Assembly: GCA_040882285.1 (NCBI GenBank)
Contig: JBBEBQ010000010.1
Span: 332,147 to 396,146, forward strand
Length of the DNA stretch: 64,000 bases
Origin: Gemmatimonadaceae bacterium
GTDB lineage: Bacteria; Gemmatimonadota; Gemmatimonadetes; Gemmatimonadales; Gemmatimonadaceae
Reading direction: 5' to 3'
Shown here: in pieces, positions 1-64,000 of the stretch
Layout: every line of letters starts with the position of its first letter
Numbering within the stretch: the stretch's first letter is position 1
The notes under the pieces: model-generated
Told to the model about the DNA's origin: nothing
Seen by the model: the letters and a program-made list of their open reading frames with translations, nothing else
Database searches by the model: none
Made by a program: the position numbers and the translations under genes

Positions 1-2
1 AC

Positions 3-680
3 AACCAGGAGCCGGGCGTCGTACAACACATCCTGCTGTTCGCTCGCGACCGCGCGACGCGCGACTGGGAGCTTGGCTTCACGCAGGAGTGGCCGTTCCT
101 GAGCCAGGATCATCAGCTGAGCTACTCCGTCCCGCTCGTGAGCACAGCCGGCGGCTCCGGCATCGGGGACGTCGCGCTGAACTACAGGTATCGCTGGCTC
201 GCCCAAGCGCGCAGCGAGTCCGTCCTTCGGATCAGCGCGCTGCTTCCCACCGGCAGCGCCGAGCGTGGGAGGGGCGCGGGGGGAGCGGGCGTCGAGCTAA
301 ACCTGCCCGTCTCACTGGAGATTGGCCGTACGCTGGCGGCGCACTGGAACGTGGGCGGATCGGTGATTCCATCCGCGCGCGCCGTGGACGGAACGCGGCG
401 CGCGGCGAGCGAGCTGTTCGCCGGAGCCAGCCTGGTGTGGCTGCTGCATCCAATGCTGAACCTGCTCGCCGAATCGGTGTGGTCGCGAGCGGAAACGCCG
501 GGCATCGGCGGAACGCGAACGTCAGAGACGTCGCTCACTCTTGTGCCCGCAGTCCGCGGCGCGATCAATCTCCGCTCGGGTGCGCAGATCGTCCCCGGCG
601 CCGGCCTGACGATCGACGCGCGGGACGGAATGCGGGTATCTGGCCTGCTCCTGTACTTGAGCTTCGAGCACGGGTTCTGA
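3..680 (+). CDS. Outer-membrane beta-barrel protein, 5' partial
   Basis: The reading frame is open from the window edge, so the start and signal peptide lie outside; about 225 residues are visible. The chain alternates short amphipathic strands with Gly/Ser turns and ends in LSFEHGF. A terminal Phe is the usual beta-signal read by the BAM machinery. The overall look resembles the putative 'transporter'/MetA-type barrel family, but I see no motif that fixes a substrate. It ends 30 bp before the convergent RidA-like gene, with a heptad repeat in the gap. Confidence 0.7.
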   Translation, partial: NQEPGVVQHILLFARDRATRDWELGFTQEWPFLSQDHQLSYSVPLVSTAGGSGIGDVALNYRYRWLAQARSESVLRISALLPTGSAERGRGAGGAGVELNLPVSLEIGRTLAAHWNVGGSVIPSARAVDGTRRAASELFAGASLVWLLHPMLNLLAESVWSRAETPGIGGTRTSETSLTLVPAVRGAINLRSGAQIVPGAGLTIDARDGMRVSGLLLYLSFEHGF

Positions 681-690
681 GCCACGCCGT

Positions 691-713
691 TACTAGTCAC
701 TAGTCACTAGTCA
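691..713. repeat. Direct heptad array (ACTAGTC)x3
   Basis: Three tandem copies of ACTAGTC plus a partial copy fill the gap between two convergent genes and run into the stop codon (TCA on the plus strand) of the RidA-like gene. The same heptad and its ACTGGTG variant recur in a foldback at 10585-10678. It has no T-tract, so it is not a classical terminator. It is one of about eight 7-bp-period arrays in the window. Confidence 0.85.
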
Positions 714-1073
714 CGTCTTCTCAATGAGCCCCTCCGCCTCGATCTCGACCAGCATGTCCGGATCGATCAGCCGCGCGACCTGGACCATGCTTGTGGCCGG
801 GCGAATCTCGCCGAAGAAGGAGCAGTGCGCGCGGCCGATCTCCTCCCACTGGTCGATGTCGGTCACGTAGATCCGCGTCCGCACGATGTCGCTCAGCCGC
901 GCGCCGGCGCGGTGCAGCGCGGTCTCGATGTTGGTAAGCGTCTGGATGGCCTGGGCGTGGGGGTCGCCCTTTCCCACGAGCGGGCCGCCGTCGCTCGTGG
1001 CCGTCGTGCCGGACACGTAGATGTGCGAGCCCACGCGGACGACCCGCGAATACCCCACCACGGGCTCCCACAT
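711..1073 (-). CDS. RidA/YjgF/UK114-family deaminase-like protein
   Basis: A 120-residue protein of the Rid family. Family members hydrolyse reactive enamine/imine intermediates or act on related small molecules in the cytosol, usually as trimers. Visible family features are VGSHIYVSGTTA near the N-terminus, the central NIETAL helix, and RTRIYVTDI with a downstream RPATSMVQV segment. The Arg of RTRIYVTD matches the substrate-carboxylate-binding Arg of active members. The start is uncertain. ATG 1073 has no Shine-Dalgarno, and the upstream in-frame codons read TRVNISTDS, which resembles the usual family N-terminus. A CTG at 1101-1103 preceded by GGAGG may be the real start. Confidence 0.85.
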   Translation of the reverse strand: MWEPVVGYSRVVRVGSHIYVSGTTATSDGGPLVGKGDPHAQAIQTLTNIETALHRAGARLSDIVRTRIYVTDIDQWEEIGRAHCSFFGEIRPATSMVQVARLIDPDMLVEIEAEGLIEKT

Positions 1074-1147
1074 GCTGTCGGTCGAGATGTTTACGCGCGT
1101 CAGGGCCGCCTCCAGGAAGATTCTGAAGTAGAGGAATATGCTGCTTC

Positions 1148-1337
1148 CGACTGAGGACTGAGGACCTTGCGGACTCAGAACTAACTACAATTGCGGATCG
1201 GCGACTAATTGAGGACCGAGGATGGGCCCAACCGCGCGGAGGAAGCGATAGGTGTTTCTTTCCGCAATCCTCAATCAGTCCTCGATCGTCAATGGCCGTT
1301 AGTCCTGAGCCCGCAAGGGTCCTCAGTCCTCAGTCCG
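1148..1337. repeat. Long imperfect foldback built from heptads (GGACTGA type)
   Basis: Outer arms 1148-1185 and 1298-1337 are reverse complements with only a few mismatches and short indels. A weaker inner pair follows (about 1190-1222 and 1261-1293), leaving a loop of about 40 bp. Inside the arms GGACTGA-like units recur every 7 bp. The element fills the space between the divergent RidA-like and sigma-factor genes and ends 10 bp before the proposed sigma promoter. No coding potential is evident; the sigma reading frame stays open through it by chance. Confidence 0.85.
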
Positions 1338-1346
1338 CAATCCTAC

Positions 1347-1383
1347 GGATGTGACCCAAGCACGCCACCATATAGTCTATATC
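1347..1383 (+). promoter_or_regulatory. Candidate ECF-type promoter of the sigma gene
   Basis: GGATGTGAC (1347-1355), 19 bp, then GTCTATATC (1375-1383). The same two blocks at the same spacing occur at 4322-4358 before another gene of the operon. The spacing and the GTCTA -10 block resemble ECF promoters (for E. coli sigma-E, GGAACTT and TCTRA). Transcription would start at about 1384-1388, so the GTG at 1386 would be nearly leaderless, which fits the lack of a Shine-Dalgarno. Autoregulation is inferred. Confidence 0.55.
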
Positions 1384-1385
1384 CT

Positions 1386-1937
1386 GTGACGGACCTCACT
1401 GACGAGCAGGTCGTCGACGCGGTGCTGGGGGGAGACACGGACGCATTCGCGGTCCTGGTGTCCCGTTATACCGCGCGATACGCGCGCTTCGCGGTGCGCA
1501 TGCTCGGCAACCGTGAGGACGGGGAAGAAGCTTTGCAGGATGCGTTCGTGCGCGTCTACCGCGCGCTGGGCAAGCGGGACCGGAAGAGCGCTTTTGGTCC
1601 GTGGTTTCATTCGATTCTGTCGAATCAATGCCGGACGGCGGCGAGCAGGCGCGCCAACCGGCTGCGGCTGGTGGTGCACGACGAAGGGGCGCTCGAGCGG
1701 GCGGCGGTTGATTCTCCGGCTCCCGCCGGCGGCGATGGGTCCGAGATCGAGACCGCGATCGGAAAGCTGGATCCGGCGCAGCGCGAAGTGTTCCTGATGA
1801 AGTACGTGGAAGAGATGAGCTACGAAGAGATTGCGGAGGTCACCGGTGTCGGAGTTTCGGCACTCAAGATGCGCGTGAAGCGCACGGCGGACCATCTGCG
1901 TGAACTGATGGGGGAGGTACCGCATGAAGCAGGATGA
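1386..1937 (+). CDS. ECF-family RNA polymerase sigma factor
   Basis: A 183-residue sigma-70 group IV protein that directs RNA polymerase to a small regulon. Region 2 covers about residues 5-75 (ending near AFGPWFHSILSNQCR) and region 4 about 115-175, with REVFLMKYVEEMSYEEIAEV and the helix-turn-helix GVSALKMRVKRT. GTG 1386 is chosen because VTDLTDEQVVDAV is a typical ECF start. The frame runs upstream to 1209, but that part is foldback repeat. The 3' end overlaps the next gene by 14 bp, the usual arrangement of a sigma with its anti-sigma. Confidence 0.93.
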   Translation: MTDLTDEQVVDAVLGGDTDAFAVLVSRYTARYARFAVRMLGNREDGEEALQDAFVRVYRALGKRDRKSAFGPWFHSILSNQCRTAASRRANRLRLVVHDEGALERAAVDSPAPAGGDGSEIETAIGKLDPAQREVFLMKYVEEMSYEEIAEVTGVGVSALKMRVKRTADHLRELMGEVPHEAG

Positions 1938-2496
1938 CGAGGATTTCCTCGAGCAGATTGCGAGGCCGCTTCGCGAGCCGGTGGAGATGAGCACGGGGTT
2001 CGAGGCGCGGGTCATGGCCGCGGCGCGCAAGCGTGAAGGCACCAGCGTGCTCGCGTGGATCGTGCGCCCGCGCGTTCTGCGTCTTTCGCCGCTGGCGGGA
2101 CTCGCGGCGGCCGCCGGGATCGCGCTCGCGGTGCTCACGCTGGACCGCGCGGGCTCTGAGCGCGTCGCGACACAGGTGGCCGCGACGTTGCCGGCCGCGC
2201 CCGCGGCCGCGGCCGACACGATCAAGCTCGTGCAGTTCATGCTGGTCGCGCCCGAAGCGCGCACGGTGTCCCTCGTCGGCGATTTCAACGACTGGGATTC
2301 GACGGCAACGCCGCTGCGCGAAGCGGCCGACGCGGGCGTGTGGACGATCACGGTGCCGCTCGCGGCGGGCAGACATCAGTACGTGTTCATGGTGGACGGC
2401 AATCGCTGGACGCCTGATCCCGCGGCGCCCACGGCGGTCGAGGACGACTTCGGCATGCCGAACTCGGTGATCACCGTCGGGGAGAGTGCGACGTGA
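1924..2496 (+). CDS. Anti-sigma-like membrane protein with C-terminal CBM48/AMPK glycogen-binding domain
   Basis: 190 residues. An acidic cytosolic N-terminus (about 1-55) precedes one membrane segment near residues 57-77 (LAGLAAAAGIALAVL), then an Ala-rich linker, then an E-set/CBM48-type domain from about residue 100. That domain carries VSLVGDFNDWDS, a VWTI strand, YVFMVDGNRW, and a DDFGMPNS end. Position after the ECF gene and topology suggest it holds the sigma factor and senses something outside. No ZAS His/Cys motif is visible, so the anti-sigma role is inference. It overlaps the next gene by 4 bp. Confidence 0.8.
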   Translation: MKQDDEDFLEQIARPLREPVEMSTGFEARVMAAARKREGTSVLAWIVRPRVLRLSPLAGLAAAAGIALAVLTLDRAGSERVATQVAATLPAAPAAAADTIKLVQFMLVAPEARTVSLVGDFNDWDSTATPLREAADAGVWTITVPLAAGRHQYVFMVDGNRWTPDPAAPTAVEDDFGMPNSVITVGESAT

Positions 2497-3149
2497 TCCG
2501 CATTCTGTTCCGCAGTCTCACTATTGCCACGGTGCTGACGGCGCTCGCGGCGTTCGCGGCGTCGGCGCAGGACGCGCGCGTGTCGACGCGCCTCGACGCG
2601 CGCACGGCGGCCGCGGTCACGCGCGTCGTCGATTCGGCGCGGTCGCGGTCGCTGCCCACGGAGCCGCTCGTGCAGAAGGCGTTGCAGGGCGCGGCGAAGC
2701 GCGCGCCGTCGGCGCGTGTGCTGGCTGCGGTCAGCGAGCTGCTGGGCGAGCTCTCGACGGCGCGCTCCGCGCTCGGCCAACGGTCCACGGAAGCCGAGCT
2801 GGTGGCCGGCGCGGGCGCGCTGCACGCGGGCGTTCCCGAGGCGACGCTCTCGCGGATCCGCGAGCTGCGCGGCGGCCAGTCAGTGACGGTCGCCGTGGGG
2901 ACGCTGGCGGATCTCGTGGCCCGCGGCGTCCCGGTGGACGCCGCGGTCAGCGCAATCCTGGCCCTCGTCGAGCGGCGCGCCGCCGACGGGGACGTCATCG
3001 CGTTCAGCAATCAGGTAGGGCGGGACATCGCCGCGGGCGCGCCGCCCGCGGTCGCGGCCAGAGTGCGAGCCCGCGGACCCGGCGCGCGTCCTGCAATAGT
3101 TCCGGGCCGGCCCGACAACGCCGGGCGCGGCCGGCCACCGGCGGAGTAG
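2493..3149 (+). CDS. Secreted Ala/Arg-rich helical protein, paralogue of 4394-5074
   Basis: 218 residues starting at GTG 2493. The signal peptide ends at AAFAASAQ. The mature part is predicted mostly helical. It aligns over its length with the product of 4394-5074: a V..V..AR.R.LP...L.Q.AL pattern, then LV.RG.P.D.A, then a low-complexity Gly/Arg/Pro tail. I know no function. Being in the sigma operon and having a paralogue in the same operon suggests an envelope role tied to that regulon. The 4-bp overlap with the previous gene implies translational coupling. Confidence 0.7.
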   Translation: MIRILFRSLTIATVLTALAAFAASAQDARVSTRLDARTAAAVTRVVDSARSRSLPTEPLVQKALQGAAKRAPSARVLAAVSELLGELSTARSALGQRSTEAELVAGAGALHAGVPEATLSRIRELRGGQSVTVAVGTLADLVARGVPVDAAVSAILALVERRAADGDVIAFSNQVGRDIAAGAPPAVAARVRARGPGARPAIVPGRPDNAGRGRPPAE

Positions 3150-3195
3150 GCGCCTGCCGGCCGCCCCTGGAACAGTTTCTTTCACTACAAGGAAC

Positions 3196-4317
3196 ATGCG
3201 GAATCTGATCGCGCTGGCAGGCGCCGCAATGTGCGGATGGTCGTCGCTCGTGTTCGCGCAGGCCGGAGTTTATTTCGACGCGGGTGGCGCCCGGGTCCGG
3301 TATGGGGACACGGTTCAGGTGAGTGCCGCTACGGTCGGCGCGTCCGCGTATTCACTCACCCGCAACACGGGCTTCTCCGCCACGCTCTCCGGCTCGACGA
3401 CGCAGCAATCGAGCTGGACGACATTCGGCGCCGCGCAGGGTTCGGTCCTCACGCCCGCACTCGCTTTCGCGCGGGGCGAGCTGCACGGCGGCGGCTCCAT
3501 CACCTCGTACGGCGCGGGTTCGGGGAGCGGACAGCTCGCTGGCGGCGGCAGGCTGCACCTCTCGGGGCGCAGCGCGGGGGCATGGCTCGGCGCGAGCGCG
3601 GGGAGCGTGAAAGATCCCATCGGCTGGCGATCCATGAACGCGGGCGAACTCGGCGCCTGGATGCAGACCGGCTTCGCCATCGCGCAGGCGGTGATCATGC
3701 CGGTGCGGATCGCCGGCGGCCTGCGCTACACAGACGTCGAGGGAACGATCAGGTTCGACAACTCCCGCCTGGAGCTGATCGGCGTCGCCGGGATGCGTTC
3801 GGCGATCGACGGCTATGATGACGATCCGGATCCGTGGGCGAGCGTGAACGCGACAGCCTGGCTGTTGCGCGCGGTCGGCATCACCGCCGGCATCGGCAGC
3901 TATCCTGCCGACCCGGGGCAGGATTTTTCCGCCGCCAGGTACGTCACGCTCGGCCTGAGGGTCGCGCCGATGAACACGCGCCGCTCTCCCGTGTTGCTGT
4001 CCGCCGACGTTCTCGGAGGCACGCGCGTCGCTCCGCCCGCTATGACGGTGACCGCTGGTCCCGGCGCGGTGCGCACGATCACGTTCCGGGCTACCGCGGC
4101 GCGGACCGTGGAGATCATGGGCGACTTCACTGATTGGACTCCCGTTCAAATGAGTCCGGGGCGGCCGTCGGGAACGTGGGCCATCTCGCTGCCGATCTCC
4201 CCCGGCGTGCACCAGCTCAACGTGCGTCTCGATGGCGGAAGCTGGGTCGTGCCTGAGGGGCTTACCGCGATAAAGGATGAATTTGGCGGGTCGGTGGGGA
4301 TTCTGCTGGTCCCGTGA
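3196..4317 (+). CDS. Outer-membrane barrel-like protein with C-terminal CBM48-type domain
   Basis: 373 residues with a signal peptide ending SLVFAQ. Residues 20-275 are repetitive amphipathic strands with Gly/Ser turns, consistent with a beta-barrel. Residues about 285-373 form an E-set/CBM48-like domain with VEIMGDFTDWTPV, a TWAISLPI strand, HQLNVRLDGGSW and KDEFGGSVG, the same layout as in the anti-sigma-like protein. Such domains bind alpha-glucans in known proteins. Whether this one does is unknown. A Shine-Dalgarno-like AAGGA lies just before ATG 3196. Confidence 0.75.
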   Translation: MRNLIALAGAAMCGWSSLVFAQAGVYFDAGGARVRYGDTVQVSAATVGASAYSLTRNTGFSATLSGSTTQQSSWTTFGAAQGSVLTPALAFARGELHGGGSITSYGAGSGSGQLAGGGRLHLSGRSAGAWLGASAGSVKDPIGWRSMNAGELGAWMQTGFAIAQAVIMPVRIAGGLRYTDVEGTIRFDNSRLELIGVAGMRSAIDGYDDDPDPWASVNATAWLLRAVGITAGIGSYPADPGQDFSAARYVTLGLRVAPMNTRRSPVLLSADVLGGTRVAPPAMTVTAGPGAVRTITFRATAARTVEIMGDFTDWTPVQMSPGRPSGTWAISLPISPGVHQLNVRLDGGSWVVPEGLTAIKDEFGGSVGILLVP

Positions 4318-4321
4318 AAGA

Positions 4322-4358
4322 GGATGTGACGGAAGGCGCGGATCGGCTGGTCTATATC
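4322..4358 (+). promoter_or_regulatory. Second candidate ECF-type promoter
   Basis: GGATGTGAC (4322-4330), 19 bp, then GTCTATATC (4350-4358), identical in both blocks and in spacing to the site before the sigma gene. Transcription would start at about 4360, giving a leader of about 34 nt with an AGGAGCAAGGA ribosome-binding site before ATG 4394. It would boost the two last genes of the operon separately. Confidence 0.5.
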
Positions 4359-4393
4359 TGCGTACCGAGCCACATCCCATTCAGGAGCAAGGA

Positions 4394-5074
4394 ATGAAAG
4401 CATTTACTGTTCTGGCGGCGTTGGTTGCGCTTGCCGCCCCGGTTTCGGCCCAGGGGACTTCCGAGGATCTGAGCGCGCGTCTGCGCGCGGTTCTCCCCGC
4501 CGAAGTCGCCGATCGCGTGATCGCGACGGTTTCCGAAGCGCGCAACAGAGGCCTTCCCGCGCACGCCCTCGAGCAGCGCGCTCTGATGCTCGCGGCCAAG
4601 GGCGTCGAAGCGAGCTCCATCGCCCGTTCGGTCGCCGACCAGTCGCGCGCCATGGGCGAGGCGAGAGCGGCGCTGGCGCGTGGCCGAGCCGACGTTGCGA
4701 CCGGCGACGACATCGCCGCGGGCGCCGAGGTGATTCGCAAGGGTGTCGACGGCGCACAGGTCAGCGAGCTGGCGAGAAGCGCTCCTTCGGGACGGTCGCT
4801 TGCCGTTCCGCTGTTTGTGCTTGGCAGCCTCGTAGATCGCGGCCTGCCGTCCGACGTTGCGCTGGCGCAGGTCGTGGAGCGGATGAACGCCCGCGCTACC
4901 GATGCCGAGCTGGCCGCACTGCCTGAGCAGGCCGTGGCCGGACGCGCGCGCGCTGTTGCAGGTGGACGCGGTGCAGGCGCGGCCGGGGGCACGGTCCGTG
5001 GCGGGCCGCCCACCAACGTCCCGCCCGTCGCAGGCGGCGGACGTGGCCGCCCCGCTGGCGCGGGCCGACCGTAG
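4394..5074 (+). CDS. Secreted helical protein with Gly/Arg-rich tail, paralogue of 2493-3149
   Basis: 226 residues. ATG 4394 is chosen over earlier in-frame starts because it follows AGGAGCAAGGA and begins a clean signal peptide ending APVSAQ. The helical body shares the pattern of the product of 2493-3149 (SEARNRGLP, LVDRGLPSDVAL). The last 50 residues are almost only Gly, Ala, Arg and Pro. Function is unknown. It has its own ECF-like promoter, suggesting a main output of the sigma factor. Confidence 0.7.
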   Translation: MKAFTVLAALVALAAPVSAQGTSEDLSARLRAVLPAEVADRVIATVSEARNRGLPAHALEQRALMLAAKGVEASSIARSVADQSRAMGEARAALARGRADVATGDDIAAGAEVIRKGVDGAQVSELARSAPSGRSLAVPLFVLGSLVDRGLPSDVALAQVVERMNARATDAELAALPEQAVAGRARAVAGGRGAGAAGGTVRGGPPTNVPPVAGGGRGRPAGAGRP

Positions 5075-5162
5075 TCGAAGGTGAGGTAAGCGCTGGCGAC
5101 CGCCATGGCGCGGTCGCCGGCGTCCTTCCGTTTTGCTTTTCACATCGAACAGGAGCATTCAG

Positions 5163-6068
5163 ATGATTCGCAAGATCTCGCGCGCCGTTCTCGGCTCGCT
5201 GATGGCTGTTACCGCGGTAACCGCGTGCAGCGACACGACGGGGTCCAACACCGGCAAGCTCACCGTCAAGCTGACGGACGCGCCATTTCCGTTCGCGGAA
5301 GTGAGTAGCGTAGACATGTGGGTGGTCCGCATCGACGCCCGCACGCAGAGCGTGAGCGAGGCCGAAGCGAGTGACGCGTCGGACACCGGCGGCTGGACCA
5401 CGATCGCGTCGCCAAACGCCTTGATCAACCTGCTCAGTTTGCAGGGCGGCGTGACGACCAACCTCGGCACGACCTCACTGGCCACCGGCAACTACAATGG
5501 CTTCCGTCTCATTCTGGACACGCAGAAGTCCAGCGTGACGCTGAAGGACGGCACTGTTCTCACCGGCGGCAACGGCATCATCTTCCCGAGCGCGGCTCAG
5601 ACGGGCATCAAGATCAATCTCGACGCTCCGATCCAGATCACGCAGGACAGCTCGGTGATGATCCTCGACTTCGACGTCGGGAGCAGCTTTGTCATGCGGG
5701 GCAACAGCATCAAGAACAACGGCCTGCTGTTCAAGCCGGTGATTCGCGCCGTCGCCACCGAGCTCACCGGCGTGCTCACGGGCTCCGTTCGCAGCACGAG
5801 CGCGACCGGCCCGGGAGTAGCGGGCGCGACGGTGGACGTGCTCAAGGACGGCACGGCGCTGGCCGATACCGTCGCGGCCAACGTGGTGGCGAGCACCTCG
5901 ACCGACGCATCGGGGAATTACAGGTTTTCGTTCCTCCTGCCCGGCGCGTACGAGGTTCGGGCGACACCTCCGGCGGCCAGCGGCTTCCTGCCGGCGCTGC
6001 TCCCGGATGGTGTGACGATCACATCGGGCGCGACGGTCGCCGACAAGGTGATCGTGGTGGTCCCGTAG
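5163..6068 (+). CDS. DUF4382 lipoprotein with C-terminal carboxypeptidase-regulatory-like domain
   Basis: 301 residues. ATG 5163 follows AGGAGCATTCAG and opens a lipoprotein signal with lipobox VTAC, so the mature N-terminus is a lipidated Cys in the envelope. Residues about 30-200 match DUF4382 (GKLTVKLTDAPFPFAEV, then a vWMVRID-like strand and NLLSLQGG). Residues about 205-300 form a Cna-B/CarbopepD-reg-like sandwich (GVAGATVDVL, then DASGNYRFSFLLPGAYEVRA). The role of DUF4382 proteins is not known. This is the last gene before a strong terminator. Confidence 0.85.
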   Translation: MIRKISRAVLGSLMAVTAVTACSDTTGSNTGKLTVKLTDAPFPFAEVSSVDMWVVRIDARTQSVSEAEASDASDTGGWTTIASPNALINLLSLQGGVTTNLGTTSLATGNYNGFRLILDTQKSSVTLKDGTVLTGGNGIIFPSAAQTGIKINLDAPIQITQDSSVMILDFDVGSSFVMRGNSIKNNGLLFKPVIRAVATELTGVLTGSVRSTSATGPGVAGATVDVLKDGTALADTVAANVVASTSTDASGNYRFSFLLPGAYEVRATPPAASGFLPALLPDGVTITSGATVADKVIVVVP

Positions 6069-6082
6069 CTTTGGAGCCTGTG

Positions 6083-6124
6083 AAAAATCCCCTGTCCGAA
6101 GCGTTCGGATGGGGGATTTTTTTG
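6083..6124 (+). terminator. Intrinsic terminator of the ECF operon
   Basis: A long stem, AAAATCCCC...GGGGGATTTTTTT, with an inner CCGAA/TTCGG stem, ends in a seven-T tract. It lies 15 bp after the DUF4382 stop. Confidence 0.92.
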
Positions 6125-6222
6125 CGTCCTCCGAGGGGGACACCAGTCTCAGGAAACTGGGCGATTTTCCCGGGTTAAGCGCGTAGACGCGGACTTAAGG
6201 GCCCAATGGAAGCAGCAGCGAA

Positions 6223-6240
6223 TGGCACGTCACGTGCCTT
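6223..6240 (+). promoter_or_regulatory. Possible sigma-54-like site / palindrome
   Basis: TGGCACGTCACGTGCCT contains GG and GC 10 bp apart, as in -24/-12 promoters, but is also a plain palindrome (GGCACGT-C-ACGTGCC, 6224-6238) that could bind a dimeric regulator. It lies about 65 bp before the glycine-zipper lipoprotein gene. I cannot tell which it is, if either. Confidence 0.25.
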
Positions 6241-6303
6241 AATAAGAGGCATCACCGCGGGAGCCATGAGGGCGACAGCGGCCAGTCAGCGGAGGTTGAC
6301 ACA

Positions 6304-6771
6304 ATGCAGAAACTCAGAGCACTCGTACTCGTCCCGGCGATTCTTTTCGCGGCGGCCTGCGGTGGTGACGATTCCAAGAGCGTCGACGCGGCGCTGGACA
6401 GCGATCTGCGCCTGGCGGGTGAAGCGTATGCGCCGGGCATGGACAGCATCTCGATGATGGAGCGGAACGCGGCGCTGGCGCCGACTACGCCGAGGCGGAC
6501 GACGACGGCTCCGCGGCGCACGACCACGGCGCCGCGACGTGCTTCGAGTTCGGGCAGCGGCACGTACTCGGCCCCGGCTCCGGTTCGCACCGAGACGCAA
6601 AGAAACACGGCCCGTGACGCCGCGATCGGCGCCACGGCTGGTGCGGTCATCGGCGCCACGACCAGCAGAGACAAGGTCAAGGGCGGATTGATCGGCGCGG
6701 CCATCGGCGGAATCGCCGGTGCGGTGATCGGGCACAACGTCGACAAGAAGACGGTGCCGGTGAACCAGTAA
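6304..6771 (+). CDS. Glycine-zipper lipoprotein
   Basis: 155 residues with a lipoprotein signal and lipobox AAAC near residue 19. A Thr/Pro/Arg linker with repeated APRRTTT follows (about 60-80). From about residue 105 come Gly-zipper helices (AAIGATAGAVIGA, GGLIGAAIGGIAGAVIG), as in YMGG-like/Rick_17kDa-type envelope proteins that insert in the outer membrane. GGAGG lies 9 bp before the ATG. The gene stands alone between two terminators. Confidence 0.85.
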   Translation: MQKLRALVLVPAILFAAACGGDDSKSVDAALDSDLRLAGEAYAPGMDSISMMERNAALAPTTPRRTTTAPRRTTTAPRRASSSGSGTYSAPAPVRTETQRNTARDAAIGATAGAVIGATTSRDKVKGGLIGAAIGGIAGAVIGHNVDKKTVPVNQ

Positions 6772-6790
6772 CGGCAGAACGGCAAGCTGG

Positions 6791-6827
6791 AAAGGCGGGT
6801 GCGGATCGCACCCGCCTTTTCTTTTTG
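6791..6827 (+). terminator. Intrinsic terminator after the glycine-zipper gene
   Basis: The perfect stem AAAGGCGGGTGCG-AT-CGCACCCGCCTTTT is followed by CTTTTT. It lies 19 bp after the stop. Confidence 0.92.
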
Positions 6828-6843
6828 ATTGAACTACCACTGA

Positions 6844-6891
6844 GAACTGAATAGCTGCCCGCTGCCAGCTGGAAGCTGTCCGCTTGTCAGC
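6844..6891. repeat. Left arm of inverted heptad repeat flanking the four-helix-bundle gene
   Basis: About 48 bp in which GCTG recurs every 7 bp (AGCTG, CGCTG, AGCTG, AGCTG, CGCT). It is the reverse complement of 7391-7440 with few mismatches; AGCTGCCCGCT and AGCTGTCCGC are shared exactly. Confidence 0.85.
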
Positions 6892-6991
6892 CGACGGCAT
6901 GTTGACTCTTCGCGAAGATCGAACAGCGGATTGATGTTTGCCGGACGGAAGTGATTCACGCCTTGGCTCGGTTGAGGCGCAGACTTCCTGG

Positions 6992-7390
6992 GTGAGCGAC
7001 TATAAGAAGCTGCGCGTTTGGAGAAAGGCGCACTCTCTGGCGATCAATGCGCACCGCGTGGCAAGCCGGATGCGCGGGTCGCAGTATTCGAGCTTCCGAT
7101 CTCAGGTTATCCGTGCGGCCATGTCGGTGCCGACGAACATCGTCGAGGGACGGGAGCAAAAGGGCGAAGCCGGCTTCGCGCGCTTCCTCCGAATCTCGCT
7201 CGGGTCGCTTTCAGAGCTGGAGTATCACTTGCTTGCTGGACGCGACGTCGGCGCGATCTCGACGAGCGATCATCGTTCGCTCTCCAGCCAGGTCGAGGAA
7301 GTACGCATGATGCTCCACGGTCTTGTGCGAAAGCTCGAGAGCACCGGGAAATTGGCAGGTCAGCCACGACGAACGGTCAACAGGTCGTAG
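6992..7390 (+). CDS. Four-helix-bundle protein (S23/IVS-encoded family)
   Basis: 132 residues from GTG 6992. VSDYKKLRVWRKAHSLA is the typical family opening, followed by SQVIRAAMSVPTNIVEG near residues 45-60 and the long helix RISLGSLSELEYHL. Members form small helical bundles that oligomerise and bind nucleic acid, as in 23S rRNA intervening sequences and as Avd in diversity-generating retroelements. No rRNA, reverse transcriptase or template repeat lies nearby. ATG 6938 in frame is possible but would add a non-family N-terminus. The gene sits exactly between inverted heptad repeats. Confidence 0.85.
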   Translation: MSDYKKLRVWRKAHSLAINAHRVASRMRGSQYSSFRSQVIRAAMSVPTNIVEGREQKGEAGFARFLRISLGSLSELEYHLLAGRDVGAISTSDHRSLSSQVEEVRMMLHGLVRKLESTGKLAGQPRRTVNRS

Positions 7391-7440
7391 GCTGGACGGC
7401 GGACAGCTACCAGCGGGTAGCGGGCAGCTTATCAGTTTTC
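7391..7440. repeat. Right arm of inverted heptad repeat flanking the four-helix-bundle gene
   Basis: Reverse complement of 6844-6891. It begins at the stop codon of the four-helix-bundle gene and contains CAGCTAC, CAGCGGG, TAGCGGG and CAGCTTA in 7-bp phase. Confidence 0.85.
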
Positions 7441-7534
7441 TTTCAGTAATACCTTCTGCCCATTTTCTTCCGGAAACCTTCAATTTCGTCCGGCCCCCGT
7501 ACAACTTACCCGCCCCACCTTCGGACCCGCATTA

Positions 7535-9196
7535 ATGGATCGTTCGCGCGGCCCGCGAACAACCGACATACTGACCAGGCTTCCCGGCTTCGCGAGTCTG
7601 TTCGCGATCGCTTCGGGAACGGCCGTGCTCCTCGGATGGTCGCTCGGCATTCCCGAGCTGACGCGGATGCTTCCCGGCTTCGCTCCGGCTCGGCTGCTCG
7701 CGGGCGCGGCCATGGTTCTCTCGGGAGCCGCGCTATGGCTCGTGCGGGACGCGGAAGCGGGAACGCTCCGGCGGTTCACCGCCGCGATCCTGGCGGTTGT
7801 CGTTGCGGCCATAGGGCTCGCGTCGTTGAGCGAGCAGCTGATCGGGAGAGCCTTCGACTGGTCGCTGCTGGGGCCGCGCGTCACGGCGATACCGGGACTG
7901 ACCAGCAGCCTCCCGGTAAACTCCGCGTGGGGATTCGTCCTGGTTGCCGCCGCGGTGTGGACGCTGTGCTCGCGCAAGCTCAGCCGGAGCCGCGCGCCGC
8001 AGTGGATAGGGCTCGCGATCTTCCTCACCGGATTCTTCGCGCTCGTCGGACGAGCGTTCGGCGTCAGCGCGTTTTACAGCCCGATGCCGGGCCTCCCGAT
8101 GAGCCTCTGGGCGATGTTCGTCCTCCAGGTGCTCGGCGTCGGCGTCGTGTTCGCGCGGCGCTGGTTCGGCTTCTCGGCGCTGGTCATGGACAAAGGGCCC
8201 GGCGGAAAGCTCGCGCGCCGTCTGCTGCCGCCCGCGATCGCCATGCCTTTCGTCGTCGGATGGGCCGCGCTGCTTCTCGAGCGCGCCGGCGTGTACGGCA
8301 CGGAAGTGGGCTCCTCCTTCTTCGCGGTCACGATCGTGCTCGCGTTCACCTGGATGGTCATGCGCGCGGCGCGCGCGGTGCAGCGCGCCGACGCCGACCG
8401 GCTGGCGGTGCTCGGCCGCGAGCAGCACGAGCGGGAAGTCGCCGAGCTCGCGCTGGTCACGGCAGAAAAGGCGAGCCTCGCCAAGAGCGACTTCCTCGCG
8501 GTGATGTCGCACGAGCTGCGCACTCCGTTGACCGCGATCATGGGCTACGAGGAGCTGCTCGCCGACGGGATCACGGGACCGATCAGTTCACAGCAGGCGC
8601 AGCAGCTGAGCCGCATCAAGGCCAGCGCGCAGCACCTGCTCGGTCTAATCGACGAGATCCTGACGTTCTCGCGGATCGAAGCCGGCCGCGAGACGATCCG
8701 CCTGGAGATCGCGGACGTGAACCGGATGATCGAGGACTCGGCGAATCTCGTGGCGCCGCTGGCGGTGGAGAAGGAGCTCGGCTTCGTCGTGCACCTGCTC
8801 GACCCGCCGCGGTACATGCGCACGGATACCGTGAAGGTCCGGCAGATGATCGTGAATCTGCTCACCAATGCGGTGAAGTTCACCGAAACGGGGACGGTCA
8901 GCGTCAAAGCCGCGACCTCCGGACAGAACGTCGAGATCATCGTGCACGACACCGGGATCGGCATCGCCGAGGAGCACCTCGACAAGGTGTTCGATCCCTT
9001 CTGGCAGGTCGAGCAGAAGGCGACACGCAGGGCCGGGGGAACGGGCCTCGGACTCACCGTCACGCGGCGGCTCGCGCGGCTGCTCGGCGGCGACATCCTC
9101 GTGCAGAGCAGCGTAGGCGAGGGAACCAGCTTCACGATATCGATTCCGGGGCTCGCGACCGCGACTCCGACGGACACTCCAACAGTGACAGAATGA
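7535..9196 (+). CDS. Membrane sensor histidine kinase
   Basis: 553 residues. The first 280 or so hold about eight hydrophobic segments (for example LFAIASGTAVLLGW, ALLLERAGVYG) forming an uncharacterised membrane sensor. A short coiled linker follows, then HisKA with [15 protein letters not shown] (phospho-acceptor His at about residue 326) and HATPase_c with the N box NLLTNAVKFTE, G1 DTGIGI, F box DPFWQVEQ and G2 GGTGLGLTV. There is no receiver domain in the protein and no response regulator next to it, so the partner is unknown. It overlaps the M28 peptidase gene by 4 bp. Confidence 0.92.
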   Translation: MDRSRGPRTTDILTRLPGFASLFAIASGTAVLLGWSLGIPELTRMLPGFAPARLLAGAAMVLSGAALWLVRDAEAGTLRRFTAAILAVVVAAIGLASLSEQLIGRAFDWSLLGPRVTAIPGLTSSLPVNSAWGFVLVAAAVWTLCSRKLSRSRAPQWIGLAIFLTGFFALVGRAFGVSAFYSPMPGLPMSLWAMFVLQVLGVGVVFARRWFGFSALVMDKGPGGKLARRLLPPAIAMPFVVGWAALLLERAGVYGTEVGSSFFAVTIVLAFTWMVMRAARAVQRADADRLAVLGREQHEREVAELALVTAEKASLAKSDFLAVMSHELRTPLTAIMGYEELLADGITGPISSQQAQQLSRIKASAQHLLGLIDEILTFSRIEAGRETIRLEIADVNRMIEDSANLVAPLAVEKELGFVVHLLDPPRYMRTDTVKVRQMIVNLLTNAVKFTETGTVSVKAATSGQNVEIIVHDTGIGIAEEHLDKVFDPFWQVEQKATRRAGGTGLGLTVTRRLARLLGGDILVQSSVGEGTSFTISIPGLATATPTDTPTVTE

Positions 9197-10581
9197 TGCG
9201 AAACGCTTTCCTCCGTGCAGCGCTCGGCGCGCTGCTGCTGGCTTCGCTCTTCCCGGCTTCGCCGGACGCGCAGACGATCGCCGACCGGTATCGCGCTACG
9301 ACCGACAGGATCATCGCGGCCGCGTTGAGCGACAGCGCGGCGTACGACCGCGTCGCGCTCCTCACCGACAAGTTCGGCCACCGGCTGAGCGGGTCGGCGA
9401 GCCTCGAGCAGGCGCTCGACTGGATAATCGAGGAGATGCGGCGCGACGGACTGGTGAACGTGCGCGGCGAGCCGGTGCTGGTGCCGCACTGGGTGCGCGG
9501 CAGCGAGTCCGCGGAGCTGGTGCAGCCGCGTCGGGTGAAGCTGCACATGCTCGGTCTTGGTGGGAGCGTCGCCACGCCGGCCGCGGGAATCACCGCGCCC
9601 GTGCTCGTCGTGACGAGCTTCGACGAGCTGATCGCGAGGGGCGAGGAGGCCCGCGGCAAGATCGTGCTGTTCGACGTGCCGTTCACCAACTACGGCGCGA
9701 CCGTGCAGTATCGCAGCCGCGGTCCCGTGGAAGCCGCGAAGCTGGGCGCGGTCGCGGTGTTGATCCGGTCGGTCGCGAGCAACTCGATGCAGAATCCGCA
9801 CACGGGAGCGACACGGTACGACACCGCCGTCGCGCGGATTCCGGCGGCGGCGCTGAGCGTCGAGGACGCGGCCATGCTCCACCGGATGCACGCGCGCGGC
9901 GAGAGCGTGGTCGTGACGTTGAAGATGGAAGCGACGACGCACCCGGACGCGATGTCCCGCAACGTGGTCGCCGAGCTCGCCGGCCGCGAGAAGCCGGAGG
10001 AGATCGTAGTGCTCGGCGGGCACATCGACTCGTGGGACGTCGGCCAGGGAGCGATGGACGACGCCGGCGGAAGCGTCGCGGCGTGGGAGGTCCTGCGCGT
10101 GCTCCAGCGGCTCGGGCTGCAGCCGCGCCGGACCATCCGCGTGGTGCTGTGGACCAACGAGGAGAACGGACTCCGCGGCGCGACCGCGTACCGCGACGCG
10201 CACGCCGCCGAGATCCCGCGGCACGTGCTGGCGATGGAGTCCGACGGCGGGGTGTTCGCGCCCGAAGGCTTCAGCGTCGCCGGATCCGCCGACGCGGTCG
10301 CGATGGTAGGCGGCCTCGCGACGCTGCTCGAGTCCATCGGCGCGACGAGGATAACGGCCGGCGGTGCCGGCGCGGACGTGGGTCCGCTCACCGCGGCCGG
10401 CGTTCCCGGCCTCGGCCTCGATGTGGATGGCACGCGCTATTTCTGGTATCACCACTCGGAGGCCGACACGATGGACAAGCTCGACCCGCGCGAAGTCGCG
10501 CAGTGCGTCGCGGCGATGGCGGTGATGGCCTACGTGATCGCGGAGATGCCGGAGACTCTGCCGCGGCGGGCGCCCAGATAA
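9193..10581 (+). CDS. M28-family metallopeptidase (carboxypeptidase Q-like)
   Basis: 462 residues, exported (signal peptide ending PASPDAQ). A PA-like insert at about 120-240 precedes the zinc peptidase core. Ligand motifs are GGHIDSWD (His, Asp), DDAGGS (bridging Asp), WTNEENG (catalytic and ligand Glu), MESDGG (Asp) and FWYHHSEADT (His). Family members release N-terminal amino acids or dipeptides. The start ATG 9193 overlaps the kinase stop (ATGA), so the two are co-translated, though no functional link is evident. Confidence 0.92.
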   Translation: MMRNAFLRAALGALLLASLFPASPDAQTIADRYRATTDRIIAAALSDSAAYDRVALLTDKFGHRLSGSASLEQALDWIIEEMRRDGLVNVRGEPVLVPHWVRGSESAELVQPRRVKLHMLGLGGSVATPAAGITAPVLVVTSFDELIARGEEARGKIVLFDVPFTNYGATVQYRSRGPVEAAKLGAVAVLIRSVASNSMQNPHTGATRYDTAVARIPAAALSVEDAAMLHRMHARGESVVVTLKMEATTHPDAMSRNVVAELAGREKPEEIVVLGGHIDSWDVGQGAMDDAGGSVAAWEVLRVLQRLGLQPRRTIRVVLWTNEENGLRGATAYRDAHAAEIPRHVLAMESDGGVFAPEGFSVAGSADAVAMVGGLATLLESIGATRITAGGAGADVGPLTAAGVPGLGLDVDGTRYFWYHHSEADTMDKLDPREVAQCVAAMAVMAYVIAEMPETLPRRAPR

Positions 10582-10584
10582 GGC

Positions 10585-10678
10585 GTGACTGGTGACTGGT
10601 GACTGGTGACTAGTGACAACGGGCTGGCAGCCTTTATTGCACGTCATCACTAGTCACTAGTCACCAGTCACTAGTCAC
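10585..10678. repeat. Foldback of ACTGGTG/ACTAGTG heptads
   Basis: Left arm 10585-10617 has four tandem GTGACTG/GTGACTA units. The right arm 10646-10678 is its reverse complement with three differences in 33 bp. The loop is 28 bp. The element lies between two co-directional genes and would form a very stable RNA hairpin without a U-tract. The heptad matches that of 691-713. Confidence 0.9.
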
Positions 10679-10688
10679 CAATTGCCAA

Positions 10689-11177
10689 ATGCCCCCCATC
10701 TCCGAGCAACTCGACCCCGACTGGCACCGGTATCCCGATACGGTGCTCCACTTCCGTACCGACCCGCCGGTGCGGGTCGATCTGCGCGAGCCGGTGGCAC
10801 GGGACGCGGTTGCGGCGATGGATTCGATAGGATTGCCCCGCCCCTTCGCGGTCCTCACGGCACACGATCCGCGCGGCCGCGACGAAGACGCCGACGTCAA
10901 CGAGCGCCGCGCTGAAACGCTCGATGACAGGCTGCTTGCCCTGGGGGTCGAGTTCATTCACGTCGACGCCTGCTCGCCCGACGGCTCGCACTGTGAGGCC
11001 AGCGTTGCCGCGCTCATCGAGCGCGAGCGGGCGACGGCGCTGGCGCGCGAGTTCGAGCAGGTCGCGATCTTCTGGTTCGACGGCGAGAAGTTCTGGATTG
11101 TGGGGGCGCTCACCGCTGGCGATCCTGTGATGCTGCCGCGGTCCGCAGTCCGAAGTCGCAAGACATGGCCGGACTGA
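10689..11177 (+). CDS. DUF3293 domain protein
   Basis: 162 residues, cytosolic. Family signature: FAVLTAHDPRG, then N-E-R near residue 65, then ACSPDGSHCEASVA (about 98-111) and the C-terminal FEQVAIFWFDGEKFWIVGA. Function is not known. The gene stands alone between a heptad foldback and a bidirectional terminator. Confidence 0.85.
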   Translation: MPPISEQLDPDWHRYPDTVLHFRTDPPVRVDLREPVARDAVAAMDSIGLPRPFAVLTAHDPRGRDEDADVNERRAETLDDRLLALGVEFIHVDACSPDGSHCEASVAALIERERATALAREFEQVAIFWFDGEKFWIVGALTAGDPVMLPRSAVRSRKTWPD

Positions 11178-11183
11178 CCGCAC

Positions 11184-11219
11184 TAAAAAAGCCCGCGACT
11201 TGCGCCGCGGGCTTTTTCG
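11184..11219. terminator. Bidirectional intrinsic terminator
   Basis: AAAAAAGCCCGCG, loop, CGCGGGCTTTTT. A-run and T-run flank the stem, so it serves the plus-strand DUF3293 gene and the convergent minus-strand TPR gene. Confidence 0.9.
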
Positions 11220-11235
11220 TCTTCTGTCAGCGAAG

Positions 11236-12777
11236 TCAGAGCAGTGGCTTGTACCTGAACGCCACTATTCCGATCGCCTTCCCGGTGACGTCGAATTCCC
11301 CGGTCCCCTTCGCCTCGACCGGACCGACCTGCGCCTGCTCGGTCGCGACGACATTGCCCGACCGGTCGAGCATCTCGGCGATCAGCGTGTACGTCTGCGG
11401 GGTGGTACCGAGGTTCTCGATGGTTCCCCGCAGACGGGCCTCGCCCTCTCCGGGTGAGAACTCCGTGAACGACACGCGCACGGGCATCTGGCTCGCCATC
11501 CTGTCGTACTTGGTGGACGAGTCCGTGTAGGCGCGACGCTGCGCCGCGCTGGACGCGCGCTCCGCCATGCCGGCGTAGGAGTAGGCGTGGAACACCCAGT
11601 TCTCCGGGTTGTTCGGGTCGATGGTCGTCAGCCGCGTGGTGATCGGCAGCAGTCCCGCATAATCGTTCAGCTTGATCAGCGTCAGCGACAGATTGCGCAA
11701 GGCGTCCCGGTGATTCGGGTTGGAGGTGAGGACGGCGTTGTACAGCGCGGCCGCCTGTATCGACGTTCCGAAGCGCGTCGCGAGAATCCCGGCCGTGAGC
11801 AACGAGCGCTCGCCGTAGCCGGCGGGATTGGACGACACTCCCCCGTACACGGCGCGGATGGACGCCGTATCGTTCACGGCCTCGAACGCCTCGCCGATCT
11901 TCTGCAGCGCGTCGGCCCTCTGCAGGTCCGACTCGGCGAGCGCGGCGTACTGCTTGAAATGCTCCGCCGCTTCACGCGCGCGGACCGGGCGCTCGGCAAC
12001 CGGCGCGTCGGCGATGGACGCCGACGCCAGCTCGCCGAGCTCGTAATGCGAGCTCCGCACCACGTCGACGTACTGCGTGTCGTTCTGCGCTATCTCCAGC
12101 GCTCTTGCCAGGTGGCTGCGCGCCTCCGTGTACAGCCTCGTCTTGTCCGCGGCCGCGGCCGCGCCGTCGGCGAGACGCTGTCGCGCGATCCCGCCCAGCA
12201 CGACGTACGCGTACGGCGCGTTCCGGTCGAGAATCAACGCGCGGCGCGCGAGCGTCTCGGCGGTGTCCAGCCGGCCCTCGCTGAGCGCGGCCAAGGCCTT
12301 GTTCATCGTTCCGACCCAGGGCGGACCCTGGCGCCAGGCCGAAACCTGGCTGGCGCACTGCGGCGCAAGCGTCTCGACCAGCGTGAAGATCGAGTCGGCC
12401 AGCACGTACAGATCAGCCGACTGCTCCCGATCGGTCGCGAATCCGAAGTCGGCCCGCGTCCCGTTGACGGGCGCCGAGGATTCGGTGAGCAGAAGCGCCA
12501 GGGCCTGGCCAAGAGTGAAAGCCTGTCCGGCGGGATTCTTGTCGCGATCGCGCGCCGTGGGATCGGTCAGCAGCCGAACGGCGGTCCGCGCATCGGTGGC
12601 GGGATCCCCGTTGCTGTTCAGCGTCGCGATCCCCTTCTGCACGGCGAAGAAGGCACGCCCGACGAATTGCGGGGCGTTCTGGTCTATGTTGCACGCGTCG
12701 TCCTGCGCCCGCGCGGGTGTCGCGACTACGGCGGAGGCGCACGCCAGACCAGCCAGGAACTTCACACAGGGATTCAT
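11236..12777 (-). CDS. Exported TPR-repeat protein
   Basis: 513 residues. The start at 12777 is chosen because GGAG lies 7 bp upstream and MNPCVKFLAG opens a signal peptide ending ATPARAQ. The rest is helical, with tetratricopeptide-like pairs (ALAALSEGRLDTAETLARRA near 170; AAALYNAVLTSNPNHRDALR near 355). The last 100 residues are beta-rich (FTEFSPGEGEARLRGTIENL), suggesting a periplasmic scaffold with a C-terminal sandwich. No enzyme motif is seen. A partner cannot be named. Confidence 0.8.
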   Translation of the reverse strand: MNPCVKFLAGLACASAVVATPARAQDDACNIDQNAPQFVGRAFFAVQKGIATLNSNGDPATDARTAVRLLTDPTARDRDKNPAGQAFTLGQALALLLTESSAPVNGTRADFGFATDREQSADLYVLADSIFTLVETLAPQCASQVSAWRQGPPWVGTMNKALAALSEGRLDTAETLARRALILDRNAPYAYVVLGGIARQRLADGAAAAADKTRLYTEARSHLARALEIAQNDTQYVDVVRSSHYELGELASASIADAPVAERPVRAREAAEHFKQYAALAESDLQRADALQKIGEAFEAVNDTASIRAVYGGVSSNPAGYGERSLLTAGILATRFGTSIQAAALYNAVLTSNPNHRDALRNLSLTLIKLNDYAGLLPITTRLTTIDPNNPENWVFHAYSYAGMAERASSAAQRRAYTDSSTKYDRMASQMPVRVSFTEFSPGEGEARLRGTIENLGTTPQTYTLIAEMLDRSGNVVATEQAQVGPVEAKGTGEFDVTGKAIGIVAFRYKPLL

Positions 12778-12898
12778 CCACCTACTCCGAGAGGAAGACA
12801 AGAGTTACCGTCCTGGCAGTCGGCGAGAAGCGCTCCGCCGGACGGGGGCAATCCTCGTAATATACCATTCCCCTGCCACTGTTCCCCGCGCCAGCCCC

Positions 12899-13585
12899 AT
12901 GAACAAGCCGCGACCGTACACACCCGCCCTGCATCGATCCGCCCTGCGACATTTGCGGCGCTCCGACCCCGTTCTGGCGCAGGTTCTCGCGCGCCACGGT
13001 CCGCACCGCTTCGAGCTGCGGACCGGCGGGTCGCACTTCGACGCGATCGCGCGGGCCATCGTATCGCAGCAGCTCTCCGTTAAGGCGGCGTCGACCATCC
13101 ATGGACGGTTCAGGGCCCTGTACGCCGCCGCCGGCGGGATGCCGGAGGTCGTCGCGCGCATCCTCGAGAGCCGGCTGCGGGAAGCCGGGCTCTCGCGGCA
13201 GAAGATCGCCTACATCAGGGACCTCGCGCGGCGGGTGGCGGCCGGCGAGCTGGAGCTGGACCGGATCGACGAGATGCCGGACGACGAGCTGATGGCGCGG
13301 CTCACGGCCGTGAAGGGTGTGGGCACGTGGACCGCGCAGATGTTCTTGATGTTCCGCCTCGGCAGGCCGGACGTGCTGCCCGTGCTCGATCTCGGCATCC
13401 AGAAAGCGATTCAGCGGGCGTATGGGCTGCGGAAGCGGCCCAGCGTTCGACAGATGGAGAGAATCGGGAACGCATGGGCGCCGTACAGGACCATCGCGTG
13501 CTGGTATCTGTGGCGCAGCCTCGATCAGCCGCCGGTCGAGCCGCGCGCCGTGGGCCGAAAGTCAAAAAGCGGCCGCCCACAATAG
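12899..13585 (+). CDS. DNA-3-methyladenine glycosylase II (AlkA-like)
   Basis: 228 residues of the HhH-GPD superfamily, which excises alkylated purines in base-excision repair. Seen: FDAIARAIVSQQLSVKAA near residue 45, helix-hairpin-helix LTAVKGVGTWTAQMFLMF at about 135-152, and the catalytic Asp in VLDLGIQKAI about 15 residues on. The E. coli AlkA N-terminal domain is missing, as in many short bacterial homologues. It diverges from the TPR gene with a 121-bp gap. Confidence 0.9.
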   Translation: MNKPRPYTPALHRSALRHLRRSDPVLAQVLARHGPHRFELRTGGSHFDAIARAIVSQQLSVKAASTIHGRFRALYAAAGGMPEVVARILESRLREAGLSRQKIAYIRDLARRVAAGELELDRIDEMPDDELMARLTAVKGVGTWTAQMFLMFRLGRPDVLPVLDLGIQKAIQRAYGLRKRPSVRQMERIGNAWAPYRTIACWYLWRSLDQPPVEPRAVGRKSKSGRPQ

Positions 13586-13598
13586 GTAGATTGAAACC

Positions 13599-14096
13599 AT
13601 GCCCATGGTTTCCTTCGATTCATTGGGCGACGACTCCCGCGTGTGGGTCTTCGCCGCCGATCCCGCGCTGGACGAAGATCGCGCCCGGCAGCTTCTCACC
13701 CTGGTCGACGACTTTCTGCGGGAGTGGACGGCGCACGACGAGCCATTGACCTGCGGCCGGGATTGGCGCGACGGACGGTTTCTCGTAATCGGCGTGGACC
13801 AGAACGCCACCGCATACGCATCCGGCTGCTCGATCGACGGTCTGTACCGGAAGCTGGCCGAGTTCGAGAAGCAGACCGGCGCATCGCTCCTGTCGCGGGA
13901 TCGGGTGTTCTACCGTGACCCCGCCGGACGGGTGCAGAGCGTCTCGCGGGACGAGTTCGCCGAGCTTTCCGCCAGCGGCGCGATCGGCCCGGAGACCACC
14001 GTGTTCGACACGAGCATCAGCTCGCTCGGCGAGTGGCGCCAGCGGTTCGAGCTGCCCGCGTCCGCCTCCTGGCACAGGGCGCTGCTGACGGTGTGA
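13599..14096 (+). CDS. Conserved small protein of unknown function
   Basis: 165 residues, cytosolic. It has a family pattern I associate with Bacteroidetes and relatives: VWVFAADPALDEDRA at the start, FLREWTAHDEPL near 40, VIGVDQ then ASGCSIDGLYRKL near 80, and DRVFYRD near 105. Homologues are sometimes called 'ABC transporter ATPase', but there is no Walker motif. The SGCSID Cys is the most likely functional residue. The gene is 13 bp after the alkA-like gene. Confidence 0.7.
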   Translation: MPMVSFDSLGDDSRVWVFAADPALDEDRARQLLTLVDDFLREWTAHDEPLTCGRDWRDGRFLVIGVDQNATAYASGCSIDGLYRKLAEFEKQTGASLLSRDRVFYRDPAGRVQSVSRDEFAELSASGAIGPETTVFDTSISSLGEWRQRFELPASASWHRALLTV

Positions 14097-14103
14097 GTGC
14101 GGG

Positions 14104-14355
14104 CTAGGGCGCTTTGTTCCCGTCGAGCGCCTGCTGCCTGTCGAACTCCTGCTGCGCTTTCTCCGCGGCGAGAAACCCGATCTTGCTGTGCGTCCCGTCG
14201 CAGAACGGCTTGGTGGCCGACGCGCCGCAGCGGCACAGCGAGATCCGCTTCCCCGGCGTGGTCGGCACGCGCTCCCCGAGGTGATTCACCAGGTTGATCT
14301 CACCTTCGATCACATATGGGCCAGTCTGCTTGATCGTGATGGTCACATCGGGCAT
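14104..14355 (-). CDS. CDGSH iron-sulfur domain protein
   Basis: 83 residues. The 2Fe-2S signature C-x-C-x9-C-D-G-x2-H is present as CRCGASATKPFCDGTHSKIGF-like spacing (residues about 41-61), with three Cys and one His ligands as in mitoNEET. It is soluble. Role is redox or cluster transfer by family, and the specific partner is unknown. The gene is downstream of the DUF6526 gene on the same strand. Confidence 0.9.
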   Translation of the reverse strand: MPDVTITIKQTGPYVIEGEINLVNHLGERVPTTPGKRISLCRCGASATKPFCDGTHSKIGFLAAEKAQQEFDRQQALDGNKAP

Positions 14356-14374
14356 CTGATCCTCCGCGCGGATG

Positions 14375-14812
14375 TCAAACTCTCAGGGTGTCGGGCCGCC
14401 AATTCTTGATGGCGCGCTTGATGTCGTCCTTTTTTTCGAGCTCTCCCGCCAGGCACCGCTGCGCAAGCTCGGGCGCTTCGGCGTCGGAAGCGAACCGCAG
14501 GGCGACGAGCTGGCCCGGTCTCAGCTCCGGGATCCGTGGGCGGAGATCTTCAGGGAGGATCCGCGCGAGCCGCAGTCTCTCTTCGAGACCGATGATGCGC
14601 GTCTGCACGACGAGGGCCATTGCGCGCGCCGACCACGCGAGACCGACCAGCGCGGCGGCCACGACGACCAGCCACGCTGAACCCCAGGAGGGGTTTCTCA
14701 CCGCGGCGACGATGCCGACGACAAGATTGGCAAAGAGGATCGGGAATACGAAAAGATGATAGAGCGGATACACCCGCTTGTGATTGGCGTACGTCTGCTG
14801 CTGGCCGGCCAT
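14375..14812 (-). CDS. DUF6526-type small membrane protein
   Basis: 145 residues from ATG 14812 (MAGQQQTYANHKRVYPLYH). Two hydrophobic segments lie at about 20-40 (FVFPILFANLVVGIVAA) and 50-68. A cytosolic helical tail follows with RIIGLEERLRLARILPEDLR and LRPGQLVALRFASD, typical of this family. Upstream in-frame starts exist (ATG 14881) but would add a non-family N-terminus. Function is unknown. Confidence 0.78.
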   Translation of the reverse strand: MAGQQQTYANHKRVYPLYHLFVFPILFANLVVGIVAAVRNPSWGSAWLVVVAAALVGLAWSARAMALVVQTRIIGLEERLRLARILPEDLRPRIPELRPGQLVALRFASDAEAPELAQRCLAGELEKKDDIKRAIKNWRPDTLRV

Positions 14813-14902
14813 GTGTCGCTCTCGGATGGTGGACGAAGGAATGTAGCCCTTCATTAGCTTACTGTTGTCGTAGTCAGTCAACTGTCAGAACCGGAGCGGG
14901 CG

Positions 14903-15334
14903 ATGCCGACGAGAAAAGCGAGCGCGGTGTGGGAAGGCGATCTCAAGAGCGGCAAAGGCACCTTCAGCGGCGAGGGCGGAGCGATCGGCGGCTCGTATTC
15001 GTTCTCCCGGTTCGCCGACCAGAGCGAGGGTACGAACCCGGAGGAACTGCTGGCGGCGGCCGAGGCCGCGTGCTTCAGCATGGCGCTGAGCGGCGGGCTC
15101 GGAAAGAACGGCACGCCGCCGACGCGGGTGGAGACCGACGCGCACTGCACCGTCGAGAAAGTCGGCGACGGCTTCAAGATCACCACCATGAAGCTGATGA
15201 CCCGCGCGACGGTTCCCGGGCTGGACGACGCGACGTTTCAGCGAATCGCGAGCGCGACGAAGGACGGCTGTCCGGTGTCGAGCGCGCTCAAGGGCAACGT
15301 CGACATCCAGCTCGACGCCAAGCTGACGGGATAG
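14903..15334 (+). CDS. OsmC/OhrB-family peroxiredoxin-like protein
   Basis: 143 residues. OsmC-type proteins reduce organic hydroperoxides with two Cys. The first is in AAEAACFSMAL (near residue 55) and the second in KDGCPVSSAL (near residue 122). GTNPEELLAAA is the usual lead-in. It converges with recQ, the stops being 1 bp apart, so no terminator is possible between them. Confidence 0.92.
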   Translation: MPTRKASAVWEGDLKSGKGTFSGEGGAIGGSYSFSRFADQSEGTNPEELLAAAEAACFSMALSGGLGKNGTPPTRVETDAHCTVEKVGDGFKITTMKLMTRATVPGLDDATFQRIASATKDGCPVSSALKGNVDIQLDAKLTG

Positions 15335-15335
15335 G

Positions 15336-16835
15336 TCAAGCCGTCGTGCTCTCGGTGGCCATGTCGGTCCCGATCTCCCAGTTGTCGATCTCGTCGCAGG
15401 CGTCGCAGTTGCCGCAGCGCCAGTCGGGCTCGACTTCCTCGCCGAAGTGCTCGAGGATGAACCGTGTGCGGCACTCCGCCGTCTGACAGAACTCGATCAT
15501 GGTGCGGAGCTTCTGCTGGTCGCGCTCGCGGCGCTCTTCGTAGTCCAGAAGATCGGCGCTCAGGTTGACCGATGTCAAACGGTCGGCGAGGCGCTCCCAC
15601 TTTCCGTCCCGGTGCTCGCGCACCACCCCGTGCCGCTTGAGCAGGGAGAACACGATCCGAGTCTTCCGGAGCGGGACTCCGGTCTGCTCGGAGATGTCCG
15701 CGCCCGCTACCGGCTGGCCCTTCGGATACTGCTCCAGCGCGATCGCCACGCGCGCGGCTTCTTCCACCTCGGGATATTTCCCGCCGAGAAAGTACGACTG
15801 GATCCGCTTGTCTTCGACGCGATACAGAACCGTGCATACGGCCGGTTTGCCGTCGCGCCCGGCACGGCCCGCCTCCTGGTAGTACGCTTCGATCGATCCG
15901 GGAAAGTGGTAATGCAGCACGAAGCGCAGATCGTGCTTGTCGATTCCGAGGCCGAACGCGTTCGTGGCGATGATCGCCTTGAGCTTGTTCGCCATGAACA
16001 GCTCCTGCGATTCCTTCCGGTCCGCCGCCGGCATCCTGCCGTGATAGATCGCGATCCTGTGCTTGTCGCGAAATTTCTCGTGCAGCCACTCGGTTTCCTT
16101 CACGGTGGCGACGTAGATGACGCCGACTCCCTCGCCTTCGGCCAGCGTCCGCTCCACAACCGCGTCCTTGATGCCGTCGTTGACCGTCCGCCTGACTTCG
16201 AAGCGGAGATTGGGCCGCGCGAAGCCGGTGATCGTGACGTGCGGGTCCTGCATGCCGAGCTGGTGGATGATGTCCTGCTGCACCTCCGCCGTGGCCGTCG
16301 CGGTGAGCGCGAGTATCGGCGGGCGGCCCAGCCGCTTGGCGATGTTTCCCAGGGCGAGATAGTCCGGGCGGAAATCATGCCCCCACTGGCTGACGCAATG
16401 CGCCTCGTCCACCACGAACAGACTGATCTCGCGGCCGAGCAGATGCTCGAAGAACTCGCGATCCTTGAACCGTTCGGGAGTCAGGTAGAGGATGTCGCCC
16501 TCGCCCTCGCTGATCTGCCGGTGCGTCTCGCGCGATTCGGAGGTGGAGAGGTGCGAGTGCATGGCCACCGAGTCCACGCCCTGCGCCAGCAGCTTGTCGT
16601 GCTGGTCCTTCATCAGGGCGATGAGCGGGGTGACGACGATGGTGAGGCCGTGCAGCATCACGGCGCCGAGCTGGTAGATCAGCGACTTGCCACTGCCCGT
16701 GGGCATCACGACGAGCACGTCGCGGCCCTCGGTGAGCACCTTTACGGGCTCCCACTGGCCGCGGCGGAAGTCCTTGTGGCCGAACCGGTCGCGGAGACAC
16801 GCGACCGCCTCGGATTTCGTAATAGTTTTGGGCAT
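15336..16835 (-). CDS. recQ: RecQ-family ATP-dependent DNA helicase
   Basis: 499 residues. Superfamily-2 motifs: Walker A MPTGSGKSLIYQ, DEAH in VVDEAHCVSQWGHDFRPDY, motif III ALTATAT, and motif VI QEAGRAGRDG. After the helicase core comes a winged-helix-like segment (GVPLRKTRIVFSLLKRHGVV, about 385-410) and then a Cys cluster at the extreme C-terminus (CQTAEC...CGNCDAC, about 450-480). In E. coli RecQ the zinc module precedes the winged helix and an HRDC domain follows. Here the order is reversed and HRDC is absent. Confidence 0.93.
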   Translation of the reverse strand: MPKTITKSEAVACLRDRFGHKDFRRGQWEPVKVLTEGRDVLVVMPTGSGKSLIYQLGAVMLHGLTIVVTPLIALMKDQHDKLLAQGVDSVAMHSHLSTSESRETHRQISEGEGDILYLTPERFKDREFFEHLLGREISLFVVDEAHCVSQWGHDFRPDYLALGNIAKRLGRPPILALTATATAEVQQDIIHQLGMQDPHVTITGFARPNLRFEVRRTVNDGIKDAVVERTLAEGEGVGVIYVATVKETEWLHEKFRDKHRIAIYHGRMPAADRKESQELFMANKLKAIIATNAFGLGIDKHDLRFVLHYHFPGSIEAYYQEAGRAGRDGKPAVCTVLYRVEDKRIQSYFLGGKYPEVEEAARVAIALEQYPKGQPVAGADISEQTGVPLRKTRIVFSLLKRHGVVREHRDGKWERLADRLTSVNLSADLLDYEERRERDQQKLRTMIEFCQTAECRTRFILEHFGEEVEPDWRCGNCDACDEIDNWEIGTDMATESTTA

Positions 16836-16872
16836 CGGGGGGATTAGGGCAGGAAGTATTCCGTGAAAACGT

Positions 16873-16920
16873 AGCTATTAGCTATTGGCTATTGGCTATT
16901 GGCTATTGGCTTTTGGCTGG
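16873..16920. repeat. Direct heptad array (GGCTATT)n
   Basis: Six tandem 7-bp units (AGCTATT x2, GGCTATT x3, GGCTTTT) and a partial. No inverted partner is seen within 150 bp, unlike the foldbacks at 33573 and 54957 which use the same heptad. Confidence 0.9.
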
Positions 16921-16962
16921 AGCGGAGCGCGGAGTCCTCCCCGGTGTACGAAACCGGCTAGG

Positions 16963-16983
16963 ACGCAGCACGCAGCACGCAGC
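16963..16983. repeat. Direct heptad array (ACGCAGC)x3
   Basis: Three exact tandem copies of ACGCAGC just after the GGCTATT array and before msrP. The heptad differs, but the period is the same. Confidence 0.85.
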
Positions 16984-17004
16984 GCAGTTCAAATGGAGCC
17001 CGCA

Positions 17005-17925
17005 ATGCTCATTCGACGCCGACCTGACATTCCCGCCAGTGAAATCACCGACGAGCGGTTGTATTTGAACCGACGGTCGTTCATCGCCACGAGCGGCCTG
17101 CTCGGCGTGGCGGCCGCGACCGGCGCGCTCCCGGGTTGCCTCCAGGCCGCGCCGTCCGAGGAACAGGGTGAAGACAAGCTGACGCCGTACAAGGACGTCA
17201 CCACCTACAACAACTACTACGAGTTCGGCACGGGGAAAGACGATCCCTCCGAGAATGCCGGCTCCTTCCGCACGCGGCCGTGGAGCGTGGCGGTCGAAGG
17301 CCTCGTGAAGAAGCCCGCGGTCTACGATCTCGAGGACATACTCCGCCCCGTGACGCAGGAGGAGCGCGTGTACCGGCTGCGCTGCGTCGAAGGATGGTCC
17401 ATGGTGATTCCGTGGCTCGGCTTTCCGCTCGCCGCCCTGATCAACCGGGTCGAGCCGACCTCGCAGGCGAAGTTTGTCGAGTTCACCACGCTGCTCGATC
17501 CGCGTCGGATGCCGGGTCAGCGCCGTCCGGTGCTCGACTGGCCGTACACCGAAGGGCTCCGGCTCGACGAAGCGATGCATCCGCTGACGATTCTCGCCAC
17601 CGGCCTATACGGCCGGCCGCTGCCGAACCAGAACGGCGCGCCGCTTCGGCTCGTCGTGCCGTGGAAGTACGGCTTCAAGAGCATCAAGGGGATCGTGAAG
17701 CTGCGCTTCACCGACCGGCAGCCGGCGACCGCGTGGAACAAGGCCGCTCCCTCGGAATACGGCTTCTACTCCAACGTGAACCCGGAAGTCGATCACCCGC
17801 GCTGGAGCCAGGCGAAGGAGCGGCGCATCGGGGAGTTTCTCCGCCGCCGCACGCTGATGTTCAACGGCTACGGCGATCAGGTCGCGCGGATGTACGCGGG
17901 CATGGACCTGCGCAGATACTACTGA
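17005..17925 (+). CDS. msrP: Protein-methionine-sulfoxide reductase catalytic subunit MsrP
   Basis: 306 residues. This molybdopterin enzyme repairs oxidised Met in periplasmic proteins, fed electrons by MsrQ. The start at 17005 has GGAG 7 bp upstream. [20 protein letters not shown] (about 20-40) is a Tat signal. The Mo-ligating Cys is in [15 protein letters not shown] (near residue 131). [11 protein letters not shown] and the C-terminal [16 protein letters not shown] are typical. It is followed directly by msrQ. Confidence 0.93.
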
Positions 17926-17965
17926 GAGGACTCCGCTCTCGCGCCGAACCCGGGTAATCAAGCCG

Positions 17966-18535
17966 CTGGTATTTGCCGCGGCGCTCATTCCGCTCGCGCT
18001 GCTCCTCCGGGACGGATTCAACGATGGCCTCGGCGCCAATCCCATCGAGGAGATCGAGCTGCGGACCGGGCGCTGGGCGTTGCGCTTCATCGCGATCACG
18101 CTCGCGGTGACTCCGCTCCGCCGCCTCACCGGCTGGAACGAGGCGATCAAGTACCGGCGCATGCTCGGCTTGTTCGCGTTCTTCTATGCTACGCTGCACC
18201 TGTCGGCGTTCATCGGCCTCGACATGTTCTTCGACGTGAGCGACATAGTCGAGGACATCGTCAAGCATCCCTACATCACGATCGGCATGGCTACCTGGCT
18301 GCTGCTGCTTCCGCTCGCCGTCACTTCCACCAAAGGCTGGATCCGGCGGCTCGGCGGCAAGCGGTGGAACCGCCTGCACCAGCTCATCTACGTCGCGGCG
18401 ATCACCGGCACCATTCATTACCTGTGGGCGGTGAAGAAGGACACCTTCCTGCCGCTCGTCTATCTCACGATCATCGGAGCGCTGCTCGCGTGGCGGCTCT
18501 GGCACTGGCTCGCCAAGAGAAAGGCACGCGTGTAA
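17966..18535 (+). CDS. msrQ: MsrQ haem-binding membrane subunit, start uncertain
   Basis: The inner-membrane b-type haem protein passes quinol or flavin electrons to MsrP. Seen: VIKPLVFAAALIPLALLLRD, TGRWALRFIAITLAVTPLRRLTGW, then haem-ligand His candidates in TLHLSAFIGLD and RLHQLIYVAAITGTIHYLW. The homologous reading frame continues up to the msrP stop, but no ATG, GTG or TTG lies before TTG 18080, which is well inside the domain. CTG 17966 is used here. An initiation just after GAGAGGA at 17924-17930 from an unusual codon, or a sequence error, is possible. Confidence 0.85.
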   Translation: MVFAAALIPLALLLRDGFNDGLGANPIEEIELRTGRWALRFIAITLAVTPLRRLTGWNEAIKYRRMLGLFAFFYATLHLSAFIGLDMFFDVSDIVEDIVKHPYITIGMATWLLLLPLAVTSTKGWIRRLGGKRWNRLHQLIYVAAITGTIHYLWAVKKDTFLPLVYLTIIGALLAWRLWHWLAKRKARV

Positions 18536-18544
18536 GCTGAGGTC

Positions 18545-19699
18545 GTGCCGGACCTACTCGAGCCGCTCGAAGCGTTCGCGATCACCGCGCCCGGTCTCTC
18601 CCGCATCGCCGCGCGCGAGCTCGCGGGTATCGGGCTCGAGGTGGACGCGGTCGAGCCCGCCGGTGTCACGTTCAAGGGTGGACTACGCGAGGTGTACGCG
18701 GCAAATCTGCGGCTGCGCACCGTGAGCCGCGTGCTCGTGCGGCTGGCGCGCTTTCACGCGCGGACCTTCGCGGAGCTGGAGCGACATTCCGCGAAGATCC
18801 CGTGGTCGCGGTTCATCGCGTCGGGACGGTCGTTCGAGTTGCGCGTGACCTCGCGGAAATCGCGGCTGTATCACTCCGATGCGGTCGCCGAGCGGATCGA
18901 GCGTATCGTGGCGCAGGGGACGGGTGGCGAGCTCGCGGAAGGCGAGCCGTCGGGGGAGCACGACGGCGAGCGGGCGCAGCTCGTCATCGTGCGGCTCGAC
19001 CGCGACGAGTGCACGGTCAACATCGACAGCTCGGGTGCGCTCCTGCACATGCGTGGATACCGCCGGGCCACGGCCAAGGCCCCCATGCGCGAGACGATCG
19101 CGGCGGCGATGCTGCTCGCCTCGGAGTGGCGCGCCGACGAGCCGCTGTTCGATCCCTTCTGCGGCTCGGGCACCATTCCTATAGAAGGGGCCATGCTCGC
19201 CAGACGGATTCCGCCGGGGCTGGACCGGGTGTTCGCGTTTCAGCAGTGGCCGTGGGTGGAGGCGGGGCTGTGGTCGCGGATGCGCCGCGACGCGGAGACC
19301 GAGATCCTCGACGACCTGCCGGCACCGATCATCGGAGCAGATCGCGACGAGGGCGCGATTCGCGCGGCGAGCGAGAACGCGGCGCGCGCGCGAGTGGACG
19401 GCCAAGTCGAATTCGTGCTGAGCCCGGTGTCGGAGGCGAGCGTGGACGCCGGACCGGGATGGGTGATAACGAACCCGCCGTACGGTGTGCGCGTCGGTAC
19501 GTCGCGCGAGTTGCGTAATCTCTATGCGCGGTTCGGCGCGGTGCTGCGGGAGCGGTTCGGCGGCTGGCGACTGGCGTTTCTGTCCGCGGACCACGCCCTC
19601 GAGGCGCAGCTGCGCATGGAGCTGGAGGTGCTCTTCCGGACGACGAACGGAGGTATTCCCGTGCGCTGCATGACGGCGAAGCGGATTGCTCGTCGATAA
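18545..19699 (+). CDS. THUMP-domain class I RNA methyltransferase (RlmL N-terminal/YpsC type)
   Basis: 384 residues. A ferredoxin-like/THUMP RNA-binding region covers about 1-165 (AITAPGLSRIAARELAGIG, then FELRVTSRKSRLYHSDAVAE). A SAM-binding methyltransferase domain follows: FDPFCGSGTIPIEGA (motif I, near 200), GADRDEGAIRAASENAARA, and the catalytic NPPYGVRVG (motif IV). Family members make m2G in 23S rRNA; the exact target here is inferred. Starts at GTG 18545, 9 bp after msrQ. Confidence 0.9.
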   Translation: MPDLLEPLEAFAITAPGLSRIAARELAGIGLEVDAVEPAGVTFKGGLREVYAANLRLRTVSRVLVRLARFHARTFAELERHSAKIPWSRFIASGRSFELRVTSRKSRLYHSDAVAERIERIVAQGTGGELAEGEPSGEHDGERAQLVIVRLDRDECTVNIDSSGALLHMRGYRRATAKAPMRETIAAAMLLASEWRADEPLFDPFCGSGTIPIEGAMLARRIPPGLDRVFAFQQWPWVEAGLWSRMRRDAETEILDDLPAPIIGADRDEGAIRAASENAARARVDGQVEFVLSPVSEASVDAGPGWVITNPPYGVRVGTSRELRNLYARFGAVLRERFGGWRLAFLSADHALEAQLRMELEVLFRTTNGGIPVRCMTAKRIARR

Positions 19700-19820
19700 A
19701 CGCTACAAGCGTATCTCGCAGAAGGTAAACCCCGGCTGGAGCAGGGGTTACGCCCGCGTCCCGGAAGAGGGTCGCGTCCGCCTCGGCGGTGACTTCGTGG
19801 CGGTATCACTCTTGAAGTAG
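19686..19820 (+). CDS. Possible 44-residue basic protein
   Basis: TTG 19686 opens a short frame rich in Lys, Arg and Tyr (KRYKRISQKVNPGWSRGYAR, then VRLGGDFVAV) between the RNA methyltransferase and the multi-HAMP kinase. No Shine-Dalgarno and no family recognised. It could be chance in high-GC DNA or a remnant. It overlaps the methyltransferase end by 14 bp. Confidence 0.2.
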   Translation: MLVDKRYKRISQKVNPGWSRGYARVPEEGRVRLGGDFVAVSLLK

Positions 19821-19907
19821 AAAGGGTCGGAGTGTGCCGGAGAATGCTTCCGGCCCGATGAGGATCGGCGCTCGACCGCGCCGCACACCAGACAATCGAG
19901 GGATTTC

Positions 19908-25594
<5,687 letters not shown>

Positions 25595-25610
<16 letters not shown>

Positions 25611-26470
25611 CGCCGCGGGACGGCGTGGAGTCCCCCGGAGCGTCGCTCGGACGGAACGAGCTGGAGAAGCTGGAGATCGAGCTGCTCCTGGAGGGCATAT
25701 ACCGCCATTACGGCTTCGACTTCCGGTCGTACGCATACTCCTCGCTGCGGCGGCGGCTATGGAAGCGGATCGAGGCCGAGCGGCTCGAGTCGGTGAGCGC
25801 CCTGCAGAACGCCGTGCTGCACGATCCCGAGGTGATGGAGCGGCTGCTGCGCGACCTGTCCGTCAACGTCACGGCGATGTTCCGCGATCCGACCTTTTAC
25901 GTCGCGTTCCGGAACCAGGTCGTTCCGCTGCTGCGCACGTATCCGTTCATCCGCATCTGGCACGCCGGCTGCTCGACCGGGGAGGAGGTGTTCTCGATGG
26001 CCATCCTCCTCACCGAGGAGGGACTGTACGACCGCTGCCGCATCTACGCCACGGACATCAACGACATACTTCTGCGCCAGGCGAAGCAGCGGATCTTCCC
26101 GCTGGAGCGCATGCAGGAGTACACCGACAACTACATCAAGGCCGGCGGGAAGCGTTCGTTCTCCGAGTACTACACTGCGATGTACGAGGGCGCGCTGTTC
26201 TCTGCGGCACTGCTGAAGAACGCCGTCTTCTCGCAGCACAACCTGGTGACCGATGGATCGTTCGCGGAATTCAACGTCATTCTCTGCCGCAACGTCCTGA
26301 TCTACTTCGACAAGTCGCTACAGGGAAAGGTGCACGGCCTCTTCTACGACAGCCTGTCCACTTTCGGCGTGCTATGCCTCGGGTCCAAGGAGTCGCTGAA
26401 GTTCTCCCGGTACGAGCACTGCTACGAGGAGCTGAACACCCGCGAGAAGATTTACCGGAAGGTCGTGTAA
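25595..26470 (+). CDS. CheR-type protein-glutamate methyltransferase
   Basis: 291 residues from GTG 25595, overlapping the kinase stop. N-terminal helical domain with [19 protein letters not shown], then the SAM-binding domain: [18 protein letters not shown] (motif I), RIYATDIND, and [16 protein letters not shown]. CheR methylates Glu on chemoreceptor helices. No chemoreceptor, CheA or CheW is in the window, so the methylated partner may be the multi-HAMP kinase next door (inference). GTG 25625 is an alternative start. Confidence 0.92.
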
Positions 26471-26471
26471 C

Positions 26472-27068
26472 GTGGTCTTCGACCTGATCGTCGTGGGCGC
26501 TTCGTGGGGCGGGCTCGATGCCCTGACGGTCCTTGTGCGCGGGCTGCCGCCGGACTTCGCCGTGCCGCTCGTGATTGTCCAGCACCGCGGCGCCGATGCC
26601 GAGGGCTTCCTCAGCGGCCTGCTGCAGGAGTGGACCGGCAGGAAAGTGCTCGAGCCCGAAGACAAGGATCCGATAGAGCCGGGACACATCTACATCGCGC
26701 CGGCGAACTATCACCTGCTCGTGGAGACCGGGCATCTCTCGCTCACCACCGAGGCGCCGGTGCGGTACAGCCGGCCTTCAATCGACGTGATGTTCGGATC
26801 CGCCGCGCACGCGTACGGCGAGCGCCTGATCGGCGTGGTGCTGACCGGCGCGAACGAGGACGGCTCGCGCGGGCTCCAGTGCGTGGCCGAGTTCGGCGGG
26901 TACTGCGTCGTGCAGGACCCGGCGACCGCGGAAGCCGCGAGCATGCCGGCAGCGGCGCTGCGGCGGGTGCCCGGCGCGGCGGTGCTACCCCTGTCCGGCA
27001 TCGCCGCCCACCTCGTGGACGTCGCCAGAAACGGACCCCCCTCCGAATTCGTGCGAGCGACCGCGTGA
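26472..27068 (+). CDS. CheB-type methylesterase, no receiver domain
   Basis: 198 residues, only the esterase/deamidase domain. Catalytic Ser in VVGASWGGLDAL (about residue 11), His in VIVQHRGADAE, Asp in LTGANEDGSRGL (about 130). The usual N-terminal receiver is absent, so control would have to come from a partner such as the downstream response-regulator kinase. Starts at GTG 26472, 1 bp after cheR, and overlaps the next gene by 4 bp. Confidence 0.92.
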   Translation: MVFDLIVVGASWGGLDALTVLVRGLPPDFAVPLVIVQHRGADAEGFLSGLLQEWTGRKVLEPEDKDPIEPGHIYIAPANYHLLVETGHLSLTTEAPVRYSRPSIDVMFGSAAHAYGERLIGVVLTGANEDGSRGLQCVAEFGGYCVVQDPATAEAASMPAAALRRVPGAAVLPLSGIAAHLVDVARNGPPSEFVRATA

Positions 27069-28363
27069 GCGATTCCGCCGAAAAGGTCAACATCCTCATC
27101 GTGGATGACCGCCCGAAGAATCTGCTCGCGCTCGAAGCGATCCTCGAGCCGCTGAACGAGAAGCTCGTGCGCGCGAATTCCGGCGAGGAAGCGCTGCGCG
27201 AGCTGCTGCTGCGGGACTTCGCCGTGATTCTGCTCGACGTGCAGATGCCGGGGATGAACGGTCTCGAGACGGCGCAATACATCAAGGCCCGCGAGCGGTC
27301 GAGGTCGATCCCGATCCTCTTCCTGACCGCGATCAACAAGGAGGAATCGTACGTGTTCAAGGCGTACGAGGTCGGAGCGGTCGACTACCTGTTCAAGCCG
27401 TTCGATCCCGAGATACTCCGCTCCAAGGTGGCGGTGTTCGTCGACCTCTGGCGCAAGCAGGAGCAGATCCAGACGCAGGAGGAGCGGATCCGGCTATCGG
27501 AGAAGCGCGAGCTGGAGCTGCAGCACCGCACGACTCTGCTGGAAACCGAGGCGCGGTCGGCGGAGGAGCTCGCGACCGTGAACGACGAGCTGCAGCGGCG
27601 GCAGTACGAGCTGGAGCGCGCGATCACGGCGCGCAGCAGGTTCTACGCGTCCATGAGCCACGAGCTGCGCACGCCGATCAACGCCGTGCTCGGCTACAGC
27701 ACCCTCATGCTGGACGGCATCTACGGCCCGCTGAACGAGAAGCAGCGCGAAGGGCTGGAGCGCACGCATCGCGCCGCCAAGCACCTGCTCGAGCTGGTGA
27801 ACGACGTCCTCGACCTCTCCAAGATCGAGGCGGGCAAGATCGAGCTCGCCATGCAGCCCGTGCAGTTCCCCAGCCTGGTGGAGGACCTGTTCGTCACGGT
27901 CGCGCCGTTCGCGGCGGAGAACAAGACGAAGCTCGACCTCGACATGGAAGGGCCGCCCGTGACCATCGTGTCGGATCCCCGGCGGATCCGGCAGGTCATG
28001 CTGAATCTCGTGTCGAACGCGATCAAGTTCGGCGGCGGAAACCCGGTGCGGGTCGTGAGCCGCGGCACTCCGGACGGCGGCGTGCAGATCGAGGTGAACG
28101 ACGCCGGCGCCGGAATTCCCGAGGAGGACCTGACGCGGATCTTCGACGAGTTCGTGCAGCTCGGGCAATCGGCGCAGCCGGGCACGGGGCTCGGACTTCC
28201 GATCTCGCGCCGGCTCGTCGAGCTGCTCGGCGGCAAGCTGGAGCTGGAATCCGAGGTCGGCAAAGGAAGCTGCTTTCGGGTGACGCTTCCGCCAGGGGTC
28301 GCTGTCAGTGAAGACGGCGCCGAGCCGGAAATGGTGGAAACGGGTTCCCAGTCCGCCGCCTGA
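27065..28363 (+). CDS. Response regulator-histidine kinase (REC-coiled coil-HisKA-HATPase)
   Basis: 432 residues. Receiver at 8-130 with the phospho-acceptor Asp in [12 protein letters not shown] (about residue 58) and the Lys of [10 protein letters not shown] coiled coil lies at about 130-190, HisKA has [17 protein letters not shown] (His about 199), and HATPase_c has [21 protein letters not shown] and GTGLGLPIS. The input receiver lets it be driven by another kinase, plausibly the multi-HAMP protein, forming a branched relay with CheR/CheB (inference). Confidence 0.93.
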
Positions 28364-28412
28364 CGCGCGTCCGGCGGCTGTGAACGCCGGCGCCGCCGGA
28401 ATAGATTTCGTC

Positions 28413-31160
28413 ATGCCTCTTCCCATGGCGGGCGCGTTCAACGACGGCCTCATCGCCGAGCAGTGGGAGCGCTTTCAGCGCGATCCCGCGTCGGTCGACG
28501 AGAGCTGGCGGCAATACTTCCGGTTCGCGCAGTCGCTCGCGGGAACGGGCGAAGCCGGCGTCGGCGAGGCCGACGCGTCGCTGCTGCGGAAAGTCGCGGG
28601 CGCCGCCGGACTCGTGGCCGCGATCCGCGCGTTCGGTCACCTCGCGTTCCAGCGCGACCCGCTCGGCGGCCAGCCCACGGGAACTCCCGAGCTCACGCCG
28701 GAATTCCACGGCATCGCGGAAGAAGACCTCGCGTCGGTGCCCGGCTCGGCGCTCGGATTTCCGCAGGCCACGGCCGCCGATGTCATCGCGCACCTCCGTC
28801 GGCTCTACAGCGGATCCATGGGGCTCGAGTTCGAGCACCTCGGTCGCGCGACGGAGCGCGAGTGGCTGCGGAACGCGGTCGAATCCGGTTCGCTGAACGA
28901 GCCGCTCGCGGCGGAAGAGAAGATCGCGCTGCTCCGCCGGCTCACCGAAGTCGAGGGGTTGGAGCGGTTCATCGGGCGGGCGTATCAGGGCTACAAGCGC
29001 TTCTCCATCGAGGGAACCGACGCGCTCGTGCCGATGCTGGACGAGGTCATTCGCCGGTCCGAGGACGCCGGCGCGCGCGAGATCGCGATGTCCATGGCGC
29101 ACCGCGGCCGGATCAACGTCCTCGCGCACATACTCGGCAAGCCGTACACGGCCATCTTCGCCGAGTTCGAGGGCAAGCACGCCGCGACGAACAGCCCCGA
29201 CGGAACCGGCGACGTCAAATATCATCTCGGCGCGCGCGGCGAGTATCCGCTTTCGGAAGACGAGGCCGCGGCCGTCACGCTGGTGCCGAACCCGAGCCAT
29301 CTCGAGTTCGTCAACCCGGTGCTCGCGGGCGTCGCGCGCGCGTTGCAGCGCGTACCGGACGAGCCGGGCAGGCACGACGAGTCCACGATCGTTCCGATCT
29401 GTATTCACGGCGACGCCGCCTTTCCGGGCGAGGGCGTGGTGGCCGAAACGCTCAACCTCTCCCGGCTGCGCGGCTATCGCGTGGGTGGGACGATTCACAT
29501 CATCGTGAACAATCAGATCGGCTTCACGACCGACGTGAAGGACGGGCGGTCCACGCGCTACGCCGGCGATCTCGCGAAGGGGTTCGAGATTCCGATCGTG
29601 CACGTCAACGCCGACGACGCGAACTCGTGCGTCAGGGTGGCGCAGCTCGCCGTCGCCTTCCGGACGAAGTTTGCCAAGGACTTCCTGGTCAATCTCGTGG
29701 GCTACCGGCGGCACGGCCACAACGAGACCGACGAGCCGTCGTTCACGCAGCCCGTGATGTACGCGCGGATCAAGTCGCACCCCACGGCGCGCCAGGTCTG
29801 GGCGTCGCGGCTCGTGGCGGAAGGATTGGTGGCCGAAGAGCAGGTCGCGGCGATCGAGGCCGAGGTGAACGCGAAGTTCGAGGCGGCGCACGCCGAGGCG
29901 CAGGCCGACGAGGACCCGGCGGAGCAGACGAAGCTGGATCCGAACGGCGGCGGGGCCGTCGCGACGGCCGTGCGCGCGGACAGGCTGGTCGCCATGAACG
30001 AGCGGCTGCTCACCTGGCCGAAGGAGTTCAAGGTCAATCCGCGGCTGGCGAAGAATCTCGCGCGCCGGCGGGACGCGCTGGGTGATGCCGGCGGGATCGA
30101 TTGGGGTCACGCGGAAGCGCTCGCGTTCGCTTCCATAGTGACCGACGGCGTGTCGATCAGGTTCACCGGGCAGGACGCGGAGCGGGGGACGTTCTCGCAC
30201 CGGCAGGCGGTGCTGCACGACGCGGAGACCAACGAGACGTACGTGCCGCTGAAGAATCTGCCCGACGCGAAGGGCGCGTTCCAGATCTACAACAGCCCGC
30301 TGTCCGAGACGGCGGTGCTCGGCTTCGAGTACGGCTTCAGCACCGCGGCGCCGGACGCGCTGGTGCTGTGGGAAGCGCAGTTCGGCGACTTCGTGAACGT
30401 GGCGCAGCCGATGATCGACCAGTTCATCGCGTCTGATCACGCGAAGTGGGGGCAGGACTCGAGCGTCGTGCTGCTGCTGCCGCACGGGTACGAGGGGCAG
30501 GGTCCGGAGCACTCGAGCGCGCGGCTGGAGCGGTTCCTGCAGCTCTGCGCCGAGGGGAACATGCGCGTCGCGTACCCATCCACGCCCGCGCAGTACTTCC
30601 ACATCCTGCGGCGGCAAGCGCATCAGAAGCAGCGGCGGCCGCTGATTCTGCTGCAGCCCAAGAGCCTGCTACGCATGCCGGAGGCGGCGTCCCGACTCGC
30701 GGATCTCTCCGACGGCGCGTTCCAGTGCGTGATCGACGACCCGGGCCGCGCCGAGGGACGCGATCAGGTCAAGCGTCTCGTGTTCTGCACCGGCAAGATC
30801 TATTACGATCTAATCGCCGGCGGGCCGCCGCCGGAGGTCGCGGTCGTGCGCGTCGAGGAGCTGTACCCGTGGCCGCACGAGGACGTGACGCGCGTGGTGG
30901 ATGCGTATCCCAACGTCGCGGAAGTCGTGTGGGCGCAGGAAGAGCCGAAGAACATGGGAGCGTGGACGTACGTCGCTCCGCTGCTGCGCGTATCTACGGG
31001 GGACGCTCTCGTCACGCGGTACATCGGCCGGCCGGAGCGCGCGAGCCCGTCGGAGGGGTACGCCGCGTCGCATACCGCGGAGCAAAAGCGCATCGTCACG
31101 TCGGTGCTGTCGCTCGCGCAGCCGGCGCGCGGCCGCAGGAGTGCCTTAGCATCTTCGTGA
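28413..31160 (+). CDS. sucA: 2-oxoglutarate dehydrogenase E1 component
   Basis: 915 residues. Thiamine-diphosphate-dependent E1 of the TCA-cycle 2-oxoglutarate dehydrogenase complex. Signatures: FNDGLIAEQWERF at the N-terminus, SMAHRGRINVLAHILGKPY, DVKYHLGARGEYP, NPSHLEFVNPV, GDAAFPGEGVVAETLNLS, VNNQIGFTT and GYRRHGHNETDEPSFTQP, then HGYEGQGPEHSSARLERFLQ near the C-terminus. sucB and lpd are not next to it. The start is ATG 28413; GTG 28380 would add 11 residues. It overlaps the PIG-L gene by 4 bp. Confidence 0.95.
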   Translation: MPLPMAGAFNDGLIAEQWERFQRDPASVDESWRQYFRFAQSLAGTGEAGVGEADASLLRKVAGAAGLVAAIRAFGHLAFQRDPLGGQPTGTPELTPEFHGIAEEDLASVPGSALGFPQATAADVIAHLRRLYSGSMGLEFEHLGRATEREWLRNAVESGSLNEPLAAEEKIALLRRLTEVEGLERFIGRAYQGYKRFSIEGTDALVPMLDEVIRRSEDAGAREIAMSMAHRGRINVLAHILGKPYTAIFAEFEGKHAATNSPDGTGDVKYHLGARGEYPLSEDEAAAVTLVPNPSHLEFVNPVLAGVARALQRVPDEPGRHDESTIVPICIHGDAAFPGEGVVAETLNLSRLRGYRVGGTIHIIVNNQIGFTTDVKDGRSTRYAGDLAKGFEIPIVHVNADDANSCVRVAQLAVAFRTKFAKDFLVNLVGYRRHGHNETDEPSFTQPVMYARIKSHPTARQVWASRLVAEGLVAEEQVAAIEAEVNAKFEAAHAEAQADEDPAEQTKLDPNGGGAVATAVRADRLVAMNERLLTWPKEFKVNPRLAKNLARRRDALGDAGGIDWGHAEALAFASIVTDGVSIRFTGQDAERGTFSHRQAVLHDAETNETYVPLKNLPDAKGAFQIYNSPLSETAVLGFEYGFSTAAPDALVLWEAQFGDFVNVAQPMIDQFIASDHAKWGQDSSVVLLLPHGYEGQGPEHSSARLERFLQLCAEGNMRVAYPSTPAQYFHILRRQAHQKQRRPLILLQPKSLLRMPEAASRLADLSDGAFQCVIDDPGRAEGRDQVKRLVFCTGKIYYDLIAGGPPPEVAVVRVEELYPWPHEDVTRVVDAYPNVAEVVWAQEEPKNMGAWTYVAPLLRVSTGDALVTRYIGRPERASPSEGYAASHTAEQKRIVTSVLSLAQPARGRRSALASS

Positions 31161-33568
31161 GCCTGCGGCTCGGAGCCGTACTCCTCGCGCTGATCGTCTC
31201 GGCGCCGGCGCTGCGCGCGCAGGACCACGGCGCCGCGGCGCTGGCGAGAGCCGTCGCGCTGCTCGGACCGGAGACGCCGCGCGTGTTGTACATCGCCGCG
31301 CATCCGGACGACGAGGACGTGCGGCTCATCACCTGGCTGTCGCGCAGCGGCCGCGCCGAGGTGGCGTACCTGTCGCTCACGCGCGGCGACGGCGGGCAGA
31401 ACCTCATCGGCAACGAGCTCGGCGAAGCGCTTGGCGTGCTCCGCACGCAGGAGCTGCTGGCGGCACGGCGGATCGACGGAGCGAAGCAGTTTTTCGCCCG
31501 CGCGTACGATTTCGGTTACTCCAAGAGCGCGGAAGAGACGTACACGCACTGGCCGCGGGATTCGCTGCTCAACGACGTCGTCCGGGTCGTGCGCGCGTTC
31601 CGCCCGCACGTGATCGTGGCCACGTTCTCCGGCACGCCGCGCGACGCGCACGGCCAGCACCAGGTGTCGGGGCAGCTCGCGCGCGACGCGTATGATCTCG
31701 CGGGCGACGTCGCGCGGTTCCCGGTCGCGGAGTACGGCGAGCCGTGGACTCCGCTCAAGCTGTACCGCAACGCCGGATTCTATCCCGACGGTCCGCACGT
31801 GCTGATGAACGTCGGCGAGTACGATCCGCTGAGCGGGATGTCGTACGACCAGATCGCGAGCGTGAGCCGGTCGCACCACAAATCGCAGGGGCTTCGCGGT
31901 AACTACCGGCTCGGAGAAGTGACGAGCCGGTACTTCCGGGAAGCTTCGCGCGTGACGCCCGAGATCCCGCGCGAGCAGGAGCGGTCGGTGCTCGACGGCC
32001 TGCCGGGCGTCGTTCGGAACGGCTCCAGCGGGAGCGGCAATCGCTCGGCCGCCGCGACGGTGGACGTCCGCTCGCCGCCTTCCGCCATTCCGTACATCGC
32101 CCTGCACGCGCCGCGCAACGACGACGAGCGCGCGCGGTACGAGCGCGCGGCGATCGCGGCAACGGGTCTCGCGTTCGAGGCGCTCGCCCCGCGTTCGTAC
32201 GTCGCGCTCGGCGACAGCATCGTGCTCGATTACGCGCTGCACAATCGTGGCACGGTCCCGGTCACGATTGACTCCGCGGCGGGCGCGTTCCCATCCGAGA
32301 CCGTTGCGCCAGGCAAGTCGGTGCGCTGGAAGGGCACGCTCCGTCCCGCGCGCAAGCTCGAGCCGTGGTGGCTGAAGCAGCCGCGCGTCGGCGACATGTT
32401 CGCCGGTCCGCCTCCGGCCGCGTCGGACGACCAGATCGCGCAGGCCGACTGGCCCCGGGTGAAGGTGCGCGTCGAGGGACTGCCGCGGCCGGTCGCGCTG
32501 AACGCGCACCCGGTGCACCGGCTGAGCGAGGGGTTCTACGGCGACTTGTACTCTCCGCTCGTGGCCGCGCCGGGCATCACGGTGACGCCGTCGCCGGCAC
32601 ACTCCTTCGCGCGCGCGGGGACGCGTTTCGAGCGCGACGTGTATGTCAGCGTGCGGTCGAGCTTCGACGCCGAGAAGACCGTTTCGGTCAGACTCGATCT
32701 TCCATCGGGACTGTCGGCATCGCCGGCGGTCGCCCAATTGACGCTGCCGTCCGGCGCGACACGCACGGTCGTCTTCCGGATCACCGGCACCGCGCCGCCG
32801 GGCGAGCATCGGCTGAGGTTGCGCGCCGAGTCGGACGGCGAGGTGTTCGGTGAGGCCGTGAGGATCGTCGATTATCCGCACATCTCGCTGCAGCAGATGT
32901 ACGAGCCGGCGGAGATCAAGTTGCATGCGGTGCCGGTAGAAGTTCCGTCCGGTCTCTCGGTCGGCTACATCGCCGGGAGGGCCGACGCGGGGCCGCAGGT
33001 GCTGCGCGAGCTGGGCGTGCCGGTCACGCTGATCGAGCCGGCGGAGATTCCGCGCCTCGATCTCGCGCGCTTCCCGGTAATCGTGATCGGGCCGCGCATG
33101 TACGAAGCGAGCGCGGATCTCCTCGAGCACAACGGCCGGCTGCTGGAGTACGCCAACAACGGCGGGCGCCTGGTCGTGCAGTTCGGGCAATACATGATGA
33201 GCGGCGCGGGGATTCTGCCGTACCGCATCACGATCTCGCGCCCTCCCGATCGCGTCACGGACGAGAACGCGCCTGTGACGATCACCGACCCGGCCGCGCG
33301 CGAGCTGACCTACCCGAATCGGATAACGCTCGCGGATTTCGAGGGCTGGGTGCAGGAGCGCGCGACGTTCATGCCGGACGAGTTCGACCCACGCTATCGC
33401 ACCATGCTGGCGATGAACGATCCCGGCGAGCCGCCCGTGAACTCGTCCATTCTCGTGGCGCCGGTGGGCCGCGGAACCTACGTGTACGTGACGCTCGCGC
33501 TGTTCCGCCAGCTGGAGGACGGAGTGCCGGGCGCGGTGCGCCTGTTCGTGAATCTGCTGGCGCCATGA
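31157..33568 (+). CDS. Exported PIG-L-family deacetylase with C-terminal NEW3-like domains
   Basis: 803 residues, signal peptide ending PALRAQ. PIG-L/LmbE zinc deacetylase domain at about 40-280: AAHPDDED (zinc ligands His, Asp, Asp), SLTRGDGGQN and the later HGQHQVSG His pair. The rest is beta-rich with a NEW3-type sandwich (GLSASPAVAQLTLPSGATRT) and a C-terminal ThuA/glutamine-amidotransferase-like fold (FPVIVIGPRMYE, NGGRLVVQFGQY). It probably removes N-acetyl groups from an envelope or imported sugar; the substrate is unknown. Starts at GTG 31157 overlapping the sucA stop. Confidence 0.88.
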   Translation: MSLRLGAVLLALIVSAPALRAQDHGAAALARAVALLGPETPRVLYIAAHPDDEDVRLITWLSRSGRAEVAYLSLTRGDGGQNLIGNELGEALGVLRTQELLAARRIDGAKQFFARAYDFGYSKSAEETYTHWPRDSLLNDVVRVVRAFRPHVIVATFSGTPRDAHGQHQVSGQLARDAYDLAGDVARFPVAEYGEPWTPLKLYRNAGFYPDGPHVLMNVGEYDPLSGMSYDQIASVSRSHHKSQGLRGNYRLGEVTSRYFREASRVTPEIPREQERSVLDGLPGVVRNGSSGSGNRSAAATVDVRSPPSAIPYIALHAPRNDDERARYERAAIAATGLAFEALAPRSYVALGDSIVLDYALHNRGTVPVTIDSAAGAFPSETVAPGKSVRWKGTLRPARKLEPWWLKQPRVGDMFAGPPPAASDDQIAQADWPRVKVRVEGLPRPVALNAHPVHRLSEGFYGDLYSPLVAAPGITVTPSPAHSFARAGTRFERDVYVSVRSSFDAEKTVSVRLDLPSGLSASPAVAQLTLPSGATRTVVFRITGTAPPGEHRLRLRAESDGEVFGEAVRIVDYPHISLQQMYEPAEIKLHAVPVEVPSGLSVGYIAGRADAGPQVLRELGVPVTLIEPAEIPRLDLARFPVIVIGPRMYEASADLLEHNGRLLEYANNGGRLVVQFGQYMMSGAGILPYRITISRPPDRVTDENAPVTITDPAARELTYPNRITLADFEGWVQERATFMPDEFDPRYRTMLAMNDPGEPPVNSSILVAPVGRGTYVYVTLALFRQLEDGVPGAVRLFVNLLAP

Positions 33569-34677
33569 GGGGAGCTATTGGCTGTTGGCTATTGGCTCTT
33601 GGTAACTGCCTACGCCGCAGCTCATATCCGCTGTTGCCAACAGCCAACAGCCAACAGCTAACAGCTGTTGTTCTTTGCCTCGCATTAGCGGCGTGTTCCG
33701 GCGATGGACGTACCGTACTTACGGTCTATTCACCCCACGGCAAGGACCTGCTCGGCTACATGGAGACGGAGTTCGAGAAAGCCAATCCGTCGGTGGACGT
33801 GCAGTGGGTGGACATGGGGTCGCAGGAAGTGCTCGACCGGATTCGCGCCGAGGGCGCGAATCCGCAGGCGGACGTCTGGTTCGGCGCGCCGGCGGAAGCG
33901 TTCGACCGCGCTGCCCGCGAGAACCTGCTCGAGCCGTATACACCGACCTGGTCGGCCGCCGTGGACGGCGAAGCTCGGCATCCGCAGCATCTCTGGTACG
34001 GCACGTATCTCACGCCGGAGGTGATCGGCTACAACAGCGAGGCGCTGAGCGCGGCCGAGGCGCCGCAGGACTGGGACGACGTGCTCGATCCGAAGTGGAA
34101 GGGGAAGCTGCTCATCCGCGACCCGGTGGCTTCCGGGACGATGCGCGCTATCTTCGGCGCCATCATGCTGCGCTCGCTCGCGCAGACGGGATCAGAGGAG
34201 GCCGGTTACGACTGGCTGCGGCGGCTGGACGCGAACACACGCGAGTACGTGCTCAACCCGACGATCCTGTACCAGAAGCTCGGGCGGCAGGAGGGGATCG
34301 TCACGCTCTGGGACATGCCCGACATCGCGACGCTGCAGCAGCGGACGCGGATCCCCGTGGACTACGTGATTCCCGCGAGCGGCACGCCGTTGCTGGTGGA
34401 CGCAATCGCGATCGTGCGCGGCACCGATCAGCCCGCGGTTGCGCGAGAGTACTACGAGTTCGTGACCAGCGAGCCCGTGCTGCTCGAGTCGGCGAAGAGA
34501 TTCCTGCGCATCCCGGCGCGAACCGATCTGCACACGGATTCGCTGCCGGCCTGGATCCGCGACGCGAACGCGCGCATCAAGCCGATGCCGATGGACCGCG
34601 AGATCCTCGCGCGCGATCTCGACCGGTGGATGAAGTACTGGGACGCCAACATCCGAAACCAATCGCGCCGTAGGTGA
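33565..34677 (+). CDS. Solute-binding lipoprotein of a Fe3+/phosphonate-type ABC importer
   Basis: 370 residues if read from ATG 33565, which overlaps the PIG-L stop. Lipobox LAAC gives a lipidated Cys at about residue 44. The binding-protein fold follows (TVLTVYSPHGKDLLGYME, QADVWFGAPAEAFD, GYNSEALS, LIRDPVASGTMRAIFGAI, ASGTPLLVDAIAIVRG). The family includes FbpA-like iron and 2-aminoethylphosphonate carriers. No clear Tyr pair for iron is seen, so the substrate is open. The first 40 residues are encoded by a heptad foldback; TTG 33634 would give a 20-residue lipoprotein signal instead. Confidence 0.88.
   Translation: MRGAIGCWLLALGNCLRRSSYPLLPTANSQQLTAVVLCLALAACSGDGRTVLTVYSPHGKDLLGYMETEFEKANPSVDVQWVDMGSQEVLDRIRAEGANPQADVWFGAPAEAFDRAARENLLEPYTPTWSAAVDGEARHPQHLWYGTYLTPEVIGYNSEALSAAEAPQDWDDVLDPKWKGKLLIRDPVASGTMRAIFGAIMLRSLAQTGSEEAGYDWLRRLDANTREYVLNPTILYQKLGRQEGIVTLWDMPDIATLQQRTRIPVDYVIPASGTPLLVDAIAIVRGTDQPAVAREYYEFVTSEPVLLESAKRFLRIPARTDLHTDSLPAWIRDANARIKPMPMDREILARDLDRWMKYWDANIRNQSRRR
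33573..33666. repeat. Foldback of TTGGCTA/TTGGCTG heptads inside a coding start
   Basis: Arms 33573-33606 and 33633-33666 are reverse complements at 29 of 34 positions (counted by eye), loop 26 bp. Units are GGCTATT, GGCTGTT and GGCTCTT in 7-bp phase. The element begins 5 bp after the PIG-L stop codon and is translated as part of the binding-protein N-terminus if ATG 33565 is used. Confidence 0.9.
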
Positions 34678-35762
34678 CCATGCGTGATGCAGCGGCCGGC
34701 GCAGCCGGCTCCGGCGGCACGCTCTCGCTTCGCAACATCACCCGCCGGTTCGGCGCGCACACGGCGGTGGACGACGTGTCGCTCGACGTCGCCCCCGGGG
34801 AGTTGCTGGCGCTCGTCGGCGCGTCCGGGTCGGGCAAGACCACCACGCTGCGCATCGCGGCGGGTTACGAGCACCCCGACAGCGGCTCCGTGCACATCGG
34901 CGAGCGGGAGATTACCCGGCTCCCTCCGCAGAAGCGCGCGTTCGGCATGGTGTTCCAGCACTACGCTCTGTTCCCGCACATGAGCGTCGAGCAGAACATT
35001 GCGTTCGGACTCGAAGCCCGCGGCGTCCCCAGGAAGGAGCGGCTGGAGAAAGCGCGCGCGGCGCTCACTGGTGTCGGACTCGGCGGCGCGGGGGGTCGCC
35101 CGGTGCAGTCGCTCTCCGGCGGTGAGCAGCAGCGCGTGGCGGTCGCGCGCGCGCTGGTGATCGAGCCGCGGGCGCTGCTGCTCGACGAGCCGCTGTCGAA
35201 CCTCGATCCGATTCTCCGGCAGTCTATGCGCGACGACCTCAGCGCGCTGTTGCGCCGCGCGGACGTGCCCGCGCTGCTGGTGACGCACGATCAGGAGGAC
35301 GCGTTCGCCATCGCCGACCGGATTGCCGTACTGCACAAGGGGCGCATCCTCCAGACCGGGACGCCCGCGCAGCTGTACAACAATCCGGCTTCGCTCGAAG
35401 TCGCGCGCTTCATCGGGCGCGGAACGCTGGTGCCGTGCACGATAGGCGACGGCCGCGCCACGATCACGATTCACGATCACGCGCTGTCGTTTCCGGTGGC
35501 CGGTACCGCCACCCGGCTCGCCGGCCGGCCCTCGCACGCGATGCTCCGGCCCGAGCTACTGGAGCTGGCCGCTGCCGACTCGGCGGATGCATGGACCGGA
35601 GTAGTGCTCGCGCGGCGCTTCGCCGGGTCGACGATCGTGTATCGCGTGGAGCTGGCCCCGGAAGTCGTCGTGGAAGTGCCGAGCAGCGACGACAGCTCGC
35701 ACATCGGGGACCGGGTCGGCGTGCGATCGCGCGGCAACCCGGTGCCGGTGTGCGGAGACTAG
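34674..35762 (+). CDS. ABC importer ATPase (FbpC/PotA-like)
   Basis: 362 residues. Walker A GASGSGKTTTLR (about 50), Q-loop VFQHYALFPHMS, signature LSGGEQQRVAVARAL, Walker B LLLDEPLSNLD, and H-loop LVTHDQEDAFA. A C-terminal TOBE-like regulatory domain begins near residue 245 (RPELLEL, then STIVYRVEL). Starts at GTG 34674, overlapping the binding-protein stop. Powers the import system together with the following permease. Confidence 0.94.
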   Translation: MTMRDAAAGAAGSGGTLSLRNITRRFGAHTAVDDVSLDVAPGELLALVGASGSGKTTTLRIAAGYEHPDSGSVHIGEREITRLPPQKRAFGMVFQHYALFPHMSVEQNIAFGLEARGVPRKERLEKARAALTGVGLGGAGGRPVQSLSGGEQQRVAVARALVIEPRALLLDEPLSNLDPILRQSMRDDLSALLRRADVPALLVTHDQEDAFAIADRIAVLHKGRILQTGTPAQLYNNPASLEVARFIGRGTLVPCTIGDGRATITIHDHALSFPVAGTATRLAGRPSHAMLRPELLELAAADSADAWTGVVLARRFAGSTIVYRVELAPEVVVEVPSSDDSSHIGDRVGVRSRGNPVPVCGD

Positions 35763-35763
35763 C

Positions 35764-37413
35764 ATGAGGCGGCCGACGACGGGGACGTGGCTCCTGGCCG
35801 TTCCCGTCCTGGCTCTGCTGCTCTGGTCCGTGGTGTACCCGAACGCCGCGGTGATATTCGGCAGTTTCGAGGGCGGGCTGGCGCACTGGCGCGAGTTCCT
35901 GGCGAGCCCGGCCGATCGCGAGGCGCTGAACAGCACACTCATCATCTCCGTGGCTTCAGTCTTTGCCGCGCTGATCATCGGCGTGCCGCTCGCGTTCCTG
36001 CTGACGCGGTTCGAGTTCCCCGGCCGGCGCGCACTGAGAATCGTGGCGACGCTCCCCGCCGCGTTGCCGCCGCTCGTCGGCGTCATCGCGTTTCTGTTTC
36101 TGTACGGCGAGAGCGGGGTGGTCACGCGCGGGGTGCAGAACTTGTTGGGCATGGACGAATCGCCTTGGCGACTGACGGGGATCTGGGCGATCGTGTTCGT
36201 CCACGCGTACACGATGTACGTCTTCGTCTTTCTGTTCGTCTCCGCGGGTCTCGAAAGGTTCGACAGCAGCCTCGACGAAGCAGCCGCGGGCCTCGGCGCG
36301 TCGCCGCGCCACCGGCTCCGCCGAGTGACTCTGCCGCTGCTGCTCCCCGCGATCGCCGGCTCGATGCTGCTCGTATTCATGAACTCGCTCGGCTCGTTCT
36401 CCGCGCCGTACGTGTTCGGCGGCGGAATTCGCGTGCTGTCCACGCAGATCCTCGCGTCCAAGCTGAACGGAGCGATGGGGCTCGCGTACGTCGAGACCAC
36501 AGTGCTCGCGCTCAGCGCGATCGCGGCCCTGGCGCTGTTCCGCGTGCTACAGCGAAAGCGCAGGGTGGTCAGCACGGGGAAAGGCTCCGTGACCAGGCGC
36601 GTGATTCGCTCGCGCTCATTGCAGGTTCTGCTCGCTGTCGCGGGAGCGGGCATCGTCATCGCGCTGATCCTGCCACATCTGATGGTCATACTGGTTTCCT
36701 TCGCGCGCGACGGGGTGTGGACCACGCAGGTACTTCCGCCCGAGTACACGCTGGAGAACTACCGCCGGCTCGCGACCGACGCGCAGCTCTGGCGGCCGAT
36801 CTCGAACAGCGTCGTCATGGCGCTGATCGCCACGGCGGCGAACATCGTCGTGTGCTTCGTCGCGGCGTACCTGCTCGTGCTGCGACGCTTCAGCGCGCGC
36901 CCGCTGCTCGGCCTGCTCGTCGCGCTGCCGTGGGCGATACCGGCCACGGCAATCGCGCTCGGCCTTGCGGCCACGTTCAACGTCAACGATCTCTCGACCG
37001 GCCGGATCGTCCTGGTCGGAACATTCTGGATCCTCCCGCTCGCGTACTTCATCCGCAACATCCCGCTGGTCGCGACCGCCGCGGAGAGCTCGCTCAGGCA
37101 GCTCGATCCGGCTCTCGAAGACGCGGCGCGGGGGCTGGGAGCGTCGTGGTGGCTGACTATGCGAAAGGTCGTGATCCCCGCCGCGCGTCCGGGACTCATA
37201 GCCGGCGGGCTGCTCGCCGCGGTGACGGCGGTCGGCGAGTTCGTCGCGAGCATCGTGCTGTACACCCACGCCAACCGCCCGATCTCGATCGAGATCCTCG
37301 CGCAGCTGCGCGCGCTCGCGTTCGGCACCGCGGCTGCGTATAGCGTCCTACTGATTCTGCTGGTTCTCGCCATGGCGATAGGCGCGAGGACCGTCGAGGA
37401 GCAGTACGCGTGA
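35764..37413 (+). CDS. ABC importer permease, fused double membrane domain (FbpB-like)
   Basis: 549 residues with two homologous halves of about six membrane segments. Each half carries an EAA coupling loop: DEAAAGLGASPRHRLRRVTLP (first) and EDAARGLGASWWLTMRKVVIP (second). The fusion is typical of Fe3+ and related importers (FbpB/SfuB). It starts 1 bp after the ATPase stop and overlaps the NDH-2 gene by 4 bp. Confidence 0.93.
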   Translation: MRRPTTGTWLLAVPVLALLLWSVVYPNAAVIFGSFEGGLAHWREFLASPADREALNSTLIISVASVFAALIIGVPLAFLLTRFEFPGRRALRIVATLPAALPPLVGVIAFLFLYGESGVVTRGVQNLLGMDESPWRLTGIWAIVFVHAYTMYVFVFLFVSAGLERFDSSLDEAAAGLGASPRHRLRRVTLPLLLPAIAGSMLLVFMNSLGSFSAPYVFGGGIRVLSTQILASKLNGAMGLAYVETTVLALSAIAALALFRVLQRKRRVVSTGKGSVTRRVIRSRSLQVLLAVAGAGIVIALILPHLMVILVSFARDGVWTTQVLPPEYTLENYRRLATDAQLWRPISNSVVMALIATAANIVVCFVAAYLLVLRRFSARPLLGLLVALPWAIPATAIALGLAATFNVNDLSTGRIVLVGTFWILPLAYFIRNIPLVATAAESSLRQLDPALEDAARGLGASWWLTMRKVVIPAARPGLIAGGLLAAVTAVGEFVASIVLYTHANRPISIEILAQLRALAFGTAAAYSVLLILLVLAMAIGARTVEEQYA

Positions 37414-38711
37414 CGTCACCTGTGACCATTCCCGTCGCGCACCCGGCGCCGCGGCGGCCGCACGTGGTGATCGTGGGCGGAGGATTCGCCGGATTGCACG
37501 CGGCCCGCGCGCTCCGCGACGCGCCGGTCCAGATCACGCTGGTGGACCGCACTAATCATCACCTCTTTCAACCCCTGCTGTATCAGGTCGCGACCGCGTC
37601 GCTCTCGCCGGGCGACATCACCGCGCCCATCCGTTGGGTGCTGCGAAAGCAGCGGAACGTGTTCGTGATGCTGGGGGAGGTCGTCGGGATCGACGTGGAT
37701 TCGCGGACGATCGCGCTCGACGCCGCGCGGCGGTCGATCACGTACGACTATCTCGTGCTCGCGCCGGGGGGTCGGCACTCGTACTTCGCGCACCCGGAGT
37801 GGGAATCACTGGCGCCCGGCCTCAAGTCGGTGGAGGACGCGGCCGAGCTGCGGCGCAGGTTCCTGCTGTCCTTCGAGCGTGCCGAGCTGTCCGACGATGA
37901 GGCGGAGCGCGCCGCCTACCAGACGATCGTGATCGTCGGCGCTGGGCCGACGGGCGTGGAGCTTGCGGGCGCCATTCCGGACATTGCGCACAAGGCCCTC
38001 CGCCGCGACTTCCGGCGGATAGACACTCGGCTAACGCGTGTCGTCCTGCTCGAGGCCGGCGACCGCGTGCTGCCGGCGTATCCCGAATCGCTGTCCGAGC
38101 GCGCGAGGCGGGACCTCGAACGGCTGGGAGTAGAGGTAAGGCTGAATGCCTTCGTGACCGAAGTCCATGACGATCGAGTGTGCGTCGGCGACGAGACGAT
38201 CCCCACACGCACTGTCTTCTGGGCGGCCGGGAACGAGATTTCTCCCCTCACGAAGCTGCTCGGCGCGCCGCTCGACAAGGCGGGCCGCGTGCTGGTCGAG
38301 CCGGACCTCACGGTGCCCGGGCACCCTGAGCTGTTCGTGATCGGCGACGCCGCGCACGTGGTGTGCGGCGGTCGCGTCGTGCCAGGCGTCGCGCCGGCGG
38401 CGATGCAGCAGGGCAGATCGGCGGGACGCAACATCGCGCGCACCTTCGCGGGGAAGCCTCGGGTTCCGTTCGACTACTTCAACAAGGGCGATGTCGCGAC
38501 GATCGGGCGGCACAAAGCCGTTGCCGATTTCGGCCGCTTTCGCTTCGGCGGCCGGTTGGCCTGGTGGCTATGGCTGACGGTTCACATCATGTACCTGATC
38601 GGATTCCGCAATCGAATCACGGTGCTGATCGAATGGGCATACGCGTATTTCACCTACCAGCGCGGTGTGCGATTGATCACGGGCTCGGGGCGCGCTCCGG
38701 GTCGCGGCTGA
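37410..38711 (+). CDS. ndh: Type II NADH dehydrogenase (NDH-2)
   Basis: 433 residues. Single-subunit flavoprotein moving electrons from NADH to quinone without proton pumping. FAD site VVIVGGGFAGLHAARAL (about 15), NHHLFQPLLYQVATASLSP, NAD site VIVGAGPTGVELAGAI (about 172), second FAD motif LFVIGDAAHV (about 310), and APAAMQQGRSAGRNIAR. The C-terminal WWLWLTVHIMYLIGFRNR is the membrane-anchoring part. It is the last gene of the long plus-strand run and overlaps the permease stop (GTGA). Confidence 0.92.
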   Translation: MTSPVTIPVAHPAPRRPHVVIVGGGFAGLHAARALRDAPVQITLVDRTNHHLFQPLLYQVATASLSPGDITAPIRWVLRKQRNVFVMLGEVVGIDVDSRTIALDAARRSITYDYLVLAPGGRHSYFAHPEWESLAPGLKSVEDAAELRRRFLLSFERAELSDDEAERAAYQTIVIVGAGPTGVELAGAIPDIAHKALRRDFRRIDTRLTRVVLLEAGDRVLPAYPESLSERARRDLERLGVEVRLNAFVTEVHDDRVCVGDETIPTRTVFWAAGNEISPLTKLLGAPLDKAGRVLVEPDLTVPGHPELFVIGDAAHVVCGGRVVPGVAPAAMQQGRSAGRNIARTFAGKPRVPFDYFNKGDVATIGRHKAVADFGRFRFGGRLAWWLWLTVHIMYLIGFRNRITVLIEWAYAYFTYQRGVRLITGSGRAPGRG

Positions 38712-38784
38712 ACCCGCTCCAGCGAGGCTAGGCGCGTGCCATTCGGCCACCGCGCTATCGAATTCATCGGCCGATCCCGTTGCT

Positions 38785-38820
38785 AAAAAGAGCCGGGGCG
38801 CGGTCTCACGCGACCGGCTC
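38785..38820 (-). terminator. Intrinsic terminator of the MFS gene
   Basis: On the minus strand, GAGCCGGTCGCG and CGCGCCCCGGCTC pair and are followed by TTTTT. The MFS stop codon (TCA at 38806-38808 on plus) lies in the loop, so terminator and coding end are merged. It also separates the convergent ndh gene. Confidence 0.8.
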
Positions 38821-40044
38821 GGCCGCGGGCGAGCCGGCGACTTGCTTCCCGCCGCCGGCGTCGATGCCCAAGCCGAGAAAGATCGTTCCACCGATCAATA
38901 TGGCGGAGGTGTAAAACGGCACGCCGTGGCCGAGCTGGTCGTAGGCAAAACCGGCCCACAACGGGACGATGACGCGCGCCAGGCCCCCGAACGTTTGCTG
39001 CACCCCCATGTACAACCCGCGCTCGTTGCTCGGAATCAACCTCGAGAGCAGCGACGTCACGCACGGGAACGTGAACGCCGTCCCGAGGGGCACGAGCGCG
39101 ATCGCGAGCGCGAGCAACAGGTAATGTCCCGCGAATGGAATCGAGCCGAGTCCGATCGCGAGCAACACCAGGCCGATACGCGACAGCCGCACCTCGCCGA
39201 ACCGATCCACGAGCGTTCCGAGTATTCCCGCGCGCGTGATCACGGAGATCACGCCGAGGTACGTGAACACCATCCAGATCTTGTCCGGGCCGACCGCCCA
39301 CTCGTGCAGCAGAAAGAGCGCGAGGATCGCGGTCATTCCGGAGAACGCGCCCATCGCGATTGCGTAAATCCAGATAAGCCGCGGAACGGGCTCGCCGGAA
39401 TGCGTGATGACCCGAATGATCGCATGCCGCGACGCGCCAGGCCGCTTCACAAACGCCTCGGTCATGTCGCGCGACTCTTTGAGAAAACGCGCGGCGAAAG
39501 CGATGTTCAGCACGCACAGCGTCGCGGCCACGAGTCCCGGGCCCGGTCGGCCGAGCAGCAGCGCGGCGGAGCCGAGCGGCGGGCCCAGCGCGACGCCGAG
39601 GTTCGTCGCCGCGGAAAGCCAGCCCAGCGCCTTCGCGCGATTTTGCGGCTCGGTCGAATCGGCGACGTACGCCTGAATTACGCCGACGGTCCCGCCGCCG
39701 GCGCCTTGCACGATGCGCGAGAGCAGCAATAGCCACAGCGACGTGGCGAACGCGAACACGACGTAGGCGATGGCGGCGGACGCGAGCCCCACGAGCAATG
39801 CCGGTTTCCGTCCGTGCTTGTCGGAGAAGCGACCCCACAGCGGAGCGCTGATCAGCTGCGCGGCCGTGAACGACGACACTAGTAGCGCGACTTCCATCCC
39901 GCCGCCGCCGAGCTCGTCGGCGTAGTACGGGAGCAATGGCAGGATCATCAGCAATCCCACCATGTCCACGAAGTTCGTGACGATCAGTATGAACAGCTTT
40001 CCGCGCGTAGCTCCGGTGAAACGGCCGCGAACTGTCTGGCTCAT
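38806..40044 (-). CDS. MFS transporter (TetA-like drug:H+ antiporter family)
   Basis: 412 residues, about 12 membrane segments. DHA1/TetA-like features: LLMILPLLPYYADELGG early, motif A as GRFSDKHGRKPALLVGL between segments 2 and 3, and SRIVQGAGGGTVGVIQAYVADSTEP (motif C area). Substrate cannot be read from sequence; efflux is likely by family. Single gene with its own terminator. Its upstream gap holds a long hairpin. Confidence 0.9.
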   Translation of the reverse strand: MSQTVRGRFTGATRGKLFILIVTNFVDMVGLLMILPLLPYYADELGGGGMEVALLVSSFTAAQLISAPLWGRFSDKHGRKPALLVGLASAAIAYVVFAFATSLWLLLLSRIVQGAGGGTVGVIQAYVADSTEPQNRAKALGWLSAATNLGVALGPPLGSAALLLGRPGPGLVAATLCVLNIAFAARFLKESRDMTEAFVKRPGASRHAIIRVITHSGEPVPRLIWIYAIAMGAFSGMTAILALFLLHEWAVGPDKIWMVFTYLGVISVITRAGILGTLVDRFGEVRLSRIGLVLLAIGLGSIPFAGHYLLLALAIALVPLGTAFTFPCVTSLLSRLIPSNERGLYMGVQQTFGGLARVIVPLWAGFAYDQLGHGVPFYTSAILIGGTIFLGLGIDAGGGKQVAGSPAAEPVA

Positions 40045-40070
40045 TGGTGCGGGTCGGCGCTCGTGCGTCT

Positions 40071-40160
40071 CAGGGACAATCGCTCCCTTCGGGCGCTACG
40101 CTAGCTCCGCGCTTCGCGCGTCGCTCGCTAAGACGCGCCCTGCGGGAGCGATTGTCCCTG
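40071..40160. repeat. Hairpin element A with conserved CTACGCT...CGCTAAGACG core
   Basis: Perfect 17-bp arms CAGGGACAATCGCTCCC (40071-40087) and its reverse complement (40144-40160); pairing extends imperfectly outward to about 40058-40174. The loop holds CTACGCT (40096-40102) and CGCTAAGACG (40126-40135). Elements at 44831 and 48492 share this core but not the arms. It lies between two minus-strand genes; no T-tract. Confidence 0.85.
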
Positions 40161-40245
40161 CGAGCACCGAGCGCCTCACTCAGCACGGGCCGCGATAGCC
40201 CGCGCGCCAGCGCGCGGGCACGGCGGAAAGCCTGGTCATGACTGA

Positions 40246-41109
40246 TCAGTCCTCCGCGCGCCCCAGCGCGGCGGGGGCGACGGCGCGGCCGACGAGGCCG
40301 GCGAGCGCGACGATCGTGAGGAGGTACGGGATCATTCCGATGAACTGCGACGGAATCCCGGCGACGCCCTGGAGCTGGATCTGCGTGGTCTCCGCGGCGG
40401 CGAAGAGCAGGCACGCGGCGCCCGCGCGCCACGGATCCCAGCGGCCGAAGATCACGGCGGCGATCGCGATGAAGCCGCGGCCCGCGGTCATGTTGTTGGT
40501 GAACTGGTGCTGATCGAGCGCGAGATACACGCCGCCGAGACCCGCGAGCACACCGGATATGGCCACCGCTACGTAGCGGATGAATCGGACGTTGATCCCG
40601 ACGCTCGCGGCCGCTTCCGGATGCTCGCCCGCAGCCTGCACCCGAAGGCCGAACGGCGTCCTATACAATAGAAAGGCGACCACCGGCACCGACGCGAGCC
40701 CCAGCCACACCAGCGGGTCGCCGAAGCCCGACAGCCCCGCCTGGAACCCTTCCACGCGCGGCGAGTTCGACGAGCTGTCGAACAGCAGCATCAGAATCAC
40801 CTGCGTCAGGCCGATCACGAGCAGGTTGACCGCGATTCCCGATACCACCTGATCGGCGCGGAAGCGAACGGTGGCGATCCCGTGGAGCAGTCCGAACAGC
40901 AATCCACCCGCCGCTCCCGCGAGCACGCCGATCACCGGACTGCCAGAGTAATAGCTGCCGAGCGTCGCGGTGAACGCGCCGCTCAGCATGAATCCCTCGA
41001 GAGTGAGACTCACGATCCCCGCGCGCTCGGCGACCAGTCCGCCGCTGGCAGCGAACAGGTACGGCACGGCGATCCGCAGCGTCTGCGTGATGAAATCGAA
41101 CGGGTTCAA
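40246..41109 (-). CDS. ABC importer permease 2 (BMP/nucleoside type, NupQ-like)
   Basis: 287 residues from TTG 41109, which overlaps the permease 1 stop (TTGA) and has GGAGC 7 bp upstream. About eight membrane segments. BPD_transp_2 family pattern: SGGLVAERAGIVSLTLEGFML, GLLFGLLHGIATVRFRADQVVSGIAVNL, SVGINVRFIRYVAVAISG and TAGRGFIAIAAVIFGRWDP. Pairs with permease 1 to form the membrane pore of the importer. Confidence 0.9.
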   Translation of the reverse strand: MNPFDFITQTLRIAVPYLFAASGGLVAERAGIVSLTLEGFMLSGAFTATLGSYYSGSPVIGVLAGAAGGLLFGLLHGIATVRFRADQVVSGIAVNLLVIGLTQVILMLLFDSSSNSPRVEGFQAGLSGFGDPLVWLGLASVPVVAFLLYRTPFGLRVQAAGEHPEAAASVGINVRFIRYVAVAISGVLAGLGGVYLALDQHQFTNNMTAGRGFIAIAAVIFGRWDPWRAGAACLLFAAAETTQIQLQGVAGIPSQFIGMIPYLLTIVALAGLVGRAVAPAALGRAED

Positions 41110-42176
41110 GTCGTTGCTCCCCGCGCGCTTCGCACTCCGCGCAACGCTCGCTGCACTTCGGGAACGGCTGCCGCCATGGCGAGGATCACGATTCCCTGGA
41201 GCACCTCGACCATCTGCTTGGGCACCAGCGCGTGAATCGCGAGCCCGCCCTGCGACAGCGTCGCGAAGAAGAACGCCGCCAGCACGACGCCGAAGGGATG
41301 GTTGCGGCCGACGATGGCGACGGCGATCGCGAGGAAGCCCGATCCGCCGGTGAAGCCGTCCTCGTAATAGTGCTTGTAGCCGAGTACGAAGTTGGTGCCG
41401 CCGAGCGCGGCGAGCATGCCGCCGAGCGCCATCGCCTTGATCCACACGCGGCCGACGCGGATGCCGCTGTACTCGGCGGCTTCCGCCTGGAGCCCGGTCG
41501 CGCGCAGCGCGTAGCCGCCCGGCGTGCGGAACAGGTACCACCAGCACCACACCGCGGCGGCCATCGCGAACAGGAACGTGACGTTGGCCGCGGACCCGTG
41601 GAAGCCGGGGATGAACTCGCTGAGCCTCGGCACCGCGCCGGCGTTGATCTCCGCCGTGTGCAGCGTCTCCTCGACGCGGAAGTGCTCGACGAGCAGCCAG
41701 TTGAGCAGCGCCAGAATGATGAAGTTCAGCATGATCGTCACGATCACTTCGTGCGCCCCGAACTTCGTCTTGAGGACTCCGGGAACTCCGCCGGCCAACA
41801 ATCCCGCGGCGGCGGCGGCGAGCAGACAGAGCGGAACCGCCAGCACTCCCGGCGTACCGGCCGGCAAGATGATCCCCATTAGCGCGGCACCGAACGCGCC
41901 GGCCGCGAGCTGTCCTTCCGCGCCGATGTTGAACAGCCCGGCGCGCAGCGCCAGCGCGATCGCGAGCCCCGCGAACGTCAGTGTCGTCGTCTTGTACAAC
42001 ACCTGCGCGAAGCCGTACGGGTTTCCCCACGCTCCCTCGATCATGCGGCCGTACACGTGCGCGGGCGACTCGTGAAAGAGCAGGATCAGGATGTCGCCGA
42101 GGATGAGGGCGACGAGTAGCGCGACGATCGGCGGAAGCAGCGCCTCCTCGGCGCGACGGAGCAAGGACTCGCTCAT
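41106..42176 (-). CDS. ABC importer permease 1 (BMP/nucleoside type, NupP-like)
   Basis: 356 residues, ATG 42176 overlapping the ATPase stop by 4 bp. About nine membrane segments. Family pattern: LTFAGLAIALALRAGLFNIG, EGQLAAGAFGAALMG, KTKFGAHEVIVTIMLNFI and the coupling region GSGFLAIAVAIVGRNHPFG. Genes 43726-44763, 42173-43729, this gene and permease 2 form one operon of the BMP-type nucleoside uptake family. Confidence 0.92.
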   Translation of the reverse strand: MSESLLRRAEEALLPPIVALLVALILGDILILLFHESPAHVYGRMIEGAWGNPYGFAQVLYKTTTLTFAGLAIALALRAGLFNIGAEGQLAAGAFGAALMGIILPAGTPGVLAVPLCLLAAAAAGLLAGGVPGVLKTKFGAHEVIVTIMLNFIILALLNWLLVEHFRVEETLHTAEINAGAVPRLSEFIPGFHGSAANVTFLFAMAAAVWCWWYLFRTPGGYALRATGLQAEAAEYSGIRVGRVWIKAMALGGMLAALGGTNFVLGYKHYYEDGFTGGSGFLAIAVAIVGRNHPFGVVLAAFFFATLSQGGLAIHALVPKQMVEVLQGIVILAMAAAVPEVQRALRGVRSARGATT

Positions 42177-43729
42177 GCCGCGTCGCGGCTTCCGCCGCCG
42201 GTCATGTAGGGGCCGAGCACTTCGGGCGTCGCCTCGTACGCCGGGAGCGTGACCGCGAACCTGCCGCGGTACATCACGGCGACCTTGTCGGACAACGCCA
42301 GGACTTCGTTCAGCTCCGCGGACACGAGCAGGATCGCCTTGCCGGCGTCGCGCGCTTCCCGGATCTGCCGATGGATGAACTCGATCGCCCCGACGTCCAC
42401 ACCACGCGTGGGCTGCGCCGCGAGCAGCACAGTGAACGATCGTCCCATCTCTCTTGCGATAACGACCTTTTGCTGGTTTCCGCCCGACAGCGTCCGCGCC
42501 GCCGGTGCCGGGTTTGGCGGTCGGACGTCGAACTTGCCGATCTGCTCCCGCGCATGCTCCTCGATCCGGGAGCTGTCGAGCGAGCCGTATCGTGAAAACT
42601 CCTCCTGCGCGCCGAGCACCAGGTTCTCCGCGATCGAGTACTCGAGGATGAGCCCGCGCCTGTGCCGGTCTTCAGGCACGTGCGCTATGCCGGCCTCGCG
42701 TCGCTCTTTCACCGTCGCATGGGTGATGTCGCGGCCGGAGACCGAGATGGACCCGCCGAGAATGTCGCGGAGGCCCGCGATCGCTTCGACGAGCTCGGTC
42801 TGCCCGTTCCCTTCGACGCCGGCGATGCCGAGGATCTCGCCCGGACGGATGGCGAACGTGATGCCGTCCACGACGCGCACGCGGCGCGAGTCATTCACGG
42901 CGAGATCAGTGACCTCGAGCACCGGGGCACCCGTAGGCGCGATCGCGTGCTCGGTCGTGGCGGCCGCTTCCCCGATCGCTTCGCGAATAGGCGCGGAGAG
43001 CACGACGTCGCGTCCGACCATCGCCTTGGCGATCTCGGCTGGCGTCGTCTCGGACGTCTTCATGCGCCCGACTGTCGCGCCGGCGCGCATGACCGTGACC
43101 GTCTCGGAGATGTCGATGACTTCATCCAGGCGGTGCGTGATCAGCACGATCGTGCCGCCTTCGTCGCGCAGCTTTCGGAGGACGGTCCACAGCTCTTGCA
43201 CGTCCGGCGGAGACAGGACAGCGGTCGGCTCGTCGAGAATGAGAATCTTCGCGCCGCGATACAGGGTCTTGAGGATCTCGACGCGCTGCGCTTCGCCCAC
43301 CGACAGCTCCGCGACCCGCCGGTCCGCGGGAACGATGAGTCCAGTCCTCTGGATCAGCGCGGTCACGTCGGCGAGTGCGCGCGCTCGATCGAACATCACG
43401 CCCCGTCTCGGCTCGGTCCCCAGCACGACGTTCTCGGCGACCGTCAGCGTGGGCACGAGCATGAAATGCTGGTGCACGACTCCGACGCCCGCGGCGATCG
43501 CGTCCGTGGTGGACCACGCCGTGACGTCGCGGCCGTTCACTTCCACCGTGCCGGCGTCGGGCTTGATCAGCCCGCCGAGGATCTTCATGAGGGTGGACTT
43601 GCCCGCGCCGTTCTCACCGACCAGCGCGTGGATCTCTCCCGGCGCGACGTCGAGCGAAGCGGCGCGGTTGGCGCGGACGGGACCGAACGACTTGTCGATC
43701 GCGGCCATCCTGATCGGATGCGCGCTCAT
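42173..43729 (-). CDS. ABC importer ATPase with two nucleotide-binding domains (NupO/MglA type)
   Basis: 518 residues. First domain: GENGAGKSTLMKIL (Walker A), LSVGEAQRVEILK (signature), ILILDEPTAVLSP (Walker B). The second domain has a degenerate Walker A GVEGNGQTELVEAI, an intact LSGGNQQKVVIARE signature and VLLAAQPTRGVDVGA in place of a normal Walker B. This asymmetry is normal for sugar and nucleoside importers. It overlaps the neighbours on both sides by 4 bp. Confidence 0.94.
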   Translation of the reverse strand: MSAHPIRMAAIDKSFGPVRANRAASLDVAPGEIHALVGENGAGKSTLMKILGGLIKPDAGTVEVNGRDVTAWSTTDAIAAGVGVVHQHFMLVPTLTVAENVVLGTEPRRGVMFDRARALADVTALIQRTGLIVPADRRVAELSVGEAQRVEILKTLYRGAKILILDEPTAVLSPPDVQELWTVLRKLRDEGGTIVLITHRLDEVIDISETVTVMRAGATVGRMKTSETTPAEIAKAMVGRDVVLSAPIREAIGEAAATTEHAIAPTGAPVLEVTDLAVNDSRRVRVVDGITFAIRPGEILGIAGVEGNGQTELVEAIAGLRDILGGSISVSGRDITHATVKERREAGIAHVPEDRHRRGLILEYSIAENLVLGAQEEFSRYGSLDSSRIEEHAREQIGKFDVRPPNPAPAARTLSGGNQQKVVIAREMGRSFTVLLAAQPTRGVDVGAIEFIHRQIREARDAGKAILLVSAELNEVLALSDKVAVMYRGRFAVTLPAYEATPEVLGPYMTGGGSRDAA

Positions 43730-44763
43730 CGCGTGGACGGCACCTTGATCCTGCCCGCGATGATGTCGGCCTTGAGCTGCTCCACGCGCCGGCGCGGCGC
43801 GTCGGGAATGAGCGCGCGGTTGTTCTCGTCATACACGTAGCCAACGCCGCCCTCGGCGAGGCCGAAGGAGTACACGCCGCCCTTGAAGGTTCCGTTCTCG
43901 ACGCGCGCGATGGCGTCGTACACCGCCGCGTTCACCCCTTTGATCATCGAGGTCAGCACTCTTCCCGGTGCTTCGGCCGATTGATCGGCATCTACGCCGA
44001 TCGCGAGCTTGCCCGTTGCGCGCGCGGCCTCGAACAATCCTCCGCCGGTCGCGCCCGACGCGTGGAAGATGACGTTGACGCCGGACTGGTACTGCGCGAG
44101 CGCGAGCTCCTTACCGCGGCCGGGATTCGCGAACGCGTCCGGGGTGACGCCGGCGTACTGCGCGATCACCGTGCAATCCGGACAGACGTGCTTCACGCCC
44201 GCGCGATAGCCGGCCTCGAACTTGTGGATGAGCGGAATGTCCATTCCGCCGATGAACCCGACCCGCTTGGAGTTGCCCACGAGTGCCGCGAGCGCGCCGA
44301 CGAGAAACGATCCTTCTTCCTCGCGGAACTTGAGCGCGGCGACGTTGGGCGGCGGCGGAATGACGTTCCCGGCTGCGTCGGTGGCGACCGCGAAGTCGAC
44401 TCCGGCGAATCGGCTGTCGGGGTATTCCCGCGACAACACGATGAGATCGTCGGTGAAGATGAACCCGATTCCCATGATCAGGTCCATCCTTTCGGCGGCG
44501 AGCAGGCGCAGCCCCGCCTCGCGGTCGGCGCCCTCGCCGGGCTCGATGAATCGCACGTCGGCGCCGAGCTGTTTAATGGCGCTGTCGGCGCCCTCGTACG
44601 CGCCGTCGTTGAACGACTTGTCGCCGCGTCCGCCGACGTCGAGTACGATCCCGACCCTGGTCGCGCCGGCGTCGGCGACCGCTTCGGTACCGCGCGGGCT
44701 GAGCACCAGGAACGCGGCGTGGACGGCGAGCAGGCCCGCGACGGTGATCAGAAGCTTGCGCAT
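43726..44763 (-). CDS. BMP/PnrA-family solute-binding protein
   Basis: 345 residues. N-terminal hydrophobic signal (LLITVAGLLAVHAAFLVL) without a lipobox Cys, so likely a signal anchor or cleaved periplasmic form. Bmp pattern: GGRGDKSFNDGAYEGA (about 45), ADREAGLRLLAAERMDLIMGIGF, EEEGSFLVGALAAL, GFIGGMDIPLIHKFEAGYRAG and ASGATGGGLFEAA. Known members bind purine nucleosides. First gene of the importer operon. Confidence 0.92.
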   Translation of the reverse strand: MRKLLITVAGLLAVHAAFLVLSPRGTEAVADAGATRVGIVLDVGGRGDKSFNDGAYEGADSAIKQLGADVRFIEPGEGADREAGLRLLAAERMDLIMGIGFIFTDDLIVLSREYPDSRFAGVDFAVATDAAGNVIPPPPNVAALKFREEEGSFLVGALAALVGNSKRVGFIGGMDIPLIHKFEAGYRAGVKHVCPDCTVIAQYAGVTPDAFANPGRGKELALAQYQSGVNVIFHASGATGGGLFEAARATGKLAIGVDADQSAEAPGRVLTSMIKGVNAAVYDAIARVENGTFKGGVYSFGLAEGGVGYVYDENNRALIPDAPRRRVEQLKADIIAGRIKVPSTR

Positions 44764-44830
44764 GGGTGGGTAAGTTTCGTGCGCGTAACGGCGGGGAGCA
44801 AGTGCGCGCGGGGCCCGTGGGCGCGGGTCT

Positions 44831-44945
44831 CCGGGCGCGGAGCGTACGTCCGACAGGGCTCTCCTCTGCGGCTACGCTCGCAAACAGCGCTCGCTAACAC
44901 GCCGCTGAGGAGAGCCCTGCCGTGCGTACGCTCCTCAGGCCCCGG
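44831..44945. repeat. Hairpin element B with conserved CTACGCT...CGCTAACACG core
   Basis: Arms 44831-44866 and 44907-44945. The inner 13 bp (CAGGGCTCTCCTC) are perfect, with imperfect pairing outward through AGCGTACG. The loop has CTACGCT (44872-44878) and CGCTAACACG (44892-44901). It lies between the divergent bmp and nadB genes. Confidence 0.85.
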
Positions 44946-45017
44946 GATACCACACGCGCGCGCCCCTGGTCGCCCTGATCCCCGCAGTTGACGACCACAC
45001 GCGCTGTAGATTCCAGC

Positions 45018-46531
45018 ATGCCCGTCGACCGGATCAGAACGCGCTTTCTCGTGGTCGGCAGCGGCGTGGCCGGGCTGCACGCCGCGTGGCGGGCCAGCGA
45101 AGTGGACGGCGGCGAAGTGATGGTTCTCACCAAGCGGTCCCTGTTCGACAGCGCGACCGCGTACGCCCAGGGCGGGATTGCCGCCGCGCTCGGCGCCGGG
45201 GACTCCACCAAGCTTCACCGCAAGGACACGCTCGCGGCCGGAGCGGCGCTGTGCGACGCGCGCGCGGTGGACGTGCTCGTGGCCGAGGGCCCCGAGCGCG
45301 TGCGTGAGCTGCAAGTCGCGGGCGCAGACTTCGACGTCGGCCCGACCGGAAAGCTCCGGCTCGGGAAGGAAGCCGCCCATTCGCGCCACCGGATCGTGCA
45401 CGCTCACGGCGACCAGACGGGCGCCGAAGTCGTACGAACGCTGATCGACCGCGTCCAGAACAGCCCGCAGATAGAAGTGCTCGAGAAGACGCGAGTGCTC
45501 GACCTGATCGTGCACGCGGGAGTGTGCGCGGGAGTTAGGGCGACCCTGGCGGGACGGCCCGTCGAGATCATCGCCGACGTAACGGTGCTGGCGACCGGCG
45601 GCTGCGGCCAGGTCTTCCGGTATACGACCAATCCGGTCGTCGCGACGGGCGACGGCTACGCGATCGCGCGGCGCGCGGGGGTGAAGCTGGCCGACATGGA
45701 GTTCGTGCAGTTCCACCCGACGGCGCTCGACACGCCGGAGAACCCACTCTCGCTGATCTCGGAAGCCGTGCGCGGCGAAGGCGCGACACTGGTCAACGAC
45801 AAGGGCCAGCGGTTCATGACGCGGCGGCATCGCCTGGCTGAGCTGGCGCCGCGCGACATAGTGGCGCGCGAGATCTTCCTGCAGCAATCGGAGGGGAGCA
45901 GGGTCTGGCTCGACGCGCGCCGCCTCGGAAAGTCGTTCGAGAATCGCTTCCCCGGCATCTTCGCTCTCTGTCACGCGCGGGGCATCGACCCGCGCGACGA
46001 GCTCATTCCGGTGACTCCGGCCGCGCATTACATGATGGGCGGGATCGTCACCGATCTCGCCGGCTGCTCCAGCCTGCCGCGGCTGTATGCGTGCGGCGAG
46101 GTGTCCAGCACGGGCGTGCACGGGGCCAACCGGCTGGCCTCCAACTCGCTGCTGGAGGGGTTGGTATTCGCCGAACGCGTCGCGCGCGATATGATAAAGA
46201 CGGAGCGATTGAGCCGGGTGCCGAGGAAGTCGGACTGGAAGGCTCCGCAGCTTCGCGATCGCGGCGCCGCGCAGGTGGCGGCCGACGACGTGCGGCGGGT
46301 GATGTGGGAGAAGGCGGGAATCTACCGGTCCGGCCGGGGATTGAAGAAATGTCTCGAGACGCTCGACGCGATCGAGTCACGGCTGCCTGCCGGAGCCACC
46401 GAGGAGGCCAACCTGATCGCGACGGGACGACTGATAGCGGGGGCGGCGATGCAGAGAAGAGAATCGCGCGGCGGCCATTTCCGCAGCGACTTCCCCCGGC
46501 CCAAGCAGAAGTGGCGGGGGAAGCACATCAT

Positions 46532-46538
<7 letters not shown>
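45018..46538 (+). CDS. nadB: L-aspartate oxidase
   Basis: 506 residues. FAD enzyme oxidising L-aspartate to iminoaspartate, first step of de novo NAD synthesis. FAD motif FLVVGSGVAGLHAAW, SATAYAQGGIAAAL, SRHRIVHAHGDQTG, VLATGGCGQVFRYTTNP, EFVQFHPTAL, PAAHYMMGGIVTDL and VHGANRLASNSLLEGLVF all fit the family. ATG 45018 is used; ATG 44988 would add ten residues. It overlaps nadA by 7 bp. Confidence 0.95.
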
Positions 46539-47545
<1,007 letters not shown>

Positions 47546-47640
47546 TCGGCGCACGACTCTTGCGCGGCTGATCCGGCATGAGCCCACCGCGCCGCAGCCA
47601 GCCGCAGCGTAGGAAGATCACGAGACCCGATGAGGGGGTG

Positions 47641-48483
47641 ATGTTTCCCCTCAACCGGCGGGAGACGACCAAGCTCGTGCGTGCCGCGCTGGAGGAGGAC
47701 GGCGCGTTCGACGACATAACGACGATCGCGACGGTGGTGTCGGACCGGCGGGCGCACTGCCGCCTGGTCGCCAGGAAGGCGGGCGTGATCGCGGGGCTGC
47801 CGCTTGCCGTCGAAGCGTTCCGGCAGCTGAATCCGCGGGTCACGGTACGGGTCGATGGCGAGGACGGACGCAAGGTGGCTCCCGGATCCGTTTTCGTCGT
47901 GCTGAGCGGCAGCGCGCGTGGACTGCTGTCGGCCGAGCGCGTCGCGCTGAACTTTCTCCAGCGCCTGTCGGGGATAGCGACGCTCACCGCCAAGTTCGTC
48001 GCGGCGGTGCACGGCACGGGCGCGAAGATACTGGACACGAGAAAGACGACTCCCGGCTGGCGGAGTCTGGAGAAATACGCGGTGCGCGCGGGCGGCGGCA
48101 CCAATCACCGGCTGGACCTCTCCACCGCGATCCTGATCAAGGACAATCACCTCCGCGCCCTCGATGGAGATCTGGAGCTGGCGATTCGGCGGACGCGCGA
48201 GCTCGCGCCGCGCGGCACCAAGGTCGAAGTCGAGTGCGACAGGATCGCTCAGGTGCGCGCGGCCGTCGAGGCCGGCGCGGACATCGTTCTGCTCGACAAC
48301 ATGAAGGTCGACGAGATCCGGCGCTGCGTGGAGCTGGTGGACGGGCGCGCCATCGTCGAGGCGTCCGGCGGAATCAACCTGACCAACGTTCGGGCGATCG
48401 CCATGACCGGCGTGGATTGGATCTCGGTCGGCGCGCTCACGCACTCCGCACCTTCGCTGGACCTGGCGCTCGACTTCACCTAG
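47641..48483 (+). CDS. nadC: Nicotinate-nucleotide pyrophosphorylase (carboxylating)
   Basis: 280 residues. Converts quinolinate and PRPP to nicotinate mononucleotide, CO2 and PPi. Seen: EEDGAFDDITT at the N-terminus, NFLQRLSGIATLTAKFV, ILDTRKTTPGWRSLEKYAVRAGGGTNHR, ILIKDNHL, KVEVECD and EASGGINLTNVRAIAMTGVDWISVGALTHS. ATG 47641 follows GATGAGGGGGTG and gives the usual length; ATG 47578 in frame lacks a ribosome site. Confidence 0.94.
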   Translation: MFPLNRRETTKLVRAALEEDGAFDDITTIATVVSDRRAHCRLVARKAGVIAGLPLAVEAFRQLNPRVTVRVDGEDGRKVAPGSVFVVLSGSARGLLSAERVALNFLQRLSGIATLTAKFVAAVHGTGAKILDTRKTTPGWRSLEKYAVRAGGGTNHRLDLSTAILIKDNHLRALDGDLELAIRRTRELAPRGTKVEVECDRIAQVRAAVEAGADIVLLDNMKVDEIRRCVELVDGRAIVEASGGINLTNVRAIAMTGVDWISVGALTHSAPSLDLALDFT

Positions 48484-48491
48484 CTCGACCG

Positions 48492-48571
48492 GCAGCAGAC
48501 GGCTCCCAATCGTCCGGCGGGCCTACGCTTCGCTAACACGGCCCTCCGGACGATCGGGAGCCGTCTGCTGC
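48492..48571. repeat. Hairpin element C with conserved CTACGCT...CGCTAACACG core
   Basis: Arms 48492-48522 and 48541-48571 pair at 29 of 31 positions (counted by eye). The 18-bp loop is almost only the core: CTACGCT (48523-48529) and CGCTAACACG (48531-48540). The arms span nearly exactly from the nadC stop to the stop of the convergent acyl-CoA dehydrogenase. No T-tract. Confidence 0.88.
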
Positions 48572-50391
48572 TCACATCTCTGGTGTGTCGAGTATCGAGT
48601 CCGTGACGAAGTAGCCTCCCGACGCGCGCACGGCCGCGGCTGCGGTACGGCGCGCGTCGTCCACCGCGTCCTCGCTGTTGTCCAGGGCGTTGCGCGCGGC
48701 GCGGAAGCGGCGGCCAGACAGCACGCAGAACAGGTCGCACAGCGCGAGCACCTCGGCGTGGCTCGTCTCGTCTCCATCCGCGAGCAGCCGCTGCGTGCGG
48801 GAGATGGTCGCGGCTCTGCCGAACAGCTCGATCGCCATGTTGGCGAGCCGCTCGAGCAAGAGCTGCCGGTCGAGCAGCTCCGTCTTGTGCCGCATGATGG
48901 CGCGCTCGGCGGCGGACTTTAGCTCGGCGACGTGCTTCTCGAAGTAGCGCTTGTCGTCCGCGAGGCGCGGATGGAGATCGACGTCGAGCGTGGAGGTCGC
49001 GCCGAGCGCGCCGCGTACGCGGGCGGCGGCGTAGCCGCTCAATAGACCGAGGTTGCGCATCGGCCGCTTGAGCGCGACTCCCAGCTCCTTGAGCCGGCCG
49101 GCCGGTCCCTCCACTCCGTTCAGGGCGATGAACAGCCGCAGCACTTCGTTGGCGCCCTCGAAGATCCGGTTGATGCGCGAGTCGCGCGCAGCATCCGCTC
49201 GTAGGGGTACGGCTTCACGTAGCCGCGGCCGCCCGCGACCTGCACCAACTCGTCGGTGGCGCGCCACACCAGGTCGCTGGCGAACACCTTCGCGCACGCC
49301 GACTCCAGCGAGCTCTCGGCGTCGGGACGGTCGGCGAGCGACGCGAGGATACCGAACATGGCGTCCGCGGCGTAAATCTCGGAGGCGAGCTGCGACATCT
49401 TCCGCTGCGTGATCTCGAAGTGCGCGAGCGGGTGGCCGAACTGCTCGCGCTGCTCGGCGTACCGCGCCATCTCGCCGAGCGCTCCCTTGGCGCCGCCGGT
49501 GCAGCCGGCGAGCAGAGTGAGGCGGCCGGCGTTGAGCACGTTCACCGCGACGCTGAAGCCCCGGCCGACGCTGCCCAACACGTGATCCGCGGGAACCCGC
49601 ATGTCCCTGTATATCAGCTCGGCTTGCGTCGAGCCGCGTACTCCCAGCTTGCGGACGGTCCCGATGATCTCGAAGCCCGGCATGTCGGGCCGGATGATGA
49701 ACGCCGTCGGGCGTTGCTCGGTGAGGCCCTTTCGCCGTACCGGAGTCTGCGCGAAGGTGACGATCACACCGGCCTTGTGCGCGTTGCCAATCCAGATCTT
49801 GTGGCCGTCGAGAATCCACTCGGAGCCGTCCGTGGCGAGCCGCGCGCTCGAGCGGATGTGCTGCGCGTCGGACCCGATCTCGGGCTCGGTCAACGCGTAC
49901 GCGGCCAGCATCTCTCCCCGCGCGAGCGGGGGGAGATAACGGCGCTTCTGCTCCTCCGTGCCGTAGAGAACGATTGCCTTCGATCCCAGTCCGCAGTGCA
50001 CGCCGACGAGGACAGCCGTCGACGCGTCGGCGAGCGAGATCGCCTCGAAGACGCGCGCGTACGCGGTGGCGGAAAGGCCGAGGCCACCGTACTCGCGTGG
50101 AATCGTGAGCGCGAGAAAGCCGGAGTCCGCGAGCGCAGCGACGACGTCATCGCCGATCGTCTCTTCCTCGTCGAACTTCGCCGGATCTATGAGATCAGCG
50201 CGCAACTCCCGCAGTCTGTCGACTAGACGCCTGACGGTCTCCGCTTCTCCCGGATCGCGGACGTCCAACGGGTCCGGATACGGGAAGAGCAGCTCGTCGT
50301 GCACGGCTCCCGCGAACAGCCCGCTTCCGAAAGACGCGCGCCCGCCCGGAGCGGGCGCGGCGCGTGTCTCACGCTCAGCCGCGGACGTCAC
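48572..50391 (-). pseudogene. Acyl-CoA dehydrogenase, frameshifted
   Basis: The two parts together give a VLCAD-like enzyme of about 605 residues. Part one (50391 down to about 49190): LTIPREYGGLGLSATAYARV, AYALTEPEIGSDAQHI, WIGNAHKAGVI and VAGGRGYVKPYPYERMLR. Part two continues in another frame with DSRINRIFEGANEVLRLFI and a long C-terminal helical domain. The break is at about 49183-49189, where the family calls for CTG-CGC-GAC but the strand reads CTGCGCGCGAC, an extra GC. It is a real mutation or a base-calling slip. Start GTG 50391 overlaps the upstream stop. Confidence 0.85.
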
Positions 50392-50807
50392 GCCATCGCT
50401 GTGCGGGAGCCGCGCAGCCAACGCCAGTGCACCGCGAACAGCACGCCGGCCACCAGCAGCATCAACGTCGACGTCACCAGCGAGCGCAGCGCCCGGTGGC
50501 GCACGGCGGCGATGCGCTCCGCGCGTTCTTCGGCACAGAGCGCCATGAGCACGCTGTCCGCGGGAATGTCGGGGGCGGCGGCGGACGGAGCGTCAGGACG
50601 AATCGAGCTGCTGGTGCGCATCCAGCGCTGCCTGCAGGCCTCGAGCGAGCGCCCGCCGAACTCACCGGTGACCTCCCGGGACATCTCCGGCTCCGCGAAC
50701 TCGAACACGTTGTTCACGACGCTGTTCAGCGAGATGAGTATGGTGATGACGGCGATGAGACACACCGTGTAGCCGTACACCTGCGGGATCCAGCGCGGTT
50801 GGTCCAT
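50388..50807 (-). CDS. Small two-segment membrane protein of unknown function
   Basis: 139 residues. One hydrophobic segment near residues 10-30 (YTVCLIAVITILISLNSVVN), a charged middle with FGGRSLEACRQRWMR, and a second segment near 110-128 (LVTSTLMLLVAGVLFAVHW). No family recognised. It overlaps the acyl-CoA dehydrogenase start by 4 bp (GTGA), so it is translated with it. Confidence 0.65.
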   Translation of the reverse strand: MDQPRWIPQVYGYTVCLIAVITILISLNSVVNNVFEFAEPEMSREVTGEFGGRSLEACRQRWMRTSSSIRPDAPSAAAPDIPADSVLMALCAEERAERIAAVRHRALRSLVTSTLMLLVAGVLFAVHWRWLRGSRTAMA

Positions 50808-50861
50808 GATCTCTCCGTGGAAGCGGGCGCGCCCGGTGGCGCGAGTCCCGGGGAGCTAAAG

Positions 50862-52928
50862 CTACCCGCCCGACGGAGTCGGGACAGGGGCGCGGGCCGC
50901 GTCCCGGAGCTGCTCCGTCAGCTGCGCCGGATCCCGCGTCGGAAGGTTGCAGGTAAAGCCGCGGCAGACGTACGCCGTGGCCCCTCCCGCGGCATCCCGT
51001 CCACGCAGCAGTGCCACTTTGCCCGCCCGGGCCGGATCGCCACCGGCGAGAACCAGCGCGGGCACGTACGTGCCCGCGGCAGCGCGCACGAGCTGCCTGA
51101 AATCGTCGCCGGCCGGATCGCCGGCGATGGCGACCTGCACGCCGCCGCGCGCCAGCATGTCGGCGACGCCCAGCAAGTGCCCGAACGCTATCGCGTGCCT
51201 GCTCATGGACGTGGCGAGCGGGCGGAGGACGCGCTCGGCGCGCTTGCGATATGTCTCGTCGCTCGTCAGCTCGGAGATGCGGAGGCAAAGCTCCGCGGCG
51301 AGCGAGCTGCCCGCCGGCACTGCGTTGTCGGCGACGTCGCGCGGACGCGTGATCAGCTTCTCGGCGTCGCGGGCCGTGTCGAAGAACACGCGGGACTCCT
51401 CGTCCCAGAATTGGCCGGTGATCGCGGCGGAGATCTCCAGCGCCCGGTCGATCCACTGCTCGTCGAACGTCAGCTCGTAAACGGAGATGAAGCCGAGTGC
51501 GACCGCGGCGTGATCCTCCAGAAAGCCCGGGATGCGGCTGACGCCGTCCTTGCGGGAGCGCAGCACCCGCCCGTCGCGAACCATCTCTCGATGCAGCAGC
51601 GCGGCGTTTTTCAACGCCATCGCGCGGAACCGCTCGTTATCGAAGGCGCGGGCGGCCTCCGCTACCGCGCGCAGCATGAGACCGTTCCATCCCGCGAGAA
51701 TCTTCTCGTCGCGGCCCGGCCAGACACGGCGCGAGCGCGCTTCATACAGCATCGTCTTCGCGCCCTCGATCGCCTCGGCCAGTTCGGTCGCCGTCGCGCC
51801 GAGTCGCGCCGCGAAAACGGCGGGCTCCGAGGCCACGAACAGAATGTTCGCTCCCTCGAAGTTTCCGCCGGGGGTCACGCCGTGATACGACTTCATTAGC
51901 GCCGAGTCGTCGCCCAGGAGCCCATCGAGCTCCGCTTCGCTCCAGACGTAGAACTTTCCCTCGTGTCCCTCGCTGTCGGCGTCCAGCGAGGAATAGAAGC
52001 CGCCTTCCGGCGATGTCATCTCTCGCTCGACCCACGTGATGGTGTCGAGCGTCACGCGCTTCACTTCCTCGTCGCCGGTCGCCTGCCACAGGTGGACGCC
52101 GAGGCGGAGGAGCAGCGCGTTGTCGTACAGCATCTTCTCGAAGTGCGGCACCAGCCACTCGTCGTCCACGGAGTAGCGCGCAAAGCCGCCGCCGATCTGA
52201 TCGTAGATTCCGCCGCGCGCCATCCGGCGGAACGAATTGAGCGCGATGTCGGTCGCGTGGCGGCTGTCCGTCCGCGCCCCGTGCCGCAGGAGAAAATCGA
52301 GCGCCATCGCCTGGGGAAACTTCGGGGCCGAGTCGAAGCCGCCGCGTGCGGCGTCGTACCGCTGGGCGATGTTGCGGTACGCGAGCTCGAGCATCCGGTC
52401 CGTGAGCTCGCCCGCGCCGGCGGATGCCGGGGAAGGCTGGTAGATCTGGCGGAGCTGCGCGGCGCTCCTGTTCACGTCGTCGCGGTGCTCGCTGTATGCG
52501 CGCGCGACCGACTCGAGCACCTTGGTGAAGGACGGCATGCCGTGCCGGTCGGTCGGCGAGAAGTATGTGCCGCCATAGAACGGCTCGCCCTCGGGCGTGA
52601 GGAACACAGTCATCGGCCAGCCGCCGTGCCCGGTCATCGCCTGCACGGCCTGCATGTAGATGCTGTCCAGATCGGGCCGCTCCTCACGATCCACCTTGAT
52701 GTTGACGAAGTGCTCGTTCATCAGGGCCGCGGTGGCTTCGTCCTCGAAGGACTCGTGCGCCATGACATGGCACCAGTGGCACGCGGCGTAGCCGATGCTC
52801 AGCAGGATGGGCTTGTCCTCGCGCCTCGCGCGCTCGAGCGCGTCGGCGGACCAGGGGTGCCAGTCGACGGGGTTGTCGGCGTGCTGGAGGAGGTAGGGGC
52901 TGGATTCGTTTATTAGGAGATTGGGCAT
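50862..52928 (-). CDS. Thioredoxin-domain protein of the YyaL/SPATA20 (DUF255) family
   Basis: 688 residues. N-terminal DUF255 thioredoxin-like domain with [40 protein letters not shown] (CxxC near residue 50) and [19 protein letters not shown]. An (alpha/alpha)6-barrel-like region follows ([43 protein letters not shown]). Family function is poorly defined (redox or sugar-epimerase-like). Divergent from crcB. Confidence 0.92.
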
Positions 52929-52984
52929 TGCGTTTGGAAGCTTTGCATAATTCCGACCAGCGGAAACCGACGGGATGGAAGGGA

Positions 52985-53117
52985 GGAGAGCGTTGTGCGT
53001 TTACCGTTAAAGCGTTCTGCGTAAGGACGTGAGAGCGGGGGGAGAACCCCGCCAAGAGGCCCACCGCAGCCACGGCCTGACGCGCAACGGAACGACGGTG
53101 AACGCACAACGCTCTCC
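52985..53117. repeat. Foldback of GCGTT-type heptads
   Basis: Arms 52985-53007 and 53095-53117 pair at 22 of 23 positions; weaker pairing continues inward. CGTT recurs every 7 bp in the left arm (AGCGTTG, TGCGTTT, ACCGTTA). The loop contains a small CGGGG/CCCCG hairpin near 53036-53051. It sits between the divergent yyaL-like and crcB genes, so it is not a terminator. Confidence 0.85.
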
Positions 53118-53169
53118 GTAGTTTGGCCCCGGCATCGCCGAGAACGACACGCCGTAATAACTTGTATGG

Positions 53170-53553
53170 ATGCTGGCAATGATAGCCCTGGGCGGCGCCG
53201 TCGGATCAGTCACGAGATATCTGCTCGGCGGAGTGGTTCAACGCACGGCCGGGATGGCGTTCCCCGTGGGGACTCTGATGGTCAATGTCTCGGGATCGTT
53301 CCTCGCCGGGTTTCTGCTGCGCTATTTCATGAACGTCCAGACCCACCCGATGCTTCGCGCGGCGCTGATCGTCGGCTTCTGCGGCGGGTTCACCACGTTC
53401 TCCGCGTTTACCACGGAGACGCTGGGGCTGTTCGAGGGCGGAGAGTACGCGAGGGCCGCGTTGTACGTCGCGGCCAGTGTCGCGCTCTCGCTCATGGCGG
53501 TGTTCGCCGGCTTCGCGGCTGGGATCGTCGCCGTGCCGCACCATTCACGCTGA
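53170..53553 (+). CDS. crcB: Fluoride channel FluC/CrcB
   Basis: 127 residues, four membrane helices. Family motifs: GGAVGSVTRYLLGG, FPVGTLMVNVSGSFLAGFLL, and GFCGGFTTFSAFTTETLG with the Phe and Thr residues that line the fluoride path. Dual-topology dimers expel F- from the cytosol. I see no fluoride riboswitch upstream. ATG 53170 is used; 53179 is possible. Confidence 0.93.
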   Translation: MLAMIALGGAVGSVTRYLLGGVVQRTAGMAFPVGTLMVNVSGSFLAGFLLRYFMNVQTHPMLRAALIVGFCGGFTTFSAFTTETLGLFEGGEYARAALYVAASVALSLMAVFAGFAAGIVAVPHHSR

Positions 53554-53578
53554 TCCGGTCCGCCGGAAGGGATGCTCC

Positions 53579-54958
53579 GTGTCTGAAGATCTGACTCGTT
53601 ATCTGGATGACAACGACGCGAGGATTCGCGACGAGCTGTTCGACCTGCTGAGGATTCCAAGCGTCAGCGCGCGGTCCGAGCACAAGGGCGACATGACGCG
53701 GACGGCCGAGTGGGTGCGGGACTCGCTCAGCGAGCTCGGCTTCGAGACGAAGATCCATCAGACGAAGGGTCATCCGATCGTCGTCGGCGAGTGGAGAAAG
53801 GCTCCCGGCGCGCCGACGGTACTCGTTTACGGCCACTACGACGTGCAGCCGCCGGAGCCGCTCGAGCTGTGGACGTCGCCGCCGTTCGAGCCGACGATCC
53901 GGGACGGCAAGATCTTCGCGCGCGGCTCGGTGGACGACAAAGGCCAGTTCTTCCTGCACATCAAGGCGGTGGAGGCGCACCTGAAGACGCGCGGCAAGCT
54001 GCCCGTGAACATGGTCTTCCTCATCGAGGGCGAGGAGGAGATCGGGAGCGAGAACCTCGCCGAATTCGTGAACAAGCAGCGCGACTTGCTGAAGGCGGAC
54101 GCGGTAGTGATCTCCGATTCGACCATGTACGCGGCGGGGCAGCCGTCGATCCTCTCGTCGCTGCGCGGACTGGCGTACTTCGAGATCAACGTGCAGGGGC
54201 CGGCGAGCGACCTGCACTCCGGCATGTACGGCGGCGCCGTCGTCAATCCGGCGACCGCGCTCGCGAAGATCATCGCGACGTTCCACGACGCCAGGGGGCG
54301 AGTGGCCATCGACGGCTTCTACGATGCCGTCCGCGAGTGGGAGCCGGAGATACGCGAGCAGATGCGCGCCCTGCCGGCGGACGACGCCGCCTTTCTCAAG
54401 GAAGTGGGCGCGACGGCACTCGGCGGCGAGGCGGGCTACACGACGCTGGAGAAGCTGTGGACGCGGCCGACGTGCGAGGTGAACGGACTCCTCAGCGGCT
54501 ACACCGGCGAGGGCGCCAAGACCGTGCTGCCGGCGCACGCGATGGCGAAAGTGAGCTGCCGCCTGGTTCCCGACCAGCAGCCGCAGGAGATCGAGCGGCT
54601 GATGCAGGCGCACGTCGCGCGGGTGGCGCCGAAGGGAGTGACGGTGACGTGCGAACATCTGCACGGTGGCCGCGCGTGGAAGGCCACGCTGAAGGGCCCC
54701 ATCTTCGACGCGGCGCGCAGGGCGCTCGAGTCCGCGTTCGGTAAAGCGCCGGTGATTACAGGCGAGGGCGGCTCGATTCCGGTCGTCAGCGACTTCGAGC
54801 AGATCCTCGGCGCGCCCGTGCTGCTGGTCGGCTTCGGGCTTCCGGGCGAGAACGCGCACGCGCCGGACGAGTGGATCAGCGAGGAGAACTTCCGCCTGGG
54901 GATGCGGGCGATGGCGGAGATGTGGGACCATTACGCCGCCGCTGTCGCGGCGGCGTAG
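53579..54958 (+). CDS. M20-family dipeptidase
   Basis: 459 residues from GTG 53579 (GGAAGGG upstream). Zinc ligands and catalytic residues: VYGHYDVQPPEPLE (His, Asp), ARGSVDDKGQFFLH (bridging Asp), LIEGEEEIGSEN (catalytic and ligand Glu), VISDST (Asp) and a C-terminal ENAHAPDEW His. The dimerisation domain lies at about 180-340. Likely a cytosolic dipeptidase, with no signal peptide. Confidence 0.93.
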   Translation: MSEDLTRYLDDNDARIRDELFDLLRIPSVSARSEHKGDMTRTAEWVRDSLSELGFETKIHQTKGHPIVVGEWRKAPGAPTVLVYGHYDVQPPEPLELWTSPPFEPTIRDGKIFARGSVDDKGQFFLHIKAVEAHLKTRGKLPVNMVFLIEGEEEIGSENLAEFVNKQRDLLKADAVVISDSTMYAAGQPSILSSLRGLAYFEINVQGPASDLHSGMYGGAVVNPATALAKIIATFHDARGRVAIDGFYDAVREWEPEIREQMRALPADDAAFLKEVGATALGGEAGYTTLEKLWTRPTCEVNGLLSGYTGEGAKTVLPAHAMAKVSCRLVPDQQPQEIERLMQAHVARVAPKGVTVTCEHLHGGRAWKATLKGPIFDAARRALESAFGKAPVITGEGGSIPVVSDFEQILGAPVLLVGFGLPGENAHAPDEWISEENFRLGMRAMAEMWDHYAAAVAAA

Positions 54959-55052
54959 CTGTTGGCTGTTGGCTATTGGCTCTTAGCTACCCGCATCGCA
55001 TTTCCCGTCGTTTCGCCCCAAGCCAACAGCCAATAGCCAACAGCTAATAGCT
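54957..55052. repeat. Foldback of TTGGCTA/TTGGCTG heptads between convergent genes
   Basis: Arms 54957-54988 and 55021-55052 pair at 28 of 32 positions (by eye). Units GGCTGTT, GGCTATT and GGCTCTT lie in phase. It starts within the stop codon of the dipeptidase gene and ends 4 bp before the tamB stop. Same heptad set as 33573-33666 and 16873-16920. Confidence 0.92.
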
Positions 55053-55056
55053 GTTC

Positions 55057-58000
55057 TCAGTATCTCCACTCCCTGATCAGGAACAGCCCCAGCACGCTGC
55101 GCGTGATGGGCTCCCGCCGCTCGAGCGTCGGCTCGCGCAGCAGGTAGCGCGGCTCCAGCGCCATCTCGATCCTGTAGCCGGGCATAGACGGGAAGCGGTG
55201 CTCGAGCGTGAAGCCGGGACGCCGCAGCGCGGCCGGATCCGGCCTGCCGGTGAGCGATATGAACGTGTTCGGGTTCACGTACTTGCCGAACTCCACCTCG
55301 GTGCTGCGCAGGAAGCTGCCGACGTCGGTCTGTATCTCGGCGGGCGAGATGATGAGCACGTCGGCGCCGAGCGAGCGGGCGGCTTCGGCCGCGATCTCTT
55401 CGGTGAAGACTCCGAGGGCGACGGCGGCGAGCTGCTTCGTCGCGAGCGCCGCGCCGGTTCCGACTAGTGTGCCGGCGCCGCCGCCGGTGGACAGCGCGGA
55501 GCCGCCCAGCTGCGTGAGGGTCGTGCCCGACTGCCCGAACGCGAGATAGCTCAGGATATCGCTCTGCGCCATCGGCGGCTGCGCGTCGCTCGTGAGCGTG
55601 ATCTTCGGGCTCCTGAGCGTTCCGCCGATCACGATCTGGATGTTGATCGCCTCGCGCGTCGGGAGCCGGACCTCGTACTCGCCCTGGATCTGCAGAGTGG
55701 GATTTATCTCGCTCAGTCCGACGAACGTCGCCGATCCGCGCCTGATCTTGAACCTGCGGCTGAAGAACACATAGTCGCCGCGGTCGCTCAGCAGGACTCC
55801 GTCGAGCGTGAGTGATTCCCTGGCGCGGTCCGCGCGGACGATGAGGTCGCCGTCGGTGTACACCTCGAGGTTGACGTTCGGCGCGCGCACGAAGACGTCG
55901 CGCTCCACGCGGAGATTGAGCTCGACGCGCAGGTTCGCGAGCAGCGGCGACTGGGCGGGGAAGATCTCCGACGCCGGCGTGAGCGCGGTATCGAGTACGG
56001 CGAACAGCGCCGGGTCGTCCGCGCCGATGACTTCGCGATCCTCGGGCGTCGGTATGTAGAGAACTCCTTCGCGGATCCGCACGCCGCCGCTGATCAGCGC
56101 TCCGTCGAAGGGCCCGTACATCGCGACGTCGAGGTCGGCGAACAGCTCGCCGTGATCGTTGTCGAGGATCCGCGCGTTCGTGGAAGTCAGGTGCAGGTCG
56201 AACGACGGCGCGCGGAAGGCTCCGACGCCGACGCCTCCGGTTACCCGGAACGGACCGGCGCTCCGGCCCACGAGGGAATCCACCACGACGGTGTCGCCGG
56301 TCATCCGCACCACGCCGTACACCTGCCGCACCGTCACGCCCGTCGGGACGATCTTCGCGCTGCCGTTCTCGATGGCCACCGTCCCCGACAGCGCCGGCGC
56401 GCTCAGCGTGCCGCCGATGGTGACGTTGCCGCTGGTGCGGCCGCGAACGTTGGTGACGTAGCCGCCGAGCTGCGGCAGGATCGCGACAGGGAAGCTGTCT
56501 GCCGTCACGCGCAGCGCTATCTGCCGGTCGCGGGGAATGCGCGAGCCCGTGACTCCGGTGAGCGCGAGGTTCACCGGGATCGTTCCCTCCGCGACGATGA
56601 TCGAGCGGCCGTTCGGGAGGGTGGCGTCGGCGCGCCCGGTAAGAGTCTCATCCGTGTAATCGACGGTGCCGTGTACCTCGGGCAGGCGCGTCTCGTTGTA
56701 CACGAAGTCGGTCGCGCCGAACGCTCCCTTGAAGCGCGGATCCGCCAGCGTTCCGGACGCGTTCACGTCGAACGAGAGCAGCCCGCGCGCGCCAATGTCG
56801 CTCTGCAGCAGCGATGCTATGTCCGCGATCTCGAACCGGTCCACCGCGAGACGCAGGTCCGCGTTGCCCTCCCGCGGAATCAGCCCGTCCACGAAGATGC
56901 GTCCGCCCGCCGGATTGGTGAGCTCGAGCGTGCGCACCATGAGCCCGCGCGCGCCCCACTGAATCTCCGACGGCTGTGTGTTGGTCCAGACCGTCGTGTC
57001 GAACTGCAGCCGCATGCTGTCGAGGTGCAGCTCGTGGTGATTCGCGTGGAGCCGGTATTGCGCCGCCAGGCCGTATCTCGTGCGGTCGTCCTGCACGATC
57101 GAGATGTCGGCCGTGCCGCCGGGCTGCTGATACAAGATCTGCGCGTCGATGCTGTCGAGGGCGAATCCCGCCAGCCGCGCGTCAGCGAGCTGCGCGTCCA
57201 CCACGAGCTTCGACGCCGGCGTACGGCCTCCGGTCCACTCGTAGTCGGCGACGAGTCGGCCCACACGCTGGCCGCGCGCGACCAGGTTCGTGCCGCGCGC
57301 AGTGCCCCGCAGGCCGAAGTTCTTGATGTTGCCCGTAGCGACACCCTCGGCGCGCAGCGAGCCCGCCAGCAGGCCGCGTGGGATGACGCTCGGCGTGTCT
57401 ACAGCGATCGGCGGCACACGCCTGCCGGTCACGGCGCGCTCGACCTCGGTCTCGCGCGCGATTCGCAGCGAGTCCGCCCGCGCGCGCTCGACGCGCGCGG
57501 CGAGAATGCGCGGCCGCGGCGCCACCACGCCGGTATCGGCGCCGATGACTCCGGCCAGCGCGGACAGCGTGTCGACGGCGATGCTGTACTGCAACTCGCC
57601 CTGGCGCCGCTCGCTGAGCCCGAACGTGCCCTGCGCGTCGAGCCGGCCCTGCGGCACGCTCACGGTCAGAGTGTCGAAGCGGGCGAGCCCGTCCGCGAAC
57701 GCCACGCGCACCTTGGCCGAGTCGAGCGCGAGTGTGTCCCACGTGGACGTGCGCACGTCAGCCACGAGATTCCCGCGCATGGTCTCCGGATCCGTGCCGG
57801 TGCCGACCATGTGCGCGGTCGCGGTGAGGGCGGTGCGCGGGGCCCGGGTCGAGACGGCGCTCGCATTGAACAGCGCGGCGTTCAAGCGCAGGTCGTAGGC
57901 GGTCGCGCGTCCCTCGAGGTCGACGCGGCCGTTGATCGCGATGTCGCCGCCGCCCGACGCGGCGAGAGTCGTGTTCACGGTGAAGTCGCGCAGCGTTCCG

Positions 58001-59661
58001 ACGAACCGGATCGGGCCGCTCACGAATCCGCGGAGTCCCAGCGCGGGCGCGAACCGGCCGGCCGTCGCGAGCGCGAGCGGCGCGAACCGCGCGTCGGCAT
58101 CCAGCCACACGCGGGCGCCGCGCGGACGCACGGCGACGCGGCCGATGCCTCGGGACCGGTTGCCGCCCTCGACGTGCGTCATGTCGCCGGTCGCCACGAG
58201 CGTGGAGCCGGTCGAGCCGTTGAGCACCGTCGTCCCCGTGAACGTTCCGCCGAACGGAATGTCGGGGATGATCACTCGCGCCATCTCCGCTGTCACCGGC
58301 AGCAGCCGGAGCCGGAGATTCCGCGCGCGGAAATACTCGCCGACGCCGAGCTCGCCCGTCGCTATCACGCGATTCCGGCCGGAGCCCGGTCCGACGAAGG
58401 TGACGTCGCCGTCCACCCGCATGGCGTTGAATCCGCCGTCGAAGCGCGCCCGGCCGGAGAGAACTCCCGGGCGCGGCGGCCACGACACGCCGAGCACCTG
58501 ATCCAGGAGCGCGGTGCTGACGTTGGAGAATCGGAGGTCCGCCGCATGGAACGCGAGCGTGTCGGTGTCGGTGATTCCGATCTTTCCGGCGATGTGCGCG
58601 TCGCCAAGCCGCAGGTCCGCGTTCTCCACGAGATACATCGCGCTGTCGCCCTCCCAGTCCATGGAGAAGTCGAGCGATCCGCTGCCCCGCTCCGGCAGCT
58701 GCGGCAGCACCCAGCGCACGTCCGCCGGAGAGAACGGATTGGCGCGCATGCGCAGACGCAGGTCGGCGCCCTTCATCGTGTACCGACCCGACGCGATCGC
58801 GCGCGTGCCGGGCGCTTCGGCGCGCGCGTCGGCCCACCACACCGAGTCCTTGTTGAACTGGATCTTGCCGGTGAACGCGCGCACGACGAGCGACGGCGGG
58901 TTGAACGGGATCGCGTGCACCCGGCCAGACGCGACGTCGATCAGCGCGATCCTGAAATCCGGATCGTTGAGCCGCACCACGGGCATGCGCGCGTGGATGT
59001 CGCGATACTCGGAGACGTTCTGGAATCCGCCCGGCACGCGGATGATTCGCACGCGGCCTTCGCCCGCGAGCGCCTGCGTTATCTCGCGGTCCGGATCACC
59101 TTCTCCGCCGCCGGGCGTCCACGGCACGCGGGTCGTGAGGTCCACGTTCACCAGCGTGACGTCGTTGAAGCGGATCCACGTTCCCCAGCCGGGCTCGCGA
59201 GGGCCGGTATGTGGCACGGTGTCGCGCGGAAAGATCCGGTCGTAGTTCCACTTCTGTCCCGGCAGCCGCTCGATCACCACCTGCGCGTTCACGATCCGCA
59301 GATCGGACAGGACGATGCGCTTTCCGAACAGCGCGCGGAGACCGTACTCGGTGTAGATCGTGTCGGCGATGATCAGCGGCGCGCCGCTGCTGTCGGTGAT
59401 CGAGACGTCGATCAGCGTGACGTCGCGGAGCAGATTGCCGCGCACCTCTCCGATCTTGATTATTCCGCGCGAGTTACGCGTGAGAACGTCCACCACGCGG
59501 TCGCGCACGAAGTTGCGGCCGATGTCGGCCTGAGTGAGGATGAGCACGCCCACGGCCGCGAGCACGACGACGCCGGCGAGGGCGAGCCCCGCGAGCCCCA
59601 CGTGCTTCCTCCGGATCACCGGCCTGTAGCCGCGCCGCGGCGAGGCGGTCGGAGCGGTCAC
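55057..59661 (-). CDS. tamB: TamB-family translocation/assembly protein
   Basis: 1534 residues. A single N-terminal membrane anchor (VGLAGLALAGVVVLAAVGVLIL, about 20-42), then a very long beta-helix of the AsmA/TamB type spanning the periplasm, ending in the conserved TamB domain (DRGDYVFFSRRFKIRRGSAT, then SDILSYLAFGQSG) near 1340-1430. TamB-like proteins bridge the membranes and carry lipids or assist barrel assembly. GTG start overlaps the upstream Omp85 stop by 1 bp. Confidence 0.92.
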   Translation of the reverse strand: MTAPTASPRRGYRPVIRRKHVGLAGLALAGVVVLAAVGVLILTQADIGRNFVRDRVVDVLTRNSRGIIKIGEVRGNLLRDVTLIDVSITDSSGAPLIIADTIYTEYGLRALFGKRIVLSDLRIVNAQVVIERLPGQKWNYDRIFPRDTVPHTGPREPGWGTWIRFNDVTLVNVDLTTRVPWTPGGGEGDPDREITQALAGEGRVRIIRVPGGFQNVSEYRDIHARMPVVRLNDPDFRIALIDVASGRVHAIPFNPPSLVVRAFTGKIQFNKDSVWWADARAEAPGTRAIASGRYTMKGADLRLRMRANPFSPADVRWVLPQLPERGSGSLDFSMDWEGDSAMYLVENADLRLGDAHIAGKIGITDTDTLAFHAADLRFSNVSTALLDQVLGVSWPPRPGVLSGRARFDGGFNAMRVDGDVTFVGPGSGRNRVIATGELGVGEYFRARNLRLRLLPVTAEMARVIIPDIPFGGTFTGTTVLNGSTGSTLVATGDMTHVEGGNRSRGIGRVAVRPRGARVWLDADARFAPLALATAGRFAPALGLRGFVSGPIRFVGTLRDFTVNTTLAASGGGDIAINGRVDLEGRATAYDLRLNAALFNASAVSTRAPRTALTATAHMVGTGTDPETMRGNLVADVRTSTWDTLALDSAKVRVAFADGLARFDTLTVSVPQGRLDAQGTFGLSERRQGELQYSIAVDTLSALAGVIGADTGVVAPRPRILAARVERARADSLRIARETEVERAVTGRRVPPIAVDTPSVIPRGLLAGSLRAEGVATGNIKNFGLRGTARGTNLVARGQRVGRLVADYEWTGGRTPASKLVVDAQLADARLAGFALDSIDAQILYQQPGGTADISIVQDDRTRYGLAAQYRLHANHHELHLDSMRLQFDTTVWTNTQPSEIQWGARGLMVRTLELTNPAGGRIFVDGLIPREGNADLRLAVDRFEIADIASLLQSDIGARGLLSFDVNASGTLADPRFKGAFGATDFVYNETRLPEVHGTVDYTDETLTGRADATLPNGRSIIVAEGTIPVNLALTGVTGSRIPRDRQIALRVTADSFPVAILPQLGGYVTNVRGRTSGNVTIGGTLSAPALSGTVAIENGSAKIVPTGVTVRQVYGVVRMTGDTVVVDSLVGRSAGPFRVTGGVGVGAFRAPSFDLHLTSTNARILDNDHGELFADLDVAMYGPFDGALISGGVRIREGVLYIPTPEDREVIGADDPALFAVLDTALTPASEIFPAQSPLLANLRVELNLRVERDVFVRAPNVNLEVYTDGDLIVRADRARESLTLDGVLLSDRGDYVFFSRRFKIRRGSATFVGLSEINPTLQIQGEYEVRLPTREAINIQIVIGGTLRSPKITLTSDAQPPMAQSDILSYLAFGQSGTTLTQLGGSALSTGGGAGTLVGTGAALATKQLAAVALGVFTEEIAAEAARSLGADVLIISPAEIQTDVGSFLRSTEVEFGKYVNPNTFISLTGRPDPAALRRPGFTLEHRFPSMPGYRIEMALEPRYLLREPTLERREPITRSVLGLFLIREWRY

Positions 59662-61916
59662 TAGAACGCTTCGCCTATCGAGAGATGGAGGACCATCCGA
59701 TCCAATACCCCCATGAACCCGCCGCGAGCCACCGCGTACTCGCGGCGCGTGTTCAGCCGGACGAGCCTGCGCTCACCGTCCACGATCTCCTCCGAGATCA
59801 CCGGCAGCCGCTCGGCGCGTCCCGGGTTGATGCCGATGTCGACGCGGATCGGGCCGACCGGCGAGCGGTAGCGCACGCCGAAGCCCGGCGTCACGGCGGC
59901 GCGGCTGCCGGGAAGCGAGGGATCAATGTTCTGCGTCACGACGCCGGCGTCGATGAACACCGCGCCGGAGAGCTGCCGCCACACGGGGAAGCGCAGCTCC
60001 ACGTTTGCCTCTGCCACGGTGTTTCCACCGAGTGGGCGCGGCTGGAAATCCTCGTCCTGAAACGCGACCGAATTCGGATCGCAGTCAGTGATCGGCGTCG
60101 GCTCGGGGCAGGCGAGCGGTCCGTCCTTCGACAGCTTCCCCGCGCGCAGCTCCGCGGCGGAGACGGTGAGCACGCGGGGCCCGAGCTGGTTCTCCCCGAA
60201 TCCGCGCACCGATTGCGCGCCGCCGGCGAAGAAGCGCGTGCGCGGGTGCAGGATCTGCTCGCCTTCCAATCCACCGAGCGCCTCGCCCGTGCTCGCGACT
60301 CCCTTGACCCAGCCGAGGCGAATGTGCCCGCCGAACACGCCCCGCCGGCGGATCCGCCGGAATACCGCCGCCTCGGCGGACGCGCGATTGTAGCGATAGT
60401 CCGATGCGGTGAAGCCGGACGCGTGCTCGAGCGCGGTGCGGCCGCGGAAGCCCTGGCTGGGGGAGAACGGATCGTTGGTGCGGTCGATGTTGCCAGTGAG
60501 CGTGAGCGGAGAGATGCGCTGAGTTCTGCGGAGGGCGTCCAGGGTCGGACGGTCGCACACGCCGAAGTTGACGCAGAAGTACACGTCTCCGGCCTCGACG
60601 GTGGTCAGCTCGAAGCGGTAGTTGAGGCTGGCCGGCGCCCGCAACGCCACCTCGCGGGTGAACGTCGCGCTCGAGCCGTAGCCGCGATCCACGTAGATGC
60701 CGGGCGCGCTGCGCCGGTGCGTGAAGACCGACAGCGCGAGCGCGTTCCGAGCCGAGCCGAACCACGGCTGCTGCAGCTCGGCGCTGCCGTTGTACGTGGG
60801 CGCGAAATAGCGGCCCCGGTCGCTGCCGACGTTCACGTAGTTGTCCGAGAAGATCAGCTTGTTGTTCAGCTGCTCGGCGAGCAGATTGCCGACCGCGCCG
60901 GTCACCGTCAGCCGCCGCGCTCCGCGGGTGAAGTTGTAATGCGTGTACCTGCCTTCGGCCTGAACGAAGTCCGCGGTGGTGAAGCCGAAGCTCGCCCGCG
61001 CTTCGCGCGGCGGTGACTCGACCACCGTGATGTCGACGATCTTGGTGGAGTCGACTCCCGTCTCCTCGGTCGACAGCTCGATGACCGCGCGGCGGAAGAG
61101 GTTCGATTCGTACAGGTTCCGCTGGCTGCGCAGCAGGTCGGAGCGGTGGTAGAGATCACCCTCCTCGAACGTCAGCGAACGGCGGATCGTGCGCACGGAG
61201 ACCTGCTCGTTCCCGTGGACGTGGATGCTGTCGATGGTCGTGAGCCAGCGCGGATTGAGCGTGATCGCGACCGACGCCGACAGTCCGTCCCGGGCGAGCG
61301 CGATGGACGTGTCCACGATCGCGTCGGCATAGCCGCGGTCCCACAGCGCGATCTCCAGCCGGAGGCGCATGGAGTCGAGCTTGATCATGTTGAGCGGGTC
61401 GCCCCGCCTGAGCAGCGTGCGTCGCGTGATCGCCCGGTTCGGGAGGACCGGAGTCGTCTGCGTTATCGAGACGTCGCTGACGAGGGTAGGCGGGCCTTCG
61501 TCCACTACGAACGTGACCGCGACCTTGTCGCGGTCGCGCGGAGCGATAACCGTGTCGACCTGCGTCTCGCGGAAGCCGCGCTTCCAGTAGAACACGCGCA
61601 GCCGGAGCATGTCGCGGATCAGCTCGTCCCGGTCCAGGTAGCGCCGCTCGTAGAACAGCTTGCTCTTGTTGAACCAGCAGATCGGTCGCAGCGCGAAGCT
61701 CTCGCAGTGCGATTCGTCGGTGACGATGCTCTCGCGCAGCTCGTCGACCTTGAGCGACTTGACGCCCTGGAATTTGAGGTCGACTACCTCCGGCTTTTTT
61801 TCCTCGTCCTGGGCCGAAGCGGGGACCGGGGCCAGCGGCCCGGAGACCGCGGCGAGGCACAGGAACAAGGCGGTGCCAGACCTGGAAGGGACCCAGCGCC
61901 TCGGACTCGGATGCAT
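59661..61916 (-). CDS. Omp85-family outer-membrane assembly protein (BamA/TamA)
   Basis: 751 residues with a signal peptide ending VPASAQ. POTRA domains cover about 45-330 (VDLKFQGVKSLKVDELRESI; TIDSIHVHGNEQVSVRTIRRSL). The C-terminal barrel has the lid-loop motif GGAQSVRGFGENQLGP and SPVGPIRVDIGI, and ends in LSIGEAF with a terminal Phe. The Cys-containing CESFALRPICWFNKSK in the first POTRA is unusual. Pairing with tamB favours TamA; it could also be the main BamA. Confidence 0.93.
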   Translation of the reverse strand: MHPSPRRWVPSRSGTALFLCLAAVSGPLAPVPASAQDEEKKPEVVDLKFQGVKSLKVDELRESIVTDESHCESFALRPICWFNKSKLFYERRYLDRDELIRDMLRLRVFYWKRGFRETQVDTVIAPRDRDKVAVTFVVDEGPPTLVSDVSITQTTPVLPNRAITRRTLLRRGDPLNMIKLDSMRLRLEIALWDRGYADAIVDTSIALARDGLSASVAITLNPRWLTTIDSIHVHGNEQVSVRTIRRSLTFEEGDLYHRSDLLRSQRNLYESNLFRRAVIELSTEETGVDSTKIVDITVVESPPREARASFGFTTADFVQAEGRYTHYNFTRGARRLTVTGAVGNLLAEQLNNKLIFSDNYVNVGSDRGRYFAPTYNGSAELQQPWFGSARNALALSVFTHRRSAPGIYVDRGYGSSATFTREVALRAPASLNYRFELTTVEAGDVYFCVNFGVCDRPTLDALRRTQRISPLTLTGNIDRTNDPFSPSQGFRGRTALEHASGFTASDYRYNRASAEAAVFRRIRRRGVFGGHIRLGWVKGVASTGEALGGLEGEQILHPRTRFFAGGAQSVRGFGENQLGPRVLTVSAAELRAGKLSKDGPLACPEPTPITDCDPNSVAFQDEDFQPRPLGGNTVAEANVELRFPVWRQLSGAVFIDAGVVTQNIDPSLPGSRAAVTPGFGVRYRSPVGPIRVDIGINPGRAERLPVISEEIVDGERRLVRLNTRREYAVARGGFMGVLDRMVLHLSIGEAF

Positions 61917-61944
61917 GCCTCCCGCAGGAGCAAGCAGTGGGCCG

Positions 61945-63423
61945 TTAGAGGCCCTCTAGAAGGGCGTCGTTACCGGGGGTGGAGGCGATTCGCTTGATCA
62001 GCCATTCCATGGCCGAAGTCGAGGGCATCTGCTGGAGGCCCCGGCGGAGCGTGTAGACGTGGTCCAGCTGCTCCGGCCGGAAGAGCTTCTCCTCCCGGCG
62101 CGTGCCGCTCGTTCCGATGTCGATCGCCGGGAAAATGCGTTTCTCGGCCAGCGTCCGGTCGAGCTTGATCTCGCAGTTTCCGGTGCCCTTGAACTCCTCG
62201 AAGATGACGTCGTCCATGCGCGAGCCGGTCTCGACGAGAGCGGTCGCGATGATCGTGAGCGAGCCTCCGCCGTGCTGCTCCGCGACCGCGCGGGCCGAGC
62301 CGAAAAAAGCTTTCGGCTTGGCCATCGCCGTGGCGTCGAGACCGCCGGACAGGGTGCGGCCGGTGCCGCGCTCCACGGTGTTGTGCGCGCGCGCCAGGCG
62401 CGTGATCGAGTCGAGAACGATCACGACGTCGCGGCCGAGCTCCACGAGACGGCGCGCTCTTTCGAGCGTGATCTCGGCGACGTCGGTGTGGCGGTTCGCG
62501 GGCATGTCGAAGCTGGACGCGACGACTTCGCCGTAACCCCAGGTAATCATCTCGCTGACTTCCTCGGGGCGCTCGTCCACGAGCAGCACGAGCAGCACGG
62601 CCTGCGGATGATTCACGGCGACTCCCTCGGTGATCGCCTGCAGGAGCATGGTCTTTCCGGCGCGCGCTGGCGCGACAATCAGCGCGCGCTGGCCGTAGCC
62701 GATCGGCGCGATCAGGTCGATGGCGCGGCGCGTCAGCTCGGGTCCGCCCTTGGCGGGCTTGCCGGTCTCCAGCTTGAGCTTGCGGTCGGGATACGATGCC
62801 GTGAGCGATCCGAAATCGGGGCGCCTCGCCGTCGCCGCGGGATCGGCGTCGTTGATCGTCCGGACTTCGACGACGACGGTGCGATTGCGGTGATCGCGAC
62901 CTGTGGTCGCGTTGAGCTCGTCGCCCCGGCGGAGCCCCAGCTGGCGCACGAGATGTCCGGGCACCATCGGATCAGATGGGTCTGGGAGGTAGCTGTTGGC
63001 GGCTTGTCGAATGAACCCGCTGTCGCGTTGCGGATCGAACCAGCCGGTCGCTTCCGCGTCGGCGACGACCGGCGTGGGAGGCTGCTGGTCCTGCTGCTGT
63101 TGCTGCTGCTGCTGCTGCGGCTGGCGGTCGCGGCGCGGACCGTGTCCGCGTCCCCGCCTGCCGTGCCGGGGGTTGGGCCCGCGGCGCCCATTTCTGCGCG
63201 TGTCGCTCTCGCCGGACGGTCCCTGCTGACGCTCCCGGTTACCACCCTGTTGCCGACCGCGAGGGCGATCCTGCTGCTCCTGGCCGGTGGGATAGTTGCG
63301 CTCGGGGTTGTCGCCCGGAGCCGGCGAGCCGGGTCGGTCGTCGGACCGGTCCTGCACTGAAGGCTCGGCTCGGGGCTCGTCCGTGACGGACGGCGGCTGT
63401 GGATTCGTGCTGTCTGGATCCAT
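61945..63423 (-). CDS. rho: Transcription termination factor Rho with disordered N-terminal extension
   Basis: 492 residues from ATG 63423 (TTG 63498 would add 25). Residues 1-125 are disordered, rich in Arg, Gln, Asn, Gly and Pro, with a run of nine Gln encoded by CAG/CAA. The RNA-binding OB domain follows (GWFDPQRDSGFIRQAANSYL, RKGDE-like LRRGDELNATT), then the RecA-like core: LIVAPARAGKTMLLQ, LVDERPEEVSEM, VVIVLDSITRLARAHNTV (about 350) and LVETGSRMDDVIFEEFKGTGN. Upstream of bamA/tamB by 28 bp, probably one operon. Confidence 0.94.
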   Translation of the reverse strand: MDPDSTNPQPPSVTDEPRAEPSVQDRSDDRPGSPAPGDNPERNYPTGQEQQDRPRGRQQGGNRERQQGPSGESDTRRNGRRGPNPRHGRRGRGHGPRRDRQPQQQQQQQQQDQQPPTPVVADAEATGWFDPQRDSGFIRQAANSYLPDPSDPMVPGHLVRQLGLRRGDELNATTGRDHRNRTVVVEVRTINDADPAATARRPDFGSLTASYPDRKLKLETGKPAKGGPELTRRAIDLIAPIGYGQRALIVAPARAGKTMLLQAITEGVAVNHPQAVLLVLLVDERPEEVSEMITWGYGEVVASSFDMPANRHTDVAEITLERARRLVELGRDVVIVLDSITRLARAHNTVERGTGRTLSGGLDATAMAKPKAFFGSARAVAEQHGGGSLTIIATALVETGSRMDDVIFEEFKGTGNCEIKLDRTLAEKRIFPAIDIGTSGTRREEKLFRPEQLDHVYTLRRGLQQMPSTSAMEWLIKRIASTPGNDALLEGL

Positions 63424-63781
63424 GGATCGTGAAGCGGGGTTATTGCTCCCGTTTCCGGCGCCGTTGCGCCGGACGGGCGTGGTCCTCGCAAGCGGCAATC
63501 GCCGCCCGAGGTTTAGCTCCTTCCTGGGGTCTGCTGCTTGTCGGAAAAGATCTCGCGGCTATGAAGCCATACGGCATTGCCGTAGCACCGCGGGAATCAA
63601 ACGGTCGCAGGGAGTAGCGGGGAACTCACGCGGCTTACCGCGACCTGCAATTCTCCAGATAGACGCGCGGTGGACAGCGCGGTCACTACACAATGCTAGT
63701 AGTGGGGGGCGGCAAAGTAAAGCAATGGCGGGTTCTGGGATATTCCAGGCGGAATATTCCAGGAGCTTATCTTCCGCGACG
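63424..63781. other. Divergent intergenic region between rho and the last gene
   Basis: 358 bp with no convincing gene. It holds an inverted repeat CACTAC-N9-GTAGTG (63685-63705), the direct repeat ATATTCCAGG at 63740-63749 and 63754-63763 around the palindrome GGAATATTCC (63751-63760), and on the rho side a possible stem GGTCGC/GCGACC plus the palindrome TACGGCAATGCCGTA. These could be operators and a structured rho leader. I recognise no riboswitch. Confidence 0.4.
63740..63763 (+). promoter_or_regulatory. Tandem ATATTCCAGG operator-like site
   Basis: Two exact 10-bp copies start 14 bp apart, 19 bp before ATG 63782; the second overlaps the palindrome GGAATATTCC. Looks like a regulator site, unassigned. 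Confidence 0.35.
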
Positions 63782-64000
63782 ATGCCTGACTCCGTCGACG
63801 TAACTGTTCTTATTCGACAAGCCGTCGATCGCTACAAGTCCGACGGCGAGATGGGCCCGCTGCAGGACACACTCGCCGCTCTTCCCGAAACCGCGCCGGC
63901 CATTCTCGCCGAAGCCGTGGAGCCGTACCGCGACATGCCCGAAGTCGCCGGCCCCGTGTACGAGCGGATCGTCGCGGCCGAGCCGGACGACGCGCGCGCG
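63782..64000 (+). CDS. Unknown protein, 3' partial
   Basis: 73 codons from ATG 63782 run off the window without a stop. The visible part (VTVLIRQAVDRYKSDGEMGP, then LQDTLAALPETAPAILAEAV) is helical and may begin a TPR or similar scaffold. No family recognised. AGGAG at 63761-63765 is rather far from the ATG. Confidence 0.55.
   Translation, partial: MPDSVDVTVLIRQAVDRYKSDGEMGPLQDTLAALPETAPAILAEAVEPYRDMPEVAGPVYERIVAAEPDDARA

What the first reader, a model, noticed from the sequence alone, without database searches (positions are those of the whole stretch)
691..55052. A family of 7-bp-period arrays, mostly foldbacks, with locus-specific heptads
Arrays occur at 691, 1148, 6844/7391, 10585, 16873, 16963, 33573, 52985 and 54957. 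All have a 7-bp period but use different heptads (ACTAGTC/ACTGGTG, GGACTGA, AGCTGNN, GGCTATT, ACGCAGC, GCGTTNN). Most are paired as imperfect inverted repeats with arms of 23-50 bp and loops from about 26 bp up to 500 bp. They lie between convergent, divergent and co-directional genes alike, so they are not simply terminators. The nearest described class I know is the heptameric STRR sequences of heterocystous cyanobacteria. A foldback form with many heptad types in this kind of organism looks undescribed.
Basis: partly seen in the sequence, partly recalled or inferred. Interest (0 to 1): 0.78.

Follow-up and report, generated by a model that had tools for sequence, protein, structure and literature searches.

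The report
Heptad foldbacks belong to IVP elements
The 7-letter hairpin repeats in this bacterium are the arms and the gene-less satellites of small selfish-looking DNA elements built around a long-unexplained four-helix protein (23S-IVP), and the repeat sequence tends to follow the protein gene between species and phyla.

Summary
The arrays are real and enriched: 56 lag-7 arrays in 464 kb of this genome, 49 intergenic by a crude gene model, against 0.1 simulated. Heptads are not locus-specific: a few families are dispersed in many copies. And between the arms at 6842-7440 lies a 23S_rRNA_IVP (PF05635) gene.

Of 98 IVP genes in this family and order, 82 lie between inverted arms, mostly 7-bp periodic. 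All 12 plasmid loci examined have the layout, one inside 23S rRNA; lag-7 arrays flank IVP genes in many phyla.

IVP and heptad go together. Across phyla, arm similarity rises with IVP identity. At one syntenic IVP locus three congeners carry GTGACTA, GTGATTA and GTGATCA arms, and dispersed copies mostly match, changed in place at 4 of 5 shared sites. At 4 of 5 armed locus pairs the element is more diverged than its flanks; at the armless IVP it is not.

Best reading: transposase-less foldback elements with satellites, a genome-wide form of the rRNA IVS. The chemistry is unknown; this genome shows no reverse transcriptase or Y1 transposase.

The parts
6938..7390 (+). 23S_rRNA_IVP (S23, four-helix-bundle) gene in the loop of the largest foldback; 150 aa from the first listed start, domain from about 7004
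   Evidence: PF05635, E 3.3e-27; AlphaFold2 model pLDDT 86, best PDB match 2gsc (XCC0516), DGR Avd 4dwl at TMt 0.81-0.86
6842..6912 (.). 5' arm of the IVP element, heptads AGCTGNN/CGCTGNN
   Evidence: 71-nt arms, 79% complementary, 457 nt apart; sequence
7370..7440 (.). 3' arm of the IVP element; overlaps the end of the IVP ORF
   Evidence: element present in G003, internally deleted in G001, absent in G002
692..714 (.). Solo GTGACTA-type array (read as ACTAGTC on +)
   Evidence: same place in G001 carries GTGATTA x5
1149..1344 (.). ORF-less foldback of the GGACTGA family, about 190 bp, many dispersed copies in the genus
   Evidence: absent in G001, present in G003
10585..10679 (.). ORF-less foldback, GTGACTR family, three bases after a stop codon
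   Evidence: collapsed to 22 nt in G001, other heptads in the same spacer in G002/G003
16873..16918 (.). GGCTATT array (one arm)
   Evidence: GGCTATT x5 alone in G003, none in G002
16963..16986 (.). ACGCAGC array (3'-arm reading of the GCTGCGT family), beside the GGCTATT array
   Evidence: similar composite at L161 1877-1970
33573..33666 (.). GGCTNTT foldback inside the start of a solute-binding lipoprotein gene; the first arm encodes part of the signal peptide
   Evidence: all three congeners have the first array only
52985..53117 (.). ORF-less foldback, GCGTTNN family (heptad like that of IVP element L004)
   Evidence: present in G002 and G003, GCTGCGT x3 instead in G001
54957..55052 (.). 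ORF-less foldback, GGCTNTT family, with AGCT ends, starting within the stop codon of an M20 peptidase gene
   Evidence: present in G003, absent in G002, other heptads in G001

Best explanation
The arrays are parts of one class of compact foldback elements. A full element is: 5' arm of heptads, an IVP gene, then the same heptads inverted as 3' arm (about 0.5-0.65 kb in this genome). ORF-less satellites (5' arm, a loop of about 35 nt, 3' arm; about 95 bp for GGCTNTT) share the heptads and, where compared (L002), the ends of an IVP element, and are dispersed in high copy number, mostly in intergenic DNA. 23S rRNA intervening sequences are the same element sitting in an rRNA loop.

How it most likely works. 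Shown: arms and gene form one unit; heptad and IVP type go together; satellites are copies of one another; presence at a site is polymorphic; site contents differ between congeners. Inferred: the IVP, a four-helix protein with the fold of DGR Avd, recognises its own heptads as DNA or RNA, and this drives spread and replacement of elements at occupied sites, with cutting and copying supplied by host enzymes, since neither a reverse transcriptase nor a Y1 transposase was found in this genome. The element looks selfish; the rRNA and intergenic sites tolerate it. Confidence is about 0.9 for element identity and the satellite relation, about 0.65 for cognate recognition, and about 0.4 for IVP-driven replacement as the mover.
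For: (1) IVP genes are flanked by inverted arms: 82 of 98 beat the 99th percentile of mispaired flanks, against 15 of 98 for direct orientation. Best arm period is 7 in 59 of 84 and 8 in 13 of 84. (2) Same anatomy elsewhere: lag-7 arrays at 11 of 12 plasmid IVP loci and lag 8 at the twelfth; the Azospirillum one is inside LSU rRNA. Of 79 named loci, 50 upstream and 43 downstream flanks reach 16/21 at lag 7, against 0-2 at the other lags from 4 to 12. (3) Arms track the protein: cross-phylum pairs with similar arms rise from 0.7% at 30-40% identity to 38% at 60-70% and 71% (17 pairs) at 70% or more, same strand; 0.4%, 15% and 29% on the opposite strand. In the family 0 of 2000 Mantel permutations reach the correlation. 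(4) Satellites: of 31 GGCTNTT foldbacks 27 begin and 24 end with AGCT, like IVP element L002. 43 of 43 distinct foldbacks of two families have the same polarity. Within this genome 32 of 157 same-family loop pairs are alike against 0 shuffled, in either orientation. (5) Co-switch: one syntenic IVP locus has GTGACTA/GTGATTA/GTGATCA arms in G000/G001/G002. Sampled units GTGACT:GTGATT:GTGATC are 113:9:0, 29:71:0 and 2:3:32. At 4 of 5 syntenic G000-G001 sites every unit recognised has changed, while hexamer use outside arrays has not. (6) Presence/absence and exchange of heptad type at window sites. (7) Identity valley over four of five armed G000-G001 elements and none at the armless IVP.
Against: No target-site duplication was seen, and no junction is clean enough to define one. 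Not every satellite family has a known master: by exact pattern none of 35 of the 44 IVP loci in the genus has GGACTGA arms; G002 keeps 31 GGCTNTT and 47 GGTATCA matches, and G003 118 GTGACTR matches, without a cognate IVP among those I looked at (8 of 10 and 10 of 14). The G000 IVP with GTGACTA arms has lost most of its 3' arm, and of its G001 counterpart L210 only the 5' side is on the contig. In 16 of 98 IVP loci the inverted arms do not pass the test. Only 10 of 79 named loci pass the mispaired control, because that subfamily shares heptads across phyla; with shuffled flanks 54 of 79 pass; for the plasmid loci 7 of 12 exceed the control maximum. In the family set 20 of the 22 pairs with at least 70% IVP identity are within the genus, several of them syntenic, so partly measures common descent. 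L004-L201 shows no valley. One of 5 GTGACT sites did not change, and 3 of 7 GGCTNTT sites have no array in G001. The wobble test for an RNA hairpin was positive in one set and opposite in the other. Binding by the IVP was not tested.
Confidence: 0.75

Rival explanations
1. Heptad foldbacks are functional binding sites of the host: the IVP is a sequence-specific nucleoid or RNA-binding protein, and selection makes the sites follow its changing specificity.
For: Co-switch in place with flanks kept, and loops alike where seen; most heptad positions are nearly invariant while the variable one is not compensated, as for a protein site; IVP genes are under purifying selection, pN well below pS.
Against: Sites are absent, collapsed or of another family at syntenic places; copy number varies widely between congeners; hundreds of sites would have to be re-selected one by one; several IVP families coexist in one genome.
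Confidence: 0.2
2. Avd-like retro-rewriting: the IVP works with a reverse transcriptase supplied in trans, and heptads are copied from a master RNA into satellites as in a DGR.
For: The model matches Avd of the Bordetella phage DGR (TMt 0.81-0.86, E 0.016 or more); change of the same base in every recognised unit at 4 of 5 sites.
Against: No RVT_1 match in G000, G001 or G002, each with 10 IVP matches; 12 of the 60 genomes searched (this one included) have one, G003 among them. Draft genomes could miss one.
Confidence: 0.1
3. Ordinary simple-sequence growth: heptads expand by slippage at random intergenic sites and pair by chance or by local inversion; the link to IVP is incidental.
For: Copy number in arrays varies at syntenic sites (692-714: 3 vs 5 units); a Coxiella IVS also varies between strains (PMC4990558, passages).
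Against: Few shared families with common ends and homologous loops; inverted arms at 82 of 98 IVP genes; arm similarity tracks IVP identity across phyla.
Confidence: 0.04
4. MITEs of a conventional insertion sequence whose transposase is elsewhere in the genome, with the IVP as passenger.
For: Dispersed, terminal inverted repeats, presence/absence polymorphism.
Against: A full-length partner with the same ends (L002) carries an IVP gene in a loop of 458 nt; no Y1 transposase in G000-G003; other transposase families were not searched; no target-site duplication seen.
Confidence: 0.08

Closest known systems
23S rRNA intervening sequences with an S23p/IVP ORF (Leptospira, Coxiella and others)
   Same: IVP ORF in the loop of inverted repeats; the Coxiella IVS has tandem heptamers just upstream of the ORF (PMC4990558, passages); the Azospirillum IVS examined here has heptad arms.
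   Different: Here the elements lie in intergenic DNA, several families per genome, with abundant ORF-less satellites and differing heptad type at the same site. In the passages read, the IVS is described only in rRNA.
Heptameric STRR-type arrays of cyanobacteria and the tRNA-Leu intron P6b heptad hairpin of Nostoc
   Same: Dispersed 7-bp arrays (STRR recalled); in P6b degenerate heptads fold into a hairpin (PMC3488679, passages).
   Different: Not linked to IVP genes in the passages seen. Here 11 cyanobacterial plasmid IVP genes are flanked by such arrays, 10 of period 7 and one of period 8.
GGGAATC heptad arrays of Xanthomonas and GGGGA(C/T)T of Nostoc
   Same: Mostly non-coding, 70 and 75 convergent inverted pairs in two Xanthomonas genomes (PMC4692102, passages).
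   Different: Studied as quadruplex repeats; a word search inside the paper found no S23, 23S, four helix or intervening. One of its organisms is the source of the IVP structure 2gsc; the link was not tested here.
Heptad repeat elements of Geobacter metallireducens and TAACTGA repeats of Beggiatoaceae
   Same: Dispersed heptad units: 49 copies with four GGGACCG units, and 15 of 16 class-3 sites with five MTYCTGA units (PMC2700814, passages); 169 sets (PMC4679880, passages).
   Different: Interpreted there as possibly regulatory; no IVP link in the passages seen; the TAACTGA sets are direct repeats but for one.
Diversity-generating retroelements (Avd)
   Same: Fold of the accessory protein; likely homology of PF05635 and Avd stated in PMC10053308 (passages).
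   Different: No reverse transcriptase in G000-G002; no template/variable repeat pair was sought.
IVP genes in cas loci
   Same: IVP next to cas4/cas6 or between Cmr2 and Cmr3 was reported as a cas-associated function (PMC3936711, passages).
   Different: Three plasmid cases here (L174, L177, L184) have inverted arrays of period 7 or 8 around the IVP gene, so they look like inserted elements.

Membership tests
23S rRNA intervening sequence (IVS) | Located inside a 23S rRNA gene | tested here: not met
   No Rfam match in the window at gathering scores; met for the Azospirillum relative L180 (RF02541)
23S rRNA intervening sequence (IVS) | Encodes an S23p/IVP (PF05635) protein | tested here: met
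   for 6938-7390; ten matches in the genome, nine over the cut-off
23S rRNA intervening sequence (IVS) | ORF between inverted repeats | tested here: met
23S rRNA intervening sequence (IVS) | Excised from the transcript by RNase III | not testable with these tools
   No RNA data
STRR heptameric repeats | Tandem 7-bp units dispersed in intergenic DNA | tested here: met
STRR heptameric repeats | Heterocystous cyanobacterium (as recalled) | tested here: not met
   Window genome is in the family of G018, which I take for Gemmatirosa (Gemmatimonadaceae) because its contig C3 has 1,106,233 bases like NZ_CP007129
MITE of a transposase-type element | Terminal inverted repeats and dispersed copies | tested here: met
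MITE of a transposase-type element | Target-site duplication | tested here: inconclusive
   Syntenic empty sites looked at by eye; none seen, flanks about 70-97% identical
MITE of a transposase-type element | Full-length partner with a transposase | tested here: not met
   Partners found carry an IVP gene; no Y1 transposase in G000-G003; other transposase families not searched
Diversity-generating retroelement | Reverse transcriptase | tested here: not met
   No RVT_1 in G000, G001, G002
Diversity-generating retroelement | Avd-type accessory protein | tested here: met
   Fold only: TMt 0.81-0.86 to 4dwl chains, 9-12% identity
Intrinsic terminators | Placed at gene 3' ends | tested here: not met
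   58 arrays with both neighbours: nearest end 3' in 32, 5' in 26; contexts close to expectation by spacer length (crude gene model)

The most novel reading that the evidence does not exclude
A master IVP gene dictates, without a reverse transcriptase, the heptad sequence of hundreds of dispersed satellites: element-guided rewriting or homing that keeps a genome-wide set of target sites in step with one fast-changing recognition protein. This would be a new class of mobile element.
Probability: 0.3. Interest if true: 0.95.

Novelty: new variant of a known kind. Interest (0 to 1): 0.86.

Why it matters
Two loose ends of bacterial genomics have lacked a function: the S23/IVP protein family, and dispersed heptameric repeats. 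The data tie them together in this lineage and at the IVP loci sampled in other phyla, and suggest that rRNA intervening sequences are one face of a more common genomic element. They also give a testable code: protein type predicts heptad, and three congeners provide natural variants at one locus. IVP genes listed as cas-associated may be inserted elements.

Tried and rejected
Locus-specific heptads: rejected. Terminators: rejected by placement. RNA-level pairing selection: the excess of wobble-compatible mismatches in the family set (230 vs 174, Wilcoxon 0.013; 226 vs 174, sign test 0.32) was reversed in the cross-phylum set (68 vs 85), so not claimed. Covariation: 1 of 23 pairs with a two-sided change. 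Master sequence as source of satellite loops: loop core not found in IVP loci beyond a best score of 16 of 32; the shuffled control of that script failed, so this is weak. A general C-to-T bias as cause of GTGACT to GTGATT: hexamer density outside arrays is about equal in the four genomes. Reverse transcriptase and Y1 transposase as movers: neither in G000-G002; G003 has reverse transcriptases but no Y1. Phages: no match for one IVP. Viral contigs: 9 hold relatives; 7 of 9 reach 15 or more at lag 7 with an inverted score above the direct one; L319 and L326 do not meet both.

Sample limits. For G001-G003 I chose contigs partly because earlier searches had listed hits on them. Densities there are inflated, and the 10 of 10 retained GGCTNTT sites in G003 come from contigs picked for such hits. 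The GTGACTR search used for G001 would favour GTGACT, not the GTGATT that prevailed. The G002 sample holds the IVP element itself (L345). The gene model is a crude codon-usage model of my own. Taxon labels are mine, from record titles. L090 counts twice among the 98 IVP genes. I annotated 12 of 25 plasmid hits and examined 79 of the 80 best of 568 named relatives (the list of stretches was capped). Pattern counts are overlapping matches. The GTGATCA figure for G002 (58 in the reversed-pattern control column) is not used as evidence; searches show such arrays directly. The period counts were printed before that script failed. The 44 foldback rows hold one twice; one search recounts 43, and within one genome, because some loop pairs are syntenic between G000 and G003.

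Paper searches for prior reports: (open-licence PMC only, no preprints). I saw no link of heptad arrays to IVP genes outside rRNA in their listings; I read passages of PMC4990558, PMC4692102, PMC10053308, PMC11270868, PMC3488679, PMC4679880, PMC2700814, PMC3542288, PMC10910872 and PMC3936711 only. STRR and the history of rRNA IVS beyond those passages are recalled.


Full report
What was checked. The listed arrays exist as described. In 464 kb of this genome (20 stretches plus the window) lag-7 arrays number 56 at 18 of 21 matches, 49 of them outside genes by a crude gene model. Lags 4-6 and 8-13 give 1-5 each and Markov simulations 0.1 at lag 7. Of 59 intergenic arrays at 17 of 21, 38 have an inverted partner within 700 nt. 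The heptads fall into a few families, not one per locus.

The missing part. Between the arms at 6842-6912 and 7370-7440 lies a PF05635 gene. The genome has ten PF05635 matches. Eight have inverted arms on both sides with best period 7, one (L001) has a strong array on one side, and one (L009) has no such arms. The heptads of these elements are those of the ORF-less foldbacks: GGCTNTT (L002), GTGACTA (L001), GCTGCGT (L008), GCGTTNN (L004), AGCTGNN (L003, L006).

Generality in the lineage. 49 of 60 genomes of the family and order, this one included, have PF05635 matches. I analysed 102 IVP hits in 99 loci. Of 98 with at least 250 nt on both sides, 82 have inverted arms above the 99th percentile of mispaired flanks and 15 reach it in direct orientation. 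Lag 7 stands out (35 upstream and 35 downstream of 98 at 16 of 21, against 0-3 at lags 4-6 and 9-12, and 8 and 12 at lag 8). In 84 elements the best arm period is 7 in 59 and 8 in 13, and the median aligned arm is 55 nt.

Generality beyond. Twelve plasmid loci (11 cyanobacterial, one Azospirillum) all have inverted arrays around the IVP gene, 11 of period 7 and one of period 8; 7 of 12 exceed the maximum of mispaired controls, which share heptads. The Azospirillum one lies inside a 23S rRNA gene (RF02541, 2156.6 bits), so an rRNA IVS has the same heptad arms; a Coxiella IVS is described with tandem heptamers upstream of its ORF (PMC4990558, passages). Among 79 usable named loci, 50 upstream and 43 downstream flanks reach 16 of 21 at lag 7, against 0-2 at other lags from 4 to 12, in 15 of 20 taxon labels. 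Against shuffled flanks 54 of 79 have inverted arms and 10 of 79 score as direct repeats. Against cross-phylum mispaired flanks only 10 of 79 pass, because the heptad core TCAGC is shared: it occurs at least twice upstream of the gene in 33 loci from 16 labels, its reverse complement in 11 loci.

Protein and heptad go together. In the family, arms are alike in 86% of 22 pairs with at least 70% IVP identity and in 1.3% or fewer of pairs between 20 and 60% (3.2% of 31 pairs below 20%); 0 of 2000 permutations reach the correlation. Twenty of those 22 pairs are within the genus and several are syntenic, so this partly restates common descent. Across phyla the share of similar arms climbs with identity from 0.7% to 71%, and from 0.4% to 29% on the opposite strand. 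Descent of the whole element explains part of this too. That heptads stay alike at 60% protein identity across phyla, although they change between species of one genus, argues for constraint by the protein (inference).

Satellites. Of 31 GGCTNTT foldbacks of G000 and G003, 27 begin and 24 end with AGCT, as does the IVP element L002. All 43 distinct foldbacks of two families have the heptad in the same reading first, none reversed. Their loops share a core of about 35 nt, found in either orientation: within G000, 32 of 157 same-family and 17 of 168 between-family loop pairs score 12 or more, against 0 shuffled. They were therefore copied, not grown in place. Conserved pairs hardly vary, and the variable heptad position is not compensated, which suggests constraint on sequence rather than on pairing.

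Turnover at sites. In three congeners the window sites show full foldbacks, single arms, absence, collapse, or a different heptad family in the same place. The IVP element itself is present in G003, internally deleted in G001 and absent in G002.

Co-switch. The IVP loci L001 (G000), L210 (G001, at a contig end) and L017 (G002) are syntenic and carry GTGACTA, GTGATTA and GTGATCA 5' arms. Sampled array units GTGACT:GTGATT:GTGATC are 113:9:0, 29:71:0 and 2:3:32. At five syntenic satellite sites shared by G000 and G001, four have changed in every recognised unit and one has not. Ten of ten syntenic GGCTNTT sites found in G003, whose IVP arms kept that heptad, are unchanged in type, though those contigs were picked for such hits; in G001, which also kept it, 3 of 7 stay, 1 has GTGATT and 3 have none. 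Two sites swapped between GGCTNTT and GTGAYT.

Element replacement. Between G000 and G001 the flanks of the five armed IVP loci are 0.82-0.98 identical (mostly above 0.9), while the element falls to 0.41-0.77 at L001 and 0.51-0.74 at L008, to 0.72-0.87 at L007 and 0.77-0.86 at L002. L004 shows no valley, nor does the armless IVP L009. Synonymous differences are near saturation at L001-L210 (0.757, partial gene) and L008-L213 (0.752), with fewer amino-acid changes, against 0.045 at the armless gene. Replacement by a diverged copy at the same site fits best (inference); a local excess of mutation under protein constraint is not excluded.

Mechanism. The IVP model (pLDDT 86) matches 2gsc and 2rld and, more weakly, Avd of a DGR. 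No reverse transcriptase is found in G000-G002 and no Y1 transposase in G000-G003. I conclude that these are foldback elements without a known transposase, whose protein most likely recognises its own heptads. What cuts and copies is unknown.

Limits. The genomes are drafts; the congener samples are not random; binding, transcription and movement were not tested. Evidence against is listed in its field.

Noticed in passing
window 20447-22656: Eight tandem copies of a 276-bp unit, HAMP repeats inside a 1900-aa hybrid sensor kinase ORF (19908-25610).
   Followed up: no
window 33565-33666: The GGCTNTT array doubles as codons of a lipoprotein-like signal peptide (MRGAIGCWLLALG...) and lies at the same place in all four congeners; only this genome has the loop and second arm, with the frame kept open.
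   Followed up: partly
window 48492-48571, 44839-44934, 40056-40175: Long inverted repeats without heptads (94, 88 and 80% complementary), possibly terminators.
   Followed up: no
L169 7856-8025: A GCTGCGT array sits in the loop of a GTGACTR foldback, like a nested insertion.
   Followed up: partly
L161 1877-1970 and window 16873-16986: GGCTNTT array directly followed by a GCACGCA array: a recurring composite of two families.
   Followed up: partly
L174, L177, L184: IVP genes with inverted period-7 or period-8 arms between cas6 and cas4 (L174, L184) or between Cmr2 and Cmr3 (L177), so the reported cas association may reflect insertion.
   Followed up: partly
L014, L025, L029, L036, L177 and others: Some IVP elements have an 8-bp period instead of 7 (13 of 84; L177).
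   Followed up: no
L009 / L216: An armless IVP homologue, 231 aa open frame in G000, 98% identical between congeners: possibly a domesticated copy.
   Followed up: partly

Follow-up and report, generated by a model that had tools for sequence, protein, structure and literature searches.

S23 genes are small bacterial genes that are mainly familiar from odd insertions in rRNA. In the intervening sequence (IVS) of Coxiella 23S rRNA, tandem GACAGAT heptamers are located directly upstream of the S23p start, and the terminal stem is 28 bp long (PMC4990558). According to a suggestion by earlier authors, IVSs are what remains of transposition or mobile elements (PMC4990558). Heptad repeats have also been described on their own. 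The G-rich heptads GGGNATC of Xanthomonas and Nostoc were described as G-quadruplex repeats that are generally not associated with mobile elements, and in Xanthomonas many of them form inverted pairs (PMC4692102). The terms “S23” and “four helix” are absent from that paper, and our literature search, which left most subscription journals and all preprints outside, revealed no publication connecting S23 genes to heptad arms. Finally, a layout of gene-bearing parents and gene-less derivatives is known from RAYT-REPIN systems (PMC3116915).

Here we analyze a stretch of 64,000 nt from a Gemmatimonadaceae bacterium (below, the window), in which an S23-like gene bracketed by 50-bp inverted heptad repeats had been noticed in an initial annotation. 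The gene (6992..7390, + strand, 132 aa) matches PF05635 with 95 bits (cut-off 33.8) and TIGR02436 with 95.8 (cut-off 24). Its start codon is most likely the GTG at 6992, judging from the same position in relatives; an earlier in-frame TTG is found at 6938. The stop codon is at 7388-7390. The 5' arm (6842..6912, +) consists of the imperfect heptads AGCTGCC/CGCTGCC/AGCTGGA/AGCTGTC. It is followed by a leader (6913..6991, +) whose spacing is kept among relatives and in which no sigma-70-type promoter was found. The 3' arm (7370..7440, +) is an inverted copy of the 5' arm.

The arms are 71 nt each and are separated by a gap of 457 nt; 56 of the 71 positions (79%) are complementary. Their alignment score is 33.5, whereas dinucleotide shuffles score no higher than 13-14, and with a same-sized gap at 840 placements along the window a score of at least 18 was obtained only where the placement straddled the S23 gene. 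The period-7 self-match is 0.49 in the left arm and 0.54 in the right arm (p = 0.0005 each). Thus the bracketing of the gene holds, and so does the position of the right arm at the stop codon, since this arm overlaps the last codons together with the stop. The arms are of the heptad type as described; their length is not exactly 50 bp but about 50-71 nt, with imperfect heptads.

The element stands directly behind the intrinsic terminator of the upstream gene (6789..6821, +). It lies in ordinary intergenic DNA, as had been noted, and not within 23S rRNA. Folding of the whole element as RNA gives z = -10.7 relative to 20 shuffles; in this structure the arms pair into a terminal complementary stem that encloses the ORF. 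Rfam families have zero matches in 20 element loci, and no known RNA family was found in the arms. A role as an anti-phage defense gene was rejected because PADLOC models do not match the S23 gene, and carriage by phages was rejected on 0 matches among 50,697 phage records.

Ten PF05635 loci were found in the source genome (G000, 2.9 Mb). Eight of them have inverted arms, each with an arm sequence of its own. A ninth, L001, was armless at first scoring; its 5' heptad arm (GTGACTA) is intact, and its 3' arm is decayed. The armless locus L009 (C27:18310) has a 231-aa open frame whose product, a divergent PF05635 protein with 43.5 bits, is possibly a domesticated member of the family. A PF05635 gene is present in 36 of 41 genomes of the order, in up to 14 copies, and in 159 of 298 sampled genomes of the phylum.

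The earlier proposal of a mobile element supposed that homologous genes in other genomes are flanked by such arms as well, and this is what we found. Inverted short-repeat arms accompany 125 of 140 untruncated PF05635 loci of the phylum, a set that consists mostly of better-scoring matches and under-samples divergent family members. A cross-phylum scan covered Acidobacteriota, several classes of Proteobacteria, Planctomycetota, Chloroflexota, Bacteroidota, Verrucomicrobiota, Armatimonadota, Hydrogenedentota, WOR-3, and other phyla; 64 of 77 loci pass a similar arm cut, and several others show heptads by eye. Some of the loci counted are Gemmatimonadota records, and a few of those also belong to the phylum set; 56 of the 64 come from other phyla. 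The scan was made with alignment A2 and thus samples one subfamily, which carries P[AS]NIAEGH. On cyanobacterial plasmids all eight examined S23 copies have arms. About 10% of loci have no detectable arms.

Some insertion sites are of separate interest. In two different cyanobacterial CRISPR loci, on Anabaena sp. 90 plasmid pANA02 (L343) and on Pseudanabaena galeata plasmid pPg_01 (L348), an S23 foldback element is located between cas6 and cas4. In Nostoc edaphicum (L342) one stands between two ribonucleotide reductase genes. In several genera of Rhizobiales (L211, L214, L230, and similarly L189) the element directly follows what seems to be the same gene end, WEGTDYVLPGDEKA; this is apparently an old shared insertion or a hot spot.

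It is well supported that the S23 gene and its arms form one unit, which we designate the “S23 foldback element”. Its order is a G-rich 5' arm, a leader of about 85 nt, the S23 ORF, and a complementary 3' arm that starts from the stop codon. The median distance between the 3' arm start and the stop codon is 1 nt (IQR -13 to +12), being at most 30 nt in 93 of 119 elements, and the 5' arm ends about 100 nt upstream of the domain. The G-rich arm is the 5' one in 99 of 113 elements of the phylum (p = 6e-17) and in 56/56 elements of other phyla (p = 3e-17). A two-tetrad G-quadruplex motif occurs in the 5' arm of 68 of 119 elements and in its complement in 6 of 119. The element is therefore directional. 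Seven is the commonest repeat unit: the best arm period (n = 119) is 7 in 63 elements, 14 in 21, and 8 in 21, and period-7 arrays have a median of 4.7 units. A single consensus arm for all elements was ruled out, as the repeat unit differs from element to element. In two comparisons of orthologous arms 4 and 5 compensatory pairs were counted, while 1.3 and 1.7 were expected (p = 0.009 and 0.005); other pairs are broken. Arm similarity tracks protein similarity (Mantel r 0.19, with null values of at most 0.07), although this correlation could be plain co-inheritance.

The ratio of estimated dN to estimated dS is about 0.23 between the window S23 gene and its G003 orthologue and about 0.06-0.11 in one S23 family. 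Judging from these values, the S23 protein is under purifying selection. These data bear on a rival explanation of the association, according to which heptads originate from slippage during replication and from inverted duplication, homologous recombination carries S23 genes from one heptad array to another, and the protein has no role in spreading. Heptads are indeed reported (cited in PMC4679880) to outnumber the other classes of 5-11 nt repeats in most genomes, and repeat number varies from strain to strain (PMC4990558). At one site of the window (33573, see below) an inverted arm adjoins an array that stands alone in sister species, as such a process would produce. However, an association at about 90% of loci with a fixed distance to the stop codon, the lack of such flanking at control placements, and dN/dS well under 1 argue against a passenger role, and we regard this explanation as improbable. 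The distribution of gene-less copies speaks against it too.

Four gene-less repeats are found in the window. A foldback of the GTGACTG/GTGACTA family occupies 10585..10678; GCTATTG repeats are represented by a single-arm array (16874..16918) and two foldbacks (33573..33666 and 54956..55052). By arm match, the parent of the GTGACTA repeats is L001 (C5:268653) and the parent of the GCTATTG repeats is L002 (C25:172454), both gene-bearing in G000; all four repeats match one or the other. The idea that the other foldbacks are gene-less derivatives of a protein-bearing parent is thus well supported, with one parent per repeat family instead of one for all. The window's own S23 gene (AGCTGCC family) did not give rise to the other window foldbacks, which match the arms of L001 and L002.

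The same relation is seen genome-wide. With at most 40 candidates scored per genome, the arms of nine G000 loci have at least 72, 63, 48, and 72 matches in four genomes of their own genus, parents included, vs 0, 1, 1, and 2 among the matches listed for four other genera. Reciprocally, 20 arms of those other genera have 65, 56, 75, and 89 matches at home and none in G000, G001, and G003. Gene-less copies of a genome's own arms number in the dozens in each tested genome, and copies of the arms of other genera are almost absent. At 16 of 20 G000 sites inspected, the repeat is a foldback with two arms around a loop of 3-104 nt. Two of the nine tested families, L004 and L005, have no gene-less relatives in G000 among the matches listed. 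In named isolates of other phyla arm matches mostly fall on the isolate's own arm, giving a diagonal pattern; e.g., Thiobacillus denitrificans RG has 13 further matches, all of them to its own arm and some inside the same array. Some families have orthologous parents with diverged arms; here the arm version of the same genome matches best at 29 of 49 sites, with about one third expected and a few of the sites being weak matches. Gene-less foldbacks thus track gene-bearing parents of the same genome or genus, and this conclusion is well supported. Such cognate matching is not expected if S23 genes merely travel between heptads. Moreover, G002 has no orthologue of the L002 gene among nine copies examined, and it is also poor in GCTATTG sites: it has one in 130 kb, whereas G003 and the window predict 7.8 (P = 0.004, from a single comparison and uncorrected for the choice of family). 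This points to loss of the repeats after loss of the gene, again contrary to a passenger role. A tandem repeat of another kind, eight copies of a 276-bp unit with about 80% identity, is located at 20447-22656 of the window.

Comparison of sister species reveals turnover of sites. The window locus is common to G000, G001, and G003. G003 has the window element itself, G001 has a version with an internal deletion, and G002 has the empty site that the earlier proposal had called for: the terminator of the upstream gene is retained there and runs into the leader of the next gene. Within the genus the inheritance of gene-bearing copies looks largely vertical. In L041 (G001:C441), compared with 7260-7600 of the window, near-identity extends from the 3' half of the gene through the right arm into the following DNA, while the 5' half is about 84% identical; this pattern suggests recombination inside the element.

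All four gene-less sites also differ among the sister species, where they are partial, contracted, absent, or replaced. In place of the foldback at 10585 G001 has a contracted palindrome. The orthologous site of 16874 has no array in G001 and G002. The foldback at 54956 is present in G003 and is missing or exchanged for another small palindrome in G001 and G002. Where the sites 16874 and 54956 are not simply empty, the replacement is a palindrome of another family. The foldback at 33573, located within the signal-peptide start of a lipoprotein-like gene, lacks its 3' arm and loop in G001, G002, and G003. At this locus (33573-33700) the GCTATTG array is a part of the signal-peptide coding start in four species, and in the source genome a new in-frame signal peptide seems to come from the added 3' arm. 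No target-site duplication is recognizable at the window site or at the gene-less sites.

Turnover of this kind has to be weighed against a host-serving RNA system. In such a system the S23 protein would act on transcripts that end in the cognate hairpin, as an RNA chaperone or a processing factor, and foldbacks would be 3'-end or stability elements that are maintained by selection and spread slowly by recombination. Several observations are in line with it: gene-less foldbacks often start at stop codons, the window element follows a terminator, strand asymmetry of the arms would fit an RNA role, and the protein is conserved by selection and has the fold of the RNA-binding Avd. Rehm et al. also found that most heptad repeats are transcribed and that many are near stop codons (PMC4692102). 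On the other hand, the sites vary between sister species, and many parallel families with unrelated arms occur in one genome. One foldback (33573) is inside a coding start, and the S23 gene is itself enclosed by arms. On balance, we consider a host-serving system unlikely, yet it is the likeliest of the rivals.

The predicted structure of the window S23 protein (pLDDT 93) has an Avd-like fold. It is close to solved members of the family, namely the pentameric XCC0516 (2GSC, TM 0.92) and BT_0352 (2RLD, TM 0.89), and, more distantly, to the Avd of a diversity-generating retroelement (DGR; 4DWL, TM 0.85). The protein is basic and, by analogy with 2GSC and 4DWL, probably forms a pentameric ring. 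Across 18 divergent members of the family, seven residues do not vary (Q38, S45, N49, E52, G53, S72, and E75 in the window numbering), and no known catalytic motif, including those of nucleases and polymerases, is evident in the protein.

The resemblance to Avd raises the question of a partner enzyme. One candidate is a reverse transcriptase encoded elsewhere, with which the S23 protein would cooperate as Avd does in DGRs, the hairpin RNA being converted to DNA. The fold, the known DGR ribonucleoprotein structures, and PHROG Avd matches for two S23 relatives (E 6e-6 and 6e-9) are compatible with this possibility. But no RVT_1 match was found in G000, G001, G002, G018, and G021, so that the retroelement link made in the initial annotation survives at the level of the fold and not as a reverse transcriptase in G000. 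Another candidate is a Y1 transposase of the RAYT/IS200 type that acts in trans, as the parent/derivative layout of REPINs might suggest. Y1_Tnp has no match in any of nine element-rich genomes (G000-G003, G007, G008, G011, G018, and G021). G018 and G021 carry 9 and 11 S23 gene copies, respectively, and both are estimated to be 100% complete. The absence of both domains from G000, G018, and G021 despite the many copies makes a partner of either type unlikely; we consider retro-mobility very improbable and mobilization by a Y1 transposase scarcely credible.

In our opinion S23 foldback elements rather probably constitute a self-spreading system comparable to RAYT-REPIN, in which spreading would be due to the S23 protein together with host enzymes. 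The S23 ring would recognize its own heptad arms as a single-stranded RNA or DNA hairpin and, acting in cis as well as in trans, would aid copying of such hairpins into new intergenic sites. Replication, repair, or RNA-processing enzymes of the host would do the cutting and copying, because no Y1 transposase and no RVT_1 were detected in either the element or the genome. The gene-bearing copy would be a rarely moving parent and the gene-less copies the mobile population. Speculatively, one heptad would be read per ring subunit, a suggestion based on the median number of units given above. IVSs of rRNA would be elements that landed in rRNA hairpins and that RNase III removes from the RNA. Since the Coxiella IVS has heptamers at the same place, rRNA is probably one of the landing sites of S23 elements, and the link to IVSs made earlier is strengthened.

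The self-spreading reading relies on the association of gene and arms, the fixed anatomy, the cognate gene-less copies, and the turnover of sites, and further on the arm-protein correlation, purifying selection, some excess of compensatory arm changes, the 2GSC/Avd fold, and the Coxiella heptamers. Counting against it, no transposition event or intermediate was seen in this analysis, and target-site duplications and nuclease or polymerase motifs were not found; gene-bearing copies are largely vertical, about a tenth of the loci are armless, and L004 and L005 are without listed derivatives. Together, S23 elements and their gene-less repeats look like an undescribed family of selfish DNA. That they make up a class of mobile elements present in more than ten bacterial phyla, whose sole protein is a ring-forming four-helix bundle without a known catalytic motif that reads about one heptad per subunit, is a more tentative proposal, to which we give a little less than an even chance.

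If true, one system would explain the rRNA intervening sequences, the heptanucleotide repeats of cyanobacteria, and the G-rich heptads of Xanthomonas. The findings offer a possible origin for IVSs and tie them to the unexplained abundance of heptanucleotides in bacterial genomes. A protein family labeled “unknown” or “ribosomal S23” for three decades obtains a genomic context and a testable function. If spreading is confirmed, hairpins would be dispersed by a protein outside the known transposases, recombinases, and reverse transcriptases.

S23 foldback elements have common features with each of the described systems. With the 23S rRNA IVSs of Coxiella and Leptospira (PMC4990558) they share the protein family and the position of its gene in the loop of a long terminal stem. 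IVSs, however, are inside 23S rRNA helices and are cut by RNase III, whereas S23 elements are intergenic, numerous in a genome, and accompanied by cognate gene-less copies. The Avd of DGRs has the same fold and, by analogy with the solved structures, probably the same ring assembly, but its companion is a reverse transcriptase, for which G000 has no RVT_1 match. The GGGNATC heptads of Xanthomonas and Nostoc (PMC4692102) resemble S23 arms as G4-prone intergenic heptad arrays near stop codons, and X. campestris has the S23 protein XCC0516 (PDB 2GSC). The closest resemblance in layout is to RAYT-REPIN (PMC3116915): one gene per repeat family, a gene flanked by the repeats, several families per genome, and gene-less inverted pairs scattered in intergenic DNA. 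A repeat-flanked gene with cognate dispersed gene-less inverted pairs is found in both, and a cautious reader could class S23 elements there. In RAYT-REPIN, however, the defining gene encodes a Y1 HUH tyrosine transposase, a domain without matches in G000-G003, while here the protein is an S23/Avd-fold four-helix bundle; unlike REPINs, S23 arms are mostly tandem arrays of 7-9 bases with a G-rich 5' arm. To our knowledge, no dispersal system uses a protein of the S23 kind, and for this reason we regard the S23 element system as new in kind.
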